NCBI GenBank assembly: GCA_015956445.1
Contig: WIUZ02000011.1
Span: 1,389,501 to 1,453,500, forward strand
Source: Thelephora terrestris
Lineage: Eukaryota > Basidiomycota > Agaricomycetes > Thelephorales > Thelephoraceae
Length of the DNA stretch: 64,000 nt
Direction: 5' to 3'
A program made the translations under genes and the position numbers. Shown in pieces: positions 1 through 64,000 of the stretch. How positions within the stretch are numbered: the stretch's first letter is position 1; each line of letters begins with the position of its first letter. Under the pieces are notes generated by a model. That model was not told the DNA's origin. It worked only from the letters and a program-made list of their open reading frames with translations, and did no database searches.

Positions 1-588
1 CCGCCCCATTCCCCGGCGGCCTCTCCCCTCGCACCCTATGGAACCTCAAACGTGTTCTGATAACCAAGACTTCCCACGTCGGAGGCCACAAATTCTCCGG
101 GAATGTCATCGTGAGTCGAAGTTTCAAATACTTTTTTTTATATACCTCCGCCTGTACTAGCTCAGGGCGATGGGCGCCACCTTTTTCCCTTTCCCCCTTT
201 GCAACCACCGTGGGGGGGAGGGGGAAAGAAAGCCCGGTTTTCCACCGTCACAGGTCGTCGGTCCGACTCCCCCGTGTTCTATCTGGTATTCGCCGTCGAG
301 CGGACCCGAACTCGTCTTATCTCCTAGACTTCCTCTTTTCTCTCTCTCTTGCCCCTTTTTCATCTTATCTACTGTCTCTCCCCAATTCAAATCTCCACCA
401 GCGTCTAACTCACCACACCTTAGATCTGTACTCCGGCAGGTCAGTCGATCTGGTACGGACGTGTAACTCCCCACGAGGTGGACGCCATCGTGGAACAGAC
501 GATCGTACAAGGGAAGATCATACCCTCCCTCTTCAGAGCCGGCTTGAACGTTTCCAGGCCGGGCTGCCTTTCCTTACACGATTGGTAG
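1..588 (+). CDS. Sucrase/ferredoxin-like protein (AIM32-like), C-terminal part
   Basis: Only the 3' end lies in the window. The reading frame from base 3 to 110 contains LITKTSHVGGHKFSGNVI, a thioredoxin-like ferredoxin motif of the Suc/Fer (AIM32) family with conserved His and Cys-pocket context. A GTGAGT donor at 111 and a TAG acceptor ending at 423 define a 313-nt intron, long for this window. The second exon, 424-588, reads ICTPAGQSIWYGRVTPHEVD and ends in NVSRPGCLSLHDW before TAG, a typical family C-terminus. Members bind a [2Fe-2S] cluster; yeast AIM32 is mitochondrial. The role here is inferred from family membership only. The start codon and N-terminal half are upstream of the window. 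Confidence 0.75.
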
Positions 589-1543
589 CAGGCTTAACGC
601 TGGCGAAAAGCCTCCTCCTCGCCACCTCTCTCTCCCCTGGTCTCGTGCAACGCGGTCCGTCGTCCGCACGGGGATTCCGATTCCAGCTCCCCCCCATCGC
701 CCGAATTAACGCCCCCCACCCACCTAACACTAGGTTAAACCGTTTGGTTAGATCTAATTGAGTGACTATCTTTCAGGGTAGTGTAGAAGTCATCCGCCAT
801 CAACCCTAGGAACGTGCTAGTGCTAGTAACTGCGGTTCCTCGTTTTCCCCCTTCACCAGCCTTCTCACCCCAATATAACGGGAGAAGCGCTCCTTTGTCC
901 TCGAGTCCATATAAACATCGCTTTTAACGGTAGACACCGCGTCGAAGCTTATACAAATTCACAGAGAAAACCAATGTCTGCTGTATATTCAAACGGGATC
1001 GTGATCAGATGCTCTTCTGAGCCACGCCTTAGTATGCAATGCAAAAGAATTCTGGAAGGAGGGAGAATGAACGAGTTTTGCATGTGTACCCCAGGTGGGA
1101 TACAAAACAGGTAAGAAGCAGAGTGAAAAATTAGTTGCAGTTGGATACAAAGACAATGTTGCAATAATTGACGGAAGAAAAAAAATAAAGGGCAGACGTC
1201 TAGGTGAAAAAAAAACGGAGGAAAAACTTGAGCGTAACACCGTCATGATGGAGAACTCCGCCGACATAAGGCGAAGGTCAGTTGTAATGACACACGAGGG
1301 AGAGGGGGGAGGGGAAAGGACCGGAAGGAAAGCATATCAAGGTGCTGAAAACGAGCGACGAATGTTGCGTGAGTCCGAGGATAGAACGACGATGACATAG
1401 GCCGATGGGAAGGAATGCAATGTTCATGGCGTTGTTACAAAGGGGATGATCTCTTTCGTATCCGTTGAGCCAGAGAGTAAAATAAAGAGAGAGAGAGAGG
1501 GGCGACATAGAACCGGGGCAAGAACCAGAGGAGTGCAACGAAC
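589..1543. other. Intergenic region between Suc/Fer gene and Sch9 gene
   Basis: No coding region with recognisable homology was seen. The plus strand is purine-rich from about 1095 to 1510, with A-runs and a short GA microsatellite near 1486-1499. This is the convergent 3' side of both neighbours, so it probably holds their untranslated regions. Confidence 0.5.
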
Positions 1544-4255
1544 TCAGAAATCGTCGATTTGCCCTCTTCTCCGTTGATTCGCGTATCGTCCAGCGGGACT
1601 CGAGTCGTCCTCCACCTCGTCCTCCGTAGTCGGCTCCTGCAACTCTTCCTCGTCAACGGCTTCGTCCGATTCAACTTCTCCCCTCAGTTTGCCGATCGCG
1701 GCCGATATCAGATCACCCGCGTCCTCCCCGTGATAGGTGAACCCTCGGAAGTTCTCCTGCACGCTGCTCGTCAGCGGCGGACTGTCTCTCCTCCCCCTTG
1801 ATCCCTTGCTGCCTCCGCTTCCCCTGTTGATCGTCACGCCCTTCTTCGGGCCGCTCTTCGAAATCTCAATCACCTTCGGCTTTGGTATGGATGTCATCCC
1901 AAGCCCTCCGAGTCCGGCGCCCCCACTTGGCCTACGTGTACCGGGATCCGATCCCAGTGGCCCATTCGGCAGATGCGTCTGGCTCGAGCTACGGCTGATG
2001 CTGACCCAAGCCTCTGAAGGATCGTCCTCGTCCAAAAAGTCGTTCACGCCCAAGCCGCTGTCGCCCAAGTTCGTACTTGTGAACTCGGGATCAAAGTTGG
2101 CGACGGACTCGTCGGATTCCACGACAGGTTTGAAAGGTGGGGTAAGCTGCTTGAGGGCGAGGGCTTTCCAGTCAATGGGAGCGAAGAACGTGTGTTCTTT
2201 CAGCTCTGCGGCGTCTCGTTGGGCCCCTAACCGGTGTTTGGGATTCCGGTTCAACAACTAGACGGGGCGGTTAGGACAGGATATCCCAACGATGTAATGG
2301 ACTTGCCCCTTTGACGAACTGCTTCCCATCTTCGTTGATAACGCCTCTGGGGAATCTGATCTTGCCAAAACAGATGTTCTTGTACATCTGCTGAGTGTCC
2401 TCTGCGTAGAACGGACTCCAGCCGCAACACATCTCGAACAGAAGCACACCCAACGACCACCAGTCTACCATCTTCGAGTACCCGTGTTCGTCTAAAAGCA
2501 CCTCGGGCGCCAGGTATTCTGTCGTTCCGCAGAACGTGTTCGTGAGCTCATCCGCGCGCAAGTCAGGTTTCGACAGTCCAAAGTCGCACAGAGCAACGTG
2601 ACCTGTAGCGTCAAGAAGGATGTTCTCGGGTTTCAGGTCCCTGGGAGAAAAGGGTTAACGGTCGGTGGAGAATACGAGGCGGCGTGGAGACTTTACCTGT
2701 ACACGATGTCGTACTTGTGCAGGTGCTCGAGAGCCAAGATCAACTCGGCGATGTAAAACCTTGCCCTCTCCTCACTGAATCTGGTCTCCTTCTGTAAATG
2801 CCAGAATAGCTCTCCACCGCTCTTGAAGTCTGTCACGAGGTATAGGTCGGCATCGGTCTGGAAACTGAATTTCAAGCCGACGAGGAAGGGTGAATCGAGG
2901 GATCGTTGGAGGATCTTGCGTTCGCCGATCGTGTGGGCAACTTCCTTCTTTGCTACGATTTCCTTCTTGGAAAGGACTTTCATGGCATAGATCCTCTTGG
3001 TGTCCCTCTTTCGGACCTGGAAGACCTTGCCGAACGTCCCACGGCCGATGAGCTTGAGGAATTCAAAGTCTCTCGGGGTCAACGCGCGCTTATTCTGTGA
3101 TGCCGCCCGTTAAGACCGTAGACGAAAAGGGAAAGACCGACGGGGTTGCCAACCTTGTAAGCTTCGAAGGTGATCTGGACCCTGATTTCGCCACTAACAG
3201 GTTCGCTCTCCAACGGCGTTAACCTGGAAACGAAGAAATTAGACCGCGTGGCATGGATCCAAGGAGACAATCACGCACTTGTACCAATGATCGACAGTGT
3301 GATCGTGCTGAAGGGTCGGTCTAATCTGAACGGTTCCAAGGAAGGAATGGGTGTCCTCCGACCGGTCGTAGATGCTACACATCAGATGTGATTCCTCCGA
3401 AGACACGTCGCTGATTAAAATGAAAATAGGTTTAGTGGTCGTTCGGAGGAGGGCCGGAAGTCCGGAAAAGAGGGAGCCAAAAGGAGGAAGAAAATGGGCG
3501 TGATAGGAGTGGAGTGGGAGCAGGGTGTGGATGAATTGTCTGCCGATAAGGATGGAGAGAGGAAATGTAGAGACTCACAAAGAAACTTCGTGCTTCCACA
3601 CAGGATTGTGGGCTGATCTGATATTTGAGCCAAGAATGCCATTGGTCTTTGATGAGAGGAGGGACTTTGTTGGGGCGGAAGATTGTGAGTTGGGAACGCG
3701 ACCGTTTGGGGTTACTGAGCCATTTCTTTTGTCGGCAGAAGCTCTGTTTCCGATAGCATTGAGAGAAGCGAGGGCGGTGGAAGAAGGGTTTCGGGACAAG
3801 GTAGTAGCGACACCTTTGACTTCCCTGTCGGCCTCGTCTGTGGGATCTCTCGAGACAAATTCGTTTTGCTCGAACTGGACGACGACGTAGGGACGAGCTT
3901 GGAGGGATGGGACGTTCAAACCCCTCGCTTGGATGAGTTTTACGTGTATCTGGCCCTTGGACGGGCCAGAAGTTTGCGGTCTCGGAGTTGGCTGGGATGA
4001 CGGAGGTTTTGCTTTCGGCTTTGGGGGTTCCATTATGTTGAAAATTGGTGCATGAAAAGTAGTGGTGGGCGAGGCGAGGTGTGTCTTTGAGACGAACTGG
4101 ATATCAGATGGGGTGAGGATGGTTGGCGTGGTCGGGAGGTTGCCGTAATCGGGAGAGTCGAGAGCTGTGGGAGAATCAAAAGGGTTTGACTTCTCCCCGC
4201 CACTATGGCCAGGCCGCGGCGTTGTCTCGCCGCTGGGCAGCCAATATTTGAGCAT
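1544..4255 (-). CDS. SCH9: Sch9-type AGC protein kinase with C2-like N-terminal domain
   Basis: The first exon (4255-3579) carries a Pro/Ser-rich head and then a C2-like segment, GQIHVKLIQARGLNVPSLQ followed by ARPYVVVQFEQNEFVSRD. Later exons give the kinase domain: glycine loop LIGRGTFGKVFQVRKRDTKR, VAIK-type lysine in YAMKVLSKKE, catalytic loop YRDLKPENILLD, DFG in LCDFGLSKPDL, and activation segment NTFCGTTEYLAPEVLL. The AGC tail includes a hydrophobic-motif-like stretch near GVNDFLDEDDPSEAW. This order (C2, kinase, AGC tail) is that of Sch9, the fungal S6K-like kinase downstream of TORC1 that controls ribosome synthesis and growth. The ATG at 4255 is the first in frame. One intron (2258-2306) uses a GC donor, and the donor after FEAYK (near 3096) is a weak GTTGGC. 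The Tim17-like gene ends only 99 bp upstream, so its promoter must be short or overlap that gene. Confidence 0.9.
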
Positions 4256-4354
4256 AAATCTGATTAGTTGCGGAATGGTGGTAGTCGAGTGGGGAGAAGT
4301 GGAGGTGGATTTTTGCAGAAGAAAGAGAGGAGGGTTGGGTGGAGATATAAACGT

Positions 4355-4889
4355 TTAGGGCTCCACTTCTAATTCGAGGCTCTCCTTCACTTTTCGCATC
4401 CCCGCCATCCCCAAACCGACGAGAAATCCGAGGAGGACTGATTGTCCGGTGGTCCGAAGTCCCAATCTGTCTGTGAATCCAATAATTTAACTTTTTTTTT
4501 TTTTAACCTCAGTAAGTAAACTCACAGACAAGTCCGAATACAGCGCCCGTTCCCACCCCGGCCCCAACCTCCGCTGCCTGTTCAAATCCAAATCTCCGGA
4601 TGCTCTCCTCGATTGTCACCCACCCCACCGCCGTCGCGCTCAGCTTCATTCCCTGCCTGCCCCCCTCCCGCAGCCCCCCCAGCATCATTCGATAGTTTTT
4701 TGTCTTCTTGTAGAAATACCAGCCTCGTAGCGTCGTCGGAGCCCGGTGCGCGTTTTCCGCCAGGAAGCGGAGTCCTTCCTTCCGCGAACCGCTCACTGCA
4801 CCAATGACCGTCCCTACCCCCAACGCTGCCCCCGGCACTTGGTACAATCGAGGCGGAATACTTATGTGGATAGCCTCATTTTCTTCCAT
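4355..4889 (-). CDS. Tim17/Tim22/Tim23-superfamily membrane protein
   Basis: Two exons join across a short intron (about 4471-4526, GTGAGT to CAG) to give a roughly 160-residue protein. It has several glycine-rich hydrophobic segments: GAALGVGTVIGAVSGSRKEG, then MKLSATAVGWVTIEE, AAEVGAGVGTGAVFGLVC, and SVLLGFLVGLGMAGMRK at the C-terminus. Small, Gly/Ala-rich four-helix proteins of this shape belong to the Tim17/22/23 or complex I B14.7-like superfamily, which act in the mitochondrial inner membrane or peroxisomes. Which subfamily is not clear to me. The start is the ATG at 4889. The 3' end lies very close to the Sch9 start on the same strand. Confidence 0.6.
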
Positions 4890-5286
4890 GAATAATTCGA
4901 GATTTGAGTTTGGTCGTGGCGAATGTCTTGGATTTGCGCATGCTTGTCCCCCTCAAACAAGTACAAATCTGTTTTGGCCCACAAACAAATTATCTTATCC
5001 TCCCTCTCAATCTCTTCGCTCTTCCTTGCACCGTCCTCTCCAGTTTCCGTTTTCTTTCTTGCTTCCAAGTGCCATTGTTCAAGCTCAAGATGCATCATTC
5101 CTTCCCCTCCCACGCATGCATCCCTCATGATGACATAAGCAACCGTGGCCTCGCCTCGACTTCAACGTCTTAGCACGGACACGATCCACCGCTCAACCTG
5201 GCCAGCCGCATCTCCTCTCAGTCTTCGCTCTCTCAGGCTTCTCGTCAGGAATTAGTGCTTTTCGGACACAGTGAACCACCGTTGCC
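4890..5286. other. Divergent promoter region, Tim17-like / forkhead
   Basis: This is the 397-bp gap between the divergent start codons at 4889 (minus) and 5287 (plus). It is pyrimidine-rich on the plus strand near 4980-5070, as is usual upstream of fungal genes. No RNA gene or repeat was seen. Confidence 0.45.
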
Positions 5287-6595
5287 ATGGATTTGGAGCA
5301 ACAGCAAAATCAACAACGGCAGCTCCAGCAGATGATCCCTCCAAGCATGCTCACCCCTCCCGGTCAATACTTCCCAGATCCCAACCCCGACCTCACCGGT
5401 GGTCTTCCGATTAGTCTCGATTCCCTCAGGGACGGACCACCGGGGAGCAAACCTTTCTATCCTTACTCAACCCTCATTCGGTTCGTGTCTCAAAACATCG
5501 CGTCGAGCAGCGTTGACCGTTTGTCTAGCTACGCGATCAAGGGTTCGCCGACGGGAAAGCTTCTGTTGGAAGATATCTACTACGCCATCGAATCCAGAGT
5601 GAGTAGCGCCTGTTTCGTGTTCAAGTCGCGTCGAGTTCGCTTATCATTCTCTTAGTTCCCTTACTTTCGAACTGCCCCAGCGGGTTGGAAGGTACAGCTT
5701 TCGTGAAACCCCTCGTTGACGCATCTCGCTGAACGCTTCCAAGAATTCCGTTCGCCACAATCTCTCCCTGAACCCATGTTTCGAAAAAGTTCCCAGACCG
5801 TTGACGGATAGAGGAAAGGGCTCGTACTGGACCGTCAACGACTCGGTTGACCCGCGCACCGGCGTTCATCGCGTTCGAAAGAAGAAGGGCAAATCCTCCA
5901 AGAACGGTGCCGCCGGGGCGTCTGGGACAGGTAGTGACGATCCTGACATGGACGCCGACTACGTGCCGTCGGTTGATGGAACGGATGGGGATCCAGGGGG
6001 CACGCCTGGTCCGTTTGACAATGCCTCTTATGTGGTACCCCAGGAGATTCAACAGAATGGGGGGACAAGCAGGGTCGTGCAGGCCCCCCCTCCTCCCCCT
6101 TTTGCGCCGCCGTTCCCACCTACGTACGCCCAAATGCACCAAGCACTAATCACGTTGATTTTGACCTATTTTGGTTTTCGCAGATTTGATCCCTCTTTCC
6201 CACCTCACCTACTTCCACCTCCCCCCGGAATTCCCGGAATCCTCCCTCCCTTCAACGCGGACGAAGCATTCGACATGGATGAACACGGGAATTTTGATTG
6301 GAAGTCCATGTGGAAAAAGGAGCTGAGCCAGCTTATTCAAGTTACGGACGAACAGGAAAAGACGGGGGTCGATCAGGAATGGTTCAGGATCATGTTATGG
6401 AAGCTGAGGGCCGCCTTCTTCACACCCCCTCCACCGCCAGCTGGACATCCGGGACACCCACCACTCCCTGGTCACCCAGGACACCTCCCCCACACGCCAG
6501 TGTTGCAATCGCTTCCACCACCACCTAACGGGGGCAACCCTGACGGTGTGGTCATGGGGGGTGTACCGGTTCAACAGGTTCAACAAGACCTTTGA
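5287..6595 (+). CDS. Forkhead transcription factor
   Basis: Exons 5287-5598, 5656-5691 and 5744-6595 join to a complete fork-head domain: [19 protein letters not shown], then [30 protein letters not shown] and [18 protein letters not shown], ending [14 protein letters not shown]. The second exon is only 36 nt and codes part of helix 3, and the H3 motif NSVRHNLS is intact. The basic wing is followed by [12 protein letters not shown], a likely nuclear signal. The C-terminal half is Pro/Gly-rich. Positions 6124-6183 look like a 60-nt intron (GTACGC donor, ACTAATC branch site, CGCAG acceptor) that is also open in frame, so a longer retained form is possible. Fungal forkhead factors control cell-cycle or developmental genes, but the specific targets here cannot be inferred. 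Confidence 0.88.
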
Positions 6596-7579
6596 TCCCG
6601 GAGTGCTCTGATGTACTCACGAAAACCCCTCCGAGTTCTGTCTTTGATTTGTCCTGTTACCTTTGCTGTCAGTGCTGCGGAGTCCTTCTCAGATTATCGA
6701 ACTATGGAATTCGACTGCTGCTCATGTCTTCCCTCGTGCTCTTTTCCTTGATGAATTCTTCTTGCTCTCAGTCGAAGCTTTACCACTTCCAACCCCCTTA
6801 TCTTTCGAGATGTTTTCCGATACGTCATCTGATTGTGAGCCTTGTATCTTCTTTTGGTTTCTAAATACACCGTTCAGGCATATACTTGTGATGTTTCCTT
6901 ATCTCCGTGGTGCCCGGACAGAGCAAAAATGCCTCTGTCGAAGGCACCAAGGCTGATGCTCCCGTACTTCGTTTACTATGACATCACCACAAGGTACACA
7001 TTCAAGCGTGGTGGAGATCATCATTGATCTGCTTGTTTGTTCTCCAACGTATGCATAGGTCTCGCCTCCCCTCGCAACCTTTGACCGGCCCCTCAGCCCG
7101 CGGAGCCTGAGAGGCTGCGCGTTTTTGGCCGAGGGACGGGGAGTTCTGAGGTATATTGGCCCTGCTACCCCTGGAAGTGTGGGCCTGATGCATTCTAGCG
7201 TCATGCATTCTGGGCCCTACTTGACTTGGCAATCCGAGGGAAATAGATGTAAATCACGCTTGAACTTTGAAGCTTGAGCGCGTCCTTTGAGCCCGAATCT
7301 CCCTGAGCTCGCTCGCGGTGCAGGGTTGCCGGAGTTGCGGTGTACTTCGCTTTGATCCTTTGATCGACCAGCGATCGGTTCTGCCCGCCAAACTGTTTCC
7401 ATTCCTAGGCACCGGTTTATGAAGTGAGAGCCGGTCAACATAGCGTGGGCGGATTGGCCTCCTCAGATCTAAAGGAGGGGTTTCTCAGTAGATGGGGTCG
7501 TATATATTCAGCCCAATTAAGGCCCGGTGTGAGTTCACCTTCCTCCCTTCCATCCCTCTTTCGCCCTCGCTTCACCATA
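6596..7579. other. Intergenic region between forkhead and DUF6533 genes
   Basis: Nothing convincing was found on either strand. The first ~350 bp is T-rich on the plus strand and is probably 3' untranslated sequence of the forkhead gene. A TATATA-like stretch near 7501 lies about 80 bp before the next start. Confidence 0.45.
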
Positions 7580-9417
7580 ATGACATCGAATAGCTCAGCG
7601 CCCGTCGACGAAATGTGCTTGCAAAGCCTACAAGCACTCAGTAACGAAAAGTGAGCAGACTGAAGCTTTCCTCTCGGTCGTGGGTCAACGCAAGGCTGAA
7701 TTCAGAAATCTGGGGTTCTCGCAGCTTAGCCCTCAACGTGAGCGTGACCGTCCGATCTCCCTCTTGAATTCATGGATTTGACGTTTGGAGGTACTATATC
7801 CAGGCGATCTCAAAGGCGTTTTCCGCCTTGTACCTTTACGACTATTTGTTGACCATCGGGGACGAGGTGCGTTTTGCCACACACACACACACAGTTTCCA
7901 TTTGATCCGGTTTCTGGACGGTGCTGTAGGTTCAATTTGCGTGGAAGGGGCGGAAAACGTGGTGTGAGCGACGGGGTGGTTCTTTGACTCAAAGTTTATC
8001 TCACTGACGGATCTTATAGTATTCTCGATCTACGTCCTCGTGAGTCCCTTAGTTGGGGGGGAGGCGAAGTGTGTGCATTTCACTCACGTGTTCACCATAT
8101 CAGAATAGGTATGCGACTATGGGTCTGATACTTTTGTATTGGATCAGGCCGAGAGATAGTTTAGGCACACAAGCGGTACGCCCTCCCCCCCCAAAAAACA
8201 TACATACACACACACACTTTTCGTCTTCACCCCTTCTGATTGCACCTTCTGTAGAAGTGAGAGCCTGTTCGGGGGCAATTCTATTTTGGAAAAAATAGCG
8301 TGCTGACCTGAACCCCTTCGAACGAAGCTGTTCCAGAACGGTAATCGTCGACCAGGTTTTCCTCGTTTGCATAACGCTATTTAGTCAACTGTTCATGGCT
8401 CTAAAGTAACGGATGTGTTTCTCCTGGGATCTATTAATCGGACGTTCATGACCCCGGTTCTTAGGGTCTACGCGGTAACGAGCAAGAACAAGCCGTTGAC
8501 GGGCGCTTTGGTGTCGTTGATGGTCTCCCAACTGGCGTTCGGAATTTTCTCGACCGGGCGGTCGATACTCGATCCTCCTAGTTCGTGACCCCCTTTTTGC
8601 GCTGCAAAATGGGGGAGGGTGTTTTACTGAATGGTTTACCACAGTGGAGGCGATCAAGCTTCCCGATTGCGAAGGGGTGTACCGAAGCTGCGCTTTGGGG
8701 GGCAAGTTCCAAATGGCCTATACCGCTCTCAGCCTAGCGTTCGGTACGCGTTCTCGGTTTTCTACTGCTCGAGCGGCTCTCTCGCGTACTCACGAAGGGG
8801 GCAAACATCTAGACGTCCTCGCGTTCATGGCCATCATCTGCTTCTCACACCCGTGGAAGGACCGCGGGCTCATCACGACCCTGCAGCGAACGATATGTCA
8901 GGACTCTACCGGGTATTTCTTGTCTGTACTCTCCATCCAGATCTTTGTCACCGTGGCCGTCAGTTCCGGAGCCCCTGTGAGTCGATCCTTCTGCACGCGA
9001 CCTCTTGAATTCTTCAAGAGATTTCTCACCGGCGTTCTGTTTTCTTCAGTACCCTCGGGCTCTTTTCCCAGTCATGTGAGAGGCCCTTCCTTACTTCATT
9101 GCCCACGAGCCCGACCCCGGCTAATTAATACCCACCTTCTCCATCTTAGAACCAACGTGTGAGCTTATATTTAACGTTAGGGTCGCTCGATCCCTTCGGA
9201 AGAAAAGCTAAACCTTATTCTTGACCCTAGGCTAATCCCGTTGATGGTTTCGAGGATCGTCCTTTCCCTCAGAAAGGCAGCCAGTCCCGTGGTCTCTTAT
9301 GGAGACTGGACGGTGAAGAACCTCACTACCGTCGAAACGGGCGATTCCGCCTTGATGTTCAATCATGAGATGCAGTTCCGGAGACGGACGGCGTTTTCGT
9401 CGCGTGAGGAAGAGTGA
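7580..9417 (+). CDS. DUF6533-type multi-pass membrane protein
   Basis: The gene is broken by many short introns. Recognisable exons read in order: YYIQAISKAFSALYLYDYLL then TIGDE (the DUF6533 signature), VQFAWKGRKTW, VFSIYVL, NRYATMGLILLYWI, LRVYAVTSKNKPLTGALV, SLMVSQLAFGIFSTGRS, an extracellular-type stretch with LPDCEGVYRSCALG, then DVLAFMAIICFS and LIPLMVSRIVLSLRKAA before the tail ending SREEE and TGA at 9415-9417. This is the usual layout of the large mushroom family of about seven-helix proteins with an N-terminal DUF6533 domain, whose function is unknown. I took the ATG at 7580 as start; the splice joint between the second and third exons could not be fixed by eye. Two introns carry CA microsatellites (near 7880 and 8200). 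Confidence 0.72.
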
Positions 9418-9781
9418 TACGTCGTTCGCTCCTTTGTCCGTCAAATGTACACGCCTAGCCGATGCCGACTGCTCGCGCCTGGCACTGTGCAAGGCGTTCA
9501 CTGTATCCCCTAGAGCAGTTGCCGAGCACTTCGCTCAGTAACGGGCCCATTTGCCTCTTGTTTCTTGTCATTGTAGCCTAGGTAGAGTTGTCGCAAGTAC
9601 ATCGCGGGCACGTATCTAAGATTATTTTCGGTCGCGAAGAACCCGATTTCCATCACCGATCGCCGTCATGCTGCTATAGGAGGCTGGTCGGTGATGCCCA
9701 GGGTTGCCACCATTCGCCAAGGTCTGTTGAGCAAACGGCTGGAAGTGCCATGCCACGGGGCTCCGCATCCACGTCGAAGAT
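9418..9781. other. Convergent 3' region, DUF6533 gene / F-box gene
   Basis: The two flanking genes end here from opposite strands. I saw no further gene, RNA or repeat. Confidence 0.45.
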
Positions 9782-11165
9782 TTAGAGCTCGTGGACGTAC
9801 TCCCGCACCCGTGACCTCTCGATGACCTCCGCTCGTCTGGGGATGTTTCCTAGCCCAAGCCTCCGCAGCTTGCATCCCCCTTCTAACCTCTCCTTGAGGA
9901 TCCCTGCCAAAACCTTCAAATTTGGCCTCCCCGATATCTCGAGCGTCGAAAGGAGGGGACACGGGATGTCAGTGTCAACAGCGGAGATCGTGAGTTTTAG
10001 TACCTGGAGGAGGCGATGGACGGGTTCCGTCGCCGTGCTTGCCCTCACAATTAGCTTTTCGAGTTGGGGGAACATGGAGAGGAGAGGGAGTGTGTACTCA
10101 TTGTTGCGTCTAAAATGGACCCAAAGCTCCTGGACCTCCCCGCCGAAGGAAGCTGAGGAATATTTCTGTGTGCATCGATGTCGAGTCTGCATGTTCGAAG
10201 AGCCTTATCTGCATGTTGTGACTGGTTCCTTGAACAGTCAGCCCGGAGGGATAGAAGTATATGATCTCAAGGGAGGTCGCCGCATGGAAAGATAAATCCA
10301 GTGGTAAGGTGGGAGGACGCATCCAATCAAATTGCGGGATGATGTTCGTAAATTGCATAGCGATCCGATTGGGAGGTAGGTCGACCGAATTCAGGAATTG
10401 GCTTGCGAGGTTGGAGGCGAAACCACGGATGTGTAGCCTCTGTAGGTCACGCAAGGCGACTAGGGTGGGAATATCCTGGACAGATGGAAAATGATTAGAG
10501 CAGAAACCAAGGCTCAGGAAAAGCTCCTCGAGCCTGCGACTGTTCCGCAGCGTTTCGAAGAATGGATTCCAAAATGTGACATTAATACCGGTAGGCGATA
10601 ACTGCAGACGGAGGGACGAAAGTCCTTGGAAGTGGTTGTTGGGGAAGGGGTTGAAGTCGTTAACGTACAACTCCCGGAGGGACCGAAAATCGTCGTTGAA
10701 GAGAGCCGGCAAAGCACCCCTGGAGGCAAGGTCAGTGTGGGGGAGTATGTGGAGTATCTCGAGCAATGGAGCTGGTCGGTTGCATAACTCGGAGAAATCC
10801 TGGATGGAGGACCCTGCACAACGAAGGGCGCGCAATCGATTGACATACGGGACGACCGCAGCCAGTCCGTGTTTGAGGTCCGCGTCCAGCGATAAGTCGG
10901 ACTCGCCTGACCGGTGGATGAACAATTGGGTCAGGTCGCCCGAATTCTTGGTTGAACCTCTGACAATCAGGTGTGACCACAGCTGTGGAGCAGCAATCGA
11001 AATTCTGCGCCAATGTTGGCAGGTATGCGTGACCGCGAGTAAATCCGCGAGCGGTGACCGTGTCGATTGAGGTTGTTCGGATCCCTTTCTGATCACTACC
11101 GGCCGAAGATGAACAAACACCTCGCGGAGGATCTCTGGAGGTAGTTGGTTGACAGGCGAATGCAT
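9782..11165 (-). CDS. F-box protein with LRR-like C-terminus, apparent frameshift
   Basis: The N-terminus after the ATG at 11165 reads MHSPVNQLPPEILREVFVHL and continues with TCQHWRRISIAAPQLWSHL, the standard mushroom F-box. The remainder has spaced leucines (LRELYVNDF, GLSSLRLQLS, LEELFLSLGF, DLQRLHIRGF), matching the irregular LRR-like repeats of this family. F-box proteins link Skp1-Cullin1 ubiquitin ligases to targets, and this family is greatly expanded in Agaricomycetes. The frame runs out near 10,110 while a second frame continues with VQELWVHFRRNNEYTLPLL to the stop at 9782. Dropping one base from the CCCC run at 10138-10141 makes the two join as FLRREVQELW. This is a sequencing error, a polymorphism or a recent loss of function. 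About 460 residues would result. Confidence 0.75.
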
Positions 11166-11630
11166 TCGCAGCAAATCGGAGTCGGGATGCCACCTGGAGT
11201 AGCTGCCGAGCCATTCGTCGCATGAGAGACCCAGGAGCCTGAGATACGATCAACCCACCTGGACTCTGGTGGAGGTCCCTTCCTACTGATCGCGAGGGAT
11301 CGAGCGCGGTACCTGGGTGGTGAGGTCAGCGAGCGACGAGGTCGAAACATCCCCCCACCAACATTGAAACGAGGGACCTTGTCAGGCCGTCAAGAGTTGC
11401 TAGCGTACCCTCATTGACGAGGCCCTCCATCCGATCGGGGACGAAACTGTAGAAGTGAGTAAAACCAGTTTTGATTCCAAGGCGGACTCTATGGTTAGCG
11501 GCAATTCCCAGGATTCTACGGCCACCGGCGAAGCGCCAATCCTTTCGGCATTTCCCCGCCAGCCTTGTGGCCACCGCGTGAAGTCGTGGACTTTGGTATC
11601 TCCCAACCATCTTGATCGAATCTACCCAAC
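11166..11630. other. Divergent promoter region, F-box / ISG12-like gene 1
   Basis: Non-coding by inspection. The part from about 11,485 to 11,630 is repeated upstream of the second ISG12-like gene (about 13,205-13,377), so it is the upstream part of a tandem duplication unit. Confidence 0.5.
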
Positions 11631-12844
11631 ATGCACGCCTTTGGGATCACCCTGGGGACCACGACAGTAGCTCTATTCCTGTTGTGCATGCTAGTGCCGC
11701 AGTATGCTTCTGCATATGAGGCACATTCGGCTCAAGATGTTTGTTTCTGGGATTACGTGGAAGGAGTTTCGTCAGTGCCTACTGTATCGCCTGAGGCAGT
11801 GTCTGACAACGATGGTCCACAGGTTATGCAGTGACCCGTCACTACACATCGCCGACAATGACATTGATGATGCCTCAGGTGTGTCTCATGAACTATACAT
11901 GCAGGGGTACTGAATATGTATCCCCCCATTCAGCCACGTTTTCCGAGCACGAAGCGCCCACGGAGCGTGTCATAGGACTACCTTCCTGGGGGTCGATGTT
12001 CGCAGCCGCCAATGAAGCTGTAAAAGAAGCTGGAGACGGCCTCAGTACTTTTGCGAGCGAGTTCGACGTGAACGAAGCTGTTAAGACGGCTGGAAAAAGT
12101 TTCAGTACTATTACAAGCGAGTTCGACGTGAAAAGGAGGATACAGGAGTTGGAAAGCACGATCAACGACATTCTCGCCGTCTTCGCAGAGATACGCGGGC
12201 ACATGGCTGAGCTCACTCAGAAAGGCCTCACGATGGACAATATCTCCGATGAACTAGAAGGGATCTTCAAGGACATCTCGGTCTACGTCGAGGAGACATT
12301 CCCTTCACCGGACCAGGCACTCAGTCACAAGGAACGGCTGATGAGGACAAGAACTATCCTTGACAGAATAATACAAGCAATCCTTGATTTTTTGCGCAAG
12401 CATGGCATGTCCGAAGACGCGCTGGAAAGGGTTCGCAGGGCTTTTGCTTCGTTGAAGCGCCTCATCGAGAAACTGGTCGGGATCATTGGTACGCCCTTGC
12501 TGGAAGTCTGCATCGCAGTTTGTATCTGACCTTTTCCTCTCATAGGTGACTTCATAGAGCGGCACCCTTTTATCTTCCGTACCCTGATATCCTCTATGGT
12601 GGGGAAACTGTTCCCGGGATCGTGGATTATTCGTCTACTCCTCACCGTGATGGGTTTCGGTCAATATGGTCCCATTAAAGGTAGGCAGCCGATCAATGAC
12701 CACCTCTGAACGGTACTCTCACACGGCCGGTTTCCAGGATCTCCCGCGACTTGGGCCCAAAGTCAATTCTGGGGAGCTGCCGTGAAAAAGGGCAGCTGGT
12801 TCGCCATCCTGCAGAAGGCAGGCATGGGCGGGGGTTTTTTTTAG
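11631..12844 (+). CDS. Secreted helical protein with C-terminal ISG12/IFI6-like module (copy 1)
   Basis: The ATG at 11631 opens a signal peptide with core TTTVALFLLCMLVPQYASA. I read five exons. The first donor is GTCAGT at 11771 with its acceptor at 11822, and the next intron runs about 11,879-11,934. The middle is a long, charged, probably coiled helical region with RGHMAELTQKGLTMDNISDE. A hydrophobic stretch then precedes GFGQYGPIKG and GSPATWAQSQFWGAAVKKG, ending SWFAILQKAGMG and TAG at 12842-12844. The last two match the glycine/alanine-rich Ifi-6-16 (ISG12) family pattern, in which a GS motif and a FAxLQxxG motif lie in two membrane helices. Animal relatives act at mitochondrial or nuclear membranes; the fungal role is unknown. 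The exon structure is shared with the copy at 13,378. Confidence 0.7.
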
Positions 12845-13377
12845 AACAATCATTCATTGAGCCTCATGCTTTCGATCACGGCGCCGTGAACGAGAGCATG
12901 AGGAGTCAAGTTACACTAGACGTACCGTGAACCGATTTCCATTGGTGTGTATCGTGGCACCTACTGTAACAATAAAGCATGTATGCATTCGAAGTGGGCG
13001 CACAGCAAGCTCCGGAACGAATGTGTATGGAATCGCTGGTGCAATCAAGTCGTAGGTTGCATGTCCAGGGTGGGATATCGTAGTCACCCTTTTTCGGCTC
13101 TGGAAGTTGGCTTGTCGACAAGAGTAAGGTGATCACCCAGGACTCCCAGTCCTAGACACGTTTGTTCATCCTGAGATGGAGGGAACACTCAGCCCCAACT
13201 TGCGAACCCTATGGTTGGCGGTAATTGCCATGATTCTACAACCACCAGCGAAGCCTGGGCGCCTGGTTCACGTTGAGAAAGTTCAACCCCTCTCGGCACT
13301 TGCCTTACGATCTCCTCCTCCTTTCGAAGTACTCGACTCTGGCCTCTCCCAACCATCTTGATTCTCATCTGCCCAAA
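12845..13377. other. Spacer between the two ISG12-like genes
   Basis: The first half resembles the 3' flank of the second copy, and the last ~175 bp resembles the upstream region of the first copy. No other gene was seen. Confidence 0.5.
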
Positions 13378-14527
13378 ATGCACGTCGCTGGGATCACACT
13401 GAGGACCGCGACAGCAGCTCTGTTCCTGTTGTGCACGCTAGTGCCGCAGTGTACTGCTGCGCCTCATGTTCAATCGGCTCAAGACGTTGTTTACTTCAAG
13501 GAGGATGTGGAAAAAGCTCCGTCAGTGCCTATCTTGTCGCCTTAGACAATATTTGCCAACGGCGGCCTGTCCACAGATTATGGAGTCACCCGTCGTTACA
13601 CTTCTCCGATGATGACATTACTGATGCCTCAGGTACGTCTCGAGAGCTACACATGCGGTAATACTTGATATGTATCCCCCCCTAGTCACGTTTTCCAAGC
13701 GCGAGGAGCTCACAGAGCGTGCCATAGAACTACCTTCCTGGGGTTCGATCGTCGAAGCCGCGAATGAAGTTGTCAAAGCGGCTGGAGACGGTCTCAGTAC
13801 TATCGCGAACGAGCTGAACGTGACAGGGAAGATAGAGGAGTTGGAAAGCACGGTCCAGAAAATTCTCGCCGCCTCCGCCGATATTCGCGGGCACATGGCC
13901 GAGCTCACTCAGAAAGGCCTCACGTTGGAAAACATCTCTGATGAACTGAAAGGGATTCTCAATGACACCCTTATCTACCTCGAGAAGACATTCCCTCCGC
14001 CGGACCAGGCGCCTAGTCACGAGGAGCGGCTGGAGATGGTGACAACTATCCTCGACAAGGTGGAACAAGGGTTCCTTGACCTCGCTCACGGGTATGGCAT
14101 GTCCGAAGACGGACTAAAAAAGGTCCGCGAGGCTTTTGATCTGTTGAAGCCCCACGTCGAGAACCTGGTCGTCATTGCGGGTGCGCCATTGATGACAGTC
14201 TGCATCGCAGTTTATGTCTGACCTTTCCCTCTTGTAGGTGACCTTATCGAGCAGCACCCCCGTATTTCTAGTGCGCTAGTGGTCTTAGCAGCGGCGCTCA
14301 TCCCGGAGTCGTGGATTCTCGATGTGATAGGTTTCGGTTCCCTTGGACCTGTGAAAGGTAAGCAGTCGAGTTGTGACTAACACTGAGTTGGTCTCTCACA
14401 CGATGGGTTCCCAGGGTCCCCCGCGGCTTGGGTTCAGCGCTTGTTCTGGGGTGCTAAAGTGAGCAAAGGCAGCTTGTTCGCCATCCTGCAGAAGGCGGGC
14501 ATGAAGGGAAAATTTATCCGTGCGTGA
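13378..14527 (+). CDS. Secreted helical protein with C-terminal ISG12/IFI6-like module (copy 2)
   Basis: This is a paralogue of the upstream gene in the same orientation. Signal peptide core: TATAALFLLCTLVPQCTAA. The first intron uses the same GTCAGT donor (13521) and CCACAG acceptor, and the second runs 13,631-13,685. The helical middle has RGHMAELTQKGLTLENISDE, and the tail after intron 4 is GSPAAWVQRLFWGAKVSKG then SLFAILQKAGMKGKFIRA and TGA at 14525-14527. All introns keep their phases in both copies, which supports the gene model. Compared with copy 1 it lacks one ~30-residue helical repeat: copy 1 has two DGLSTF/KSFST-type units and copy 2 only one. Both copies look intact. Confidence 0.7.
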
Positions 14528-15349
14528 ACGGTGCGAACGGAGGTCTCTATAGAAAAATATTCCATCAAGGCTCATAATGCCCTCGAACACGGCACCTACA
14601 GTAACGATTGAGCATGTAAATCGCAAAGCGGACGCTTAACAGCTTTCAGAACGGATAGGTTTAGATTTCCGGCGGAATAAAATCATCAACGTTAGTGTAC
14701 CCCCGATCGCAATTATCAGGACGGATGAGCCAACTGACCCCATCTACGCAATGCGTTATAAGGCTATATATCGCCCTACCACTTTCGTAGACCGATATAT
14801 CCAATTGCTGGACTTTCCATGATTTGCTGATGCCCGTCTTCGTGATGAGCGCTTTATAACGCGTCGCATCTCAGTACACAGCTCGGCCCCAGCGTCAACC
14901 AGGAGATGGGCGGTGAGCTACAATAGGATAGAAGGGGTCATAAGCGCTTTTCGGGAAGCACACCTTGATCACCAGCTGTGGGTTTCAGATCTCAGACTTG
15001 ACGCGATTTGCTGATGGTCCGCGAGCGTTGAAATCATGCAACACGTGGAACGTAACTTTGATGGACCCTTAATACTGCACAGGAGCCCCTGCATGTGCCA
15101 GTGTAATGTGTCCCCGGCTGCCTCCAGAGGAGTCCTGCGGAAACCCGTTGTAGACTCAGTCTGGGCCCTAGGGACTAGTGGCCCCAGGCGCTCATGCATT
15201 CTTTGAAGTCGGTGCCTTAAAAGCCGTTTATAACTCCATGGTCCCCTTCACCTTTCACGAAACCTTTCCTCTCACCAACTTTACTTCTCATCTCTCCTTC
15301 CGTCTGCACCTCACCAGCTGTCTTGCCCCTAGTTGTGGACTTCTAAGCC
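14528..15349. other. Intergenic region with no recognised feature
   Basis: Both strands were scanned. Only short unsupported reading frames and an AT-rich patch near 14,755-14,775 were seen. The last ~120 bp before 15,350 is C/T-rich and is a likely promoter of the next gene. Confidence 0.45.
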
Positions 15350-16660
15350 ATGTCTCGCTCCTGGGGACCGTCTTGGTCCAATAATCCTTACGCCCCACAG
15401 ATCCCACCCCCGCTGTACGTTGACGAAAAGTCCAACTTCGCTGGATTTCTCATCGGTGCGATATTGTATGGTACGCCAACGGACGTGCCCGTCTGTCCGC
15501 TCTCACTACATTTTTTGATCTATCGTCCCAGGTATTGTCATCATCATGTTTTTCCAATGTATGGGCACACTGCTCGATCCTGTCAATCGCCCGAGGGAGA
15601 GCACCAGGTGGGGACTCGTAGTCCACACTGTCGCCGTTTTCTTGTGTTTTACGATAAACACCGCGCTGAACCTTGACTTTCAATCCGTTGCCTATGTCGA
15701 TAACCGGGAATTCCCTGGCGACGCCGCGTTACCGCCTGGACCCTATACATACCAGTACCTCGTCAGCTCCAGCGCGATCAACGTCGTTTCCGGTGCCATG
15801 TTCCTCTTGAACAATTGGCTAGCCGACGGCCTTTTGGTATGTTCTATTCAAACTCTTTTGCCCATGCATCTAACGCGTGCCGCCCCTCTAGCTCTATCGT
15901 TGCTGTATCATTTATGCCATGAATTACTGGGTCATCACTCTCCCAAGCCTGGTGTACCTCGCGACGTTTGGTACGTTCCAGAGTCTCCGCCGAGGCAACA
16001 GAAACGCTCAACCGAAGTCACCGACACAGCTTTGGGGATCATCACCGTCTTCGATTCCTCGCACCTAGCCAGTGGCATCCAGACCTCCGTCAGCGTCAAA
16101 ATAAGCACTTCATACTATTCGGTTTCCCTCGCACTTAACGTCCTCCTCACGCTCATGATTATCATACGGCTCGCCTGGCATAGCAGGAACATCCGGAAGG
16201 CCATGGGGACTGCGTCTGGCGCTGGCGGACTCTACAACACTATAATCACCATGCTCGTCGAGTCGTCTGCCCTTTACGCTGTCAGTTTTGTATTGTTTAT
16301 CATAACGTTCAATACCACCAGTCCCGCTCAGGACGTCTTCTCCCAAATTCTCACTGGGACTCAGGTTCGTGCGTTCTCCTGACGCTCCACATTCCTGGGA
16401 TGCGTTTGCTCAATGATGGTGATAAATAGGTCATCGCTCCGCTCCTCATCACCCTACGAGTTGCCGACCGCAGCGCGTTGACGAGTGACGCTGTTGTCTC
16501 CGGGTCGTCGCTCCATTTCACGAGTCAGGGGGAATCAGTGGGTGGTAGCGACACCCCTTCTAATGGGGATCCTATGAGTTCGACGGAAGCGGATGATGAC
16601 ACCCCTAGAGAACGTGGCGTTGGGACCGAAGATACTCCCGAAGCGGCTCAGTCGCCATAG
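15350..16660 (+). CDS. Multi-pass membrane protein of a mushroom-specific family
   Basis: Start MSRSWGPSWSNNPYAPQIPP at 15350, then exons separated by four short introns: GFLIGAILYG, GIVIIMFFQCMGTLLDPVNR, VVHTVAVFLCFTINTALNLD, AINVVSGAMFLLNNWLADGL, LYRCCIIYAMNYWVITLPSL, YYSVSLALNVLLTLMIIIRL, and YNTIITMLVESSALYAVSF with VIAPLLITLRVADRSALTSD. About seven hydrophobic segments and the ESSALYA signature match a widespread Agaricomycete family of unknown function that lies near the DUF6533 and DUF6534 groups. The cytosolic tail is Ser/Thr/Glu-rich and ends EAAQSP before the stop at 16658-16660. Confidence 0.65.
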
Positions 16661-17130
16661 TGCCTAAAGAGTGCTAAAAAAGGGTCGTAGTCAGGCCCGT
16701 CCTCCTTTGCACCAGTCGATTTATCGCCCGGTTCAACGTTGACAACTACGTCAAGTATACGCATTTTCGCACCTCCGGGTACCGATACGATTTTAATTGT
16801 GTTTTAATTGTGTCCAATGCGGATGTGTGCTGGTGCTTCTTCCCAGGCTCATTTTGTCTATACACTACACGTTACAAGGGATATGCGTAAATATAAGTAT
16901 AGCTACCGTGAGCACTTAACTTGAGTGACCACAGAAGCGGATGTAACTTCGAAGCCAGCTCACCGGTCCCGGTCCAGATGATTATGTGAGGACAACGTCC
17001 TTCAACCTCATAAATCAGACCTTCAAATTCTTCCTACGCGCACGAGAGCTTAGATATCTCCGTGGAGACGTTTCTGCATTCCCCACAAATCCTCTATCCC
17101 TATTCCACCCTTGGCGCTCAGCGCTGCTCA
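16661..17130. other. Intergenic region before the duplicated segment
   Basis: No coding or RNA feature recognised. It does not resemble the DNA left of the second repeat copy, so it lies outside the duplication. Confidence 0.5.
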
Positions 17131-17271
17131 GCCTAGGGTGTCTGTCACGGGCGCCTCTTAGTCCTCGCCCCGATCTTCAAGCTCTAACAGCCACAAAACC
17201 CGTACAATTCGCCGGATGACTTCTACTCCCCTGTTCTGGTCGTCGAAGACTCTACTAAACCTCCCAACCCA

Positions 17272-17347
17272 TCACGTGTAATCACGTGAAGCAACAAATA
17301 AGCTCATCGCAGAGCAACAGAACCCCTGTCAGCTAAACGTATATAAA
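17272..17347 (+). promoter_or_regulatory. Twin TCACGTG motifs and TATA-like box, copy 1
   Basis: Two TCACGTG motifs (17,272-17,278 and 17,282-17,288) of the E-box class are followed by TATATAAA at 17,340-17,347. All three are unchanged in copy 2, although the surrounding promoter has diverged. Their place ~25-100 bp before the conserved unit suggests a promoter for the RNA candidate. Confidence 0.6.
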
Positions 17348-17369
17348 CCTGGGGGTTCGCTGCTCCTTT

Positions 17370-17972
17370 CCCTCAGTCGTGGCGCAGGTCATCAGTGGCT
17401 ATATTCCTTGCACCAGTTTCTCTCTCGTGCTCGCCTCGGCCGATGGTAGGGCGCACTCGGCCCTGTGCTCGGTCCGTCGAGGTATGTATTACGGCGTGCC
17501 GCACAGGGTATAGGTGACCCCTCCTAGGTGCCCAAGACGCCTACCGGAGAGCACCACGGCCTCAAGACCTCAAGGTAGCTCATCCTGAAACGGCGAGTGC
17601 GATCCCCCACGGACCGCTAGGGAGCCACGAGGTGGGCTGGTGTCAGCGTGGCCATCTGGTGACTTGCGTCTTTTCGACGAACAGCACGAACGCTCGGATC
17701 GACGGGGAGTTATGGCGATGTCCGCTGGGCAACCAGCGATCGTTTTCCTGCGCCCGGGTTAGAACCGTCGATCCTCCCCCTCGAGGGGCAGAGTAAGTTC
17801 GTTGCTGGGCAGCTTGGGGATGATTGGCTGCGGAGTTGTATGGGCGAGCGGGACCGCGTGTCGTCGTAGCTTCGGGCTCCGCCAGGGTTCTTGCCCTGGC
17901 GGGGCCATGTGTCTCCAAGTCGCGAATTGGAGACACGCGAAGCTATGATGGCTGCGGTCCCGCTTTTTTTTT
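17370..17972 (+). ncRNA. Candidate structured non-coding RNA, copy 1 (~600 nt)
   Basis: The 5' end is placed about 25-30 bp after the TATA-like box and the 3' end at a run of nine T. The 3' domain folds as nested perfect stems: 17,847-17,857 with 17,954-17,964 (11 bp), inside it 17,867-17,874 with 17,938-17,945 (8 bp), and inside that two hairpins, 17,880-17,887/17,894-17,901 (8 bp) and 17,909-17,918/17,927-17,936 (10 bp). A further hairpin at 17,723-17,738 has the GNRA loop GCAA. I counted about nine differences from copy 2, all transitions and no indels. I could not match it to RNase P, RNase MRP, SRP, telomerase RNA, U3 or U6 by motif. The T-run suggests RNA polymerase III, but the transcript and polymerase are inferred. 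Confidence 0.6.
17954..17972 (+). terminator. GC stem arm plus T9 terminator, copy 1
   Basis: The 3' arm of an 11-bp perfect stem (GCGGTCCCGCT) runs straight into nine T. This is the usual end signal of RNA polymerase III and is identical in copy 2. Confidence 0.55.
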
Positions 17973-18114
17973 GTCAAAAATAAAAAGATAGGGGTTCAAA
18001 TCTGCGGCTACCCCTCTCACTCTCAGTGTTTGTACATAGTCTGGTTGTGGTTGAATAAATTGTTCACCTTTCGTTCAACCGGAAAGCGATCGATTTCGGT
18101 GTAAAATTTCCCAC

Positions 18115-18430
18115 GACCGCTCACTCATCTTTCCCGTCCTCCTTCACCGCCAACGCTTCCGTGATAGTAACCGCAGTGTCTTCAACAGAAAGCCGAACCG
18201 CGCAACCATTCCGCCGGTTCAAAATCGCGGCTGTCTTCTATAACCCAAGCACGCATCTTGGATCGTCGTGCATTGAGTATCCCTAGATATTTTTGTGGAC
18301 GTTCAACATTAGGTCCTACCTTTAGGGTCCTCGTTTGAGATATACAAAACGATCCATCACGTTCGGAAGAGGCACGCGACCGTGGTTATATTCCATGGGC
18401 CACTGAGATTGCAGATGTATGTTTGTCTCG
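18115..18430 (+). pseudogene. Decayed 5' fragment of DPH1
   Basis: Downstream of repeat copy 1 the DNA still aligns to the first exon of the intact DPH1 gene (44,277 onward). Shared blocks include AACCGCGCAA, CGGTTCAAA, ATCACGTTCG and TTGCAGATGT. The start codon is gone and the frame is broken by substitutions and small indels, so it cannot code for DPH1. Homology fades after about 18,430, within what is exon 1 of DPH1. It is far more diverged from DPH1 than the adjoining RNA unit is from its own copy. Confidence 0.75.
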
Positions 18431-18688
18431 TTCTGGGTGACCCTTGCCACTTTTGAGGTTGGGCGATTGGGCAACCAGACCCAGCTCACAGTCGGCAATC
18501 GTATCGGACGTGGGGCATCGCTTGGCATCGCTGCCTCGTCTGGTGGGAGTGCCGATCGTGGGAAACCCCCTTTTGATTGATCCCCCCCCCCACTAATGAC
18601 GGGTCTGACGTCAGAGATCGGAACTACAAAGTCATCGTAGCCACCATGAGTTCCTCCTTCATAATTACTTCCATCGCCACAGTGCACT

Positions 18689-19465
18689 ATGTCGCTCATT
18701 CGCTCAACTCGAGCAATCCGCCGCCATCTCCCGAACCGCCAGCGAGCCCTCTTTTCAGACTTATCTCAGGGCCATGCCGCGCTCGACAGAGGAACTCCCA
18801 AACAACAACATCCTCAGGACGAGAATGCGAAGTATGTCAAGTCGGGCACATCTCGAGCGGAGAAGTCACGGCTGGATGCAAGTAACCGTGAAAGCGGCGA
18901 TAAACACGCTTCTCGCGAAGGCTTAACCGGGAACGAAGAGGGAGTGGGATTCCAGGACCAAGTAGGAGGAGCAGCCGGGGATAGGAAGAATCCAGAAGGG
19001 GGAAAAGGTGGTGGAGAGGAAGCGCGATCACCGAGTATTATCGGAGCAGTCAAGCAGGCGTTGGGACTTGAGTGGAAGTCCGGAGATGCAAAGCGAAATC
19101 CAGGTGGAGCACATGATGGTACAGGTACAGGGGGGCCCAGGAGGGGCTTCCACACCTCGAGCGCCTCTAATACTGTGGCAAAAAAATCACCACAAGACCA
19201 ACATCGTCATCTCTCATCGAGCGGCCAGAGAACGACTCATCCTGGTTCTCCGTCCAACCGCGTGTACGACAGAGAAGCCAACAAGGCCAAAGAGGCCGCA
19301 GATACGAGCTACGAGCCTGATCGGCTATCTGAAGAACAGGACAAGCTGAGATACGGCGGAAAGCAAAACTGGTCGAAGGGATCGGATGATGGAAAGGGTG
19401 TCGCTGGACAAGATGAAGGGCCGGAGAAAGGTTCAGCGGGGGGAAGGAAGCCTGAGAGGGGGTAG
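18689..19465 (+). CDS. Hydrophilic, probably mitochondria-targeted hypothetical protein
   Basis: An uninterrupted 258-residue frame starts MSLIRSTRAIRRHLPNRQRA, an Arg-rich, acid-free start like a mitochondrial presequence, and later contains RRGFHTSSASNTVAKKS, a motif common near fungal presequence cleavage sites. The rest is Gly/Lys/Glu/Asp/Ser-rich and lacks hydrophobic segments, so it is probably disordered. It contains a short LEA-like stretch, IGAVKQALGLEWKSGDA. I know no family for it. Single exon, ATG at 18689, stop at 19463-19465. Confidence 0.5.
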   Translation: MSLIRSTRAIRRHLPNRQRALFSDLSQGHAALDRGTPKQQHPQDENAKYVKSGTSRAEKSRLDASNRESGDKHASREGLTGNEEGVGFQDQVGGAAGDRKNPEGGKGGGEEARSPSIIGAVKQALGLEWKSGDAKRNPGGAHDGTGTGGPRRGFHTSSASNTVAKKSPQDQHRHLSSSGQRTTHPGSPSNRVYDREANKAKEAADTSYEPDRLSEEQDKLRYGGKQNWSKGSDDGKGVAGQDEGPEKGSAGGRKPERG

Positions 19466-19834
19466 AAGTAGTGATGTACGGAAGCGGACAAAGGCCTCCC
19501 GCATCCAAATCTCTCCACTCCCTTGATATTGTTAAATGCCTGGTACGACAGAGACGGTCGAGGGTTGCAAGGAGAATCAAAGGCCCGTTAGCCACCGCTA
19601 AAAATGTTGCAGTAACCGCCAGGTCGCGTATTTGGGATGGGATTCGCTTTGCGGTCCCTCCGGCTTCAAGACACACAGAACATGGAGTGTATGCATCCTC
19701 TACATAGTTTTTACAGGCAATGGTCGGGAGTCCAATAGAATCCGCCGCCGTAGAGTATGCAGAGTTCGCAGCAGTGTACGATCGAAGTCAGAGGAACAGC
19801 CTGAGCAGACCAGCGCTATATTTCAAGCACCTGG
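19466..19834. other. Intergenic region before the DUF1992 gene
   Basis: Small overlapping frames occur, but none has recognisable sequence. It is presumed 3' untranslated region and promoter. Confidence 0.4.
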
Positions 19835-21465
19835 ATGAGCATCATCACTTCCGTTTTACCTCAAACTCGTTGCCTACCTCTTCACCACGTACCTTATATC
19901 ACCACCTTACCTCGGAGGCATAAACACAATGCTTCCGCCAGTGCCAAACTATTCGAAGATGCACGGCGCGAGGAACAGGTGGAGAAACGGGAGATCGAGC
20001 GCAGGAAACAAGCCACGGACGCTCTCCTCATCCGCCAGGCTGACAGAAATTGGGACGGAGACGAACCGATTGCAGATACCGTCTTGAGGATGTTGGTCGA
20101 TAAGTACAAACCTCTACGGTCAGGAGCGATTATCACTGCGGACGAGAAGCTCTCCAAAGCCGCTCCGTCCATTCGGGTGGGAGATACACCTTCCGACTTT
20201 TTGTCATCGCCCCCGGAGTTGACACTAGAGGAAGCTCCTGTTACTTCTATGCGACTCCTCGCCTATCCGGAGATCGACCGGTCCAAACCACTCAAGGAAC
20301 AACCGCTTCTCCCTGCTGTAGAGGGACATCGGCCTTGGCACACCAGCTTCACAGCACCGTCTCATGCGACCGCCTCTATACGACTCGGTAACATCGAGCC
20401 CGCCAAGTCTGGCCCTTCCCCCTCCCTCGACGAGAAAGCGAGGAAGCTTGAAAAGGACCACAGGAAGCGATTCCAAACTGCGTTCAAGCTGGAAGGAGCG
20501 AAAGAATCCGTAATGGAGCACCGGCTGGGGGACAGGCAACAGAAGCGGGCGCATGCGAACCCTGCCACTATGAAGGGCTGGAGGACGTTGGTCGAAGAGC
20601 GCATACAGGTATTTCGTACTTGTGTCTCGGTTTCTCGCGGTTTCTCATTTTATTCATGCTGATGTTCGCGTTATTTTATAAAGAGCGCTCGCGTACAAGG
20701 CCTTTTTGACAATATCAAAGGCCGAGGCAAGCCCATTGTTACGAGCAACGATGAAGGGAATCCTTTTATCGGGCGTGAGGAGTTCCTCATGAACCGCGTC
20801 GTTCAACGTAATGGTGCCGTTCCTCCATGGGTCGAGCTACAAGTCGGTAAAATCAGGTTCATCCCCGCATGTGATTATTGGTTCACTGAACCGACTTCGA
20901 GTAGACATGGAGTCCGCCATCAAATCATTTAGACAGGTCCTCAGGCAAGCTTGGTCCCGAAGAGTTCTCCTTGTTGTGACGACAGCGACTCCACCCCATC
21001 CGCTGGATCGTATTACCGTGGATTACATCACGCACCTGCGGGACCCAGAGTGGGAGGAACAAGAACGATCTTATCACGAAACCGCCCTCTCGGAGATAAA
21101 TTCGCTGGTACGAAAACATAATGCCATGGCGCCCTATACTGCGAGACGTGCACTGTATACCCGCAGCGTCGAATTGGAGCGGTTATACAAGGAAAGCGCG
21201 CAGGAAATACATGAGGAACTTGTAGCAAAGCTCAGCGGCAAGGAGTATGAACCAAGATCCAGTCCAGAGCGTGGTGACGAAGACGATGGTCCCACCAACG
21301 CCCATGGGACGTCTCTGCCCTCCATTGGTATATGGGCGATGTTCAAAGAGTTGTTTACCCGGGTAAGTTCGCTCGATATTCTGTGGCCAGGATTTACTGA
21401 AGCGCCCCCACAGCGACGTCGGGCTTGAGTTTGGAACACATCAATGGCCTCGTGCGTCATCGTGA
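19835..21465 (+). CDS. DUF1992 (DNAJC28-like conserved domain) protein
   Basis: The start at 19835 is followed by a basic, presequence-like N-terminus (LPRRHKHNASASAKLFEDAR). A later exon has the DUF1992 core: TLVEERIQ, intron, SARVQGLFDNIKGRGKPIV, then NPFIGREEFLMNRVVQRNGA and VPPWVELQ, matching the family pattern of a short helix, GKGKP and LNRIVQ..G..PPWVELQ. The following exon has MESAIKSFRQVLRQAW and YTARRALYTRSVELERLYKE. DNAJC28-type proteins are implicated in Golgi or mitochondrial functions; fungal members usually lack a J domain, and none is seen here. The last intron, GTAAGT at about 21,363 to CACAG, gives a stop at 21463-21465; if it is retained the frame stops at 21428. Confidence 0.72.
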
Positions 21466-21860
21466 TGGCGGCATCAACTTTGTATATGATTGGTGAGGGA
21501 AAACCCGAATTACAAGCGAGGGAAGAACTTGGCTTATCCGGAACGGATATGATGATGCGTCCGTGCGTGGGTGGGATGGGAGGACAAGGGGGGGAGGCTC
21601 GAGCTGTAGAATAAGTTGGGGATATCTTACGTTTTGCCTAAGGATGGCCAACAATGGCGGAAGGAAAGGAGGGATGAGGGGGACAATAGCCGCACTGTTG
21701 CAGCACCGTTATCCGGAACAGCAAGGCGGCGTGTTTGCCTCATGGCGTCACCTATAAATTCCGAGATTCATTCCTCCCGCTCTCTCCTCACACTTGCATT
21801 TCTCCCTCCCCCTTCAAGCGACACACATCCCCCAATCTTCCTTACCACCTACACCTCGTC
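21466..21860. other. Intergenic region before a small gene
   Basis: No coding homology. Purine-rich stretches on the plus strand near 21,560-21,700 give way to a C/T-rich promoter-like stretch at 21,770-21,860. Confidence 0.4.
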
Positions 21861-22306
21861 ATGTCTAACGTCGATGACTCCATCTTCGTTCGTTTTTTCT
21901 CATCCATGGCCCGGCCGTAACGGCGTTAATCCTGACTCCCAACGATCTCCGTATCTACAGCCAGGCGACATCGTTGCTGTTAACAGCGGTCTCGGCCGAC
22001 GAGAGGGTCTCGTAGTTGGCTCTCACATCGACCACCTCGTGCGTGACGCCCTGCTGCTATGCGCATGTTTTTTCTCTCGAGACTAACGTGCCGCCTTTGT
22101 CCTCAGGGCCGTCAAATAATCGAAGTTCAGCTCGACACTCAGGTCGTCAACTACTGGTGAGTCCCTCCTATACCTCCCTGGTGAACCTCGCGAAAATTGA
22201 CGCGTCCGTTAGGTATCCCCAAGTCACCAGGGTGAAACGAACCATCCAATACGCTCAACCCGTCCGTCCCGCTTACCGAACCGTCGAGCGCCGCATCATG
22301 TGGTGA
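21861..22306 (+). CDS. Small conserved-looking protein (~85 residues), four exons
   Basis: Too fragmented to appear as one frame. Exons inferred from splice signals: MSNVDDSIF, then PGDIVAVNSGLGRREGLVVG and SHIDHL, then GRQIIEVQLDTQVVNYW, then YPQVTRVKRTIQYAQPVRP and YRTVERRIMW before TGA. Donors are GTTCGT, GTGCGT and GTGAGT; acceptors are CTACAG, CCTCAG and GTTAG. The PGDIVAVNSG..RREGLVVG part resembles a small beta-barrel (KOW- or SH3-like) turn, but I do not recognise a family. The joined reading is continuous through three introns, which supports its being a gene. Confidence 0.5.
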
Positions 22307-22711
22307 AAAAATTTCCGACAATCCCAAACGCTTTTCTTTTTCACGAGTGAGGAAGTGGGGGTGCGCACGCATGCGTGTGATTCCGCTTCCCCTTCACGTC
22401 GTTCATGGAGTATCGAGAATGTATATGTAGGAGTCTGTGACTGCCCCTTTCCCTCCGTAGTACCCAGCAAGGATCATTTTTCTTGTTTTCTTTTTCTCTC
22501 TCATTAACTCGCGCAACTTTCACCGGTCTAGGGCTGATTCGGACCATCTGTGTTATTATTGCCTCCGTTCTGCCTGCTTGTCTGCGAATTTATATAAACC
22601 TTTCTCTCCATCTCATGGAAGTCGTGCGGAAGCGAACAGGGAACTCGGACGTAAGATTACACGCCCCAAGGCGCGAATGAACCCTCCCGCTGTACCCATG
22701 TTGTCAAGAGG
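22307..22711. other. Convergent 3' region, small gene / ORC1
   Basis: This lies between the plus-strand stop at 22,306 and the minus-strand stop of ORC1. It is T-rich on the plus strand and no gene was seen. Confidence 0.45.
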
Positions 22712-25677
22712 TCAGACACCCAACGCGTTCTTCCACATCTGCCCGCCAATCTCGCTGAGCACCCTCTCGACTTCAATTTGCTCAAGGTTGAGCACGACCT
22801 TCCTCTCACCAGCAGGCTTCCGTTGTGCCGTCGCTCCATCCTCGATCAGCATAGCGCGCGAGGCGATCAAAGAGTCCAAAACTCCGTCAAGCTCTGCGAA
22901 CGTCGGTTTCCGCGTCGGGTCGTCGTCTCCCGTTAGGATGCTCGTATAAATTACGTGTTGGTGTTGAACCTGATAATATCAAGGAGGAACAATTGAGCGT
23001 GAACACCACTAAACAAGAAAGAATTCCCTCACGTCACCCCACTTGACCTCTTCCACGCCCTCTTTCTTGACGCATTTGAGGACCGCGGCCAACATTATCC
23101 TCTCGTGAAGGCTGAGGTCTTGAAGGTATCCAGCAGTGGGAGAATTTTGCATGGCCGAAATGACTTCCTTGACCTCCCTTATCCCCGCCGTCTTCTTGTT
23201 TGGTTGAACGAGTTCCACAGTCCTCCTGCCCACGAAGAAATGCACGTCAGCTGTCAGCGGCAGATTTCTTCGAGAGATGCAGGACGTACCTGCAGATATC
23301 CAGCACCCTCCTCGCATCACCACTTATCGAGGATACCTTCATGGACGCGAACTTCACCCCATCTTTCAAGATAACTTCTGCAGCCTTGGCCGGAAGTCCC
23401 TCTCTCGATTTGTTGAGCCGAGCGAGCACAATTGTCTCGAGCTGAGCCGTGGTATACGGTTGGAAGTTGATTCGAATCATGCCTATGGGAAGAGAGTTCA
23501 CTCCCATCGCCACAAAAGCAAAGCTCTGGAAGGAAACGAACCGAGGCGACTGCGGACTCTCCCCGTCATAACTCGCTCAGGGAGATCCATCGTGTTCGCG
23601 ACCGCTAACACGATCAATTTGGAGTTTACCAGCGTCGGCCAATTGAAAAAGTTGTAGACGACGTCTTGCTTTGTGGTCATGAGTTGGTCGAGCTCATCCA
23701 TCAAAACCACACTGCAAGAGACAGCTCTATGAGGGAGGTGTCCTAGAGATGGGAGGAAGTTCAACCTACCAGGCGTGACCTCCGGGTCCAGCGGAAGCGC
23801 CACCGCTGAGATGCTTTGTTAACCTCTTGAGTGCTTCTTTCCAACTGATTGATAGGTGGCCATCCGCTCCGACGTCGTGCCCAGAAATGGTTTCCCAAAG
23901 CAAGTTATATGCGGCGTGGGGTTCAGGTATCTTCAGCCCGTTAATTTCGACGTAAGTGAATGGATTTGCTTCCTATGGTGGTTCGCTTAGTCAGTGTCAC
24001 TAACAATGAACATGAAAAAAACGCGCACGTTACTCTCGGCCATTCGCTTCAGTTCACGAACTACAGCGTGGACAGTTGCGGTTTTCCCCGTGCCGGGTAC
24101 ACCGGAAATATCTAGATGCTGATTAGAAAGCGAAACCCAGAGAGGAAGGTGAATTCTTGGACTTGCAGATACAGCCACCGCTCCCTTCCTCGACCAACTC
24201 CAAGACAGATCTCAATACCCTAGCATACTCTTCTTCCCGACAGGGCAGTTCGTTCGGTCTCGCAGCCACGTGCAGAACGTGCATCGCTCTTAGCCACGGA
24301 TCCTTCGGCAGCTTCTGTAGTTGCTTATAGTGCTCCTCATTCATTTCTGGCGGGGGCGGCTTCACCACAAACGACGCCTTCTTTCGCCGGGCCCGCAAGG
24401 CGGCCTTCGAGTGCGGAGTGGGCATGGCCAGGTTACGAACCCGTTTATGGCGTGGGGTGGTTATCGCTGACGTTTGGCCGCGTTTTCGTTTGGATGGTGT
24501 CTTCGGGATGCCATCGCTGAGGTCAAAGTCAGAGCCTTCTGGTTCTACGGCGGCATCGGAATCTGAGTCGGAAGCATCGGTTGGATGGGCGGAGGATCCT
24601 GAAATGGAGGAAGATCTGGAAGGCTCCGGCTCGAATCCTTCCTCAGGGATAGCCTTCGTGCGTGGTTTCTTCTTGGGGGGTCTTCCCCTCGTAGGTGCCT
24701 TGCGCGTAGGTTTCGGCCTTTTCGAAGGACTCGGCGGTGGAGATTCACTTTCTGACTCGGACTCGGGATCCGCTTTGCGCCTTTTGGCAATTCGGGTCTT
24801 CGGTTTGGGAGTCTCAGGTACAGTGTTGCTAACACCAACCGTCCATCTAGACCAGTCATCTGGCGGCGCAACCTTCGCATGATCCCGGTGAGCCTCCCAG
24901 ACAAATTCATAGAAGAGACCGCGTTTAATGTCCACCGCCGATCTGCAAACAAAGTGATCGACCTCAGAGACGCCTTCGCCTTCGGCTGCACGTTTTGAAG
25001 TCGCTGGCCAAGGCGAGGTTAGAGGTCGTAAGCCTGGGGCGTGACTTGTGACGTGGCATTTCATGACTATCTCCTGTGGAGAAAGAACGCCCGTGTTCGC
25101 GAGAGAGTAATAGATTTCGTTCTTCACGTACAGGGTTAAAGTTTAGTAATGGTTAATATCGGAGAGACAACGAGCTCACAGGTAAAGCGTCCCTCTTCTG
25201 TCTGATGCTGCCGAGCTGTGCCGGTCGAGCAAACCAATGGACTCGAATTCGCATGGACTCGCTGGGATCATCGTCGTCCCCAGCCTCGTCATCCTCCCGA
25301 ACGACCCTCCACAGCGCGGTGATAACAGCCACACTGGGCGTTTTATTGGTGGACGCCACTAACACCGTATCGCCCAACGAGAACGTCTCGCTCGCCTTGG
25401 ATCCAGAAGCGACAGGTTTAGCGGGCTTCTGCTTTCCATAGGTCCGGACGATCGGTTTGGAAGGGGGACCATATCTGATCAGGGACGAGTAGAAGTGCGT
25501 TTCGCCCGGTTCGACGGTCTCGTCTTGCTGGAAATCCGCGGGTTGTGCAGGACGCGTGTGGAGTGGGCTTGCTGGCCACTTGTACGTTTGAGAGGTTGAG
25601 ATGAGGATTCCCCCGCCGTATCGAGCTGGGAGTTTCTGCTGTCTGTTGGACCGTCGAGGTGTTTGAGGGGCTGTCAT
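22712..25677 (-). CDS. ORC1: Origin recognition complex subunit 1
   Basis: I chose the ATG at 25677 ([20 protein letters not shown]), although the frame is open upstream. The N-terminal part carries a BAH domain: [31 protein letters not shown], then [20 protein letters not shown] and CHVTSHAP. A long basic, disordered linker follows with repeated [16 protein letters not shown]-type sequence. The AAA+ core has Walker [20 protein letters not shown], Walker [15 protein letters not shown], and sensor 1 [17 protein letters not shown]. The winged-helix end includes [13 protein letters not shown] and [19 protein letters not shown], ending [21 protein letters not shown]1 binds and hydrolyses ATP to load MCM helicase at replication origins; the BAH domain reads nucleosomes. 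The neighbour on the plus strand is divergent. Confidence 0.93.
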
Positions 25678-25998
25678 CGTGGCGACGTGGTCGACCTTGA
25701 CAGAGTGGGAAAACAAGCAGTGGGTCAGTATACGCCGTTCGGAGTGTGGAATTGGACACACGCGCCGTAAATCGCGTCGCGCTTCGATCCCCCACGGGCC
25801 ACGGGCCGGTGATGTCCGTTCCAGCCAAACTGGGGACATCCGGAGCCCAGTTGGCGGCATAATTCAAATCGGCGTGTTGTCACTGATGCGTGACCCGCAG
25901 GTTCCTGGGCGCGATATCGATCACGATAGGTTACTGGTAGTAGAGGCGCAGCCTCGCCCGCTCAGAATCATCTGACAAGGGACCTGTTCTTAACTACC
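25678..25998. other. Divergent promoter region, ORC1 / DUF4139 gene
   Basis: 321 bp between the two chosen start codons. No known element could be named. Confidence 0.45.
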
Positions 25999-27845
25999 AT
26001 GGTCGCGGTAAAAGAGACCACGAAATGGTCCTTCAAGGGAGAGAACCTTTCCATCGATACGGTCACCGTTTATCGTCCCTCTGGAGCTCAGATTGTCCGG
26101 AAACTTGATCTTGACCTCAAGGTTTGTGTCTTTGGTCAACATCTGGGTATCTCCGAGAATCTGACCGCCAGCGCACGGTAGGCGGGGAACAACGAGATCG
26201 AGGTTACCGGCCTCAGCAGTGTCACAAACACCGAATCTTTTCGCGTTTCTGGGCTTGGCGATGCCAGGTTACTCGTGGTCAACTGCCTACGTGAACAGTT
26301 CTCTGAAATCTCAGAATCGGATCCCTTCCGTGCCCTCAAATACCAAGTGCAAGAGCTGCAAGCAGAATTGGATGCTAGGAAGGCGGAGGTCGAAGTTTTG
26401 GAAGGGTTTGCCTGCAAAATGGGTGATCACCCTAACCTCACCCCCGTTGACGCCAACGCCTTTGTTGACACCTTATTCGAGAAGACTCTTGCTTGTGCAG
26501 AAATTGTGAGGACGCTGGATGATAAGGTTGCAGAGGTCAAACGGAAGATTAGCAAAGCTGAATCCGAGAGAGCTGGTTCAGCATCCGTGAAGGCCGTCAT
26601 CACCATCGTGTCGGACGATGACGGGCCTGCAGAATTGAAATTGACATATCGTCAGTTTGAAGTCCACGATATCCTCAATACTTTCCCGCTCATACGTCTC
26701 CAGGTGTGGCTGACGCATCTTGGTCCCCCCTCTACGATCTTCACGCCACCTCCGAAGGAGGGAAGCCTTCGAAGTCCGTATCCCTTCACTACCGCGTCAA
26801 CTTGCAACAGCAGACGGGGGAGGATTGGAAAGACGCAAAGTTGACTCTTAGCACGTCCGCGACTGACATGCTCGATGCAGGGGTCCCTGCATCAGATACT
26901 CTGACTGTCCAGCCCAAAGAAAGGTTACGACAGGCTCCTCCCCCTCCCGCTCCTATGACGCGCTCGGCGGCACCAGCGAGCGGAGCCAGAACGCTTATGG
27001 CTCGTAAATCTCTGTCTGCGCCTCCACTCCCCCCTCTAGCACATATAGCTGCAATAGTTTCGAAGAGTCCCATGGCCGTCAGTTATACTGTGGACGAGCG
27101 CACTACAATTCCTAGCGACCCCTTGTCGTACAAGGTTCTTGTGGCGATTATTCCGTTTGAAGCGATGATCTCCCATATAACCAGCCCGCGGAAGTCCCCA
27201 ATCGCATACCTCCAGGTAGGCGCCCGCTCATCAGTTCCTTCAGGAGTTGAACGTTGTCGGGGTCTTCTACAGTGCGCCGTCAAAAACACGAGCGATTATT
27301 ATTTGCTCCCTGGCACCATGAGCGTATTCCTTGACAACTCGTACGTCTCGAAAACGGAAATACCGGAGATCGCGACCGGAGACACGTTCAACTGCACACT
27401 CGGAATGGATACATCCATCCGCGTCTTACACGGGCTCACCGAATCCACCGTGACATCTCCCCCGTCTTCGTTCGTGGAACAATACACGACAACGACCTAT
27501 GTTTCCACCACGAAGCTTCACAACAGGCACGTGGGCGACTACCCGGTCAACATCATCGAGAGGTCGAGCATCCCGACCGCCTCGGAGAGCGACCCTCGGA
27601 TCAAGGTGTTCTTGAAGGGGCCAAAGGGACTGGCGGAGAGCGTGGAGGGGCAAGGGGTCGATCTTGGGAGGGCAGATGGGTTCAAAGTCAAGTGGGGGAG
27701 GGATGTGGAAGACACGAAGAATGGGCAGAAAGAGGGAAAGTTCATTTGGTATGGGACAATCCCTCCAGGGGCGGAGGTGGACTTGGTCAGTGAATGGGAA
27801 GTGAGGGCGCCCGTTGACGCGGAGTGGAGGGTCAAATCTGTGTAG
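25999..27845 (+). CDS. DUF4140/DUF4139 domain protein
   Basis: MVAVKETTKWSFKGENLSID followed by TVTVYRPSGAQIVRKLDLDL is the DUF4140 N-terminal strand pattern. A predicted coiled coil follows (YQVQELQAELDARKAEVEVL). The DUF4139 beta-rich domain covers VADASWSPLYDLHATSEGG, VNLQQQTGEDWKDAKLTLST, NTSDYYLLPGTMSVFLDNSY, IRVLHGLTESTVTSPP and a C-terminus with IWYGTIPPGAEVDLVSEWEV. Proteins of this type are found in bacteria and fungi; the name 'mucoidy inhibitor A' is used by annotation pipelines without proven function. A 57-nt intron (27,216-27,272, GTAGGC to TACAG) is stop-free and in frame, so both spliced and retained forms would be open; family continuity (YLQ/CAVKNTS) favours splicing. Confidence 0.82.
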
Positions 27846-28059
27846 GTGGGATTCAATATACGATAAAACTGCTAAAGAGGAACAGGCTGTATGTATATTT
27901 TACGGATTACTGTGACTGCGGCTTATACGATGGAATATATGAGGAGATACCAGGACCACTCCCAGAACTTGCTACCTCATGCTGCAGAGTAACAATGATG
28001 AGCGAGGCATTATGTCTCGCTTATCGGTGAGCACGACATGTAGTAGTAAAAACCCATCT

Positions 28060-29280
28060 TTAAGCGTCTATTGGAGCGAGGTTGGGCGCAGGTGCAGGTG
28101 AAATGTCAAGAGCTGACATGCTCTGCATATTTACTAGAACAAGTGGGGTCCAGGACTGGCAAGTCTCGTCGGGTACCTCCCACACCGCAAACTTCTCCCC
28201 CCAGAACTACCATCCAGGACAGAGATTAGCCCCGCCCATAAGACATCCGAAAGGTGAAAGCTACTCACTCCTTCTTCTTCACAGCGAGCAGGACTCGGAT
28301 ACGTGATCATGTCCCAGACCAAAGGCATGCTGTTACACAACCACCGCCAATCTTGGCCTCCCTTGTTATTGATGCCCACGATCTGTGCTTTGATTCGACG
28401 CTTTCCGGAGCCCCACCCAACACATCCCTATTCGAAGGTATGTAAAAACGAAAATTTGGGTAAAAAAAGTAAAATTTGGATCTACCTTGTCTTCGAAATT
28501 ACGATACCATGGTTTACAGTCCGGTTGATCCCAATCTACCGTCCAAAAACCTTGGAGCTGTACCTCCGGGAATACGGAGACCTTCGCACATCGATCTGGA
28601 CGCCTGATTTTGACGCCTTTGATCTCAACTGGCATGTTCATGCATGCGTCCATCGCGTCCCAGTCTTTAGGTATGTTATGGAGTGACCCCCAATACTCCC
28701 GCTTTCCGTAGGCAAGACAAACCCAAGATGGCCAAACGACGCCCCAGAATGCGCCACGAGGAACATGCGCTTCACTCGCCTTCTCCCACAGCTCCTTCTC
28801 TCGTGCCATCATCTCCCTCTCGAGTCCCATCTTCTCTTTCTCGATCGCAAGAGTCGCATTCTCATCTGCGACGTGCCGTTCCGCAGAATCGATGTCTATA
28901 ATCCACTCCATAGGATCATAGTTGAACACCAGAGTGGATGCTAGGAACAACACAACCAGGGTGCAAATAAAACCCCAGAAACCGATGGTTTCCGGTTCTG
29001 ACGTTTGATACCGGAGGGATTCGTCGACAGCGGGGGGGCCGCCAACAGGATGAGACCTATCAGCGGGACGGGATTTGTAGAGCCCGGGGGGTCGGGGAAT
29101 TGAGCCCGAATGGGAGAAGATGGGGCTTGTGGGCATGCCACCGCTGGGCGGAGGGGCACCGGGATACAATTGAGGCGGCTGACCAGGTTGTAGATTGAAA
29201 GGGTGTGTTCTGTATGCCAATCCATCTGTTAACAGAACCCTCGGGAAAGGATACGATAAATGTGCGTACTGCGAAGCCAT
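28060..29280 (-). CDS. Single-pass membrane protein, mushroom family (tandem copy B)
   Basis: From the ATG at 29280 the Pro-rich cytosolic head is followed by one membrane helix, TIGFWGFICTLVVLFLAST, then a Glu/Lys-rich coiled stretch (TLAIEKEKMGLEREMMAREK) and a Trp/Cys-rich domain: AYGKREYWGSLHNIPKDWDA, MDACMNMPVEIKGV, RRPDRC, GFWTVDWDQPDCKPWY. After an intron it continues DWRWLCNSMPLVWDMIT and YPSPARCEEEG. A last exon (acceptor TGGTAG) reads FWGEKFAVWEVPDETCQSW and extends to a stop at 28060-28062. The KREYW, CMNxPxEI, PDRC and W.VD..DCKPW motifs define a family common in Agaricomycetes, of unknown function. It is a tandem paralogue of the gene at 29,526-30,651. Confidence 0.6.
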
Positions 29281-29525
29281 TCAGTGGACCAAGATGGGGG
29301 TAGAGGCAACCAACCTTGCCGCCACACTTTCGATGATCTCGTCCATTGAGCGAACGAACAGACGCGTGCCCCCATTTCAAATTGGCGATCGCTCTCAGGG
29401 AAGTCCCTGGGCGGAGGTCTAGTACAGTAGTTGTAAAAAAGCAATGCCGGTCCATCCAAACTGCACATTCAGCTCGAGCCCTGACTGAGAAGATGTACAC
29501 GTATTTTACAGATTGGGTGGGTTTA

Positions 29526-30651
29526 TTACCGACAACTTTCGGCAGGTACATCCCAAGTTGCAACCTTTGTACCAGAGCTCTGCGGCAGGAGTGGTCAGCC
29601 GTCGGTACGAAAAGGCCGATTTGTGATCCACGTACTCGTTCTTCGCAGTGAAGAGGGCTCGTGTATTCGACACCATCCCAGGTGAACGGCGTGCTTTCGC
29701 ACATCACCCGCCAGTCTTGCTCCTTCTTGTTGATTATGCCTTCGACCTTTGCCTCGATTCGAGTGAGACCGGATCCGTGGTTTGTGCATCCCTGTAATAT
29801 GTGAGCATCGCCTTGGTGTACGTGGAGGAGAGCCTTTGGCTCACAGTATCGCGAATATCCTTGTGCCACGGCTTGCAATCCTCCTGATTCCGGTCTACCA
29901 TCCAATATCCATGGATGCCCGGAGATTCACTGACGAACGCGCATCGATCCGGCCGCCTGACGGTGACACCCTCGATCTCAGCGGGTGTGTTCATACATGC
30001 GTCCATGGCACTCCAACCTTCGGGTATGTCGAGTAGCACCCCCCAATATTCCCGCTTCCCAAACGCGCGGCAGTCGTAAGCAGGCCAGATAGGCTTCCAA
30101 TATGCGTCCGGCGGAACACGATCATCCGGTACCTTCTCCCACTCCTCCCTATCAAGTTTCATTTTCGCCCGTTCATGTTCTGATTTCTCTCGCTCCTCTG
30201 AGAGGGTCGACCCTTCTTTAGCTGCACGATTGGCTGTGGATTTGAGATCGATGTACTTTTCCAGAGTGTTGGAACGGTAGATGATCAGCACAACTTGAAC
30301 CAACACAACCACGACCCAGAAATATCGTCCACAATTGTCCTTTGAAGGTCGCCCCCCGGAGGGGCCATATGTAGGTTGGGGAGGTCGGTAGGAGGGCGCA
30401 GAGGAAAGTTCAGGAAGAAGTTCGGGAAATTCGGCGGAAGGGTGCGAAGTGGGGCCAGGGGCAGCGAAAGAGCTGTTGGAAGGTGAAGACCCGTGTCTTG
30501 GATTATGGAAGGGAGTGGCGTTGTTGGGCCGAAATGCACCATACGATGGTAGTGACGACCCACCAGCCGTCAGCCGAGAAGAGGGCGTCCTGCGAAACGA
30601 ATCGTTTGTGTACGTCAAACCTTGCAAGTTGAACGTAACAACAGGGAGCAT
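29526..30651 (-). CDS. Single-pass membrane protein, mushroom family (tandem copy A)
   Basis: Same architecture as the downstream copy: disordered Pro/Ser-rich head, one helix (YFWVVVVLVQVVLIIY), a charged coil (EEREKSEHERAKMKLDREEW), then FGKREYWGVLLDIPEGWSAM, DACMNTPAEIEGVTVRRPDR and GYWMVDRNQEDCKPWHKDI. After an intron it continues GCTNHGSGLTRIEAKVEGI and VMCESTPFTWDGVEYTSPLH. A final exon gives SSGTKVATWDVPAESCR and a stop at 29526-29528. The ATG at 30651 is used, but a TATAAA lies only ~15 bp upstream of it and no other in-frame ATG is suitable, so the true N-terminus may come from another exon. Copy B carries an extra ~25-residue tail not found here. Confidence 0.58.
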
Positions 30652-31024
30652 ACGGATATTGCGCCATTTATACCGGGAGGGGAGAGGGTAGGTGCAGAAG
30701 TTGAGATTGCTTGAAGCGCTCTCCGCCACAGTTATCGAATGGGAAGGCGCCTAAAGTAACTTAAGGTATGGGCCCAGATAGCACGCGACACTCATTGGCT
30801 CCCGACGGCGCGGGTCCCATGGGTTCAGTAAGTGGGAACAGTTGCAGTCGGGGGCGTCGTTCCTCCTCAGGGGCTTTCAATAGCCATAACTGCCGGTATC
30901 CTCCCGTTGTACATGCAGATTGAGAGATACAACTATTGTACATCTCAAAGTTACGAATGTACTCGGGTAGGACTGGAAAATGTCTCTTGGGAGGCGAACG
31001 AAGCAAATGGGTAGATAAAAGCAA
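30652..31024. other. Intergenic region, promoter of tandem copy A and 3' side of RNPS1
   Basis: Holds a TATAAA box on the minus strand near 30,665. Nothing else recognised. Confidence 0.45.
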
Positions 31025-32070
31025 CTAACTCCTCGGCGACCTCGACCTACTACGACTGTCTCGAATATCATCTTTGCTGTGGCTCCTCCTGGCACGACTC
31101 GTAGATCGAGCACGGGAACGACTCCTGCTCCTGCTCCTACTATACCTCGAGTAGGAGGAATAAGACACGGAGCGCGTCCTCGAGCGAGAACGTGGGGAGC
31201 GGGAACGAGAACGAGAGTAAGATCTCGTCCGTGAGCGGCTGGAACGCACAGAATATGAGGACGACCTCGATCTGCGCCTTCCGTAACCACCACGCTCGTA
31301 GCTTGGAGACCGTCTGCGCGCAGGAACAACACCCCTGCGACGTGGTGGAGAGCGAGACCTAGAAGTGTGACGGTACCCACCGCGCCCACCTCCTCTTCCG
31401 CCCCTTCCAACCCCAATCCTACCTCCGCCCCTTCCAGCGTACCCTCCAAACCTGGGAGGCTCGTAAGTATCGCGCCTCCGGCTATACCGTGGGGAACGAG
31501 ATCGAGACCGAGAACGCGTAGGCGACCGAGAACGTGAGCGCGAACGTGAGTACGAACGCATATCTCTTCTGGCCCTACCATCGCCGCCGCGCCCATTGCG
31601 TATGCGAGGAGGGGGTGAACGGGACACGTGTTGAGGACGGATTGGGAGGTCAGAGAGCTCGACCTTGAGCGTTGCGCCATCAAGTTGACCACCGTTCATG
31701 TGGAAGAAGGCTTTTTGAGCAGAGGCAGCATCGGAGTATTCCAATGCTGCTTTGCCTCTGTTTTGACCGGCTGGAGTAATTGCGTGAGTCCCAAAACAAC
31801 ATTAGCATAGAAAAGGGAAATCTAGGACGCACATTTTCCAAACAACGGCAAATCAAGCTTGACAATCTCGCCATAAAATCCAAATATCGTTTGAAGGTGT
31901 TCCTGAACGACGTTCCTCGTCAAGTTGGTAACGACCACGACTTTGGAGTCTGGCTTGTTGACCTCGTTCGAATTTCCGAGGTCGCCTTTTTCATGGTTGG
32001 ACGACGTATCCATTTCCACGTCTTCATCGCGGAGAGGGTGTGGGGAAGTCGAGCGGCCGCGGACGGACAT
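31025..32070 (-). CDS. RNPS1: RNPS1-like SR-rich RNA-binding protein
   Basis: The ATG at 32070 opens MSVRGRSTSPHPLRDEDVEM. Exon 1 holds the first half of one RRM, SKVVVVTNLTRNVVQEHLQ and FGFYGEIVKLDLPLFGKC, and after a short intron the RRM continues GKAALEYSDAASAQKAFFHM and GGQLDGATLKVELSDLPI. The C-terminal half is a long Arg/Ser domain with an inserted Gly/Arg-rich part (YAGRGGGRIGVGRGGRGGGR). One RRM flanked by Ser/Arg-rich sequence is the layout of RNPS1, a component of the ASAP complex and exon-junction complex that influences splicing and mRNA export. Its start codon lies 50 bp from the divergent CYC2-like start, so the two share a very short promoter. Confidence 0.8.
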
Positions 32071-32119
32071 GGCGGGTGATGGTCAAGGAGTGACCTCGAT
32101 CATTCTACGCACCGGGCTA

Positions 32120-33318
32120 ATGCTTCCACGCCGCTTTCTCTCTACAACGACGACCGGCTCGTCCAAGATAACGGCGGCCACGAGAAATGCCGCGCTCCGG
32201 ACGATGCGTTCGAAGTATCTACTCGCCGGTCTTGTCGTATGGACCGGCATAGGAACATATTACCTCTTCCCGCCATCCAAGAATCCATATTACTCTATCT
32301 TGACTGGAATCTCTTCCGGAGATGGCACACCGGCAACCCTGGTGCCATCTAAGTGGAGTCCAGTCTCTGTCATGGCAAGTGAGGAGACTTCAAAAGACAC
32401 CCGCCTTCTAACACTATCCATCCCGCGTCACCTCATCCCGAGTTCCTCTTCCACCCAACCAATTTGGTCAATCTATATCAAAGATGACGACATCCAAGTA
32501 GAACGGCCGTATACCCCACTTGAAGGGATAGACAAGGACGGGAAAATCAAACTGTGGGTGAAGAAATACCCTAAAGGCGAGGTTGGGAGGTGGTTACATT
32601 CGAAGAAACCTGGTGAATGTATCGAGATTCGAGGACCGCTCCAAACTTGGCTGCATGAAGATCATTATAGCGAGTGGGATGAGATCATCATGGTACGTCC
32701 TCGGGACATGACACCGGCTTGTGCTGACCCGAGGCTGCTCACAAAGATCTCTGGAGGGACAGGCATAACGCCTTTCTATCAACTCCTTCATGAGGAACTT
32801 ATAAAACCGAAACTTCCTGGAGGTCGTAATCCGGCACTATCCAATACGCGCTTCACGCTTCTGCATGCTTCACGGTCTGCGGAGGATTTGCCTCCCTCAG
32901 CTCTCCTCGGCCCTCTAATATCAATTGCGCAAAATGATCCTTCGAGACTTCGTGTCAAGCTATTCGTCGACGAGAAGGATTCTTCTACCGATGCCCCCTA
33001 TTATTTGAACGTCGGAAGGATCGATAGCAAAGCGGTGGAGGACGTGCTCGAGATTAAACAACCAACCATCTGGGATAGGCTATCGTGGCGGAATTTCGAC
33101 CCTAAAGGTATCGCAGGAGAGGGTAGGAAGGTATTGTTCCTGGTATGCGGTCCAGACCCGTAGGTTTCCCTACCTAGGTTTCCAACCAAGAACTGACAAG
33201 AGGGCTTAGGATGATCTCGGCCGTCGCTGGTCCTCGGGGACGCAATTATTCACAAGGACCTGTTGGAGGAATACTTGGTCAGCTGGGATTCGGGTCGGAA
33301 CAGGTCAGGAAATTGTAG
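32120..33318 (+). CDS. Mitochondrial NAD(P)H/FAD reductase, CYC2-like
   Basis: I chose the ATG at 32120 (MLPRRFLSTTTTGSSKITAA) because it gives a good mitochondrial presequence. An in-frame ATG at 32069 overlaps the RNPS1 start codon and would add 17 residues. A membrane anchor, YLLAGLVVWTGIGTYYLF, precedes the ferredoxin-reductase-type FAD domain with VERPYTPLEGIDKDGKIKLW. The NAD(P)-binding motif is SGGTGITPFYQLLHEEL and the C-terminus after the last intron is MISAVAGPRGRNYSQGPVGG then ILGQLGFGSEQVRKL. This C-terminal signature matches fungal CYC2-type proteins, which reduce haem in the mitochondrial intermembrane space to help form cytochrome c. The 54-nt intron at 32,693-32,746 is in frame and stop-free. 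Specific substrate not shown by sequence. Confidence 0.75.
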
Positions 33319-33449
33319 ACCAGGATATCGATACACTACCGTACAGCCTAATCCTTAACCTCGACGCTCGTTTGCCCTCCCGCGAGCTCGAGTCGATCAT
33401 CTTTCGATCGCGTTCATCTCTTCCCTCCTGCGTCCACACATCTGAAGTC

Positions 33450-34241
33450 ATGTCCTCACATTGCTACGAAGTCGCCCTCTTCGGAGAGTTCTTCGCACAA
33501 GATCTCAAATCGATCGTAAACCGAATCACCCTTCACTCCGAATCCTCTCAACAAATGCTCTACCGTGAACTCGTATTCGAGCCTATCGACGCTCCGCAAC
33601 AACGAGAGTTGGGGAACGAGCCCGTGTTGCTCAGAGCGAGGAAGGAAGTGACGAGCTCCGATTCGAAATGGTCTCTCTCGCTTTCCTGTCATCCCACCGT
33701 TTGGTTTTGAGATTCGTTAACGTCTGTCGACGCGATAGGGTTTTATACTCGTATCTGAAACCGGAAAGTGCTCGGGTGCACCCAGAAGCGACGGTTCGGC
33801 CATGGTCGACGCTGGAAATTGATGGGGATGCAATGGCGTTCGCGTCTGCTCTAGGTTATATGTGGGTGTTGATGACCTCGAAGTTTATGTCAAGTTCAAC
33901 TCACTCGTCCCTTTAGAAGGAGGTCTCAGATATATAAACGTGGTTATTTATTCCGCAAGGGAAGCTTGGTCATCCAGATGTTCCAACAAGAGCAGGTTCG
34001 TCCTCTATCTGAGACCGCCGCACAGATTTGTGGTGTTGATCGTATTTCGCGCTTGCAGGTCGATCCGAAGACATCGAAACCCATTCCAGCTCACGCGGAC
34101 ACTCTGTGGGAAGTCGAAGTCAAGACCGCATCGCCGGTTCGTAATACCCCCGAGACACCGCTGAGCGTGTCTGTAGAGGCGGTGATGGAGATCCAAATTC
34201 TCATGAAAGGTCTACTGGATCTACGAAGGCAGGATTCATAG
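33450..34241 (+). CDS. MED18: Mediator subunit 18
   Basis: The ATG at 33450 gives MSSHCYEVALFGEFFAQDLK and SIVNRITLHSESSQQMLYRE. Splicing at short introns joins ARKEVTSSDSKW to VLYSYLKPESARVHPEATVR then PWSTLEIDGDAMAFASALGY, IYKRGYLFRKGSLVIQMFQQ and finally VDPKTSKPIPAHADTLWEVE, ending VEIQILMKGLLDLRRQDS. These blocks are the conserved parts of Med18, a head-module subunit of the Mediator coactivator that contacts RNA polymerase II. Four exons are inferred, and every joint restores the family sequence, which makes the model firm. It lies head to tail with the CYC2-like gene and converges with BCD1. Confidence 0.88.
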
Positions 34242-34309
34242 GAACCCATATCCAGCGTTCTACGACAACAAGTTATCAAGATGTGAACTAAAGCTAATGC
34301 TACTCGCGG

Positions 34310-35717
34310 CTAAGGCTCGTCGTCTCCCCAGTCGAGTTCTTCATCGTCCAGCGCCACCGAATCGAATTCGAAGCCTGCGGACTTGAGTTGTTGGATCAGG
34401 ACAGCCGGATCTGCCACTTCGCCCTCGAAATCAGAGCCTTCTGATTCGCCCATGGCATCTGGGCTAGCCATTCCTTCGCCTTCGCTCTCTTCGTACTGGC
34501 CCAGCACGACCAATCCTTCCGGTGAACCCTGGTCGTTGTCCTCCTCTCCATCTTCGCTGCTTCCGTAACCACCAAGAAGACCCTTCACGATCGCCTCGCC
34601 CCTTTTCTTTCCCATGATTTCCACCTTTCTACGCTTTCTGGGCCTCCCATCGGTATCTTCGACAGCCTTCTCGTACAAACCACTGTGTTGGTCGGATTCT
34701 GTGAACCCGCTGTCGGTGAACGCATCCTTCTCCCAAACCTCGATCAGGGGAAACTCGACAAACTCTCTCCGGCGTAGACTTTGCGAGAGTTTTTGAAACG
34801 GGTCAAGCGAGTGATATGATCGAGACTTGAAGCGTTTGATGGATGTACGCGGTAACGAGGGTGAAGAGGATTTAGTGGACCGGATGAGACACAAGGGAGG
34901 GGCAAAGGACTCGAGTTGGTCTGGGGGATTGGGGAAGACGAGCTCTTTCAGCCATTCGAGAGTGGCTTCTGTCTTGCTGGAGTTGGCTTTGGATTTCGCC
35001 TGTTGTTTCGCGGCTTGCTTGAGCTTGTCACCGACGTGGGTCTGGAGGATTGTGAGGAGGGGTTGGTCGATGTCATTCTTGTGGGTCATGAGCCGAATCG
35101 AGTCGGTCGTTCCGTGTCCGTTTACGAATAGGAATTCGATGGTCAGATGTATCTTCTTTTGCCTATATACACATACACAGGACGCTCAGTACAACAGTAA
35201 GAGGGGTGAGAAGCCGTGAAGGGCGCAACCTAGAATCCCAGTAGGATTGGTTCATCTTCTTCCTCTCCATACCTGGCGGCAACAGCACGAGAGGGATTTC
35301 GCGAACCTCAAGCTGGATCTGAAGAGCCTCCTTCTTGGATTTCTTCCTCCTTCCACCTCCTACCCGGTCCCGTTCCGTCACTTGATACTTCCCTTTAGCG
35401 ATATCCCTCCCCCACTCTTTAGCTTTCCTCCCGACGTCCTCCAAGTACACGTAATCGTCCATCAACGCGCCGTACCCGTACTCTTTCATGGGCACGTACT
35501 TGACCTTGTCCCGCTCCCCCGTGCATCCCGTCTGAGTTTTGTGAAGCGAGGAGCAGGCGGCAGAACAGGTTTTGAGCGAGCACCGAGGACAGGTGTATTT
35601 CACCGGTTGCGCGAGGGGACGTGAGGGACAGAACGTGCAAAGCTCGGCGGCTGAGGTCGAAGGTACCGGGGTGACCTCTGCCTGATTTTCAGAGTTATCG
35701 AAAGGGTTCATGGCCAT
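34310..35717 (-). CDS. BCD1: Box C/D snoRNP assembly protein BCD1 (zf-HIT)
   Basis: Exon 1 from the ATG at 35717 contains the zf-HIT zinc finger: LCTFCPSRPLAQPVKYTCP then RCSLKTCSAACSSLHKTQTG with eight Cys/His ligands. It is followed by VPMKEYGYGALMDDYVYLED and PLVLLPPGMERKKMNQSYWD, characteristic of BCD1/ZNHIT6. A short intron joins DSR to QKKIHLTIEFLFVNGHGTTD and LMTHKNDIDQPLLTILQTH. The C-terminal third is acidic and probably disordered (GSSEDGEEDNDQGSP, DDEELDWGDDEP). BCD1 is needed in the nucleus for box C/D snoRNA accumulation, hence for rRNA methylation and early ribosome assembly. The length and the order zinc finger, hydrophobic domain and acidic tail fit the family. Confidence 0.87.
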
Positions 35718-35921
35718 GATGGGACGGATCTGAGAGCGCTGGTGATCGGGGAAAATGACGCAACGACCCGTTCAAACTGGGTGTAAATTTTAAAAGGACA
35801 TTCTTTACTTTCTACGTAACCGATTTATATCTCCACAGTTATCATAATATTATAGGGTTAGAAATCCAAGAAAAGTGATACAAGGCGACAACGACGATCA
35901 GAAGGAGCGAAAAACAACGCC

Positions 35922-37100
35922 TCAGAAGTCGTCATCACCCAAGTCAATCTCGACCTTCTCTCCTGGGTTAAACGCAGGAAGACCTAGATTGGACTGGTCA
36001 GCGTACATTCGAGAGATACTAGCGGTAGTCTCACCTTTGTAAGGGCAGCTCGAGCACCTAAATGCATCACCCAAGTAACAGTTTCCACAACTGCTCGTGG
36101 CCTTGGAAGCCAACGCGGCAGCTTTCTTCAACCTCTCCCTCTCTTCATCGATGCCATTCTCAGCATCTACCTCGACGACCCCATCCGCGTCAAGCAGCAC
36201 CACCTTCAGCCTCTTGGAAAGCTCAGCCTGGTCGGCCTCTTCAGCTTTCTCAATCTCTGCCAGTCCGCAGGTACATCCCTTGCACGCCTTCTTCTTTCGG
36301 GGACCCGCGGAAGAGGTCGCCGGATCGCAGACCGTTGGCCTTTCGCGGTCAGCGGGTGTGAGTAGAGCCTCCGCATCGATCGAAGGGGTGGACGGGGAAA
36401 CCAGCGTCCAGAGGGCTTCCTTCGTAGCCTTCTTCCCAGAATCATGGGTATTGACCTTCCCTCTCCGGGGAAGGGGCATGGAAATAGCTCCAGCACCGGT
36501 GCGGTTGATAGCGGACACGGCCTTCCTTGATTTGAGGGAGTAAGATCGGGCTGGCTTCTGAGCGACGATAGTGGTCCCCGAAGACGAAGGAGTGGTAGTG
36601 ATGATAGTGAACCCAAGCAGAGCGAGTTCGTCTGGGAGCGTTGACCCCGAAGGTGTATTGAGAAGGTGAAGCTTTCCCAGAGGCGACAAACCACTGAGGA
36701 TTTGAGAAGCGAGAGTGCTCAATTGAGATCCGACTGTCCCATAGTCGGACGCAGAGAGAGTAATGTAGACGGAAGAAAATTTCTCCTCGGTTAAAGAAGT
36801 AGCTGTGTGCGAGAAACTTTGATTAGTGCCCGCGCCTTCCGCCTCCTAGCGAGTTGTGAGGGTAAGTAACATACCCCCATCCAAAATCCTATCTACCATC
36901 TGCTTCTCGACCCCACTCGCATGTGCAGAGTCATTCTCTAACTCACTGATCAAGTCTGGGTAGGTCCCATCTTGCGCGGTGGAAGGGGACCCGATGACCA
37001 ACGTGAGTCCTGGGGAACTGACATTCGATTGCTTCCGGTGTTCGGTGCTCCCGGGAGCCATAGGAAGGTCTTGGGCGATCTCAACGGCCACTGGAGACAT
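35922..37100 (-). CDS. DRE2: Cytosolic Fe-S assembly protein Dre2 (anamorsin)
   Basis: The ATG at 37100 (MSPVAVEIAQDLPMAPGSTE) opens exon 1; a short intron (about 36,800-36,870, GTATGT to CACAG) joins ILDGA to TSLTEEKFSSVYITLSASDY of the N-terminal methyltransferase-like domain. The C-terminal CIAPIN1 domain has the first cluster motif CKGCTCGLAE with KKKACKG context and the second motif CGNCYLGDAFRCSSCPYKG followed by LPAFNPGEKVEIDLGDDDF. Both cysteine clusters are intact. Dre2 with Tah18 passes electrons from NADPH for cytosolic iron-sulfur cluster assembly. The NPC1 gene ends upstream on the same strand. Confidence 0.93.
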
Positions 37101-37694
37101 TCTTGCGCAAGGGGGGGGTTTGGTGGAAGTGGGTGGTGGTCGGACTGAAAAAATGTTGGGGTCGCCTGACTCAGCGGTATGCGCTGTTTCCGATCGGGCT
37201 GTAAGGACACTCCGACAATTTATTAATCCATTGAGTCGTGACCTCATCCGGTGTCTGGGGTACCAGCCCGGGTGATGAATCAAATGTAACTTGGGATTGA
37301 CGGACCCGTCTGCACACTTCCTGGGGAGCGTTTTGTTCAATGTTTATAGAGGATATTTGTCTCGGTAGAATGATAAAATACGTGTAGGGTATCGTGGTTT
37401 CTATGCAGAACCCACGACGGGTGGGAATACTCGTCCGATAAGTCCCGAAATCTAAGACGATTTGGGGAATGTCTTCGGGGTCTCGCCGGGAATTGAATTT
37501 GTGGGCCCACTTCGAACGAAAAGAGATAACTTGGATACACTACCAACTATATGTACGAATAGAACAAAGAGCCACATCGGTCTCAGATCCCCCCCCTCAG
37601 TCACTGGCCGTATCCTCGTCCGCGATGAACGGTCTACAAAGAGCGTACACATCAGCCTCTCACGCGAGAAGATGGTACCACGTTACATGTTGAC
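37101..37694. other. Intergenic region between DRE2 and NPC1
   Basis: Probably the DRE2 promoter and the 3' untranslated region of NPC1. Open frames here lack any recognised sequence. Confidence 0.45.
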
Positions 37695-40600
37695 TCACGC
37701 ATACTCGTAATCATTTCTGATGACGTTCGAAACCCACTCCTCGTCAATCTCCTGCGTTGGGAACCCTGCACCTCCCGCTAGGCTCAGTACGACGGGGAGT
37801 AAGACCAATCCGTGGAGAGCCCCAGAGATAATCAAGGTCAACCACATCCGGAAATAGTACATCTATGGGTCATCAGCGATAGATCAAGGCGGGATTTTAC
37901 GGAAGCTCACCTCCAAAAGTTTCGACCTCGTCAGAGCAAGGACACTCATACCAATCAATTTGGTGAACGTGATCCCCGAAAGGACCTAGACCCGTTACCA
38001 GATGAGATCGAAGCAGCCCCGAACAAGTCCGGTCGAAACTCACAGAAGGTCCTACGTCAACTAGGGCAATTCCCATCCTCTCGTCCCTCTCCTTCTGCCC
38101 CGAGGGATGATCGATCGGCAGGCCAGATCCCACATTCATGAAAGCCCTCGCAACGTGGGCGCAGAATTCCACGGCAATTCCCAAAGAAATCACCAAGTTC
38201 ACCAGACTGACCGCGTTCAGATTGATTCCCCAAACTCCCATTACCCCCATGACGGAGACGATCGTCAGGCCAACGACTCCAGTCACAATCAACCCCGTCC
38301 TCCAAGACCCCAACAGTAATGCTGTAACTATTAGCACAGAGGCAAGGCCAAGACCAAGGAGTTCTTTGGTGATCCCGATGATGTGCAGGTATTGGTCAAA
38401 GTAGACGTAGTGAATGGAATAGGGGAATACCGAGGTTCCCGTCTTCGCAGTGAGATCCTCCGCGATTCGATGGGCTGCCTCCATCGAGCGTATGAAATCC
38501 TCTTGAGTGCGCAACGGGGAGTGGAAGGTTCTGAAATGCGACGCCTCGACTCCACCTCCACCCTCTTTCAGTGCCAAAGCGTCCCCATACGAAGCTCGTC
38601 CAGCAAGCGGACAGTCTTCAGTGGTCGGTGAGGCCAGCCACTGTTGCAGGTACTTCATAAATTCTTCTCCTTCAGGAAGTCCGTTCATGGTGATGTCCCA
38701 CGCGGGTTCCCGATCCATAAAGCACGGTTGGCAAAGCCGTTCCGGGTCTGTAGCACGACAGAATACAGCTGGGTTGCGCTTGCGAACGCGGCAACAGGAT
38801 TCCTTTGACGGATCTAGCCAATGGAGGAAATCGTCGATCCACGAGGCAGTTGGTTCGGCAATGAATGATGAGTTCCTGCGTTGCTGTCGCTCAGACTCCA
38901 AGACGTTCGCCAACGAGAACTCATCGCAAGTCGTGAAATGACCGCACAGGTGTTGCTGACCTGTGCGAACCGTCACATCTGAGTCTCGGGATACGAAATA
39001 CACTGGTGGTCCAATGTCCAGATATTTCTCCATGTCCTCGAAATACCTGACAAGGTATGATTCCGACGGTAGTGCAAGTTTCTGGTCTATAAACCGACGG
39101 GGTAAGTGGCAGTTTGAGTTGACGCGGCGGTAATCATACCAAGGCCAAGCTGGATATGTTGGATTGAAATCACTGAAAGAACGAATATCCCCATGAACAC
39201 GACTAGGACAAAACCCTTCACGAATGGCTTCAAAAGCCAAGGGACGTATCGCCTCCGGATAAATTTGGCGACCCGCCCCAGTCCACTCGACTGAGGAACA
39301 TCGTGTAGCATGATCCTCGGAGGGAACCTCAAACACGGGAAGCAGTCCACTCGGTTATCCTAGGACTCTGGTCAGGTCTACTTCCAACAACATGAACGTG
39401 TGAAGCATACCTCGGTTCGGCGCAAATCCAGTGCTAAAGCGCTCACGAACACCGTCACTTGAAGAAACGCGTTCAACAACACGCTCCCAGCGGCGTACAG
39501 GGCAAAGTTCCGAACAGCAGGCATAGGAACCAATGCTCCCAAAGAGAAAGCGATGGTTTCGGTGATAGTGCTCAGCAGGATCGAGGGTCCCATCTTCCCC
39601 AAAGTCCTTGCAACACGTTCCTCCGCCGGAAGATACGTTGGCACAGATCCGGTGTCCGACCCGCCCGTGGATTCGACCTGAGCGCGTTGAACAGTGGAAG
39701 TAGGCGATATTGCTGAGAATGCCAACGCGTTCGGGCCGTGCATTTGATTTTGACGATCGAGTTCGTGGACGAGGATGAAGACGTTATCGACTCCGACGGC
39801 TAATACAAGGAAAGGTATCACCTCCGCGATGATGAGCGTGACCTTGACCCCGATTGCGGAGAAGAGGCCGACGGAGGAGGAGACAGAGAGAATCACGAGC
39901 GAGATGCCAAACAACCCAAGGGCAACCTTGGAGCGAATAAGCGGTCCCCGTGGCGGCCGTGGAAGGAACGATGGGGTATTTCTCGAATCGGTCGAATGGG
40001 CGGATGAAGACACACCCGAGCCGGTGAAAAGCTTGGGAAAATTCACAGCCCACCGCTTCAGCGCGATGAAGAACCCGTCCTCGTCTCTGACGGCAGCTCC
40101 AGTTCCCAGAGTCAAAGAGACGTAGAAGAACATGGCCAAGTACGACAGGACGACAATCCTAACATCCATATTGGCACTCCTGTTCAACTCTTCTTCGAGT
40201 GAAACTCCAGTAGAGAAGGTGTACTTGAGACCGGCCTCCAGCGCTGGTCCTTGCGTATCCAACAAGTACCTCTTGAGTGTGCGTTCCCACTCCATCGCCT
40301 TATCCTGAATTCCAGTGTCCAAGGAATCGGATACGACGTAGTTCACGACCAACGCTTGAGCATCTAGGAATCGAGACGGATTTTCTGGGTCGTTTGGAAC
40401 GTTGCCTAACACGTATTGTGGCATAAGGGGTTGCTGGAAGTCGGGTAAACATTCCGCGGGGGCGTTGGCGCAGTCGACGAACCGCTCGGCCCAAGTGTCC
40501 GGGTCGTATTGATCAATGTCGTTTCCAAACCACGCCATGACCGACTGCACCACACAAGCACCATCGGATCCCGCGGGTTTGAAACAGACGTCTTCGAGGG

Positions 40601-42049
40601 TATAGCCGTTCGGCTCGGACTCGAGGGCTCGAATATCCTTCTCAACACTCGCCCAGAACTTGAGATGGTTCCAAGACAAGACAGGTTCCTTCTCTGGTGA
40701 AGGAGCGGGGGTGATGAAAATTTGTTGAGGTCGATAGAAAGGTCCAAAGTGTTGGTCGAAGTACTCCTTCTGGATTTTGCTTTCGGAATCTGGAGCGACC
40801 CAAAGGCGTACCGGATCCTGCTCTACTTCGAAATTCTTCCACCCAATGTTTAGCAGACCGACGGCGGTGAAAACGAGTGCGAGCGTGAGGTATGGTTTCT
40901 CTGAAGCGAAGAAACCGAGGCGGAAGAAGGACTTGCGGAGGAAGTTGTTCAGTCGATGGTGCCTTGGTTGAACCGTGTCAATCGGATCTAGCAAAGAAGC
41001 ACCACGACCGAGATGATGAGGGTCCGATTGCGACCTGACGGAATCTCCATCGACGTATTGTTGTAATGAAGATGCGCCAACAAGTCCGTGGGTATGTGAT
41101 CTCGGTGACAGAGGAGTCTGTTCCGAAGCGGCATCGGTCGTGAGCGCTACACGCTCGTACTTGCGGTCTTTCCTACCCCAACGCGTCATTCGGAATACGA
41201 GGGTTCCAAGAAAGCCAGCAACAACGAGGCCATACACGAGTGTCAAGGAGAATGTGAGGCATGAGATGGGCCCAATATTGCATGCGGAAGCAGCATCGGA
41301 AGGAGGAAGAGGAGGGAGGATTGTGCAGACATCTGGACAGTCGATGCACGTGCACCTGCTTGACAGGTCGCGATCGAAGCAATTCCGTGGTTGGGGGTCG
41401 TATATCGCGAGCTCTGGAGAGTGGGTGAGAGGGAAGTCGATTTGGAATGGGCTTCCGACGGGTTTCTCATCTCCAAGGTACTTGAAGAAACCTGTGTAGT
41501 TCTTCGCGCCTCCACCGATCAGGTCCATTGCGTATCCGTTGGTAGCACCAAACTTGATATCTTTGCAGCTGTCAAAGAACGCACGTCCAAAGTCGGAGCC
41601 AACGTGAAAATCAACAGATTTGACGCCTATTTGGCCGGTGCTCGTGTTCTGGGTCGATGTCACTTGAACAAATGTCCCTTGGTCTGGGTGGCAGGTAAAT
41701 GCGCAAAAAAAGTCCCGGAAGTTGTTCTTGCACGCCGGGCAGGAGGAAATCATAAGCTCTGCTCGCTTTATATTATCGCGTAGCGTCTGGACTTGAGTGG
41801 ATGTGCAACACACTGGCGTGTCAGCATACTGTGACCCGCAAAGGTCCACAAGCATCTCGCGTGCAGTGCCATCTTCTAGCTATTAGACCATAAGCTCGAG
41901 TACATTGTGACATATGCAACCAGACACGCACGTCCTCCGGAGGTCCGTCGTACGGACAGGGCAGAGCAGCCCCGAACCACCCCTTCGTCCCACACGATCC
42001 ACGCATCACACATACTCCAGACATGTCTGACCCGCCGTTCCCGTAGCTC
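37695..42049 (-). CDS. NCR1: Niemann-Pick C1-like sterol transporter
   Basis: The N-terminal sterol-binding domain is recognisable from about 42,049: SYGNGGSDMSGVCVMRGSCG, then LVDLCGSQYADTPVCCTSTQ and CPACKNNFRDFFCAFTCHPD, cysteine-rich as in NPC1. It is followed by membrane segments, a luminal domain (WVAPDSESKIQKEYFDQHFG), and the sterol-sensing domain, VIPFLVLAVGVDNVFILVHE and MGPSILLSTITETIAFSLGA. The second half repeats the RND fold (SYLVRYFEDMEKYLDIGPPV, LTIVSVMGVMGVWGINLNAV). The last exons read VFSGITFTKLIGMSVLAL and VYYFRMWLTLIISGALHGLV, ending TQEIDEEWVSNVIRNDYEYA with the stop at 37695-37697. The protein exports sterol from the vacuole/lysosome. No signal-peptide exon was found upstream of 42,049, so the start is unresolved. 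Confidence 0.88.
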
Positions 42050-43263
42050 TGCGTGGCTGCAAACAGTGCAGTAGGCAATTATGCCTTCAGGTTCGAGTGT
42101 CGCAGTGGTTAGTCGCGAGTGTCGCAGGCTGTAGGGGAGGCAGAAGCGAGTTATGCGTGTGGTTGGGGATCTCGTCTCACTTTCGGCTCAGATCGCGGCA
42201 ATGAGCAGCGTTTCCCACGACTGCCCACACCCTCAGCCCAGCCTCAGCCTCTTTGTTGTGCACGTCAAGTAACCTTACGGCTTTCCCCAATGACTCCAGG
42301 TATGACTTGGTCATTGGACATTTACCAGGCGATAGAATTAGGTTGACCCCCCCGTCAGGTGATGGCTGCCTGCAACTCGACCAATTTCACTCTTACACAT
42401 TTTGCACCGCACAAATTTTCGGCGCAATCTTCGGCCAGTGGTGCAGTTCCTGTGAATGATATATTTGAGCAGCCCGAGGGAAAAAGCCAAAGTTACCCGT
42501 CATTGGCTCGATTCTCTCGTTACGCGCCCAAGCTAGCCGAAGACGTCGATCGTCACCCATCCTTACTGGGGTCCGAAATCTTCCTCACAGTCCGCACATC
42601 CGCACTCGCAGCTATCCTAGGTTTCGAACATGGTAGCCAATTCTGAACGGTCGAAGGGGGGGAACAATACCGTCTCGCTCAATGAGGCGATTATGATGCC
42701 TTGGAGTGACAATCTGGTCAAATAAAGCCGGGACCAGACTGCTCTTTCTACCACATCGAGAGTCAATGTCGTGAGTAACACAGCTCAGCAGTACATCAAT
42801 CAAGGACCAAAAATCTTGCTCACGGTTGCCACTTCTCCGCGTTTTATGAGAGCCGTCGAAGGCTTTAGGATGGATCCACGCTTATCGTGGCAGTCTGGTT
42901 CCTCTATCTTACTTGCTGGCCCTATCCCACTGGACTGTGAGGGCGCAACGGCGCCGCAGCGGACGAAAATAGTCGACAAATCCGAGTGGGTGGTCATCCA
43001 TGACCGCCACTCCCCAGTTCTATGTGGATGTAATCATACTTGTGAAGACATAAAAGCCTGTCTCCGACAGGAGTAGTCAGGTCCTCGTTCAGTCTCTCTC
43101 GAGTCGTGTGCTGCGCCGCAACTGTGCTATGGTGGTGCGGGCATTTCCGGTCTGTGAAAAACACAGAGAATCCTCCGGACGGGGGTTAAGGATTCCTCTG
43201 TGTTCTCCACAGGTTGGAGACCCCTATCCCGCCCACACCACCATAGTAGGGCGCTTGCAAGTG
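42050..43263. other. Intergenic region upstream of NPC1 and of the repeat copy 2
   Basis: Should contain the NPC1 5' exon and promoter on the minus strand, but none could be pinned down. A direct repeat GAGTGTCGCAG occurs twice near 42,095-42,130. The last ~140 bp holds a fold-back element, described separately. Open frames at 42,359-42,646 and 42,771-43,076 are not recognised. Confidence 0.45.
43127..43246. repeat. 120-bp nested inverted repeat (fold-back element)
   Basis: Outer arms CTATGGTGGTGCGGGC (43,127-43,142) and GCCCACACCACCATAG (43,231-43,246) pair with one mismatch. Inner arms AACACAGAGAATCC (43,160-43,173) and GGATTCCTCTGTGTT (43,190-43,204) pair with one bulged base. It could be a small MITE-like element or the DNA of a hairpin RNA. 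No clear target-site duplication is visible, and it is absent from the equivalent position before repeat copy 1. Confidence 0.65.
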
Positions 43264-43404
43264 GCCTAGGGCGTCTGTTACGGGCGCCTCTTAGCCCTCA
43301 CCCCGATCTTTGTGCCCTAACAACGAAAACACCAGTACAATTCGCCGGATGACTTCCGCTCCCCTGTTCTGGTCGTCAAAGACTCTGCTCAACCTCCCAA
43401 CCCA

Positions 43405-43480
43405 TCACGTGTAATCACGTGAAGCAATAAATAAGCTCATCGCAGAGAAACAGAACCCCTGTCAGCTAAACGTATATAAA
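43405..43480 (+). promoter_or_regulatory. Twin TCACGTG motifs and TATA-like box, copy 2
   Basis: TCACGTG at 43,405-43,411 and 43,415-43,421, TATATAAA at 43,473-43,480. Same spacing and sequence as in copy 1. Confidence 0.6.
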
Positions 43481-43502
43481 CCTGAGGGTTCGCTGCTCCT
43501 TT

Positions 43503-44105
43503 CCCTCAGTCGTGGCGCAGGTCATCAGTGGCTATATTCCTTGCACCAGTTTCTCTCTCGTGCTCGCCTCGGCCGATGGTAGGGCGCACTCGGCCCTGTG
43601 CTCGGTCCGTCGAGGTATGTATTACGGCGTGCCGCGCAGGGTATAGGTGACCCCTCCTAGGTGCCCAAGACGCCTACCGGAGAGCACCGCGGCCTCAAGA
43701 CCTCAAGGTAGCTCATCCTGAAACGGCGAGTGCGATCCCCCACGGGCCGCTAGGGAGCCACGAGGTGGGCTGGTGTCAGCGTGGCCATCTGGTGACTTGC
43801 GTCTTTTCGACGAACAGCACGAACACTCGGATCGACGGGGAGTTATGGCGACATCCGCTGGGTAACCAGCGATCGTCTTCCTGCGCCCGGGTTAGAACCG
43901 TCGATCCTCCCCCTCGAGGGGCAGAGTAAGTTCGTTGCTGGGCAGCTTGGGGATGATTGGCTGCGGAGTTGTATGGGCGAGCGGGACCGCGTGTCGTCGT
44001 AGCTTCGGGCTTCGCCAGGGTTCTTGCCCTGGCGGGGCCATGTGTCTCCAAGTCGCGAATTGGAGACACGCGAAGCTATGATGGCTGCGGTCCCGCTTTT
44101 TTTTT
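43503..44105 (+). ncRNA. Candidate structured non-coding RNA, copy 2 (~600 nt)
   Basis: Same layout as copy 1 at an offset of 26,133: nested perfect stems in the 3' domain (11-bp closing stem 43,980-43,990 with 44,087-44,097) followed by nine T (44,097-44,105). The differences from copy 1 are transitions only. The loop of the hairpin at 43,856-43,871 reads GTAA in place of GCAA, keeping the GNRA class, and one C-to-T change in the base of a stem (at 44,012) keeps a G-U pair. DPH1 starts 172 bp downstream on the same strand. Class unknown; transcription inferred. Confidence 0.6.
44087..44105 (+). terminator. GC stem arm plus T9 terminator, copy 2
   Basis: 3' arm of the 11-bp stem followed by nine T, identical to copy 1. 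Likely polymerase III end signal. Confidence 0.55.
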
Positions 44106-44276
44106 GTCAAAAATAAAAAGATAGGGGTTAAACCCTGCGGCTACCCCTCTCACACTTAGTGTTCGTACATAGTCTGGCTGTGGTTCAATAAATTGTTTAC
44201 CTTTCGTTCAACCAGGGAGATGATCGACTCGAACCTAGAGTTTCCCACGACCACTCACATCTTATCCATACTCGCC

Positions 44277-46041
44277 ATGGCCGACACCCCTGCAACAGCA
44301 GCGACAAAGCCTTCGACAGCAGCCAAACCGCGCAAACGTTTCGTCGGTTCAAAGGCAGGGCCATCTTCTAAAACTTTAAAATCTTCGATGATCGCGCATC
44401 AAGTACCCCAAGATATTCTGGAAGACGTTCAGCTGAACAACGCCGTCAGGGCTCTACCCCCAAACTACTCATTTGAGATCCACAAAACAATACATCACGT
44501 TCGAAAAAACAAAGCAACTATGGTTGCATTACAAATGCCGGAGGGATTGCAGATGTTTGCCTGCACAATTGCTGATATAATCGAGAGGTATGCCCGAGAA
44601 ACTGAGAGATCGGACGACGGAGGTCAACTACTATTTCGGACTCTAGGTTTACAGACGCGCTGACTGTCATTATGGGTGATGTGACCTATGGCGCATGTTG
44701 TATTGACGACTACACTGCGGTCGCACTCGGCTGTGATATGCTGGTGCATTACGGGCACAGTTGTTTGGGTGTGTAATCACCTCGGATATGTTGTTCCCAT
44801 TCTTGCTAATCACTTCCATTCAGTCCCCATGACAGAAACCACGATTAAAACCCTCTACGTGTTCGTGGAGATCTCGATAGACTCACGACACCTCCACCAA
44901 ACTATCCGCATGAATTTCCCCGACGACCGGCAGGAATTCTACGACTCCCTCCTCAGATCAGAATACTCGAATAAATATATCGCCGCTGGAACTCAACTGG
45001 AACAACCGCGCCATCTCATCGTGGGTTCGAGTACTACTGAGGATCCTGTCTCGACGAAAGAGCCTACAAGACTGGCTCTTGTGTCGACCATCCAATTTGT
45101 GGCTGCGCTCCAACAATTAAAGGAAGATCTTTCGGTCGAGTTCGTCGAGCAAGTTTTGTTGCCAGCTCGTATGCTGGAAAATAGCGAAGTCGGAGAGCGG
45201 TCCAATGCAGGTCCGACATTCTCAAGAGGGAAGTACGAAGCCACAATCCCACGGTCGAAGCCTCTCTCCCCGGGAGAAATACTGGGTTGCACAGCACCCC
45301 AATTACGTGACGTTGATGCATTGATGTAAGCCCGCGTCCCCGCTGGAGTAAAAATCGCCCCTAACTCCGCTTTCACCCTCGACAGATACCTCGGCGATGG
45401 TCGGTTTCACTTAGAGTCTATAATGATCGCCAACCCCGCCGTCCCCGCATTCCGATACGATCCGTATTCTAAAAAACTCACACGAGAACGATACAATCAC
45501 ACCGAGATGCAGGAGGTCAGAAACGATGCGGTTACCGTAGCGAAGAAGAGCGTAAAAACGATCACTCAAGACGAGAACTCAGGTTCTCTTTCGAGGTCTG
45601 ATTCCCCGCTGTGGGGAGTGATTCTCGGTACCCTTGGTCGCCAAGGAAGCTTCAAGCAACTCCAGGTGAGGCTGGCTCTGGGATTCTTAAGAAATCCGCT
45701 CTTATATCGTGTAGGCCATCACAAAACAACTGAAAGCATCCTCAGCATCCATCCCTTACATGCCGATACTGCTTTCTGAGGTATCTCCGGCCAAACTCTC
45801 TTTATTTAACCCGCACGTATCTGTGTTTGTTCAAACATCGTGTCCTCGGTTGTCCATTGACTGGGGTTATGCATTCGACAAGCCATTGCTGACTCCTTAC
45901 GAAACTGCCGTGGCGGTCGGGAGCATGGTCGGATGGATGGAAGACAGCAAGGCGAAGACCGCTGAGGAGAGGAAGTATCCCATGAACTTCTACGAAGCTG
46001 GGACGCCTTGGGCAACCTCCAGGGCGAAAGCAGAATATTGA
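44277..46041 (+). CDS. DPH1: Diphthamide biosynthesis protein 1
   Basis: The ATG at 44277 ([20 protein letters not shown]) leads to [20 protein letters not shown] and [20 protein letters not shown]. After short introns come [20 protein letters not shown] with [69 protein letters not shown] and [20 protein letters not shown]. Cysteines in GACC, GHSC and TSCP fit the [4Fe-4S] ligands of the Dph1-Dph2 radical-SAM-like enzyme, which moves the 3-amino-3-carboxypropyl group of SAM to a histidine of elongation factor 2. Complete, six or so exons, stop at 46039-46041. The upstream DNA holds the RNA candidate, and a decayed copy of exon 1 lies near 18.1 kb. Confidence 0.93.
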
Positions 46042-46257
46042 TTGTCAGGCGGTAGCCCAGAGTTTCGAGCGATCGTCACCTATCCTACTGCAGTCATAAC
46101 CTGTGTTGTACGTTACCTTTACAAGTAGTAAAAAAACCAAGATCACGAGAGACGGTAATGACGTTCTCGTCAACATAAAATGAGAGCGACTGGTATTGGC
46201 CGGAAAGATCTCAAAGCCTGGGGTAGATTGAGCGAATGACTTCTCAGCTGGCGAAGT

Positions 46258-49200
46258 TTATACGTACCCATATGCAGCTTCCACCTCGTCGACACCCGCA
46301 CCCGCAAACGGACCAGGGGCGTCCCTTGGAACAGGCCCCAATTCCTGCTCCTCGTCTTCCTCGTCTTCGACAGCGCTCCCTTCGTCCCTATCCAAATCAA
46401 AAGGTAAAACAGGCCTGAGACCACCGCCGGAACTGCTCCTCCGAGTGCTCGCAGGGCTCTTTGCGAGCGCAGCCATGGTTTTCGGACTCATGTGCTCCCA
46501 ATTATTCCTGTTCTCATCTGGAACGCTTCCATCTTCCCGACCTGTATCCATGGAATCCAGACGAGCATCATCCCCGAGTTCGCCGATGGAGGCGATCGAC
46601 TCGCTGTCGCTAATGCCATCAGTGATGTCCACCGCAAATTCTGGCGCTTGCAGCCGATGCCATGCTGACTGTGGTGGTCCACTGCTTTGAATGTGGTCGG
46701 AATGGGGGGTCGTAGGCTCGTCGTGCCACCCGAGGTCAGATAGGTATTCCTCATATTCCTCCTCGAAGGCTATGTCCTCGGTAATATAGGGTAGGAAGAT
46801 GTTTGGATCGGGGGCTTGGGCACGGAGTGGTGGGAAGACATCGGCTTCGACTACGTTTGGTGTGCCAACAGGCCGGATGAGACCCGCAATCTCCGGGCCG
46901 GGCTGGAGACCATCCAAGTGTTGTGAAATGCTCATCGAGCGATGATGATGTGCCTTCTGGGATTGGTTGCCGACCGTACCATACCGTTTGTTGTTGTCTG
47001 TGTAAAAGGTGTCAGCGTCATTAATGTCCGACAGCGGAGGTGAAACCCACAGAATTTGACCAGGTGTCTAAGGGCATGCTCTTGTCCCTGGTAGAATCAT
47101 GAGCACGGTGACGACGTGTACCATGAGCCAACGGTTACGTACCTGTGCTTCGGCAAGATCATCCACCTCGTTCCCACTCAACCATTCGTCCCTTAAGTCC
47201 GGTCGGCAATTAAGGTATATTGCGGTGATGACCTGCATGTTGGCTGATGTTCCGATGTGGAAAAGAAAGCACGAAACAACCGTTCAGTTCGGGACATGCT
47301 TGCGATCGACGCCGGAAACAGGGTGGGAAGCAACGAAGCCCGTTACTCACATTGTCGCCACTTCCTGCCACAGAATGGCACTTGACTCTTGATAAGTTTG
47401 AGCACGTGCAATTGGAGCACGGGGTGCTGAACTTTGAGTATTCGTTTCAGAACCGCCTGTTTTGCGCAACGTTAGTGCCAAACGGTCACCACAATTCGGA
47501 AATTGAAAACATGCTTACCGAGCTCTTGTACTGGACCATCATCCTGATTCTGTGTGACCTGTGTTTCGACAACTTTTGCATGATCTTCGCAAAATTGATG
47601 GTGGCAAAGAAGTTCCTCCACGAGAAGTCCGTGAGGAGATCCATCTCCTCCTCATGTTTCTGCCCATTTGGTAGTGTGGTTGTTTTGACAATAGCTTGTC
47701 GTGGGGGTTTAAGCATATGATCTTCGGGGCGCAAGGCGGGTGGACTGTGCGAAAAGTGTAACTGACAGAACTGGAAGAAGCTGAAGCAGGGGGTACGATC
47801 AGCGGTAGTACCTTTTGAGAGACGTTGATCTTACTTGTTGTCTGGGGCGTCGGCTTTTGAGGCCACCGAAACAGAAACTTCCTGCAGACCGAACATCTTC
47901 AGGATGAGGAGTAGACAATTCGTGTCCAAGAGGTGCTGTCCGAGGTGGTGGAATTTCATGACGTCTGGGGTAAAGGTCATCAGACCGCGTGGGCTGGCCG
48001 AGATAGACACACCCACGAGAGACTTTAAACCACTTCAAGGTCAGCAGGATAATTGCGGATACAGCTTTTGAGGTGATTTCCCTGTGCCTAATGACGTCGA
48101 TCTCATCTATCGATGGGGGCGGCATGGGTGGCTGCTCTTGTGCCGCTGGTATAAAATGGTAAGCTCCCATTTTTCTCCAGTAGAAAAATCGATCATACGA
48201 GACAGCATTCCGGGAGGGAAACCATTCGGATTATTCGGCTGTTGTTGGTTCGTTGTAGCAGAGACAGTGGCTAATAATAACTTGAGGAGAACCATAACCC
48301 ATCCTGGAAGGAAAGGGAGAACGGCAGCCTGTAAAGCAGTCAATCCTTCCGTACACTCGATTCAACGGAGAGTCTCGTACATAGATTTGTTCGACTCTTT
48401 TCAGTCTCATTAAATCCTCCTTTCTCTCCTTCGCTTTCCTTCTTTCCGAGTTTGAGTCGGATTTCTTTATCGCAGCCTCAGCTTCAGCAATCTTCGCATC
48501 CAGGAGCATGACATCCGGAAGAAAGCTCTCTCCAGACTCTTCATCCTAAATGGTAGGTTGATATCACCCATGTTGTAGAGGGTAAGAGCGAGATAAACAT
48601 ACTAATTGTTGTGGCTTGCTATCCGCAATCACTTCCGAACCGGGCATGAAGGCCAACCCACTCTCCGCACTCATGCATTCCTCCCGCGCTCGCCACATTT
48701 GCCACAATGAGAGGCTCACGTACATATGTTTGTGATAAAGCTGATCGGCTTCGTCAATGGCAAAGGGGACTAGGCGTCCGTCTCGAGCATCACGGTAACC
48801 ACCGTACGTCGTCCTCTTTGAAAAGGGGAATAGGAATGGTCGATTCTGATCGGTCTGGTACTTTTGTTTGTTTGGTTTAGGACTGGGTGAAGGGGAGGGT
48901 GCGGGTGTCGCTGATTGGGGGGCGCCGGGCCTGAACTGCATCCCGCCTGGTTGGTGCCTACCGGGATGGAACGCATGCGGGTTGTTCTGCATGTCCGCGT
49001 CGGCATCGTGCTCGTAGTGATGCCTCACAGGTATGGGAGAAAATGCTTCTGCAAGTTTCGAGGATGTGATAACTGAAGAGGTGGGGACATTCACTGTAAA
49101 GGGATCGGGAGGCGAAGTGAAGGTTGGGTATTTCACAGATGTTTCCTGGCGGAAAATTTCAATATCCAGAGGGGAGGATTTGATATTGATGCCTTGAAGG

Positions 49201-50431
49201 AAGATCGGCGTCAGTGTAAAAAAGCGGACAAGCGGGAGTGATTGAGTGAACCTCCTTCTGGGATTTGTGGGAGCCCAGCAACTTCTCGCGCAAGTCTCTT
49301 GACTCTATACAGGTCTTTCATTCCGCCACAACACGCGAGAAGCGTTTTCCACAGGACAAGAAGAAGCTGTCACCTCCCGCATAAGTGAAAAAGTAATGTT
49401 GTACGTTTCGTTGACGTACCTTTTTTACTGGGTACCCTTTCGCACTCTTATCACGAAGTCCCGCAACAATGCTGATGAGGTAAACGGGCAGCGGCGGATC
49501 CAAACTCACTGTACGGGGGACGTGTGAAAATACCACGAGAAGTGCTGCGACGAATGCTTACTCAATTCGTCAGCAAAATCGTCGTGACCTTTGAACACTT
49601 CGATGACGTGATATAACATTCCAAGATACACAGAGAGTTCCGTGGTGACCTCCTCCAGTATGTCTGCGCGGTCCTGAGCAGAAATTTGGAAATGAGCGGC
49701 GTCTTGCTCTGAAAGGCTACTGTAGAGGGAGTAAGAAAACCCGTTCAGGCCAAACACGAGTGACAAAATCACTAACCAGAGGAGGTCGTGCTTCGAACTG
49801 GCAATCTTCATGGCCTCAACGATATTTGGCAATCCATTTGCGCCTCGGACCACTTTACAATTCTCAAAGATCCAGTGTAGTTGATCCTCGGGAGATGAAG
49901 TTTCGGCGAATGTGCCTACATGAGTTCTAAGGGCTCTAGCGCGTGATGTCACTGTAGGGTTCGATACGGACCTTGCAAGACGTAAAGAAGCCTGCGGGCA
50001 TTGGTGAATCTGATCTCGGGGTCGCGGTGTTCTAACCCTTCGATGAGAACCTCGACGTGTGCCTTACGATGCGAGAGCGGGCTCCTGGTCCACTCTAGTA
50101 TGAATTTGGATCGCGTTCTGTAAGTGGAAGGAAGAGGATTGACGTACCGCCAGAGAAAGAACCCTCCCAGGCCTTGAGATTCTCAGCCACCTGAGGCATT
50201 TCGACGTAGGAGTAAAATTCGTCTATTTCGTTCAGGACTGTATCTTCATCGTCGTAACGGAAGTCATAAGTGGCCTGCTACTTGGCAGTGCGACGTGAGA
50301 TTAGATTTGAGCGCATGCAAGACAGGTACCTTCGGCTTTGGCGCAGAGTTGACCATGCTACGAAGCTGACCGATGGTGATTGAGTCCAGGCCGAGGTTTG
50401 CGGACTGACCGGTGACATTTTCGGGCTGCAT
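46258..50431 (-). CDS. FAR11: STRIPAK subunit Far11/STRIP
   Basis: The ATG at 50431 gives MQPENVTGQSANLGLDSITI. The N1221 domain follows: DEDTVLNEIDEFYSYVEMPQ, RARALRTHVGTFAETSSPED and TTELSVYLGMLYHVIEVFKG, then PPLPVYLISIVAGLRDKSAK and VKRLARELAGLPQIPEGG. The middle contains LYHKHMYVSLSLWQMWRARE and a coiled RRKAKERKEDLMRLKRVEQI. The DUF3402 part has KAVSAIILLTLKWFK, HHLGQHLLDTNCLLLILKM and LTDFSWRNFFATINFAKIMQ. The end is NIFLPYITEDIAFEEEYEE before an acidic tail. This is the Far11/STRIP1-2 scaffold of the STRIPAK phosphatase-kinase complex, which in fungi controls hyphal fusion, sexual development and TORC2 signalling. Many introns; splice joints partly approximate. Confidence 0.85.
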
Positions 50432-50978
50432 CTGGCAGGGAGTTAAGATGAATGTCTTCCCGTGGAGTGGGGTGGAATGGAATGAGACCGGCTGCCACGT
50501 GGTTTGGCGGGTCACACCGCAGTGGCCTTTTAAAAAGACTCATCAGTTGTTCGCTCCTCCCAAAGAACGTCTCCTGGGTCTGCCGTCGTCTCCCCCGTCG
50601 TCGTCGCCCAATTTCTCGTTTCCTCAACTCTCTGCGCGTTTCAGGAAAGGAGCAGACTGTTTCAACCAACTTCCCGGGATCACTCGCTTCCCTAGGACAC
50701 CCTGTCTGCGACTGCCACTGCGCTGGCCCAGCCAAAAAATCGTCAAAGGGGCACGCCTTCGCTGTGCGTTAGCCTCCAGATTCCAGTCTAGTTTTCCCCT
50801 CTTCCATCCTTTTTACGAACCTTTTCACGACCCTCTACCACCTTTTCCGTCACTTCTCTCTCTTGTCTCTGTGGCCACTTCCGAGTGCCCCCCATCGATC
50901 ACTTCCAGTCCCTCAAGCCTCTGGTAAACCAGCCTTAGGAGCCTGAGAGACCATCAGTCCAAGTCCCTCCTTTGCCAA
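50432..50978. other. Divergent promoter region, FAR11 / cyclin
   Basis: 547 bp between divergent start codons. The right half (about 50,780-50,960) is strongly C/T-rich on the plus strand, a common core-promoter feature in fungi. No RNA gene seen. Confidence 0.5.
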
Positions 50979-53184
50979 ATGCCAGTCCCCGTCCCCTCTT
51001 ACACCCGCCCATCAGCCCACCCAGCTGACAAACTCAAACGTCATTCGGACCCGACCAGATATACCTCCCTCCCCACCTCTTATTCGTTTGACTCTCTCGA
51101 TACCCAGCGCTCAGCCCCTCATCGTCCACACCGCATTTGGGAAGAAGAGCTCTCAACCTCTCAGCTGGGTTTTCCTCAAGGGTTGACCACCGCGGCCAAC
51201 GCGGGCGTCATTAAAGGAGCTCGCGCGCAAGCGTGTCTTCCGCCCGCTACTTCTCTTGCTCGTCGCACCCGCCCATACGTACACTCCCGTCGCCACAGCT
51301 CTGGAAATATGGTAACGACCCTTCTGCCTCGTCGTCCTCATTGCTCACTTTCAAAACTGACTCATCTCCGATAGACACACAGGTCCATACATCCTCGTAC
51401 TCGAGATGAAACCGGAGACGCGATGAACGTCAGCCCATTTGAGGATTACGACAAGATCTTCGTTAGGAGCTTTGGAGCGTTTAGCCCCCTCCTGGAAGAC
51501 CCATCCCCAGACACCAACCAGTATGATTCAGGCTCCAGCCCTATCGGGCCGGTCACTCCCACCCCATTCGGGGACTTTATCGATCGTGCTATTACCAACG
51601 GTCACACCGAGTCCACATTCGATCCAACATACCCCGATCTGGGTAGACAAGCTTACAACGCATATCATGGGAATCAGCAGTTGCAGTACGGTCAAGTGAA
51701 TCAGGTCGTTCCCAAGAACTCTCCGCGGAAACAAGCTCCCACAGTTGCTGCGTCACCACCCACTGCAACTACGGAGTACAAGAAGCTTGTGGATCCTCTA
51801 TCCGAGTGGCTTGCTTGCTACGTCTGGCAAGTTTGCTCCACTGGTGCAGAATTACCTTCCCATTTTGTAAGGCACTCGTAAGTTTTTCCCTTAAATCACG
51901 TGTATCTGAAAATTGACAAGATCGCCCAGGTCGTTCCCGCAACGATTCCCAAGGGCACCCCCAGGACAACTTGCCGCATCTATTCGCTCCTTGCTCTTAT
52001 CGACGCTTTTGCAACCATCGGCCATCTTTCTGTCCTTGTGGTACATCAAGCGGTTGCCTGTCTACATTGGCTCTGTCCCATTCGGTCCAGAACTGCCCAA
52101 GGAGTACCAGTTCCGCCTGGAATTGTTCGGCGAAGACGAGCGTTCAGTTGAAACCCATGCGCCTTTCAAGGTCTTCCTTCTCGGCTGTATGCTTGCGAAC
52201 AAGTGGCTTGATGATCACACGTTCTCGAATAAGACCTGGTGAGTGCCCCTAACCCATTTACGTCAAGGCAGTCCTTCTAATCTTATCATCAGGCAATCGA
52301 TCTCTAATGTTCCCGTCCAATGCTTGAATCGCCTTGAATCGTCCGCTCTGGCCATCTTCCGCCACGATCTCTCGATTTCTCCGCAGCAATGGGTTACGTG
52401 GCTCTCTCGCTTGACCGGCTACCACTCTTCACTTTCCTCGGCGGCTCAGCAGCCCATCGGTCGGCCATCGGCGAATCCTCATTTCATAATCAAGAAGGCG
52501 CTCGACGAACTTCTCAACACGCCCATTGAAGCCCCCCACCGTGACGAAACTTCTTCTGTCGTTTTACCTCCAGGGCCAGTGTTCATTGATCTTGATGAAC
52601 GTAGAAGGCAACATGCCGCTAAGGAGGCTGCTACGGAGCAGAGCAACAATGAAATCTTGGATATTGACCTGGATGAGGACGGTCCACTGCGAGAGGAATA
52701 CCTCCCCAAGCGACGAGTCAGCAACGCGAGCGACGCAGAACTGACTCGCGTACCTTTTAAACCCATTGCCCCTGGACGAACACTACCTCCTCCTGCAAAG
52801 TGGAGCCCTGAGCACGATGAGCCAATCATGTGGTCTCACAGCCGCCCAGTTCGGTCTTACCTTGCTCCGCAGCCACCGCCGAAGCGTCAACATATCATTG
52901 ATCCTATGTGGTGCTCTTCTCGCGAGGAGAAATACGAAAACACTCATGGATACGGATATGATCCTCTCACGGGCGTCATCCCTTCGGCCTACGAGTACAG
53001 GGACCCTTACCTTGGTAACTCTCGCTCCCAGTCCCATGGGATTTTGCCTGAATCCATTTTACCACCGGCTTATGGTTATGGTCCGTTCGCACAAATCGAG
53101 AACCATCGGTTTTATAGCTACCAACCCGAACCTTACGGGCGGTACCAGTACCCCTACATGGGCGAGGCGTACGGTATAGCATGA
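50979..53184 (+). CDS. Pho80/Pcl-like cyclin
   Basis: Starts MPVPVPSYTRPSAHPADKLK at 50979. After a disordered N-terminal part (HRIWEEELSTSQLGFPQGLT) the cyclin fold begins near LVDPLSEWLACYVWQVCSTG. After introns it continues LSLWYIKRLPVYIGSVPFGP, FKVFLLGCMLANKWLDDHTF, SNKTWQSISNVPVQCLNRLE and ALAIFRHDLSISPQQWVTWL. The KVFLLGCMLANKWLDD block is the hallmark helix of Pho80/Pcl-type cyclins, which pair with Pho85-like kinases in nutrient and polarity signalling. The C-terminal third is Pro/Tyr-rich (YSYQPEPYGRYQYPYMGEAY) and likely disordered. Stop at 53182-53184. The specific partner is not shown. Confidence 0.8.
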
Positions 53185-55024
53185 TCGTGCCGGGAGAGAT
53201 AGACTCCACTCACCTTTCACGATTCCTCGATCCCTGATTTACAATGCTCTCCACCTCCCACCTTTCACTTTTCCCCGCGTCTGCTCTGACAGCCCAGTGG
53301 TACGCTAGGCGTCCCAGTCGCCAGAGCAGATTGTCGCTCCCTTATTAGCCGGGCGACTGCCATGGTCGGCCTGCTTTGTATCATTTCGCCCTGCCACCGG
53401 AGCACCTCGGTCCCATAGAACTCTCCTCGCTTATGTTTCTCTCTTCGCCGTCTCAATACCTCGGTTTTTCTCGTCTCATCGATCCCTTTTATCCGATCCG
53501 ACGATTCGCGTATATTGGTGCGACACGAACGTACACCATCCTCACGTTCATACAACTATTTTGCCGACCCTATTTCCGTCACTCCAGTTGGTCCATTTTT
53601 TTCTCATCCCCGCCGGTTTACCACGGCACTCTGTACATATCCTGAAAACCCAACGCGTCTCATCTCCTCCATGCACAAGTCATTTGGACCCCTCCTTCCC
53701 GCTTGCCCCGACCATATTTATCCACTTCGATCCGAACCCGAAGACCGCGACCGTCTCCTCAGGAGATATTCCTCCTCCGTTTGGTTGTCCTCCAGGAGGT
53801 CCTTTGTGGCTTGGCCCATAGATCGCGTTCGCATTCCCCTCGTCACCCGCCTACGTGCAACGGGCGGCGATTCGCGGACTTGTACCATATTCTTCGTCCA
53901 TCCCCGCCTCCCCCTCTCAGTATTTCAAGGCCAGCATTCTCCTCAGCTCGACTTCTCCTTTTTATCAAATGGACGACATTTCTTCATACTGTTTGTCACG
54001 CTGATTCTGTTGCAACTTCGTTTCCCCGAAACCCTTTTTAAGACTCGCCTTACACTTCCATACAACACACAACAGATGCTTTTCCACGCTTCTCATACGC
54101 AGTCGCTTTTCCCGCTTTTCTACGACTCCATCACACGTTTTAATCCCTTCTTCCACGTCCTTCTTTGTACTTTTTTCTTCCTTTTTTGGTTTGTCCCTTC
54201 TGGTTGTGTCCGCGGGATTCTGGTTCTCGTCCTCCACCTGTGCTCTTGACCAGTGTATTTGTCTTGATTCGTGAGAGCGCCCGGTATACTATATATCGAG
54301 CGTATTTCGCTTCGCCCTCCATCTTGACACTTGTGCCTGCGCTCGTGCACTGGTCCTACCCGAGGTCGATAACAATCTTTCCTGATCCGGATCATCTGTT
54401 CCGAGACAACACACGAATCCACGATACTGTTAACTTCACTCAAGGCAACCTTGGATCCGGCCGCCCGAGTCAATGGTGACAACCTGCGAGTATTCCACCT
54501 CATTCTGCCACAAGGCCATCGTCGGAATCGTGGCTCACGCCCGTTTCCCTTAGTGCTTCTTACGGCCCCTTTAATCGACTCTTTGCCAATCTGTCCCTCG
54601 GTTGTCCGCTGCTTCATGTTCGGTATTTTCTAGCTCTTGCACATATATGCAATCCCTAACTAATAATATCCCTATGCCAAACGTTAACTTTACGCCTTTA
54701 ACAACCCCTAATTTACGCTTCAGTCAACTACTTCGAGACCTTCGCAGGATGGGGTCCCTTCTTCGTACTTAATTTGTATCTCGACCAGAAATCGAGTACG
54801 TTTTCTCGTTCCGAAACAAGCGCCAACTGAGAGGGGCACAGCTGGTGCATTGAGAAGAAAGCCTGAGCCAAACACTTGCGCGCACCAACCCCAGAGGCGC
54901 TATGGGTCGGATCGAGCTCCCGAAACCGAATACCCAATGCCAGTAGATGGTCTCCGGCTAATCCACGAACGGCAGGCGAGTAGGCAATCTTTTGGGGACC
55001 ATAACGATTGGACACCGGATGGGT
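53185..55024. other. Long C/T-rich region with unsupported open frames
   Basis: 1.8 kb between the cyclin stop and the IMP2 stop. The plus strand is strongly pyrimidine-rich to about 54,250 and contains an open frame of 244 codons (53,515-54,249) whose composition (many Phe, Leu, Ser, Pro) simply follows the base bias. No family recognised. It may be a long 3' untranslated region of the cyclin gene or an unrecognised non-coding transcript. Confidence 0.4.
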
Positions 55025-55908
55025 TCATCTCTCCGTGTTTCGAGTTACACGGGCTTCTCGCTTCTTCTTTCGCAGAGTCTCCGCCGATTGCTCAGACCAG
55101 TTTCTGCCACGTTGGGGTGTCCTTTCGAACACGCCGTTGAGGGGTCCAAACCGGTCCCAAGGCAGGAGGATGTAGGTTAACTTGGAATCGATGAGACCCT
55201 GGGAGACCTAGACAATACATGAATCAGATTTCTCAATGTGTGCGGCTTGTGAAGTGCCGTGACTTACTGGACCGAACCAATTGCTATCCTCCGACCGGAA
55301 AGGCTCGTCACCTTCGACCCAGACGTGGCCAGGTGGGACCACAACTTCCTCGATGGGGTAAGGAGGGAGCGTCTTCACCTGCGTTTATCGATGAGCATTC
55401 AAACGCGACCGCATGGTGCGCATTACAAAGCACCCACGGTATCTCCGGGCAATGCGATGATACGCTTTACCAGCTCAAGCCTGGGGTTGATCGGCGAACT
55501 GACCAAAGGGGCAAGAGTGTGAGTGCGGAGTGTGCAGTGGGCATAGCAGGTCATTCGGACGTACCGTATAGCCACTACATCATCTCTGCGGTATTCGTGA
55601 CGTATCTTCGTTGAGACGCGATCAAAGAGGACTAAATCTCTCCCAGCAGAGGAGTCGGGGTTAAAGGTGGGCTGGTTATTCCGAGCACGAAGGAACGTAA
55701 GCCAAACGAGGAACGGAAATTAACTCTTGCCACGGACCTGCATGCTCCTACCGCAGACGTACTTTATGGTGTACCCATAGTGCGCAAATGCGATGCAGAG
55801 TGGGGACCAATATAACGCACGAAATGTCCATTTCAAAGGCGGCCTATCGCGCACATATTGCTTGGACGCCTTCAGAATTTCGCGCAGGCGACTGAAGGGA
55901 GTGGACAT
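55025..55908 (-). CDS. IMP2: Mitochondrial inner membrane protease subunit 2
   Basis: The ATG at 55908 ([20 protein letters not shown]) opens a short membrane segment, [20 protein letters not shown], then GRSMQ with the catalytic serine. After an intron: [20 protein letters not shown], then [12 protein letters not shown] with the catalytic lysine, then [20 protein letters not shown] and SNWFGP with [20 protein letters not shown]. This Ser-Lys dyad with boxes B, C, D and E is the S26 signal peptidase fold. The SNxFGP and GLI blocks resemble IMP2 more than IMP1. The enzyme cleaves sorting peptides in the intermembrane space. The end is basic ([15 protein letters not shown]) with the stop at 55025-55027. 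Divergent to IMP4, 161 bp apart. Confidence 0.82.
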
Positions 55909-56069
55909 CCAGTACAGTACCCCACGTTCGCTACTGTCCGTAGATGCTGCAACGCGAATGTGAGCCTGAGCTTACGTAGGTGACTTCACAAGTCGATCGA
56001 GGGTTTGGAGATTTATTGGCAAACAAGCACAAACAACGATCTCCTTCACCTCCGCTTTCCGCAAAAATT

Positions 56070-57327
56070 ATGGTATGGTCGGCCGAGTACCTCGAGATGC
56101 GTGAGCATTGAGTTATTCTGTTGTAGATTCGTAGGCAAGCTCGCGAAAGGCGGCAATATGTCTACGCTAAGTCTCTGGAGGCCCAGGAACGCTTAACGTA
56201 TGAGCGGAAGAGGCAGCTTAAGGATGCGTTAGCCAGTGGAAAACCCTTGCCCACAGAGCTTCGGAAGGATGCACAGCAACTAAGCAAGGAATTGGCATTC
56301 GATGAAGCCCAAGCAGGTATGTTTTCATCTACTTGAAATGGTTTCATTCAACTGGAGAAATGCACAGAACCGTCCACACACGTCGATAATGAATACTTCA
56401 ACGCTGGTATTACGGACCCCAAAATCTTGATCACGACATCAAGAGACCCAAGCTCAAAGCTGCTGCAGTTCTCAAAAGTTTGGTGTTCTTTACAGGCGAT
56501 CTCCGGTTGGTTGACGTTTGATCATCGTAGGAAATGCGCTTGGTGTTCCCGAATTCATATCGGATAAACCGCGGGAGCTACGTCGTGAAAGAGCTCGCGG
56601 ATGCCTGCAGAGCGAATGGCATCACGGATCTGATAGTCCTGCATGAGCATCGAGGCAAACCAGGTGGTTACATTCCATTTTAGTAGCTCGACCAGCAAAA
56701 GTAACGTCGTCGGCACTTGCAGATGCGATGATCGTTTCTCATTTCCCCCATGGTCCAACCGTCTACTTCTCCCTCCACAACGTTCAACTCCGACATGACA
56801 TAGAATCCTACCAAAACTCGACCGTTTCCGAACAATACCCCCATCTGATATTCGACGACTTTTCCTCTCGCCTCGGAGTACGGTTACGAGATGTGTTGAA
56901 ATACCTTTTCCCGGTACCAAAAGAGGACAGCAAGCGGGTGATGACTTTCTCAAATAGAGATGACTTTATCTCGTTTCGGTATGTGTTCTGTGGGTGTTCG
57001 CAGATGTGACGCTCATTAAGGCTAGACACCACGTCTTCGTAAAAGTACCACCAAAGCAGGTTCAACTAGCCGAGGTCGGACCACGATTCGATATGAAACG
57101 TAGGTTGCCATAATACATTCGAGCCTCCAAGCTTCTAACTGTCCAACACAGCATACGAGATCCGTCAGGGCACGATAGAGCAGAAGGAGGTAGAACGAGA
57201 GTGGGTCCTTGCCCATTACTCGCGGACAGCCAAGAAGAGGAATCTTCTCTCGACGGGAGCAAAGACCCGATCAACCGAACCAGAGGGTGGGGATGCCGAA
57301 AAACCCACAAAAAAGCGGAAGCAATAG
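56070..57327 (+). CDS. IMP4: U3 snoRNP protein IMP4
   Basis: The start appears to be an ATG (56,070-56,072) followed at once by a GTATGG donor; the acceptor TTGTAG at 56,126 joins it to [20 protein letters not shown], matching the family N-terminus. Later exons read [80 protein letters not shown], and [21 protein letters not shown] final exon after the DMK joint has [20 protein letters not shown], and a Lys-rich tail ends KKRKQ. This is the Brix/IMP4 domain that binds rRNA and U3 snoRNA duplexes in the small-subunit processome of the nucleolus. Stop at 57325-57327. Converges with the aminopeptidase gene 52 bp away. Confidence 0.88.
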
Positions 57328-57379
57328 CTCTATGAGGGCCTCTCGAGGTCACGTACAACGGTGTAATGATAGACGGATG

Positions 57380-59093
57380 CTAATGGAGACTCAATGACTG
57401 ATCGACCTTTGAAAATCCTTCGAAAAAGGCGGAGAAGAGGTCGATGGCATGTTGGACATCATGCGATCCAGCGGTCTCCCTGATGGAGTGCATTGACAAC
57501 ATTGCGTTTCCGACGTCGACCGTTCGTAAACCAAGTTTGCTCAACATCGGGCCTACGGTGGAACCACAAGCCCTGTGTCACCGCGTCAGTCCGAAAACGG
57601 GGGCAAAGGGAGGAAACGTATACTGACATGTCGTTCCGGACTTCGAATTCTTGAACCTTCCCACCCCTGCTCTCAACGAGCTTCTTCACTAGGAAAGTAC
57701 CAATTGCGTCGCTGGCATAGCGCTGCTTGGCGTTGGTCTTGATGATGATACCCTGGTTCATCCGCGGCTTGTGATTAGACTCGTACTTATCCGTGTAATT
57801 GGGGTGAATCGCGTGACCCATGTCAGAGGAAATCAAGAACGACCTCGCAATCGATTGACCATGAGCCGCGGGAGTGGGAGAAAGTCGGTCGATGAGGGTT
57901 GGGACGAGGGAAGACTCTGCGCCAGTAGTAGAGACACTCCCAATTTCTTCATGGTTGAAGAGAGCGATACAATTCACGTTTCCGTCAGATTCTTTGCTCT
58001 CTGCCATGGCCTCGAGAGCGCAGAAACTTGGGTATTGATAGCGTTAGTGAAGACCAGGACTTTCGGACTGAACGAGCTTACGAAGAAACCAAGTTATCCA
58101 TGCGTGGACTTGAGATGAACTCGTTGTCAAGGCCAATAAGACAAGAAGGTTGGGTATCATAGAGGTGTCTACAGGCAATGTCAGGATCGAGTTTCTGTGT
58201 AGACACTGAACCCCTCACAATTCGAAGTCGTGGATTTCCTCCGGAGATAGGTCCAGTTCCTGAGCCAGGAGAGACAAAAGCGCTGGGTGATGATTTTCCT
58301 GAATGTTCGATGCGAGATCTGCTTGTTTGTACGCCTTGTCATCATTGAGCTTGTCCGCGATCAGACCGAGAATCGGAACGAACTGCGTCTCTTGGTTGAA
58401 CTTCAAGTTATCGTTAACGCCCCTGTCGACTTGATATCGTGTGAGCCATACCGTAGAACCAGTACATTTAGTGGATCACGTACGATGAATGGCCAAGGTT
58501 GGGATTCGAAGCAAAGGTCGATCAATCTTGATGAGTTTGGATGCGAATGAGCCGTTCTTGTCCGCAGTGACGACTCTTCCCGCGAGACTCAAATCCCGGT
58601 CGAACCACGAATGCCAGATACCTCCACCGTAAGTTTCCACCCCGACCTGAAGATATCCCTCCTTGGTCCTCTTCGAGATCGGTCGGACGCGGAGATTAGG
58701 GCTATCGATGTGAGTTGCTACAATCGAGACTCCGGTGCCAGGCTTCCAATTTTGCGGGATGGTGAAAGCGAGCAGGCTGCTCTGATTTCTACCAGGACGT
58801 TTAACGGCCGTGAGTTGTGAAGATCGAGCAGCTGACCTAGTGAAGAAGTATTTTCCGCCTTCCTTGATATCCTTCTCCCACTCGTCCACCTCGCGAACCT
58901 GATTACAGAAAAGCCACAAATAAGAGTCCGGGGGCCACGTTGATAGGGTGCCAGCTCATCTGACCTTTCTGAACCCAGCTTTCTCCAGTCGTAAAATCGC
59001 ATTTTGGACGGCATGGAACGGAGTTGGCGATGAGTTTACGAACTGCAAGAAACGTGAAGCAGCCTCTGGGGCAATTGTGTTGATCATCGTCAT
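57380..59093 (-). CDS. APE4: Aspartyl aminopeptidase (M18)
   Basis: The ATG at 59093 gives MTMINTIAPEAASRFLQFVN then SSPTPFHAVQNAILRLEKAG, the standard M18 start. The metal and active-site blocks are VSIVATHIDSPNLRVRPIS (first zinc His), YGGGIWHSWFDRDLSLAGRV, GVNDNLKFNQETQFVPIL, NCIALFNHEEIGSVSTTGAE (Glu pair), SFLISSDMGHAIHPNYTDKY (Asp, His), MNQGIIIKTNAKQRYASDA and GNAMLSMHSIRETAGSHDVQ. M18 enzymes form a dodecamer in the cytosol or vacuole and remove N-terminal Asp and Glu. Length and block order fit the family. Stop at 57380-57382. Confidence 0.9.
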
Positions 59094-59824
59094 CTTTCGG
59101 AAAGCCAATGCTAGGACAGGTGGTAGAGGGAGATTTGGAATACGCAGAGTGGTGATCGATAAAGGTGGAGGAATCGAACACAGCTGTCCGGGTGGCGCCG
59201 GTGCGGCAGAAGTGATAGTAGACTGAACAATCTCACTCGAGGATTATCAAGCAATGGTGGGAGGAGGTCATCTGACGACAACTAAGATCATGCCCGACAT
59301 CGGGTTTAGGACAGACGTGAACGCGATCAACAGCACGAAACAACCAGGATCCAATATTCACAACGGGCTGGTCGATGACCCACTGACCCGCTCGGTGGTA
59401 CAACCCACGACGACAACGCCAGTGTCATCACCTGTCTTTTGCCTTCATACTGAATCAGAGGCACTCGAAGCTTGAAGTCCTCCCTTGATGCGAACGTCAG
59501 CTCGCGCAACATGCGATCGTGCGGGGTGCGCCAGAACGAGAAAGGCGCGCCCACTCTAAATTGCAGAATGCGTGCTGGTGACGAAATCAAGAACGTGTCG
59601 TGTCTCTGGCCTTATCGTAGAATAACCTCAATCTACCTCTGCAACTGAACAGGATATTCCGCGTTTTTGACAATCTCGGGATTCTAAGACACTCTTCCGG
59701 GGCGGTTGATCCTCGATCATCGTTGTGGTGCTTCGCGAAGCGTAGCGACCGTGGGAACTTACGATTACTAAATTTTGCCGCCGTTTTTTGGCTGCTTGAA
59801 TCTGGCGCAAAACCTCACCTGAAA
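59094..59824. other. Divergent region between APE4 and UTP12 with an unassigned minus-strand frame
   Basis: 731 bp between two start codons facing apart. On the minus strand, 59,590-59,440 reads ILQFRVGAPFSFWRTPHDRM and EDFKLRVPLIQYEGKRQ, a natural-looking protein stretch ended by a GTGATG donor-like site, but no good start, partner exon or family could be found. It may be an unrecognised small gene; otherwise the region is promoter. Confidence 0.4.
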
Positions 59825-62800
59825 ATGGTCCGAAGTTACTTTCGACACGGGCCAACGGAGGTCTGTCACCTAGAATTTCCGCGCCTATCCTCTAACGTGA
59901 CCCTAAGGCTTTCGGGCTCGTCTGCAGTGCATCTTCCAACTCGGTTTTCGATGGGAAACTCGCCTATGTACCTGCATTGGAGGACGTACTCGTCTGGAAT
60001 GTCAAAAGGGGAAGCATGGTGCGTTATCTGCGCAACATATCTACGTCAAGACTTCTGAGCTCGATGTACTACCCAGGCCGCAATGTGGCACGAGAGCGGG
60101 CATCGTGCGGAAGTTACTTGCATCCTGCGTTCCCCAAAACCAGACACCTTCGCGGTCGGATATTCCGACGGGTCCATTCGCGTGTGGAGCGCTTCTTCGA
60201 CTTCCGTGATTAGCACCTTTAACGGACACAAAAAGGCGATTACTGCCCTCGCTTTCGATCAAGACGGTTCAAGGCTTGCTTCTGGCTCACAAGACACTGA
60301 TTTGATTGTCTGGGATGTTGTTGCAGAAGCTGGTCTATTCAGGTTGGTGTGCAAGCTTGCCCACCTATGTGGTCTGCTAACACCCCCCAAAGATTACGGG
60401 GCCACCGCGATCAAATCACCGCCGTAAAATTCTTGGACACCTTCACCAATGTACCTTCGACGTCATCTGCTTCGGGGTCGGCCTTCATCGTAACTGCGTC
60501 TAAGGATTCCTTCTTGAAGGTTTGGGATCTGTCTACCCAACACTGTGTCCAGACTACTCTCGCACACCGTGCAGAGGTCTGGTCTCTCGACATTAACCCG
60601 GAAAAAAACTTGATTTTCACTGGAAGCAGCGAGGGTGAGATGAAAGTGTGGAGAATAGACTCCGAGGCTTTGTCAGAAGGCCTCAAGGAGAGTGAATCGG
60701 GAGAGGTGGATATATATATTTTTTGACCGCATATGCCGCGTCGTCTAACTCGTACACAGATAACGAAGATGATCCGCCCAGTTACGACAATACCACTCTC
60801 CTCAAAACATCGTGTCTCTCAACTTTTGTTCCATCCTCGCCTTCAATACCTCGCAGTTCAGTCTCATGACCGTTCTGTTGAGATTTTTCGGATACGATCC
60901 GAGGAAGAGATCCGTAAAAAGCAAGCGCGAAGAAAAAAGCGAGCCAGGGAAAAGAAAAAAGAAAAGGGGCAAAAAGAACCAGACACGGGCGACGAAGGGA
61001 GCGAGGAAGAGCGTGAAATCGACCTCGTTGAACTTTTCACCCCCTACCTTATTGTGAGGTCCGGTGGCAAAATCCGTTCGTTCGACTTTGGAGGCGAAAT
61101 GGCCACAGATACAAAAGGCAACGCCCAGGTTTGCCATCGAAATTCGCCTCAAATCCTCCCTAACCTTGTTTCTAGATATTCCTTGCACTTGCTTCGAATG
61201 CTCTGGAGGTCCACAATATTCCTCCACCTACGCGTTCAAAAGAAAATCCTCCAGAAGCCGCCAAGCTCTATTCTCTCGATTTACCTGGCCATCGAACGGA
61301 CATCAGGACCCTTTCATTGAGCTCTGATGATATGTTGCTCGCTTCCGCCTCAAACGGTATTGCCTCCGCTTTTTCAATCACGCGTTCGGCTTGACAAGGA
61401 TCTCAGGCTCTCTTAAGATCTGGAATATCAAAACTACGACATGCATTCGCACGCTGGATTGCGGACACGCGATCTGCAGTACATTTCTCCCCAATGATCG
61501 ACAGGTCAGCAGATCCTACCATATTAATTAAAGACATGTAAAAGATGGTGCCCACAGATCGCTATTGGGACGAAGAATGGCGAGATATTAATTTACGACT
61601 TAGCTTCCGCTTCGTTGGTGGACACCGTCAAAGCCCATACGGGAACATTGTGGTCGATGCACATTCGCCCGGACGAGCGGGGACTTGTCACAGGTGGTGC
61701 GGATAAGGACATAAAGTTCTGGGATATCGAGGAGAAACGGGTCAGTGGGGATGACGTATGCTGATATTCATTAATCAAACTGGTGCATCAGAGGGCTGAC
61801 CTTGAACTAGCCAAGATCGACAGCGATCTCGTCCCTAGTTCACACAAGAACGCTCAAAATGACTGACGATGTCCTGTCGGTCCGGTACAGCCCCAACGGA
61901 AAACTGCTCGCCGTCTCCTTGCTTGATTCAACCGTGAAGGTTTTCTATCAGGACTCTCTGAAATTCTTCCTTTCCCTCTACGGGCACAAGGTACGACTGC
62001 CAAACCTCCTGGTGCCGTAACGGACTAAATCTCGGTATAGCTCCCGGTTCTCTCGATGGACATCTCGCATGATTCAAAGCTGATCGTGACGTGTTCGGCC
62101 GACAAGAACGTGAAGATCTGGGGTCTAGATTTCGGCGACTGCCACAAATCGATATTCGCACACGATGAATCGGTTATGCAAGTCGCGTTCGAGAAGGAAT
62201 CTCACTACTTTTGGACCGTTAGCAAAGACAAGGTGCTCAAATACTGGGATGGAGACAAGGTCGGTGTTTTTTTTCTTCTCATTGGTCCTAGACCGATCAA
62301 CGTCGAAACACGGTCGGTTGACCCTGGTTTGCGTGCACTTCGTTTCATTCCACAGTTTGAGAAAATCCAGACCCTCGAAGGGCATCACGGTGAGGTCTGG
62401 GCGCTCGCCGTGAGTAACCGAGGGAACTTCGTCGTCACCGGCTCCCACGACAAATCTATCAGAGTTTGGGAGAAACTTGACGATCCTCTCTTTTTGGAAG
62501 AGGAACGGGAACGGGACTTGGAACGGTTGTACGACGCAAACCTCGCTGAAACCATGAACCGTGACGTGGACCGTATCGGTATCGGCCGAGACGTGGACGG
62601 AGCTGATCCCAGCGGAGCACAAGAACAGGTTGAAGTCGCGCAGGTGACGAAACAGACGACGGAGACCCTCATGGCCGGAGAGAAGATTATGGAAGCGCTT
62701 GACGTCGCGGACGCTGACATCGCTCTTCTAGCGGAGTTTCAAGCCGCCAAATCAGGGCTCAATGAGGCACAGATCTCCGCCCTCCCTGCGCCCGCTCGGA

Positions 62801-63311
62801 ATCCCTTGCTGGCGATGCAGGGTCTGGAGGCTGAGGCGCATGTATTGCAGGTTGTGGAGAAGGTGCCATCAACAGCACTGCAGGATGCGTTGCTCGTCCT
62901 TCCATTCAACAACGTTTTGTCTCTAATGCGATACCTAAATGAATGGGCACGCAGGGTACGCACACATCTATTCGGAACCCGCTCACAAGATCGAGTTGAA
63001 TTTGACATCAATAGGGGTGGAACATTGTTCTCGTTTCGCGGATCCTTTTCTTCATCCTCCGGACGCATCATCACCAGATCGTCACAAACCGCGTGATGCG
63101 CACGACGCTGATTCCATTACGGAAACACCTCCGTGACGCGCTTCAGAAACAGAAAGAGACGATGGGATATAACCTCGCGGCGCTCCAATACATTCAGCGA
63201 CAGAACGAATCACGGAGAACGGCCAGGTTCTACGAAGAAGAGTCTTTCGATGAGGAGAGAGTGAAAGCTAGGATTGCTGAGGGAAAAAAGAGGAAGAGGG
63301 TCGTGTTGTAG
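59825..63311 (+). CDS. UTP12: Small-subunit processome WD40 protein UTP12/WDR3
   Basis: The ATG at 59825 gives MVRSYFRHGPTE, and short introns lead to AFGLVCSASSNSVFDGK and ALEDVLVWNVKRGSM. There follow about a dozen WD repeats, for example FNGHKKAITALAFDQDGSRL, SGSQDTDLIVWDV, LAHRAEVWSLDINPEKNLIF, LDCGHAICSTFLPNDRQ, VKAHTGTLWSMHIRPDERGL, LPVLSMDISHDSKLIVTCSA and LEGHHGEVWALAVSNRGNF. A basic, acidic-flanked insert RKKQARRKKRAREKKKEKG is probably nucleolar targeting. The C-terminal Utp12 domain has LLVLPFNNVLSLMRYLNEWA, and after an intron ending CAATAG continues GWNIVLVSRILFFILRTHHH and TTLIPLRKHLRDALQKQKET. This is UTP12/DIP2/WDR3, part of the UTP-B module bound to U3 snoRNA. Ends EGKKRKRVVL at 63309-63311. 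Confidence 0.9.
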
Positions 63312-63508
63312 TGTGGATCAGCTCGACAGGTGTACTTTTAGGTTGGATATCACGAGAATACAGGTGTGCAGCGAACAGCGGACGATGTGAAGGAACGAGG
63401 TGGCCTAGAGATACGGCATTTTTGAAATCACGACTCTGGACCCCAGAGATGTTCAAACCTGAAACGTGATGATGAGCTGGGAGTGTTATAGGTGGAATTC
63501 CCGCTTGC

Positions 63509-64000
63509 TTACCACTGGGTCGGGTCAGAAGCAAGCCTCATGTTGACCTGCATGACGCCAGTGTCCAGATCTCCAAGTTCTCGGAATGGAGCCTTCGTCA
63601 AGTCAACGTGCCGAGAGCCAGGTGCGCAGCCTTGGCAGGTATCCACAACCCTGACGAATACACATTTCTCGGCACTTTCGCAAACTGAAAAGCACGGGTG
63701 AGCGCGTACGTCGAAAGGACGAATTCTGGCACCAACGTTCGAGGAACTTGAAGCAGGACGGTTTCGAGGACCAGCCCTCCAGAGTCACAGCGCAAGCGAA
63801 AGAGTCATCCTATGGCCGTCAGCCTGCATCAAGAACAACGGTTTTTGCCAGCTCACAGTCGGCGCCCAGGTGGGTTCAGGCCAGCAGCTTGGGTTCTCAA
63901 GATCTTGGCCGGTGTACCATGTGATCTTGACTTTCTCCGGATGACCAAGTCCACGGAGACCATTCCAGGCACTATTGAGAGTGTGTACCAAGGTCTCAGC
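63509..64000 (-). CDS. Secreted DPBB (RlpA/expansin-like) protein, C-terminal part
   Basis: The 5' end lies beyond the window. Exons read NSAWNGLRGLGHPEKVKITW, YTGQDLENPSCWPEPTWAPT, then after a CATAG acceptor DDSFACAVTLEGWSSKPSCF and KFLE, then CESAEKCVFVRVVDTCQGCA, PGSRHVDLTKAPFRELGDLD and TGVMQVNMRLASDPTQW before TAA (63509-63511). The pattern of ITWYTG, even cysteines, VRVVDTC.GC and HVDLTKAAF is the double-psi beta-barrel of small fungal RlpA/expansin-like secreted proteins, which bind or loosen cell-wall polysaccharides. Function in this species is inferred. It converges with UTP12 across 197 bp. Confidence 0.75.

Follow-up and report, generated by a model that had tools for sequence, protein, structure and literature searches.

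The 64,000-nucleotide stretch of Thelephora terrestris DNA analysed in this work (the window) contains two nearly identical units of 603 nt (17370-17972 and 43503-44105), and the question was what these units encode. The initial annotation had taken them for a structured RNA of unknown class, with a constant offset of 26,133 between them and no indels, preceded by a TATA-like box and ending in an 11-bp stem followed by nine T. Direct comparison bore out the offset, the lack of indels (0), the box (TATATAAA, upstream of both units) and the T tract (T9), but not the stem length, since the basal stem comprised 28 pairs. The differences between the first unit (copy A) and the second (copy B) numbered nine, every one a transition (17503, 17556, 17613, 17692, 17719, 17720, 17730, 17744 and 17879). 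Four copies were found in the genome: A and B in the window, and C and D on contig C9 (96% and 94% identity). A genome search with the upstream block as query found the same four places and returned none beyond them. An assembly duplicate was ruled out by the differing flanks and the substitutions among copies. With a probability of roughly 0.7, we propose that the four loci form a gene family for a highly structured non-coding RNA of about 597 nt, most likely transcribed by RNA polymerase III (Pol III) from a TATA-type (snRNA-like) promoter and terminated at T9. The features are listed in Table 1.

Table 1. Positions in the window of the predicted RNA genes, their domains and the neighbouring elements.
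Feature	Position	Strand	Remarks
Copy A, predicted RNA (about 597 nt)	17376-17972	+	putative start from TATA distance and first base pair; end at T9
Copy B, predicted RNA	43509-44105	+	98.5% identical to A; adjoins DPH1-type gene
Conserved upstream block	17131-17375	+	pairwise 79-97% over three segments; B at 43264-43508
Two CACGTG boxes, starts 10 nt apart, within upstream block	17273-17288	+	all four copies
TATATAAA (TATA-like)	17340-17347	+	all four copies; B at 43473-43480
Domain I, copy A	17376-17678	+	303-nt rod; z -5.2; B at 43509-43811
Domain II, copy A	17679-17845	+	least conserved; z -0.9; B at 43812-43978
Domain III, copy A	17846-17972	+	28-pair basal stem; abuts T9; z -13.6; B at 43979-44105
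T9 tract, terminator-like	17964-17972	+	all four copies; B at 44097-44105
Conserved downstream block	17973-18083	+	80.2-91.0% between copies
Decayed 5' fragment of DPH1-type gene after copy A	18256-18432	+	tblastn E 5e-12; in-frame stops
DPH1-type gene, first frame	44277-44663	+	TIGR00322 Dph1/Dph2 domain, 36.2 bits, cut-off 35
DPH1-type gene, next frame	44685-45329		matches PF01866 and TIGR00322

The predicted RNA folded far better than expected from its composition in copies A, C and D (folding z -11.8, -10.5 and -12.0 respectively; 0 of 20 shuffles as stable for each copy), and also after trimming of copy A (z -9.0; 0 of 100 shuffles as stable), while two flank controls of equal length gave z values of -1.0 and -0.3. 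The antisense of copy A had a fold about 51 kcal/mol weaker than the sense, yet its z was -8.3. Three domains were distinguished. The rod of domain I is closed by a pair between its first and last bases and ends in a multi-branch junction. Domain II folded no better than shuffles, showed 90.8-97.0% identity between copies (measured on 17682-17846) and held all three indel columns. Domain III carries two terminal hairpins (14 and 10 pairs), and 121 of its 127 columns were invariant among the four copies. It was the only part of the RNA to stand out in sliding 150-nt windows, which miss domain I because its arms are separated by as much as 302 nt. One such 150-nt window upstream of copy B (43133-43282) had a z of -3.5.

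The conserved unit was longer than 603 nt: it was well conserved over about 17131-18083, with weaker homology to about 18420-18470. Identity between copies was 94.5-98.5% in the RNA, 79-97% in the flanking blocks and 57.0-73.7% in the DNA just past the unit (18084-18420). The flanks thus drifted while the RNA and the control blocks were kept, which argues for selection, possibly aided by gene conversion. Copy B was closest to C in 17131-17250 (95.0%) and closest to A in the RNA (98.5%), a mosaic similarity indicative of gene conversion; such conversion would make the copies look more conserved than they are by selection. Substitutions between paralogues broke fewer predicted pairs than random placement in 7 of 12 comparisons (P 0.003-0.013), these comparisons being ordered and not independent; the other five, three of them with C as reference, were not significant. 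Compared with random mutants of copy A with the same substitutions (indels left out), copies C and D were more stable than nearly all (1 of 120 and 0 of 120 mutants as stable, respectively), but copy B was not (16 of 120). Doubly compensated pairs were absent (0 of 219) among the four paralogues, which are too similar to each other for such a count; one-sided changes gave 15 further pair types, and the column-shuffle control for covariation was uninformative with just four near-identical sequences.

In all four copies the TATA-like box ended 29 nt before the putative RNA start, the same distance at which the rod begins, and at the other end the last helix directly abuts T9, giving a 3' end of GCGGTCCCGC-T9. 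The longest T run inside the predicted RNA was 4, with no internal T5 in any copy. Pol III type-3-like genes have a TATA box at about -30 and a terminal tract of at least five T; the TATA spacing, the T9 end and the lack of an internal T5 agree with this arrangement, given the start as placed here. From these promoter- and terminator-like sequences, Pol III would most likely be the polymerase, and the exact RNA ends are likewise putative. Runs of T5-T7 were present within 30 nt after 9 of 9 matches to U6, SRP, RNase P and MRP RNAs in this genome. TATATA also starts 33 nt upstream of three matches to U2, whose genes we take to be transcribed by RNA polymerase II (Pol II), and the TATA-like box is therefore no proof of Pol III. 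By-eye comparison revealed no U6-like upstream element at the RNA gene.

The downstream block of copy A includes an 11-mer resembling a tRNA B box (17993-18003). Against the consensus for such a box downstream of the terminator, GGTTCRANYCY, it matched at 11 of 11 positions in A and at 10 of 11 in B and D; with up to one mismatch, no B box was found downstream of copy C or of the U6 genes. A B box is not claimed here, because the core of this element varies among copies while its flanks do not. In the available text of PMC1796607, a downstream B box is described for the yeast U6-type gene.

Copy B ends 172 nt upstream of the ATG of a DPH1-type gene on the same strand. The position "upstream of DPH1" assigned earlier fits this copy, as the frame has a match to the Dph1/Dph2 domain and its score with the DPH2-specific model lies well under the cut-off; the first frame was without a Pfam match of its own. 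Copy D, like copy A, is followed by a decayed 5' end of the DPH1-type gene, and copy C aligns there. These remnants show that the copies were spread by segmental duplication. In A, C and D the RNA was kept while the DPH1-type sequence decayed, and so it is the RNA gene itself that has been retained.

No known class accounted for these loci. The Rfam search suggested by the initial annotation (Rfam 15) gave no match in the window at gathering thresholds. At lax thresholds there was none for copies B, C and D (E<=5), and the lone match for copy A (E<=10) was an antisense mir-378 (E 8.2), attributed to chance. U6, SRP, RNase P and RNase MRP RNAs, already set aside in that annotation, were rejected here too: no covariance model for them matched the copies, and each of these RNAs, as well as U2, was found at other loci of the same genome (SRP RNA on contig C1, with 52.1 bits, below the 65-bit Rfam cut-off; RNase P RNA on C17 and C12/C29; MRP RNA on C4). 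Telomerase RNA carries a template of the CCCTAA type, complementary to the telomere repeat and at least about 8 nt long; no CCCTAA-phase match of at least 6 nt was present on the sense strand of any of the four copies, and a telomerase RNA was rejected for want of a template. TTAGGG repeats occur in the genome and were taken as the putative telomere repeat; the four ends of contigs C3 and C9 showed no telomere array. In H/ACA snoRNAs an ACA box stands 3 nt before the 3' end; one of snR30-like size was rejected from the GCGGTCCCGC-T9 end of all four copies and the lack of an Rfam match. The 7SK Rfam model identified none of the four copies, and HEXIM (PF15313) had 0 matches in the genome and 0 in 14 controls too, which leaves this search with no positive control.

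A protein-coding gene was also rejected. No sense ORF of more than 24 aa was shared by all four copies, the individual sense ORFs reaching 42 aa in A and B and 86 aa in D alone; antisense ORFs measured 49 aa (A and B), 84 aa (C) and 7 aa (D). Together, the negative Rfam search, the exceptional fold and the lack of a long shared ORF support the earlier description as a structured RNA of no known class: most likely, the four loci encode a predicted transcript of about 600 nt, tightly folded and outside the catalogued families. Invariant pieces of the RNA (19 and 20 nt) had 0 matches in viral and prokaryote contigs, the collections searched being non-fungal.

Other explanations have to be weighed against this one. 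A Pol III transcript of this shape might be a long hairpin precursor, its rods and 3' stem being cut by Dicer to small RNAs (milRNA- or hpRNA-like). The domain III stem with its two hairpins and the rod of about 300 nt in domain I would suit such a role, but conservation extends past the hairpin arms to the branched tip and to the promoter block, and only the four copies were returned, with no gene of long homology as for an hpRNA derived by inverted duplication (the search covers long homology, not short targets); we regard this as unlikely. Pol II might instead produce the same stable RNA from an snRNA- or snoRNA-like promoter, T9 being incidental. The TATATA upstream of the three U2 matches and the lack of an evident U6-like element favour Pol II; the exact T9 that follows the terminal stem immediately in every copy, with no internal T5, and the T runs after all nine known Pol III-type RNA matches make it quite unlikely.

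It is rather improbable that the RNA belongs to a known class, such as 7SK or telomerase RNA, but has diverged too far for the Rfam models to recognise it. 7SK and telomerase RNAs are indeed poorly conserved and the gene architecture is 7SK-like; against this stand the missing telomerase template in a genome with TTAGGG repeats, the lack of a HEXIM match (without a positive control) and the negative Rfam result at lax thresholds. If the element acted in cis on the DPH1-type gene, as a structured 5' leader or insulator controlling it, this would explain the position and strand of copy B. This reading is very improbable, and a leader was rejected: A, C and D retain the RNA (94.5-98.5% identity between copies), the TATA-like box and T9 beside decayed DPH1-type sequence, and a T9 after a stem would be unexpected inside a leader. 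Dispersed similar copies with a promoter-like block and a T tract also recall SINEs or MITEs, mobile elements that would here carry a Pol III promoter; this candidate was rejected and is extremely improbable. Such elements have defined ends and are present in many copies. Just four copies were returned, fragments of the neighbouring gene were co-duplicated (A and D carry its 5' piece), A and C share parts of the region further downstream, the ends of homology differ from pair to pair, and no inverted repeats of at least 60 nt were found within the window.

The four loci probably represent a new family of Pol III-type structured non-coding RNAs with a putative function as a ribonucleoprotein (RNP) scaffold. 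Such an RNA would be abundant and stable, with La-type proteins binding its U-tail. In domain I, the rod and its near-invariant branched tip would serve as a platform for protein binding or partner recognition, and the very stable domain III at the 3' end would protect and anchor the particle; domains and U-tail would jointly scaffold an RNP not yet described. More tentatively, at least some mushroom-type fungi may possess a large RNA of the housekeeping type that is new to science, comparable in class to the SRP, RNase P, MRP and 7SK RNAs; it would scaffold an RNP and would have been retained here in four genes despite the decay of their flanks. To our knowledge, there are few Pol III RNAs that are both large and structured, and the well-known ones belong to the core cell machinery. 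If the proposal is true, a Pol III RNA of about 600 nt outside Rfam would mean an RNP overlooked in this fungal group.

Among the matches listed in open-licence PMC full text, such an RNA was undescribed. The structured RNAs computed from fungal genomes in PMC8216456 and PMC5640933 are comparable in being unannotated and predicted from genomes; going by the available text, the screen of the former was limited to Ascomycota, and the words "basidiomycete" and "DPH" are absent from the main text of the latter, as far as available.

Within this genome, the SRP, RNase P and RNase MRP RNAs resemble this RNA in being large and folded, with a T tract near the 3' end, but the upstream regions of their genes were unlike that of the RNA gene (by eye). 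The U6 genes had a T tract downstream in three of three cases and a TATA-like box upstream of two (by eye); the U6 copies share a AAACCCGCCG block of their own, with no upstream element evidently in common with the RNA gene. 7SK is a Pol III type 3 RNA with a TATA-type gene and a 3' hairpin followed by a U tail. It differs in size (about 330 nt vs. about 597 nt) from the RNA described here, which has four genes and no Rfam match, and is alike in its TATA-directed start, its strong 3' hairpin with U tract and its multi-domain stems.

Pairwise comparison bore out the two near-identical units described in the initial annotation: both measured 603 nt, at an offset of 26,133, with no indels and nine differences, all of them transitions. 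The unit, as a query against the whole genome (40.6 Mb, 60 contigs), detected four places: copies A and B in the window, and copies C and D. The same four were returned when the upstream block was the sole query, and further, diverged copies may exist. High identity between the units exceeded 603 nt, extending over about 17131-18083, with weaker homology up to about 18420-18470.

Features of the RNA gene and other elements of the window (z, folding z-score; domains in copy A coordinates)
Feature	Position	Characteristics
Diverged repeats	12011-14503	copies of 60-300 nt, 73-82% alike, spacing mostly about 1.69 kb
ORF overlapping these repeats	13625-14221	weak Aida_N (PF08910) match, 25.4 bits, cut-off 25
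Upstream block	17131-17375	
CACGTG boxes (two)	17273-17288	in all four copies
TATA-like box	17340-17347	TATATAAA; its end lies 29 nt upstream of 17376, where domain I begins
Copy A	17376-17972	+ strand
Domain I	17376-17678	rod, first base paired with last; z -5.2
Domain II	17679-17845	folding ordinary; z -0.9
Domain III	17846-17972	folding extreme; z -13.6
Terminal T run	17964-17972	nine T, directly after the last helix
Downstream block	17973-18083	111 nt; 80.2-91.0% pairwise identity
Non-conserved flank	18084-18420	57.0-73.7% pairwise identity
Local fold	43133-43282	150 nt, reaching into the first part of the conserved block of copy B; unusually stable on either strand (z -3.5, -4.0)
Copy B	43509-44105	+ strand
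Copy C	contig C9	96% identity to query unit
Copy D	contig C9	94% identity to query unit

The four copies of the RNA were 94.5-98.5% identical in pairs and their upstream segments 79-97%. The values for the non-conserved flank refer to aligned positions and this flank is partly coding in B; without B, the range was 58.2-73.7%. The RNA and the blocks on either side were thus conserved against a drifted flank, a sign of selection, and what has been kept would therefore be an entire gene, from the control region through the RNA to the terminator region. Which copies were most alike depended on the segment: B and C in 17131-17250 (95.0%), A and B in the RNA (98.5%). Such a pattern suggests that the copies have undergone gene conversion; if so, the apparent constraint would be inflated.

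Folding was unusually stable in copies A (603 nt), D and C (z -11.8, -12.0 and -10.5 respectively; 0 of 20 shuffles equally stable in each). The antisense of A was about 51 kcal/mol weaker than the sense strand, and still unusual (z -8.3). The trimmed 597-nt RNA of copy A reached z -9.0 (0 of 100 shuffles) vs. -1.0 and -0.3 for 597-nt control stretches upstream and downstream, and 147 of its 211 pairs had a pairing probability above 0.9. The consensus fold of the four copies comprised 219 pairs, with standard pairs in 99.3% of cells and 15 further pair types reached through one-sided changes (e.g. GC to GU, UG to UA); none of the 219 was doubly compensated among these four paralogues. Pair breakage, compared with random placement of the same substitutions, was lower in 7 of 12 ordered, non-independent comparisons (P 0.003-0.013); P was 0.07-0.48 for the remaining five, which were A-B in both directions and those with C as reference (against A, B and D). 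Copies C and D were more stable than 119 and 120, respectively, of 120 random substitution-only mutants of A; B did not depart from chance (16 of 120 equally stable). The branched tip of domain I was near-invariant (190 of 195 columns unchanged across the four copies), as was domain III (121 of 127), whose 8-nt loop, GUCGCGAA, includes the self-complementary UCGCGA.

This RNA matched no known class among those considered. Rfam 15 gave no family match in the whole window at gathering scores; under lax settings, the sole match in the region of A was an antisense mir-378 (E 8.2, chance), and the loci of B, C and D gave none. The initial annotation had not placed the RNA among RNase P, MRP, SRP or U6, and each of these classes was located elsewhere in the genome: U6 in three places, RNase P in four and MRP in one over the cut-off, and SRP as one match below it (E 5e-10, 52.1 bits). 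Three U2 matches also lay elsewhere. Two of the RNase P-like matches were adjacent and diverged (L019/L020, C17:299842-301131), and two formed a near-identical pair on contigs C29 and C12 (L021/L022); C29 is a small contig and possibly represents an allelic duplicate. A telomerase RNA was likewise discounted, the sense strand carrying no CCCTAA template of at least 6 nt. HEXIM gave no match in the genome, in a search that had no working positive control. The longest sense ORF common to the four copies encoded 24 amino acids.

The TATA-like box and the terminal nine T noted earlier were both found, and internal T runs were of 4 at the longest in all copies. A T5-T7 run followed within 30 nt downstream of all nine U6, SRP, RNase P and MRP matches. 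TATATA was also present 33 nt upstream of each U2 match, so that Pol III transcription is the better, but unproven, reading of the sequence. Yeast U6 has a B box downstream of the gene (PMC1796607). Scored against the consensus, a tRNA-type B box downstream of the RNA was perfect in A and had one mismatch in B and D, with none at up to one mismatch in C; it is not claimed, because its core varies between copies while the flanks do not. Separately, the upstream sides of the three U6 matches (L013-L015) shared AAACCCGCCG, 11-12 nt before a TATA-like box in two of them, and the three U2 matches (L034-L036) shared ACATGGTCCGTGC upstream of TATATA; both are candidate snRNA promoter elements.

A reading frame whose ATG lies 172 nt downstream of the end of copy B had no Pfam match of its own and scored 36.2 bits (cut-off 35) against TIGR00322, the NCBIfam Dph1/Dph2 domain; the next frame matched TIGR00322 (40.1 bits) and PF01866 (E 2e-12). 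The DPH2-specific model reached 11 bits vs. a cut-off of 184, and DPH1 is therefore the likelier name. In PDB, the first frame had a single relevant, weak match (E 0.011) and the second none. By tblastn, the 5' segment of this gene was also detectable, interrupted by stops, 3' of A (E 5e-12) and D (E 3e-12); downstream of C it gave no match, yet the DNA aligns there, and pieces of a further downstream region were common to A and C. The simplest history is a segmental duplication of the RNA gene with the 5' end of the DPH1-type gene, B being the original site.

A foldback (palindromic) family of about 2 kb was also observed, internal to contigs C1, C2, C3, C12, C13, C58, C59 and C60 (L037-L046). 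Nine of ten elements examined self-aligned in reverse complement over nearly their full stretch (85-98% identity); in the tenth, L046, the first-listed self-match spanned only 373 nt, connecting its two ends. The ends carried inverted CCTAA/CCCTAA and TTAGG/TTAGGG telomere-like repeats, and in the one copy examined for ORFs (L037) both of those over 100 aa began identically, on opposite strands.

The gene most likely produces a Pol III-type, U-tailed RNA, probably bound by La and scaffolding an undescribed RNP. The branched tip of domain I would be the likeliest recognition surface, and domain III a module for stability and anchoring; speculatively, UCGCGA in its loop could permit loop-loop dimers.

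Among the matches listed, open-licence full text held no description of such an RNA. A fungal screen yielding 17 RNAs covered Ascomycota only (PMC8216456), the main text of a 15-motif screen contained neither “basidiomycete” nor “DPH” (PMC5640933), and basidiomycete telomerase RNAs were present in published work. The human DPH1-85951 motif is a simple intronic hairpin (PMC7941889), unrelated in place to the RNA described here.
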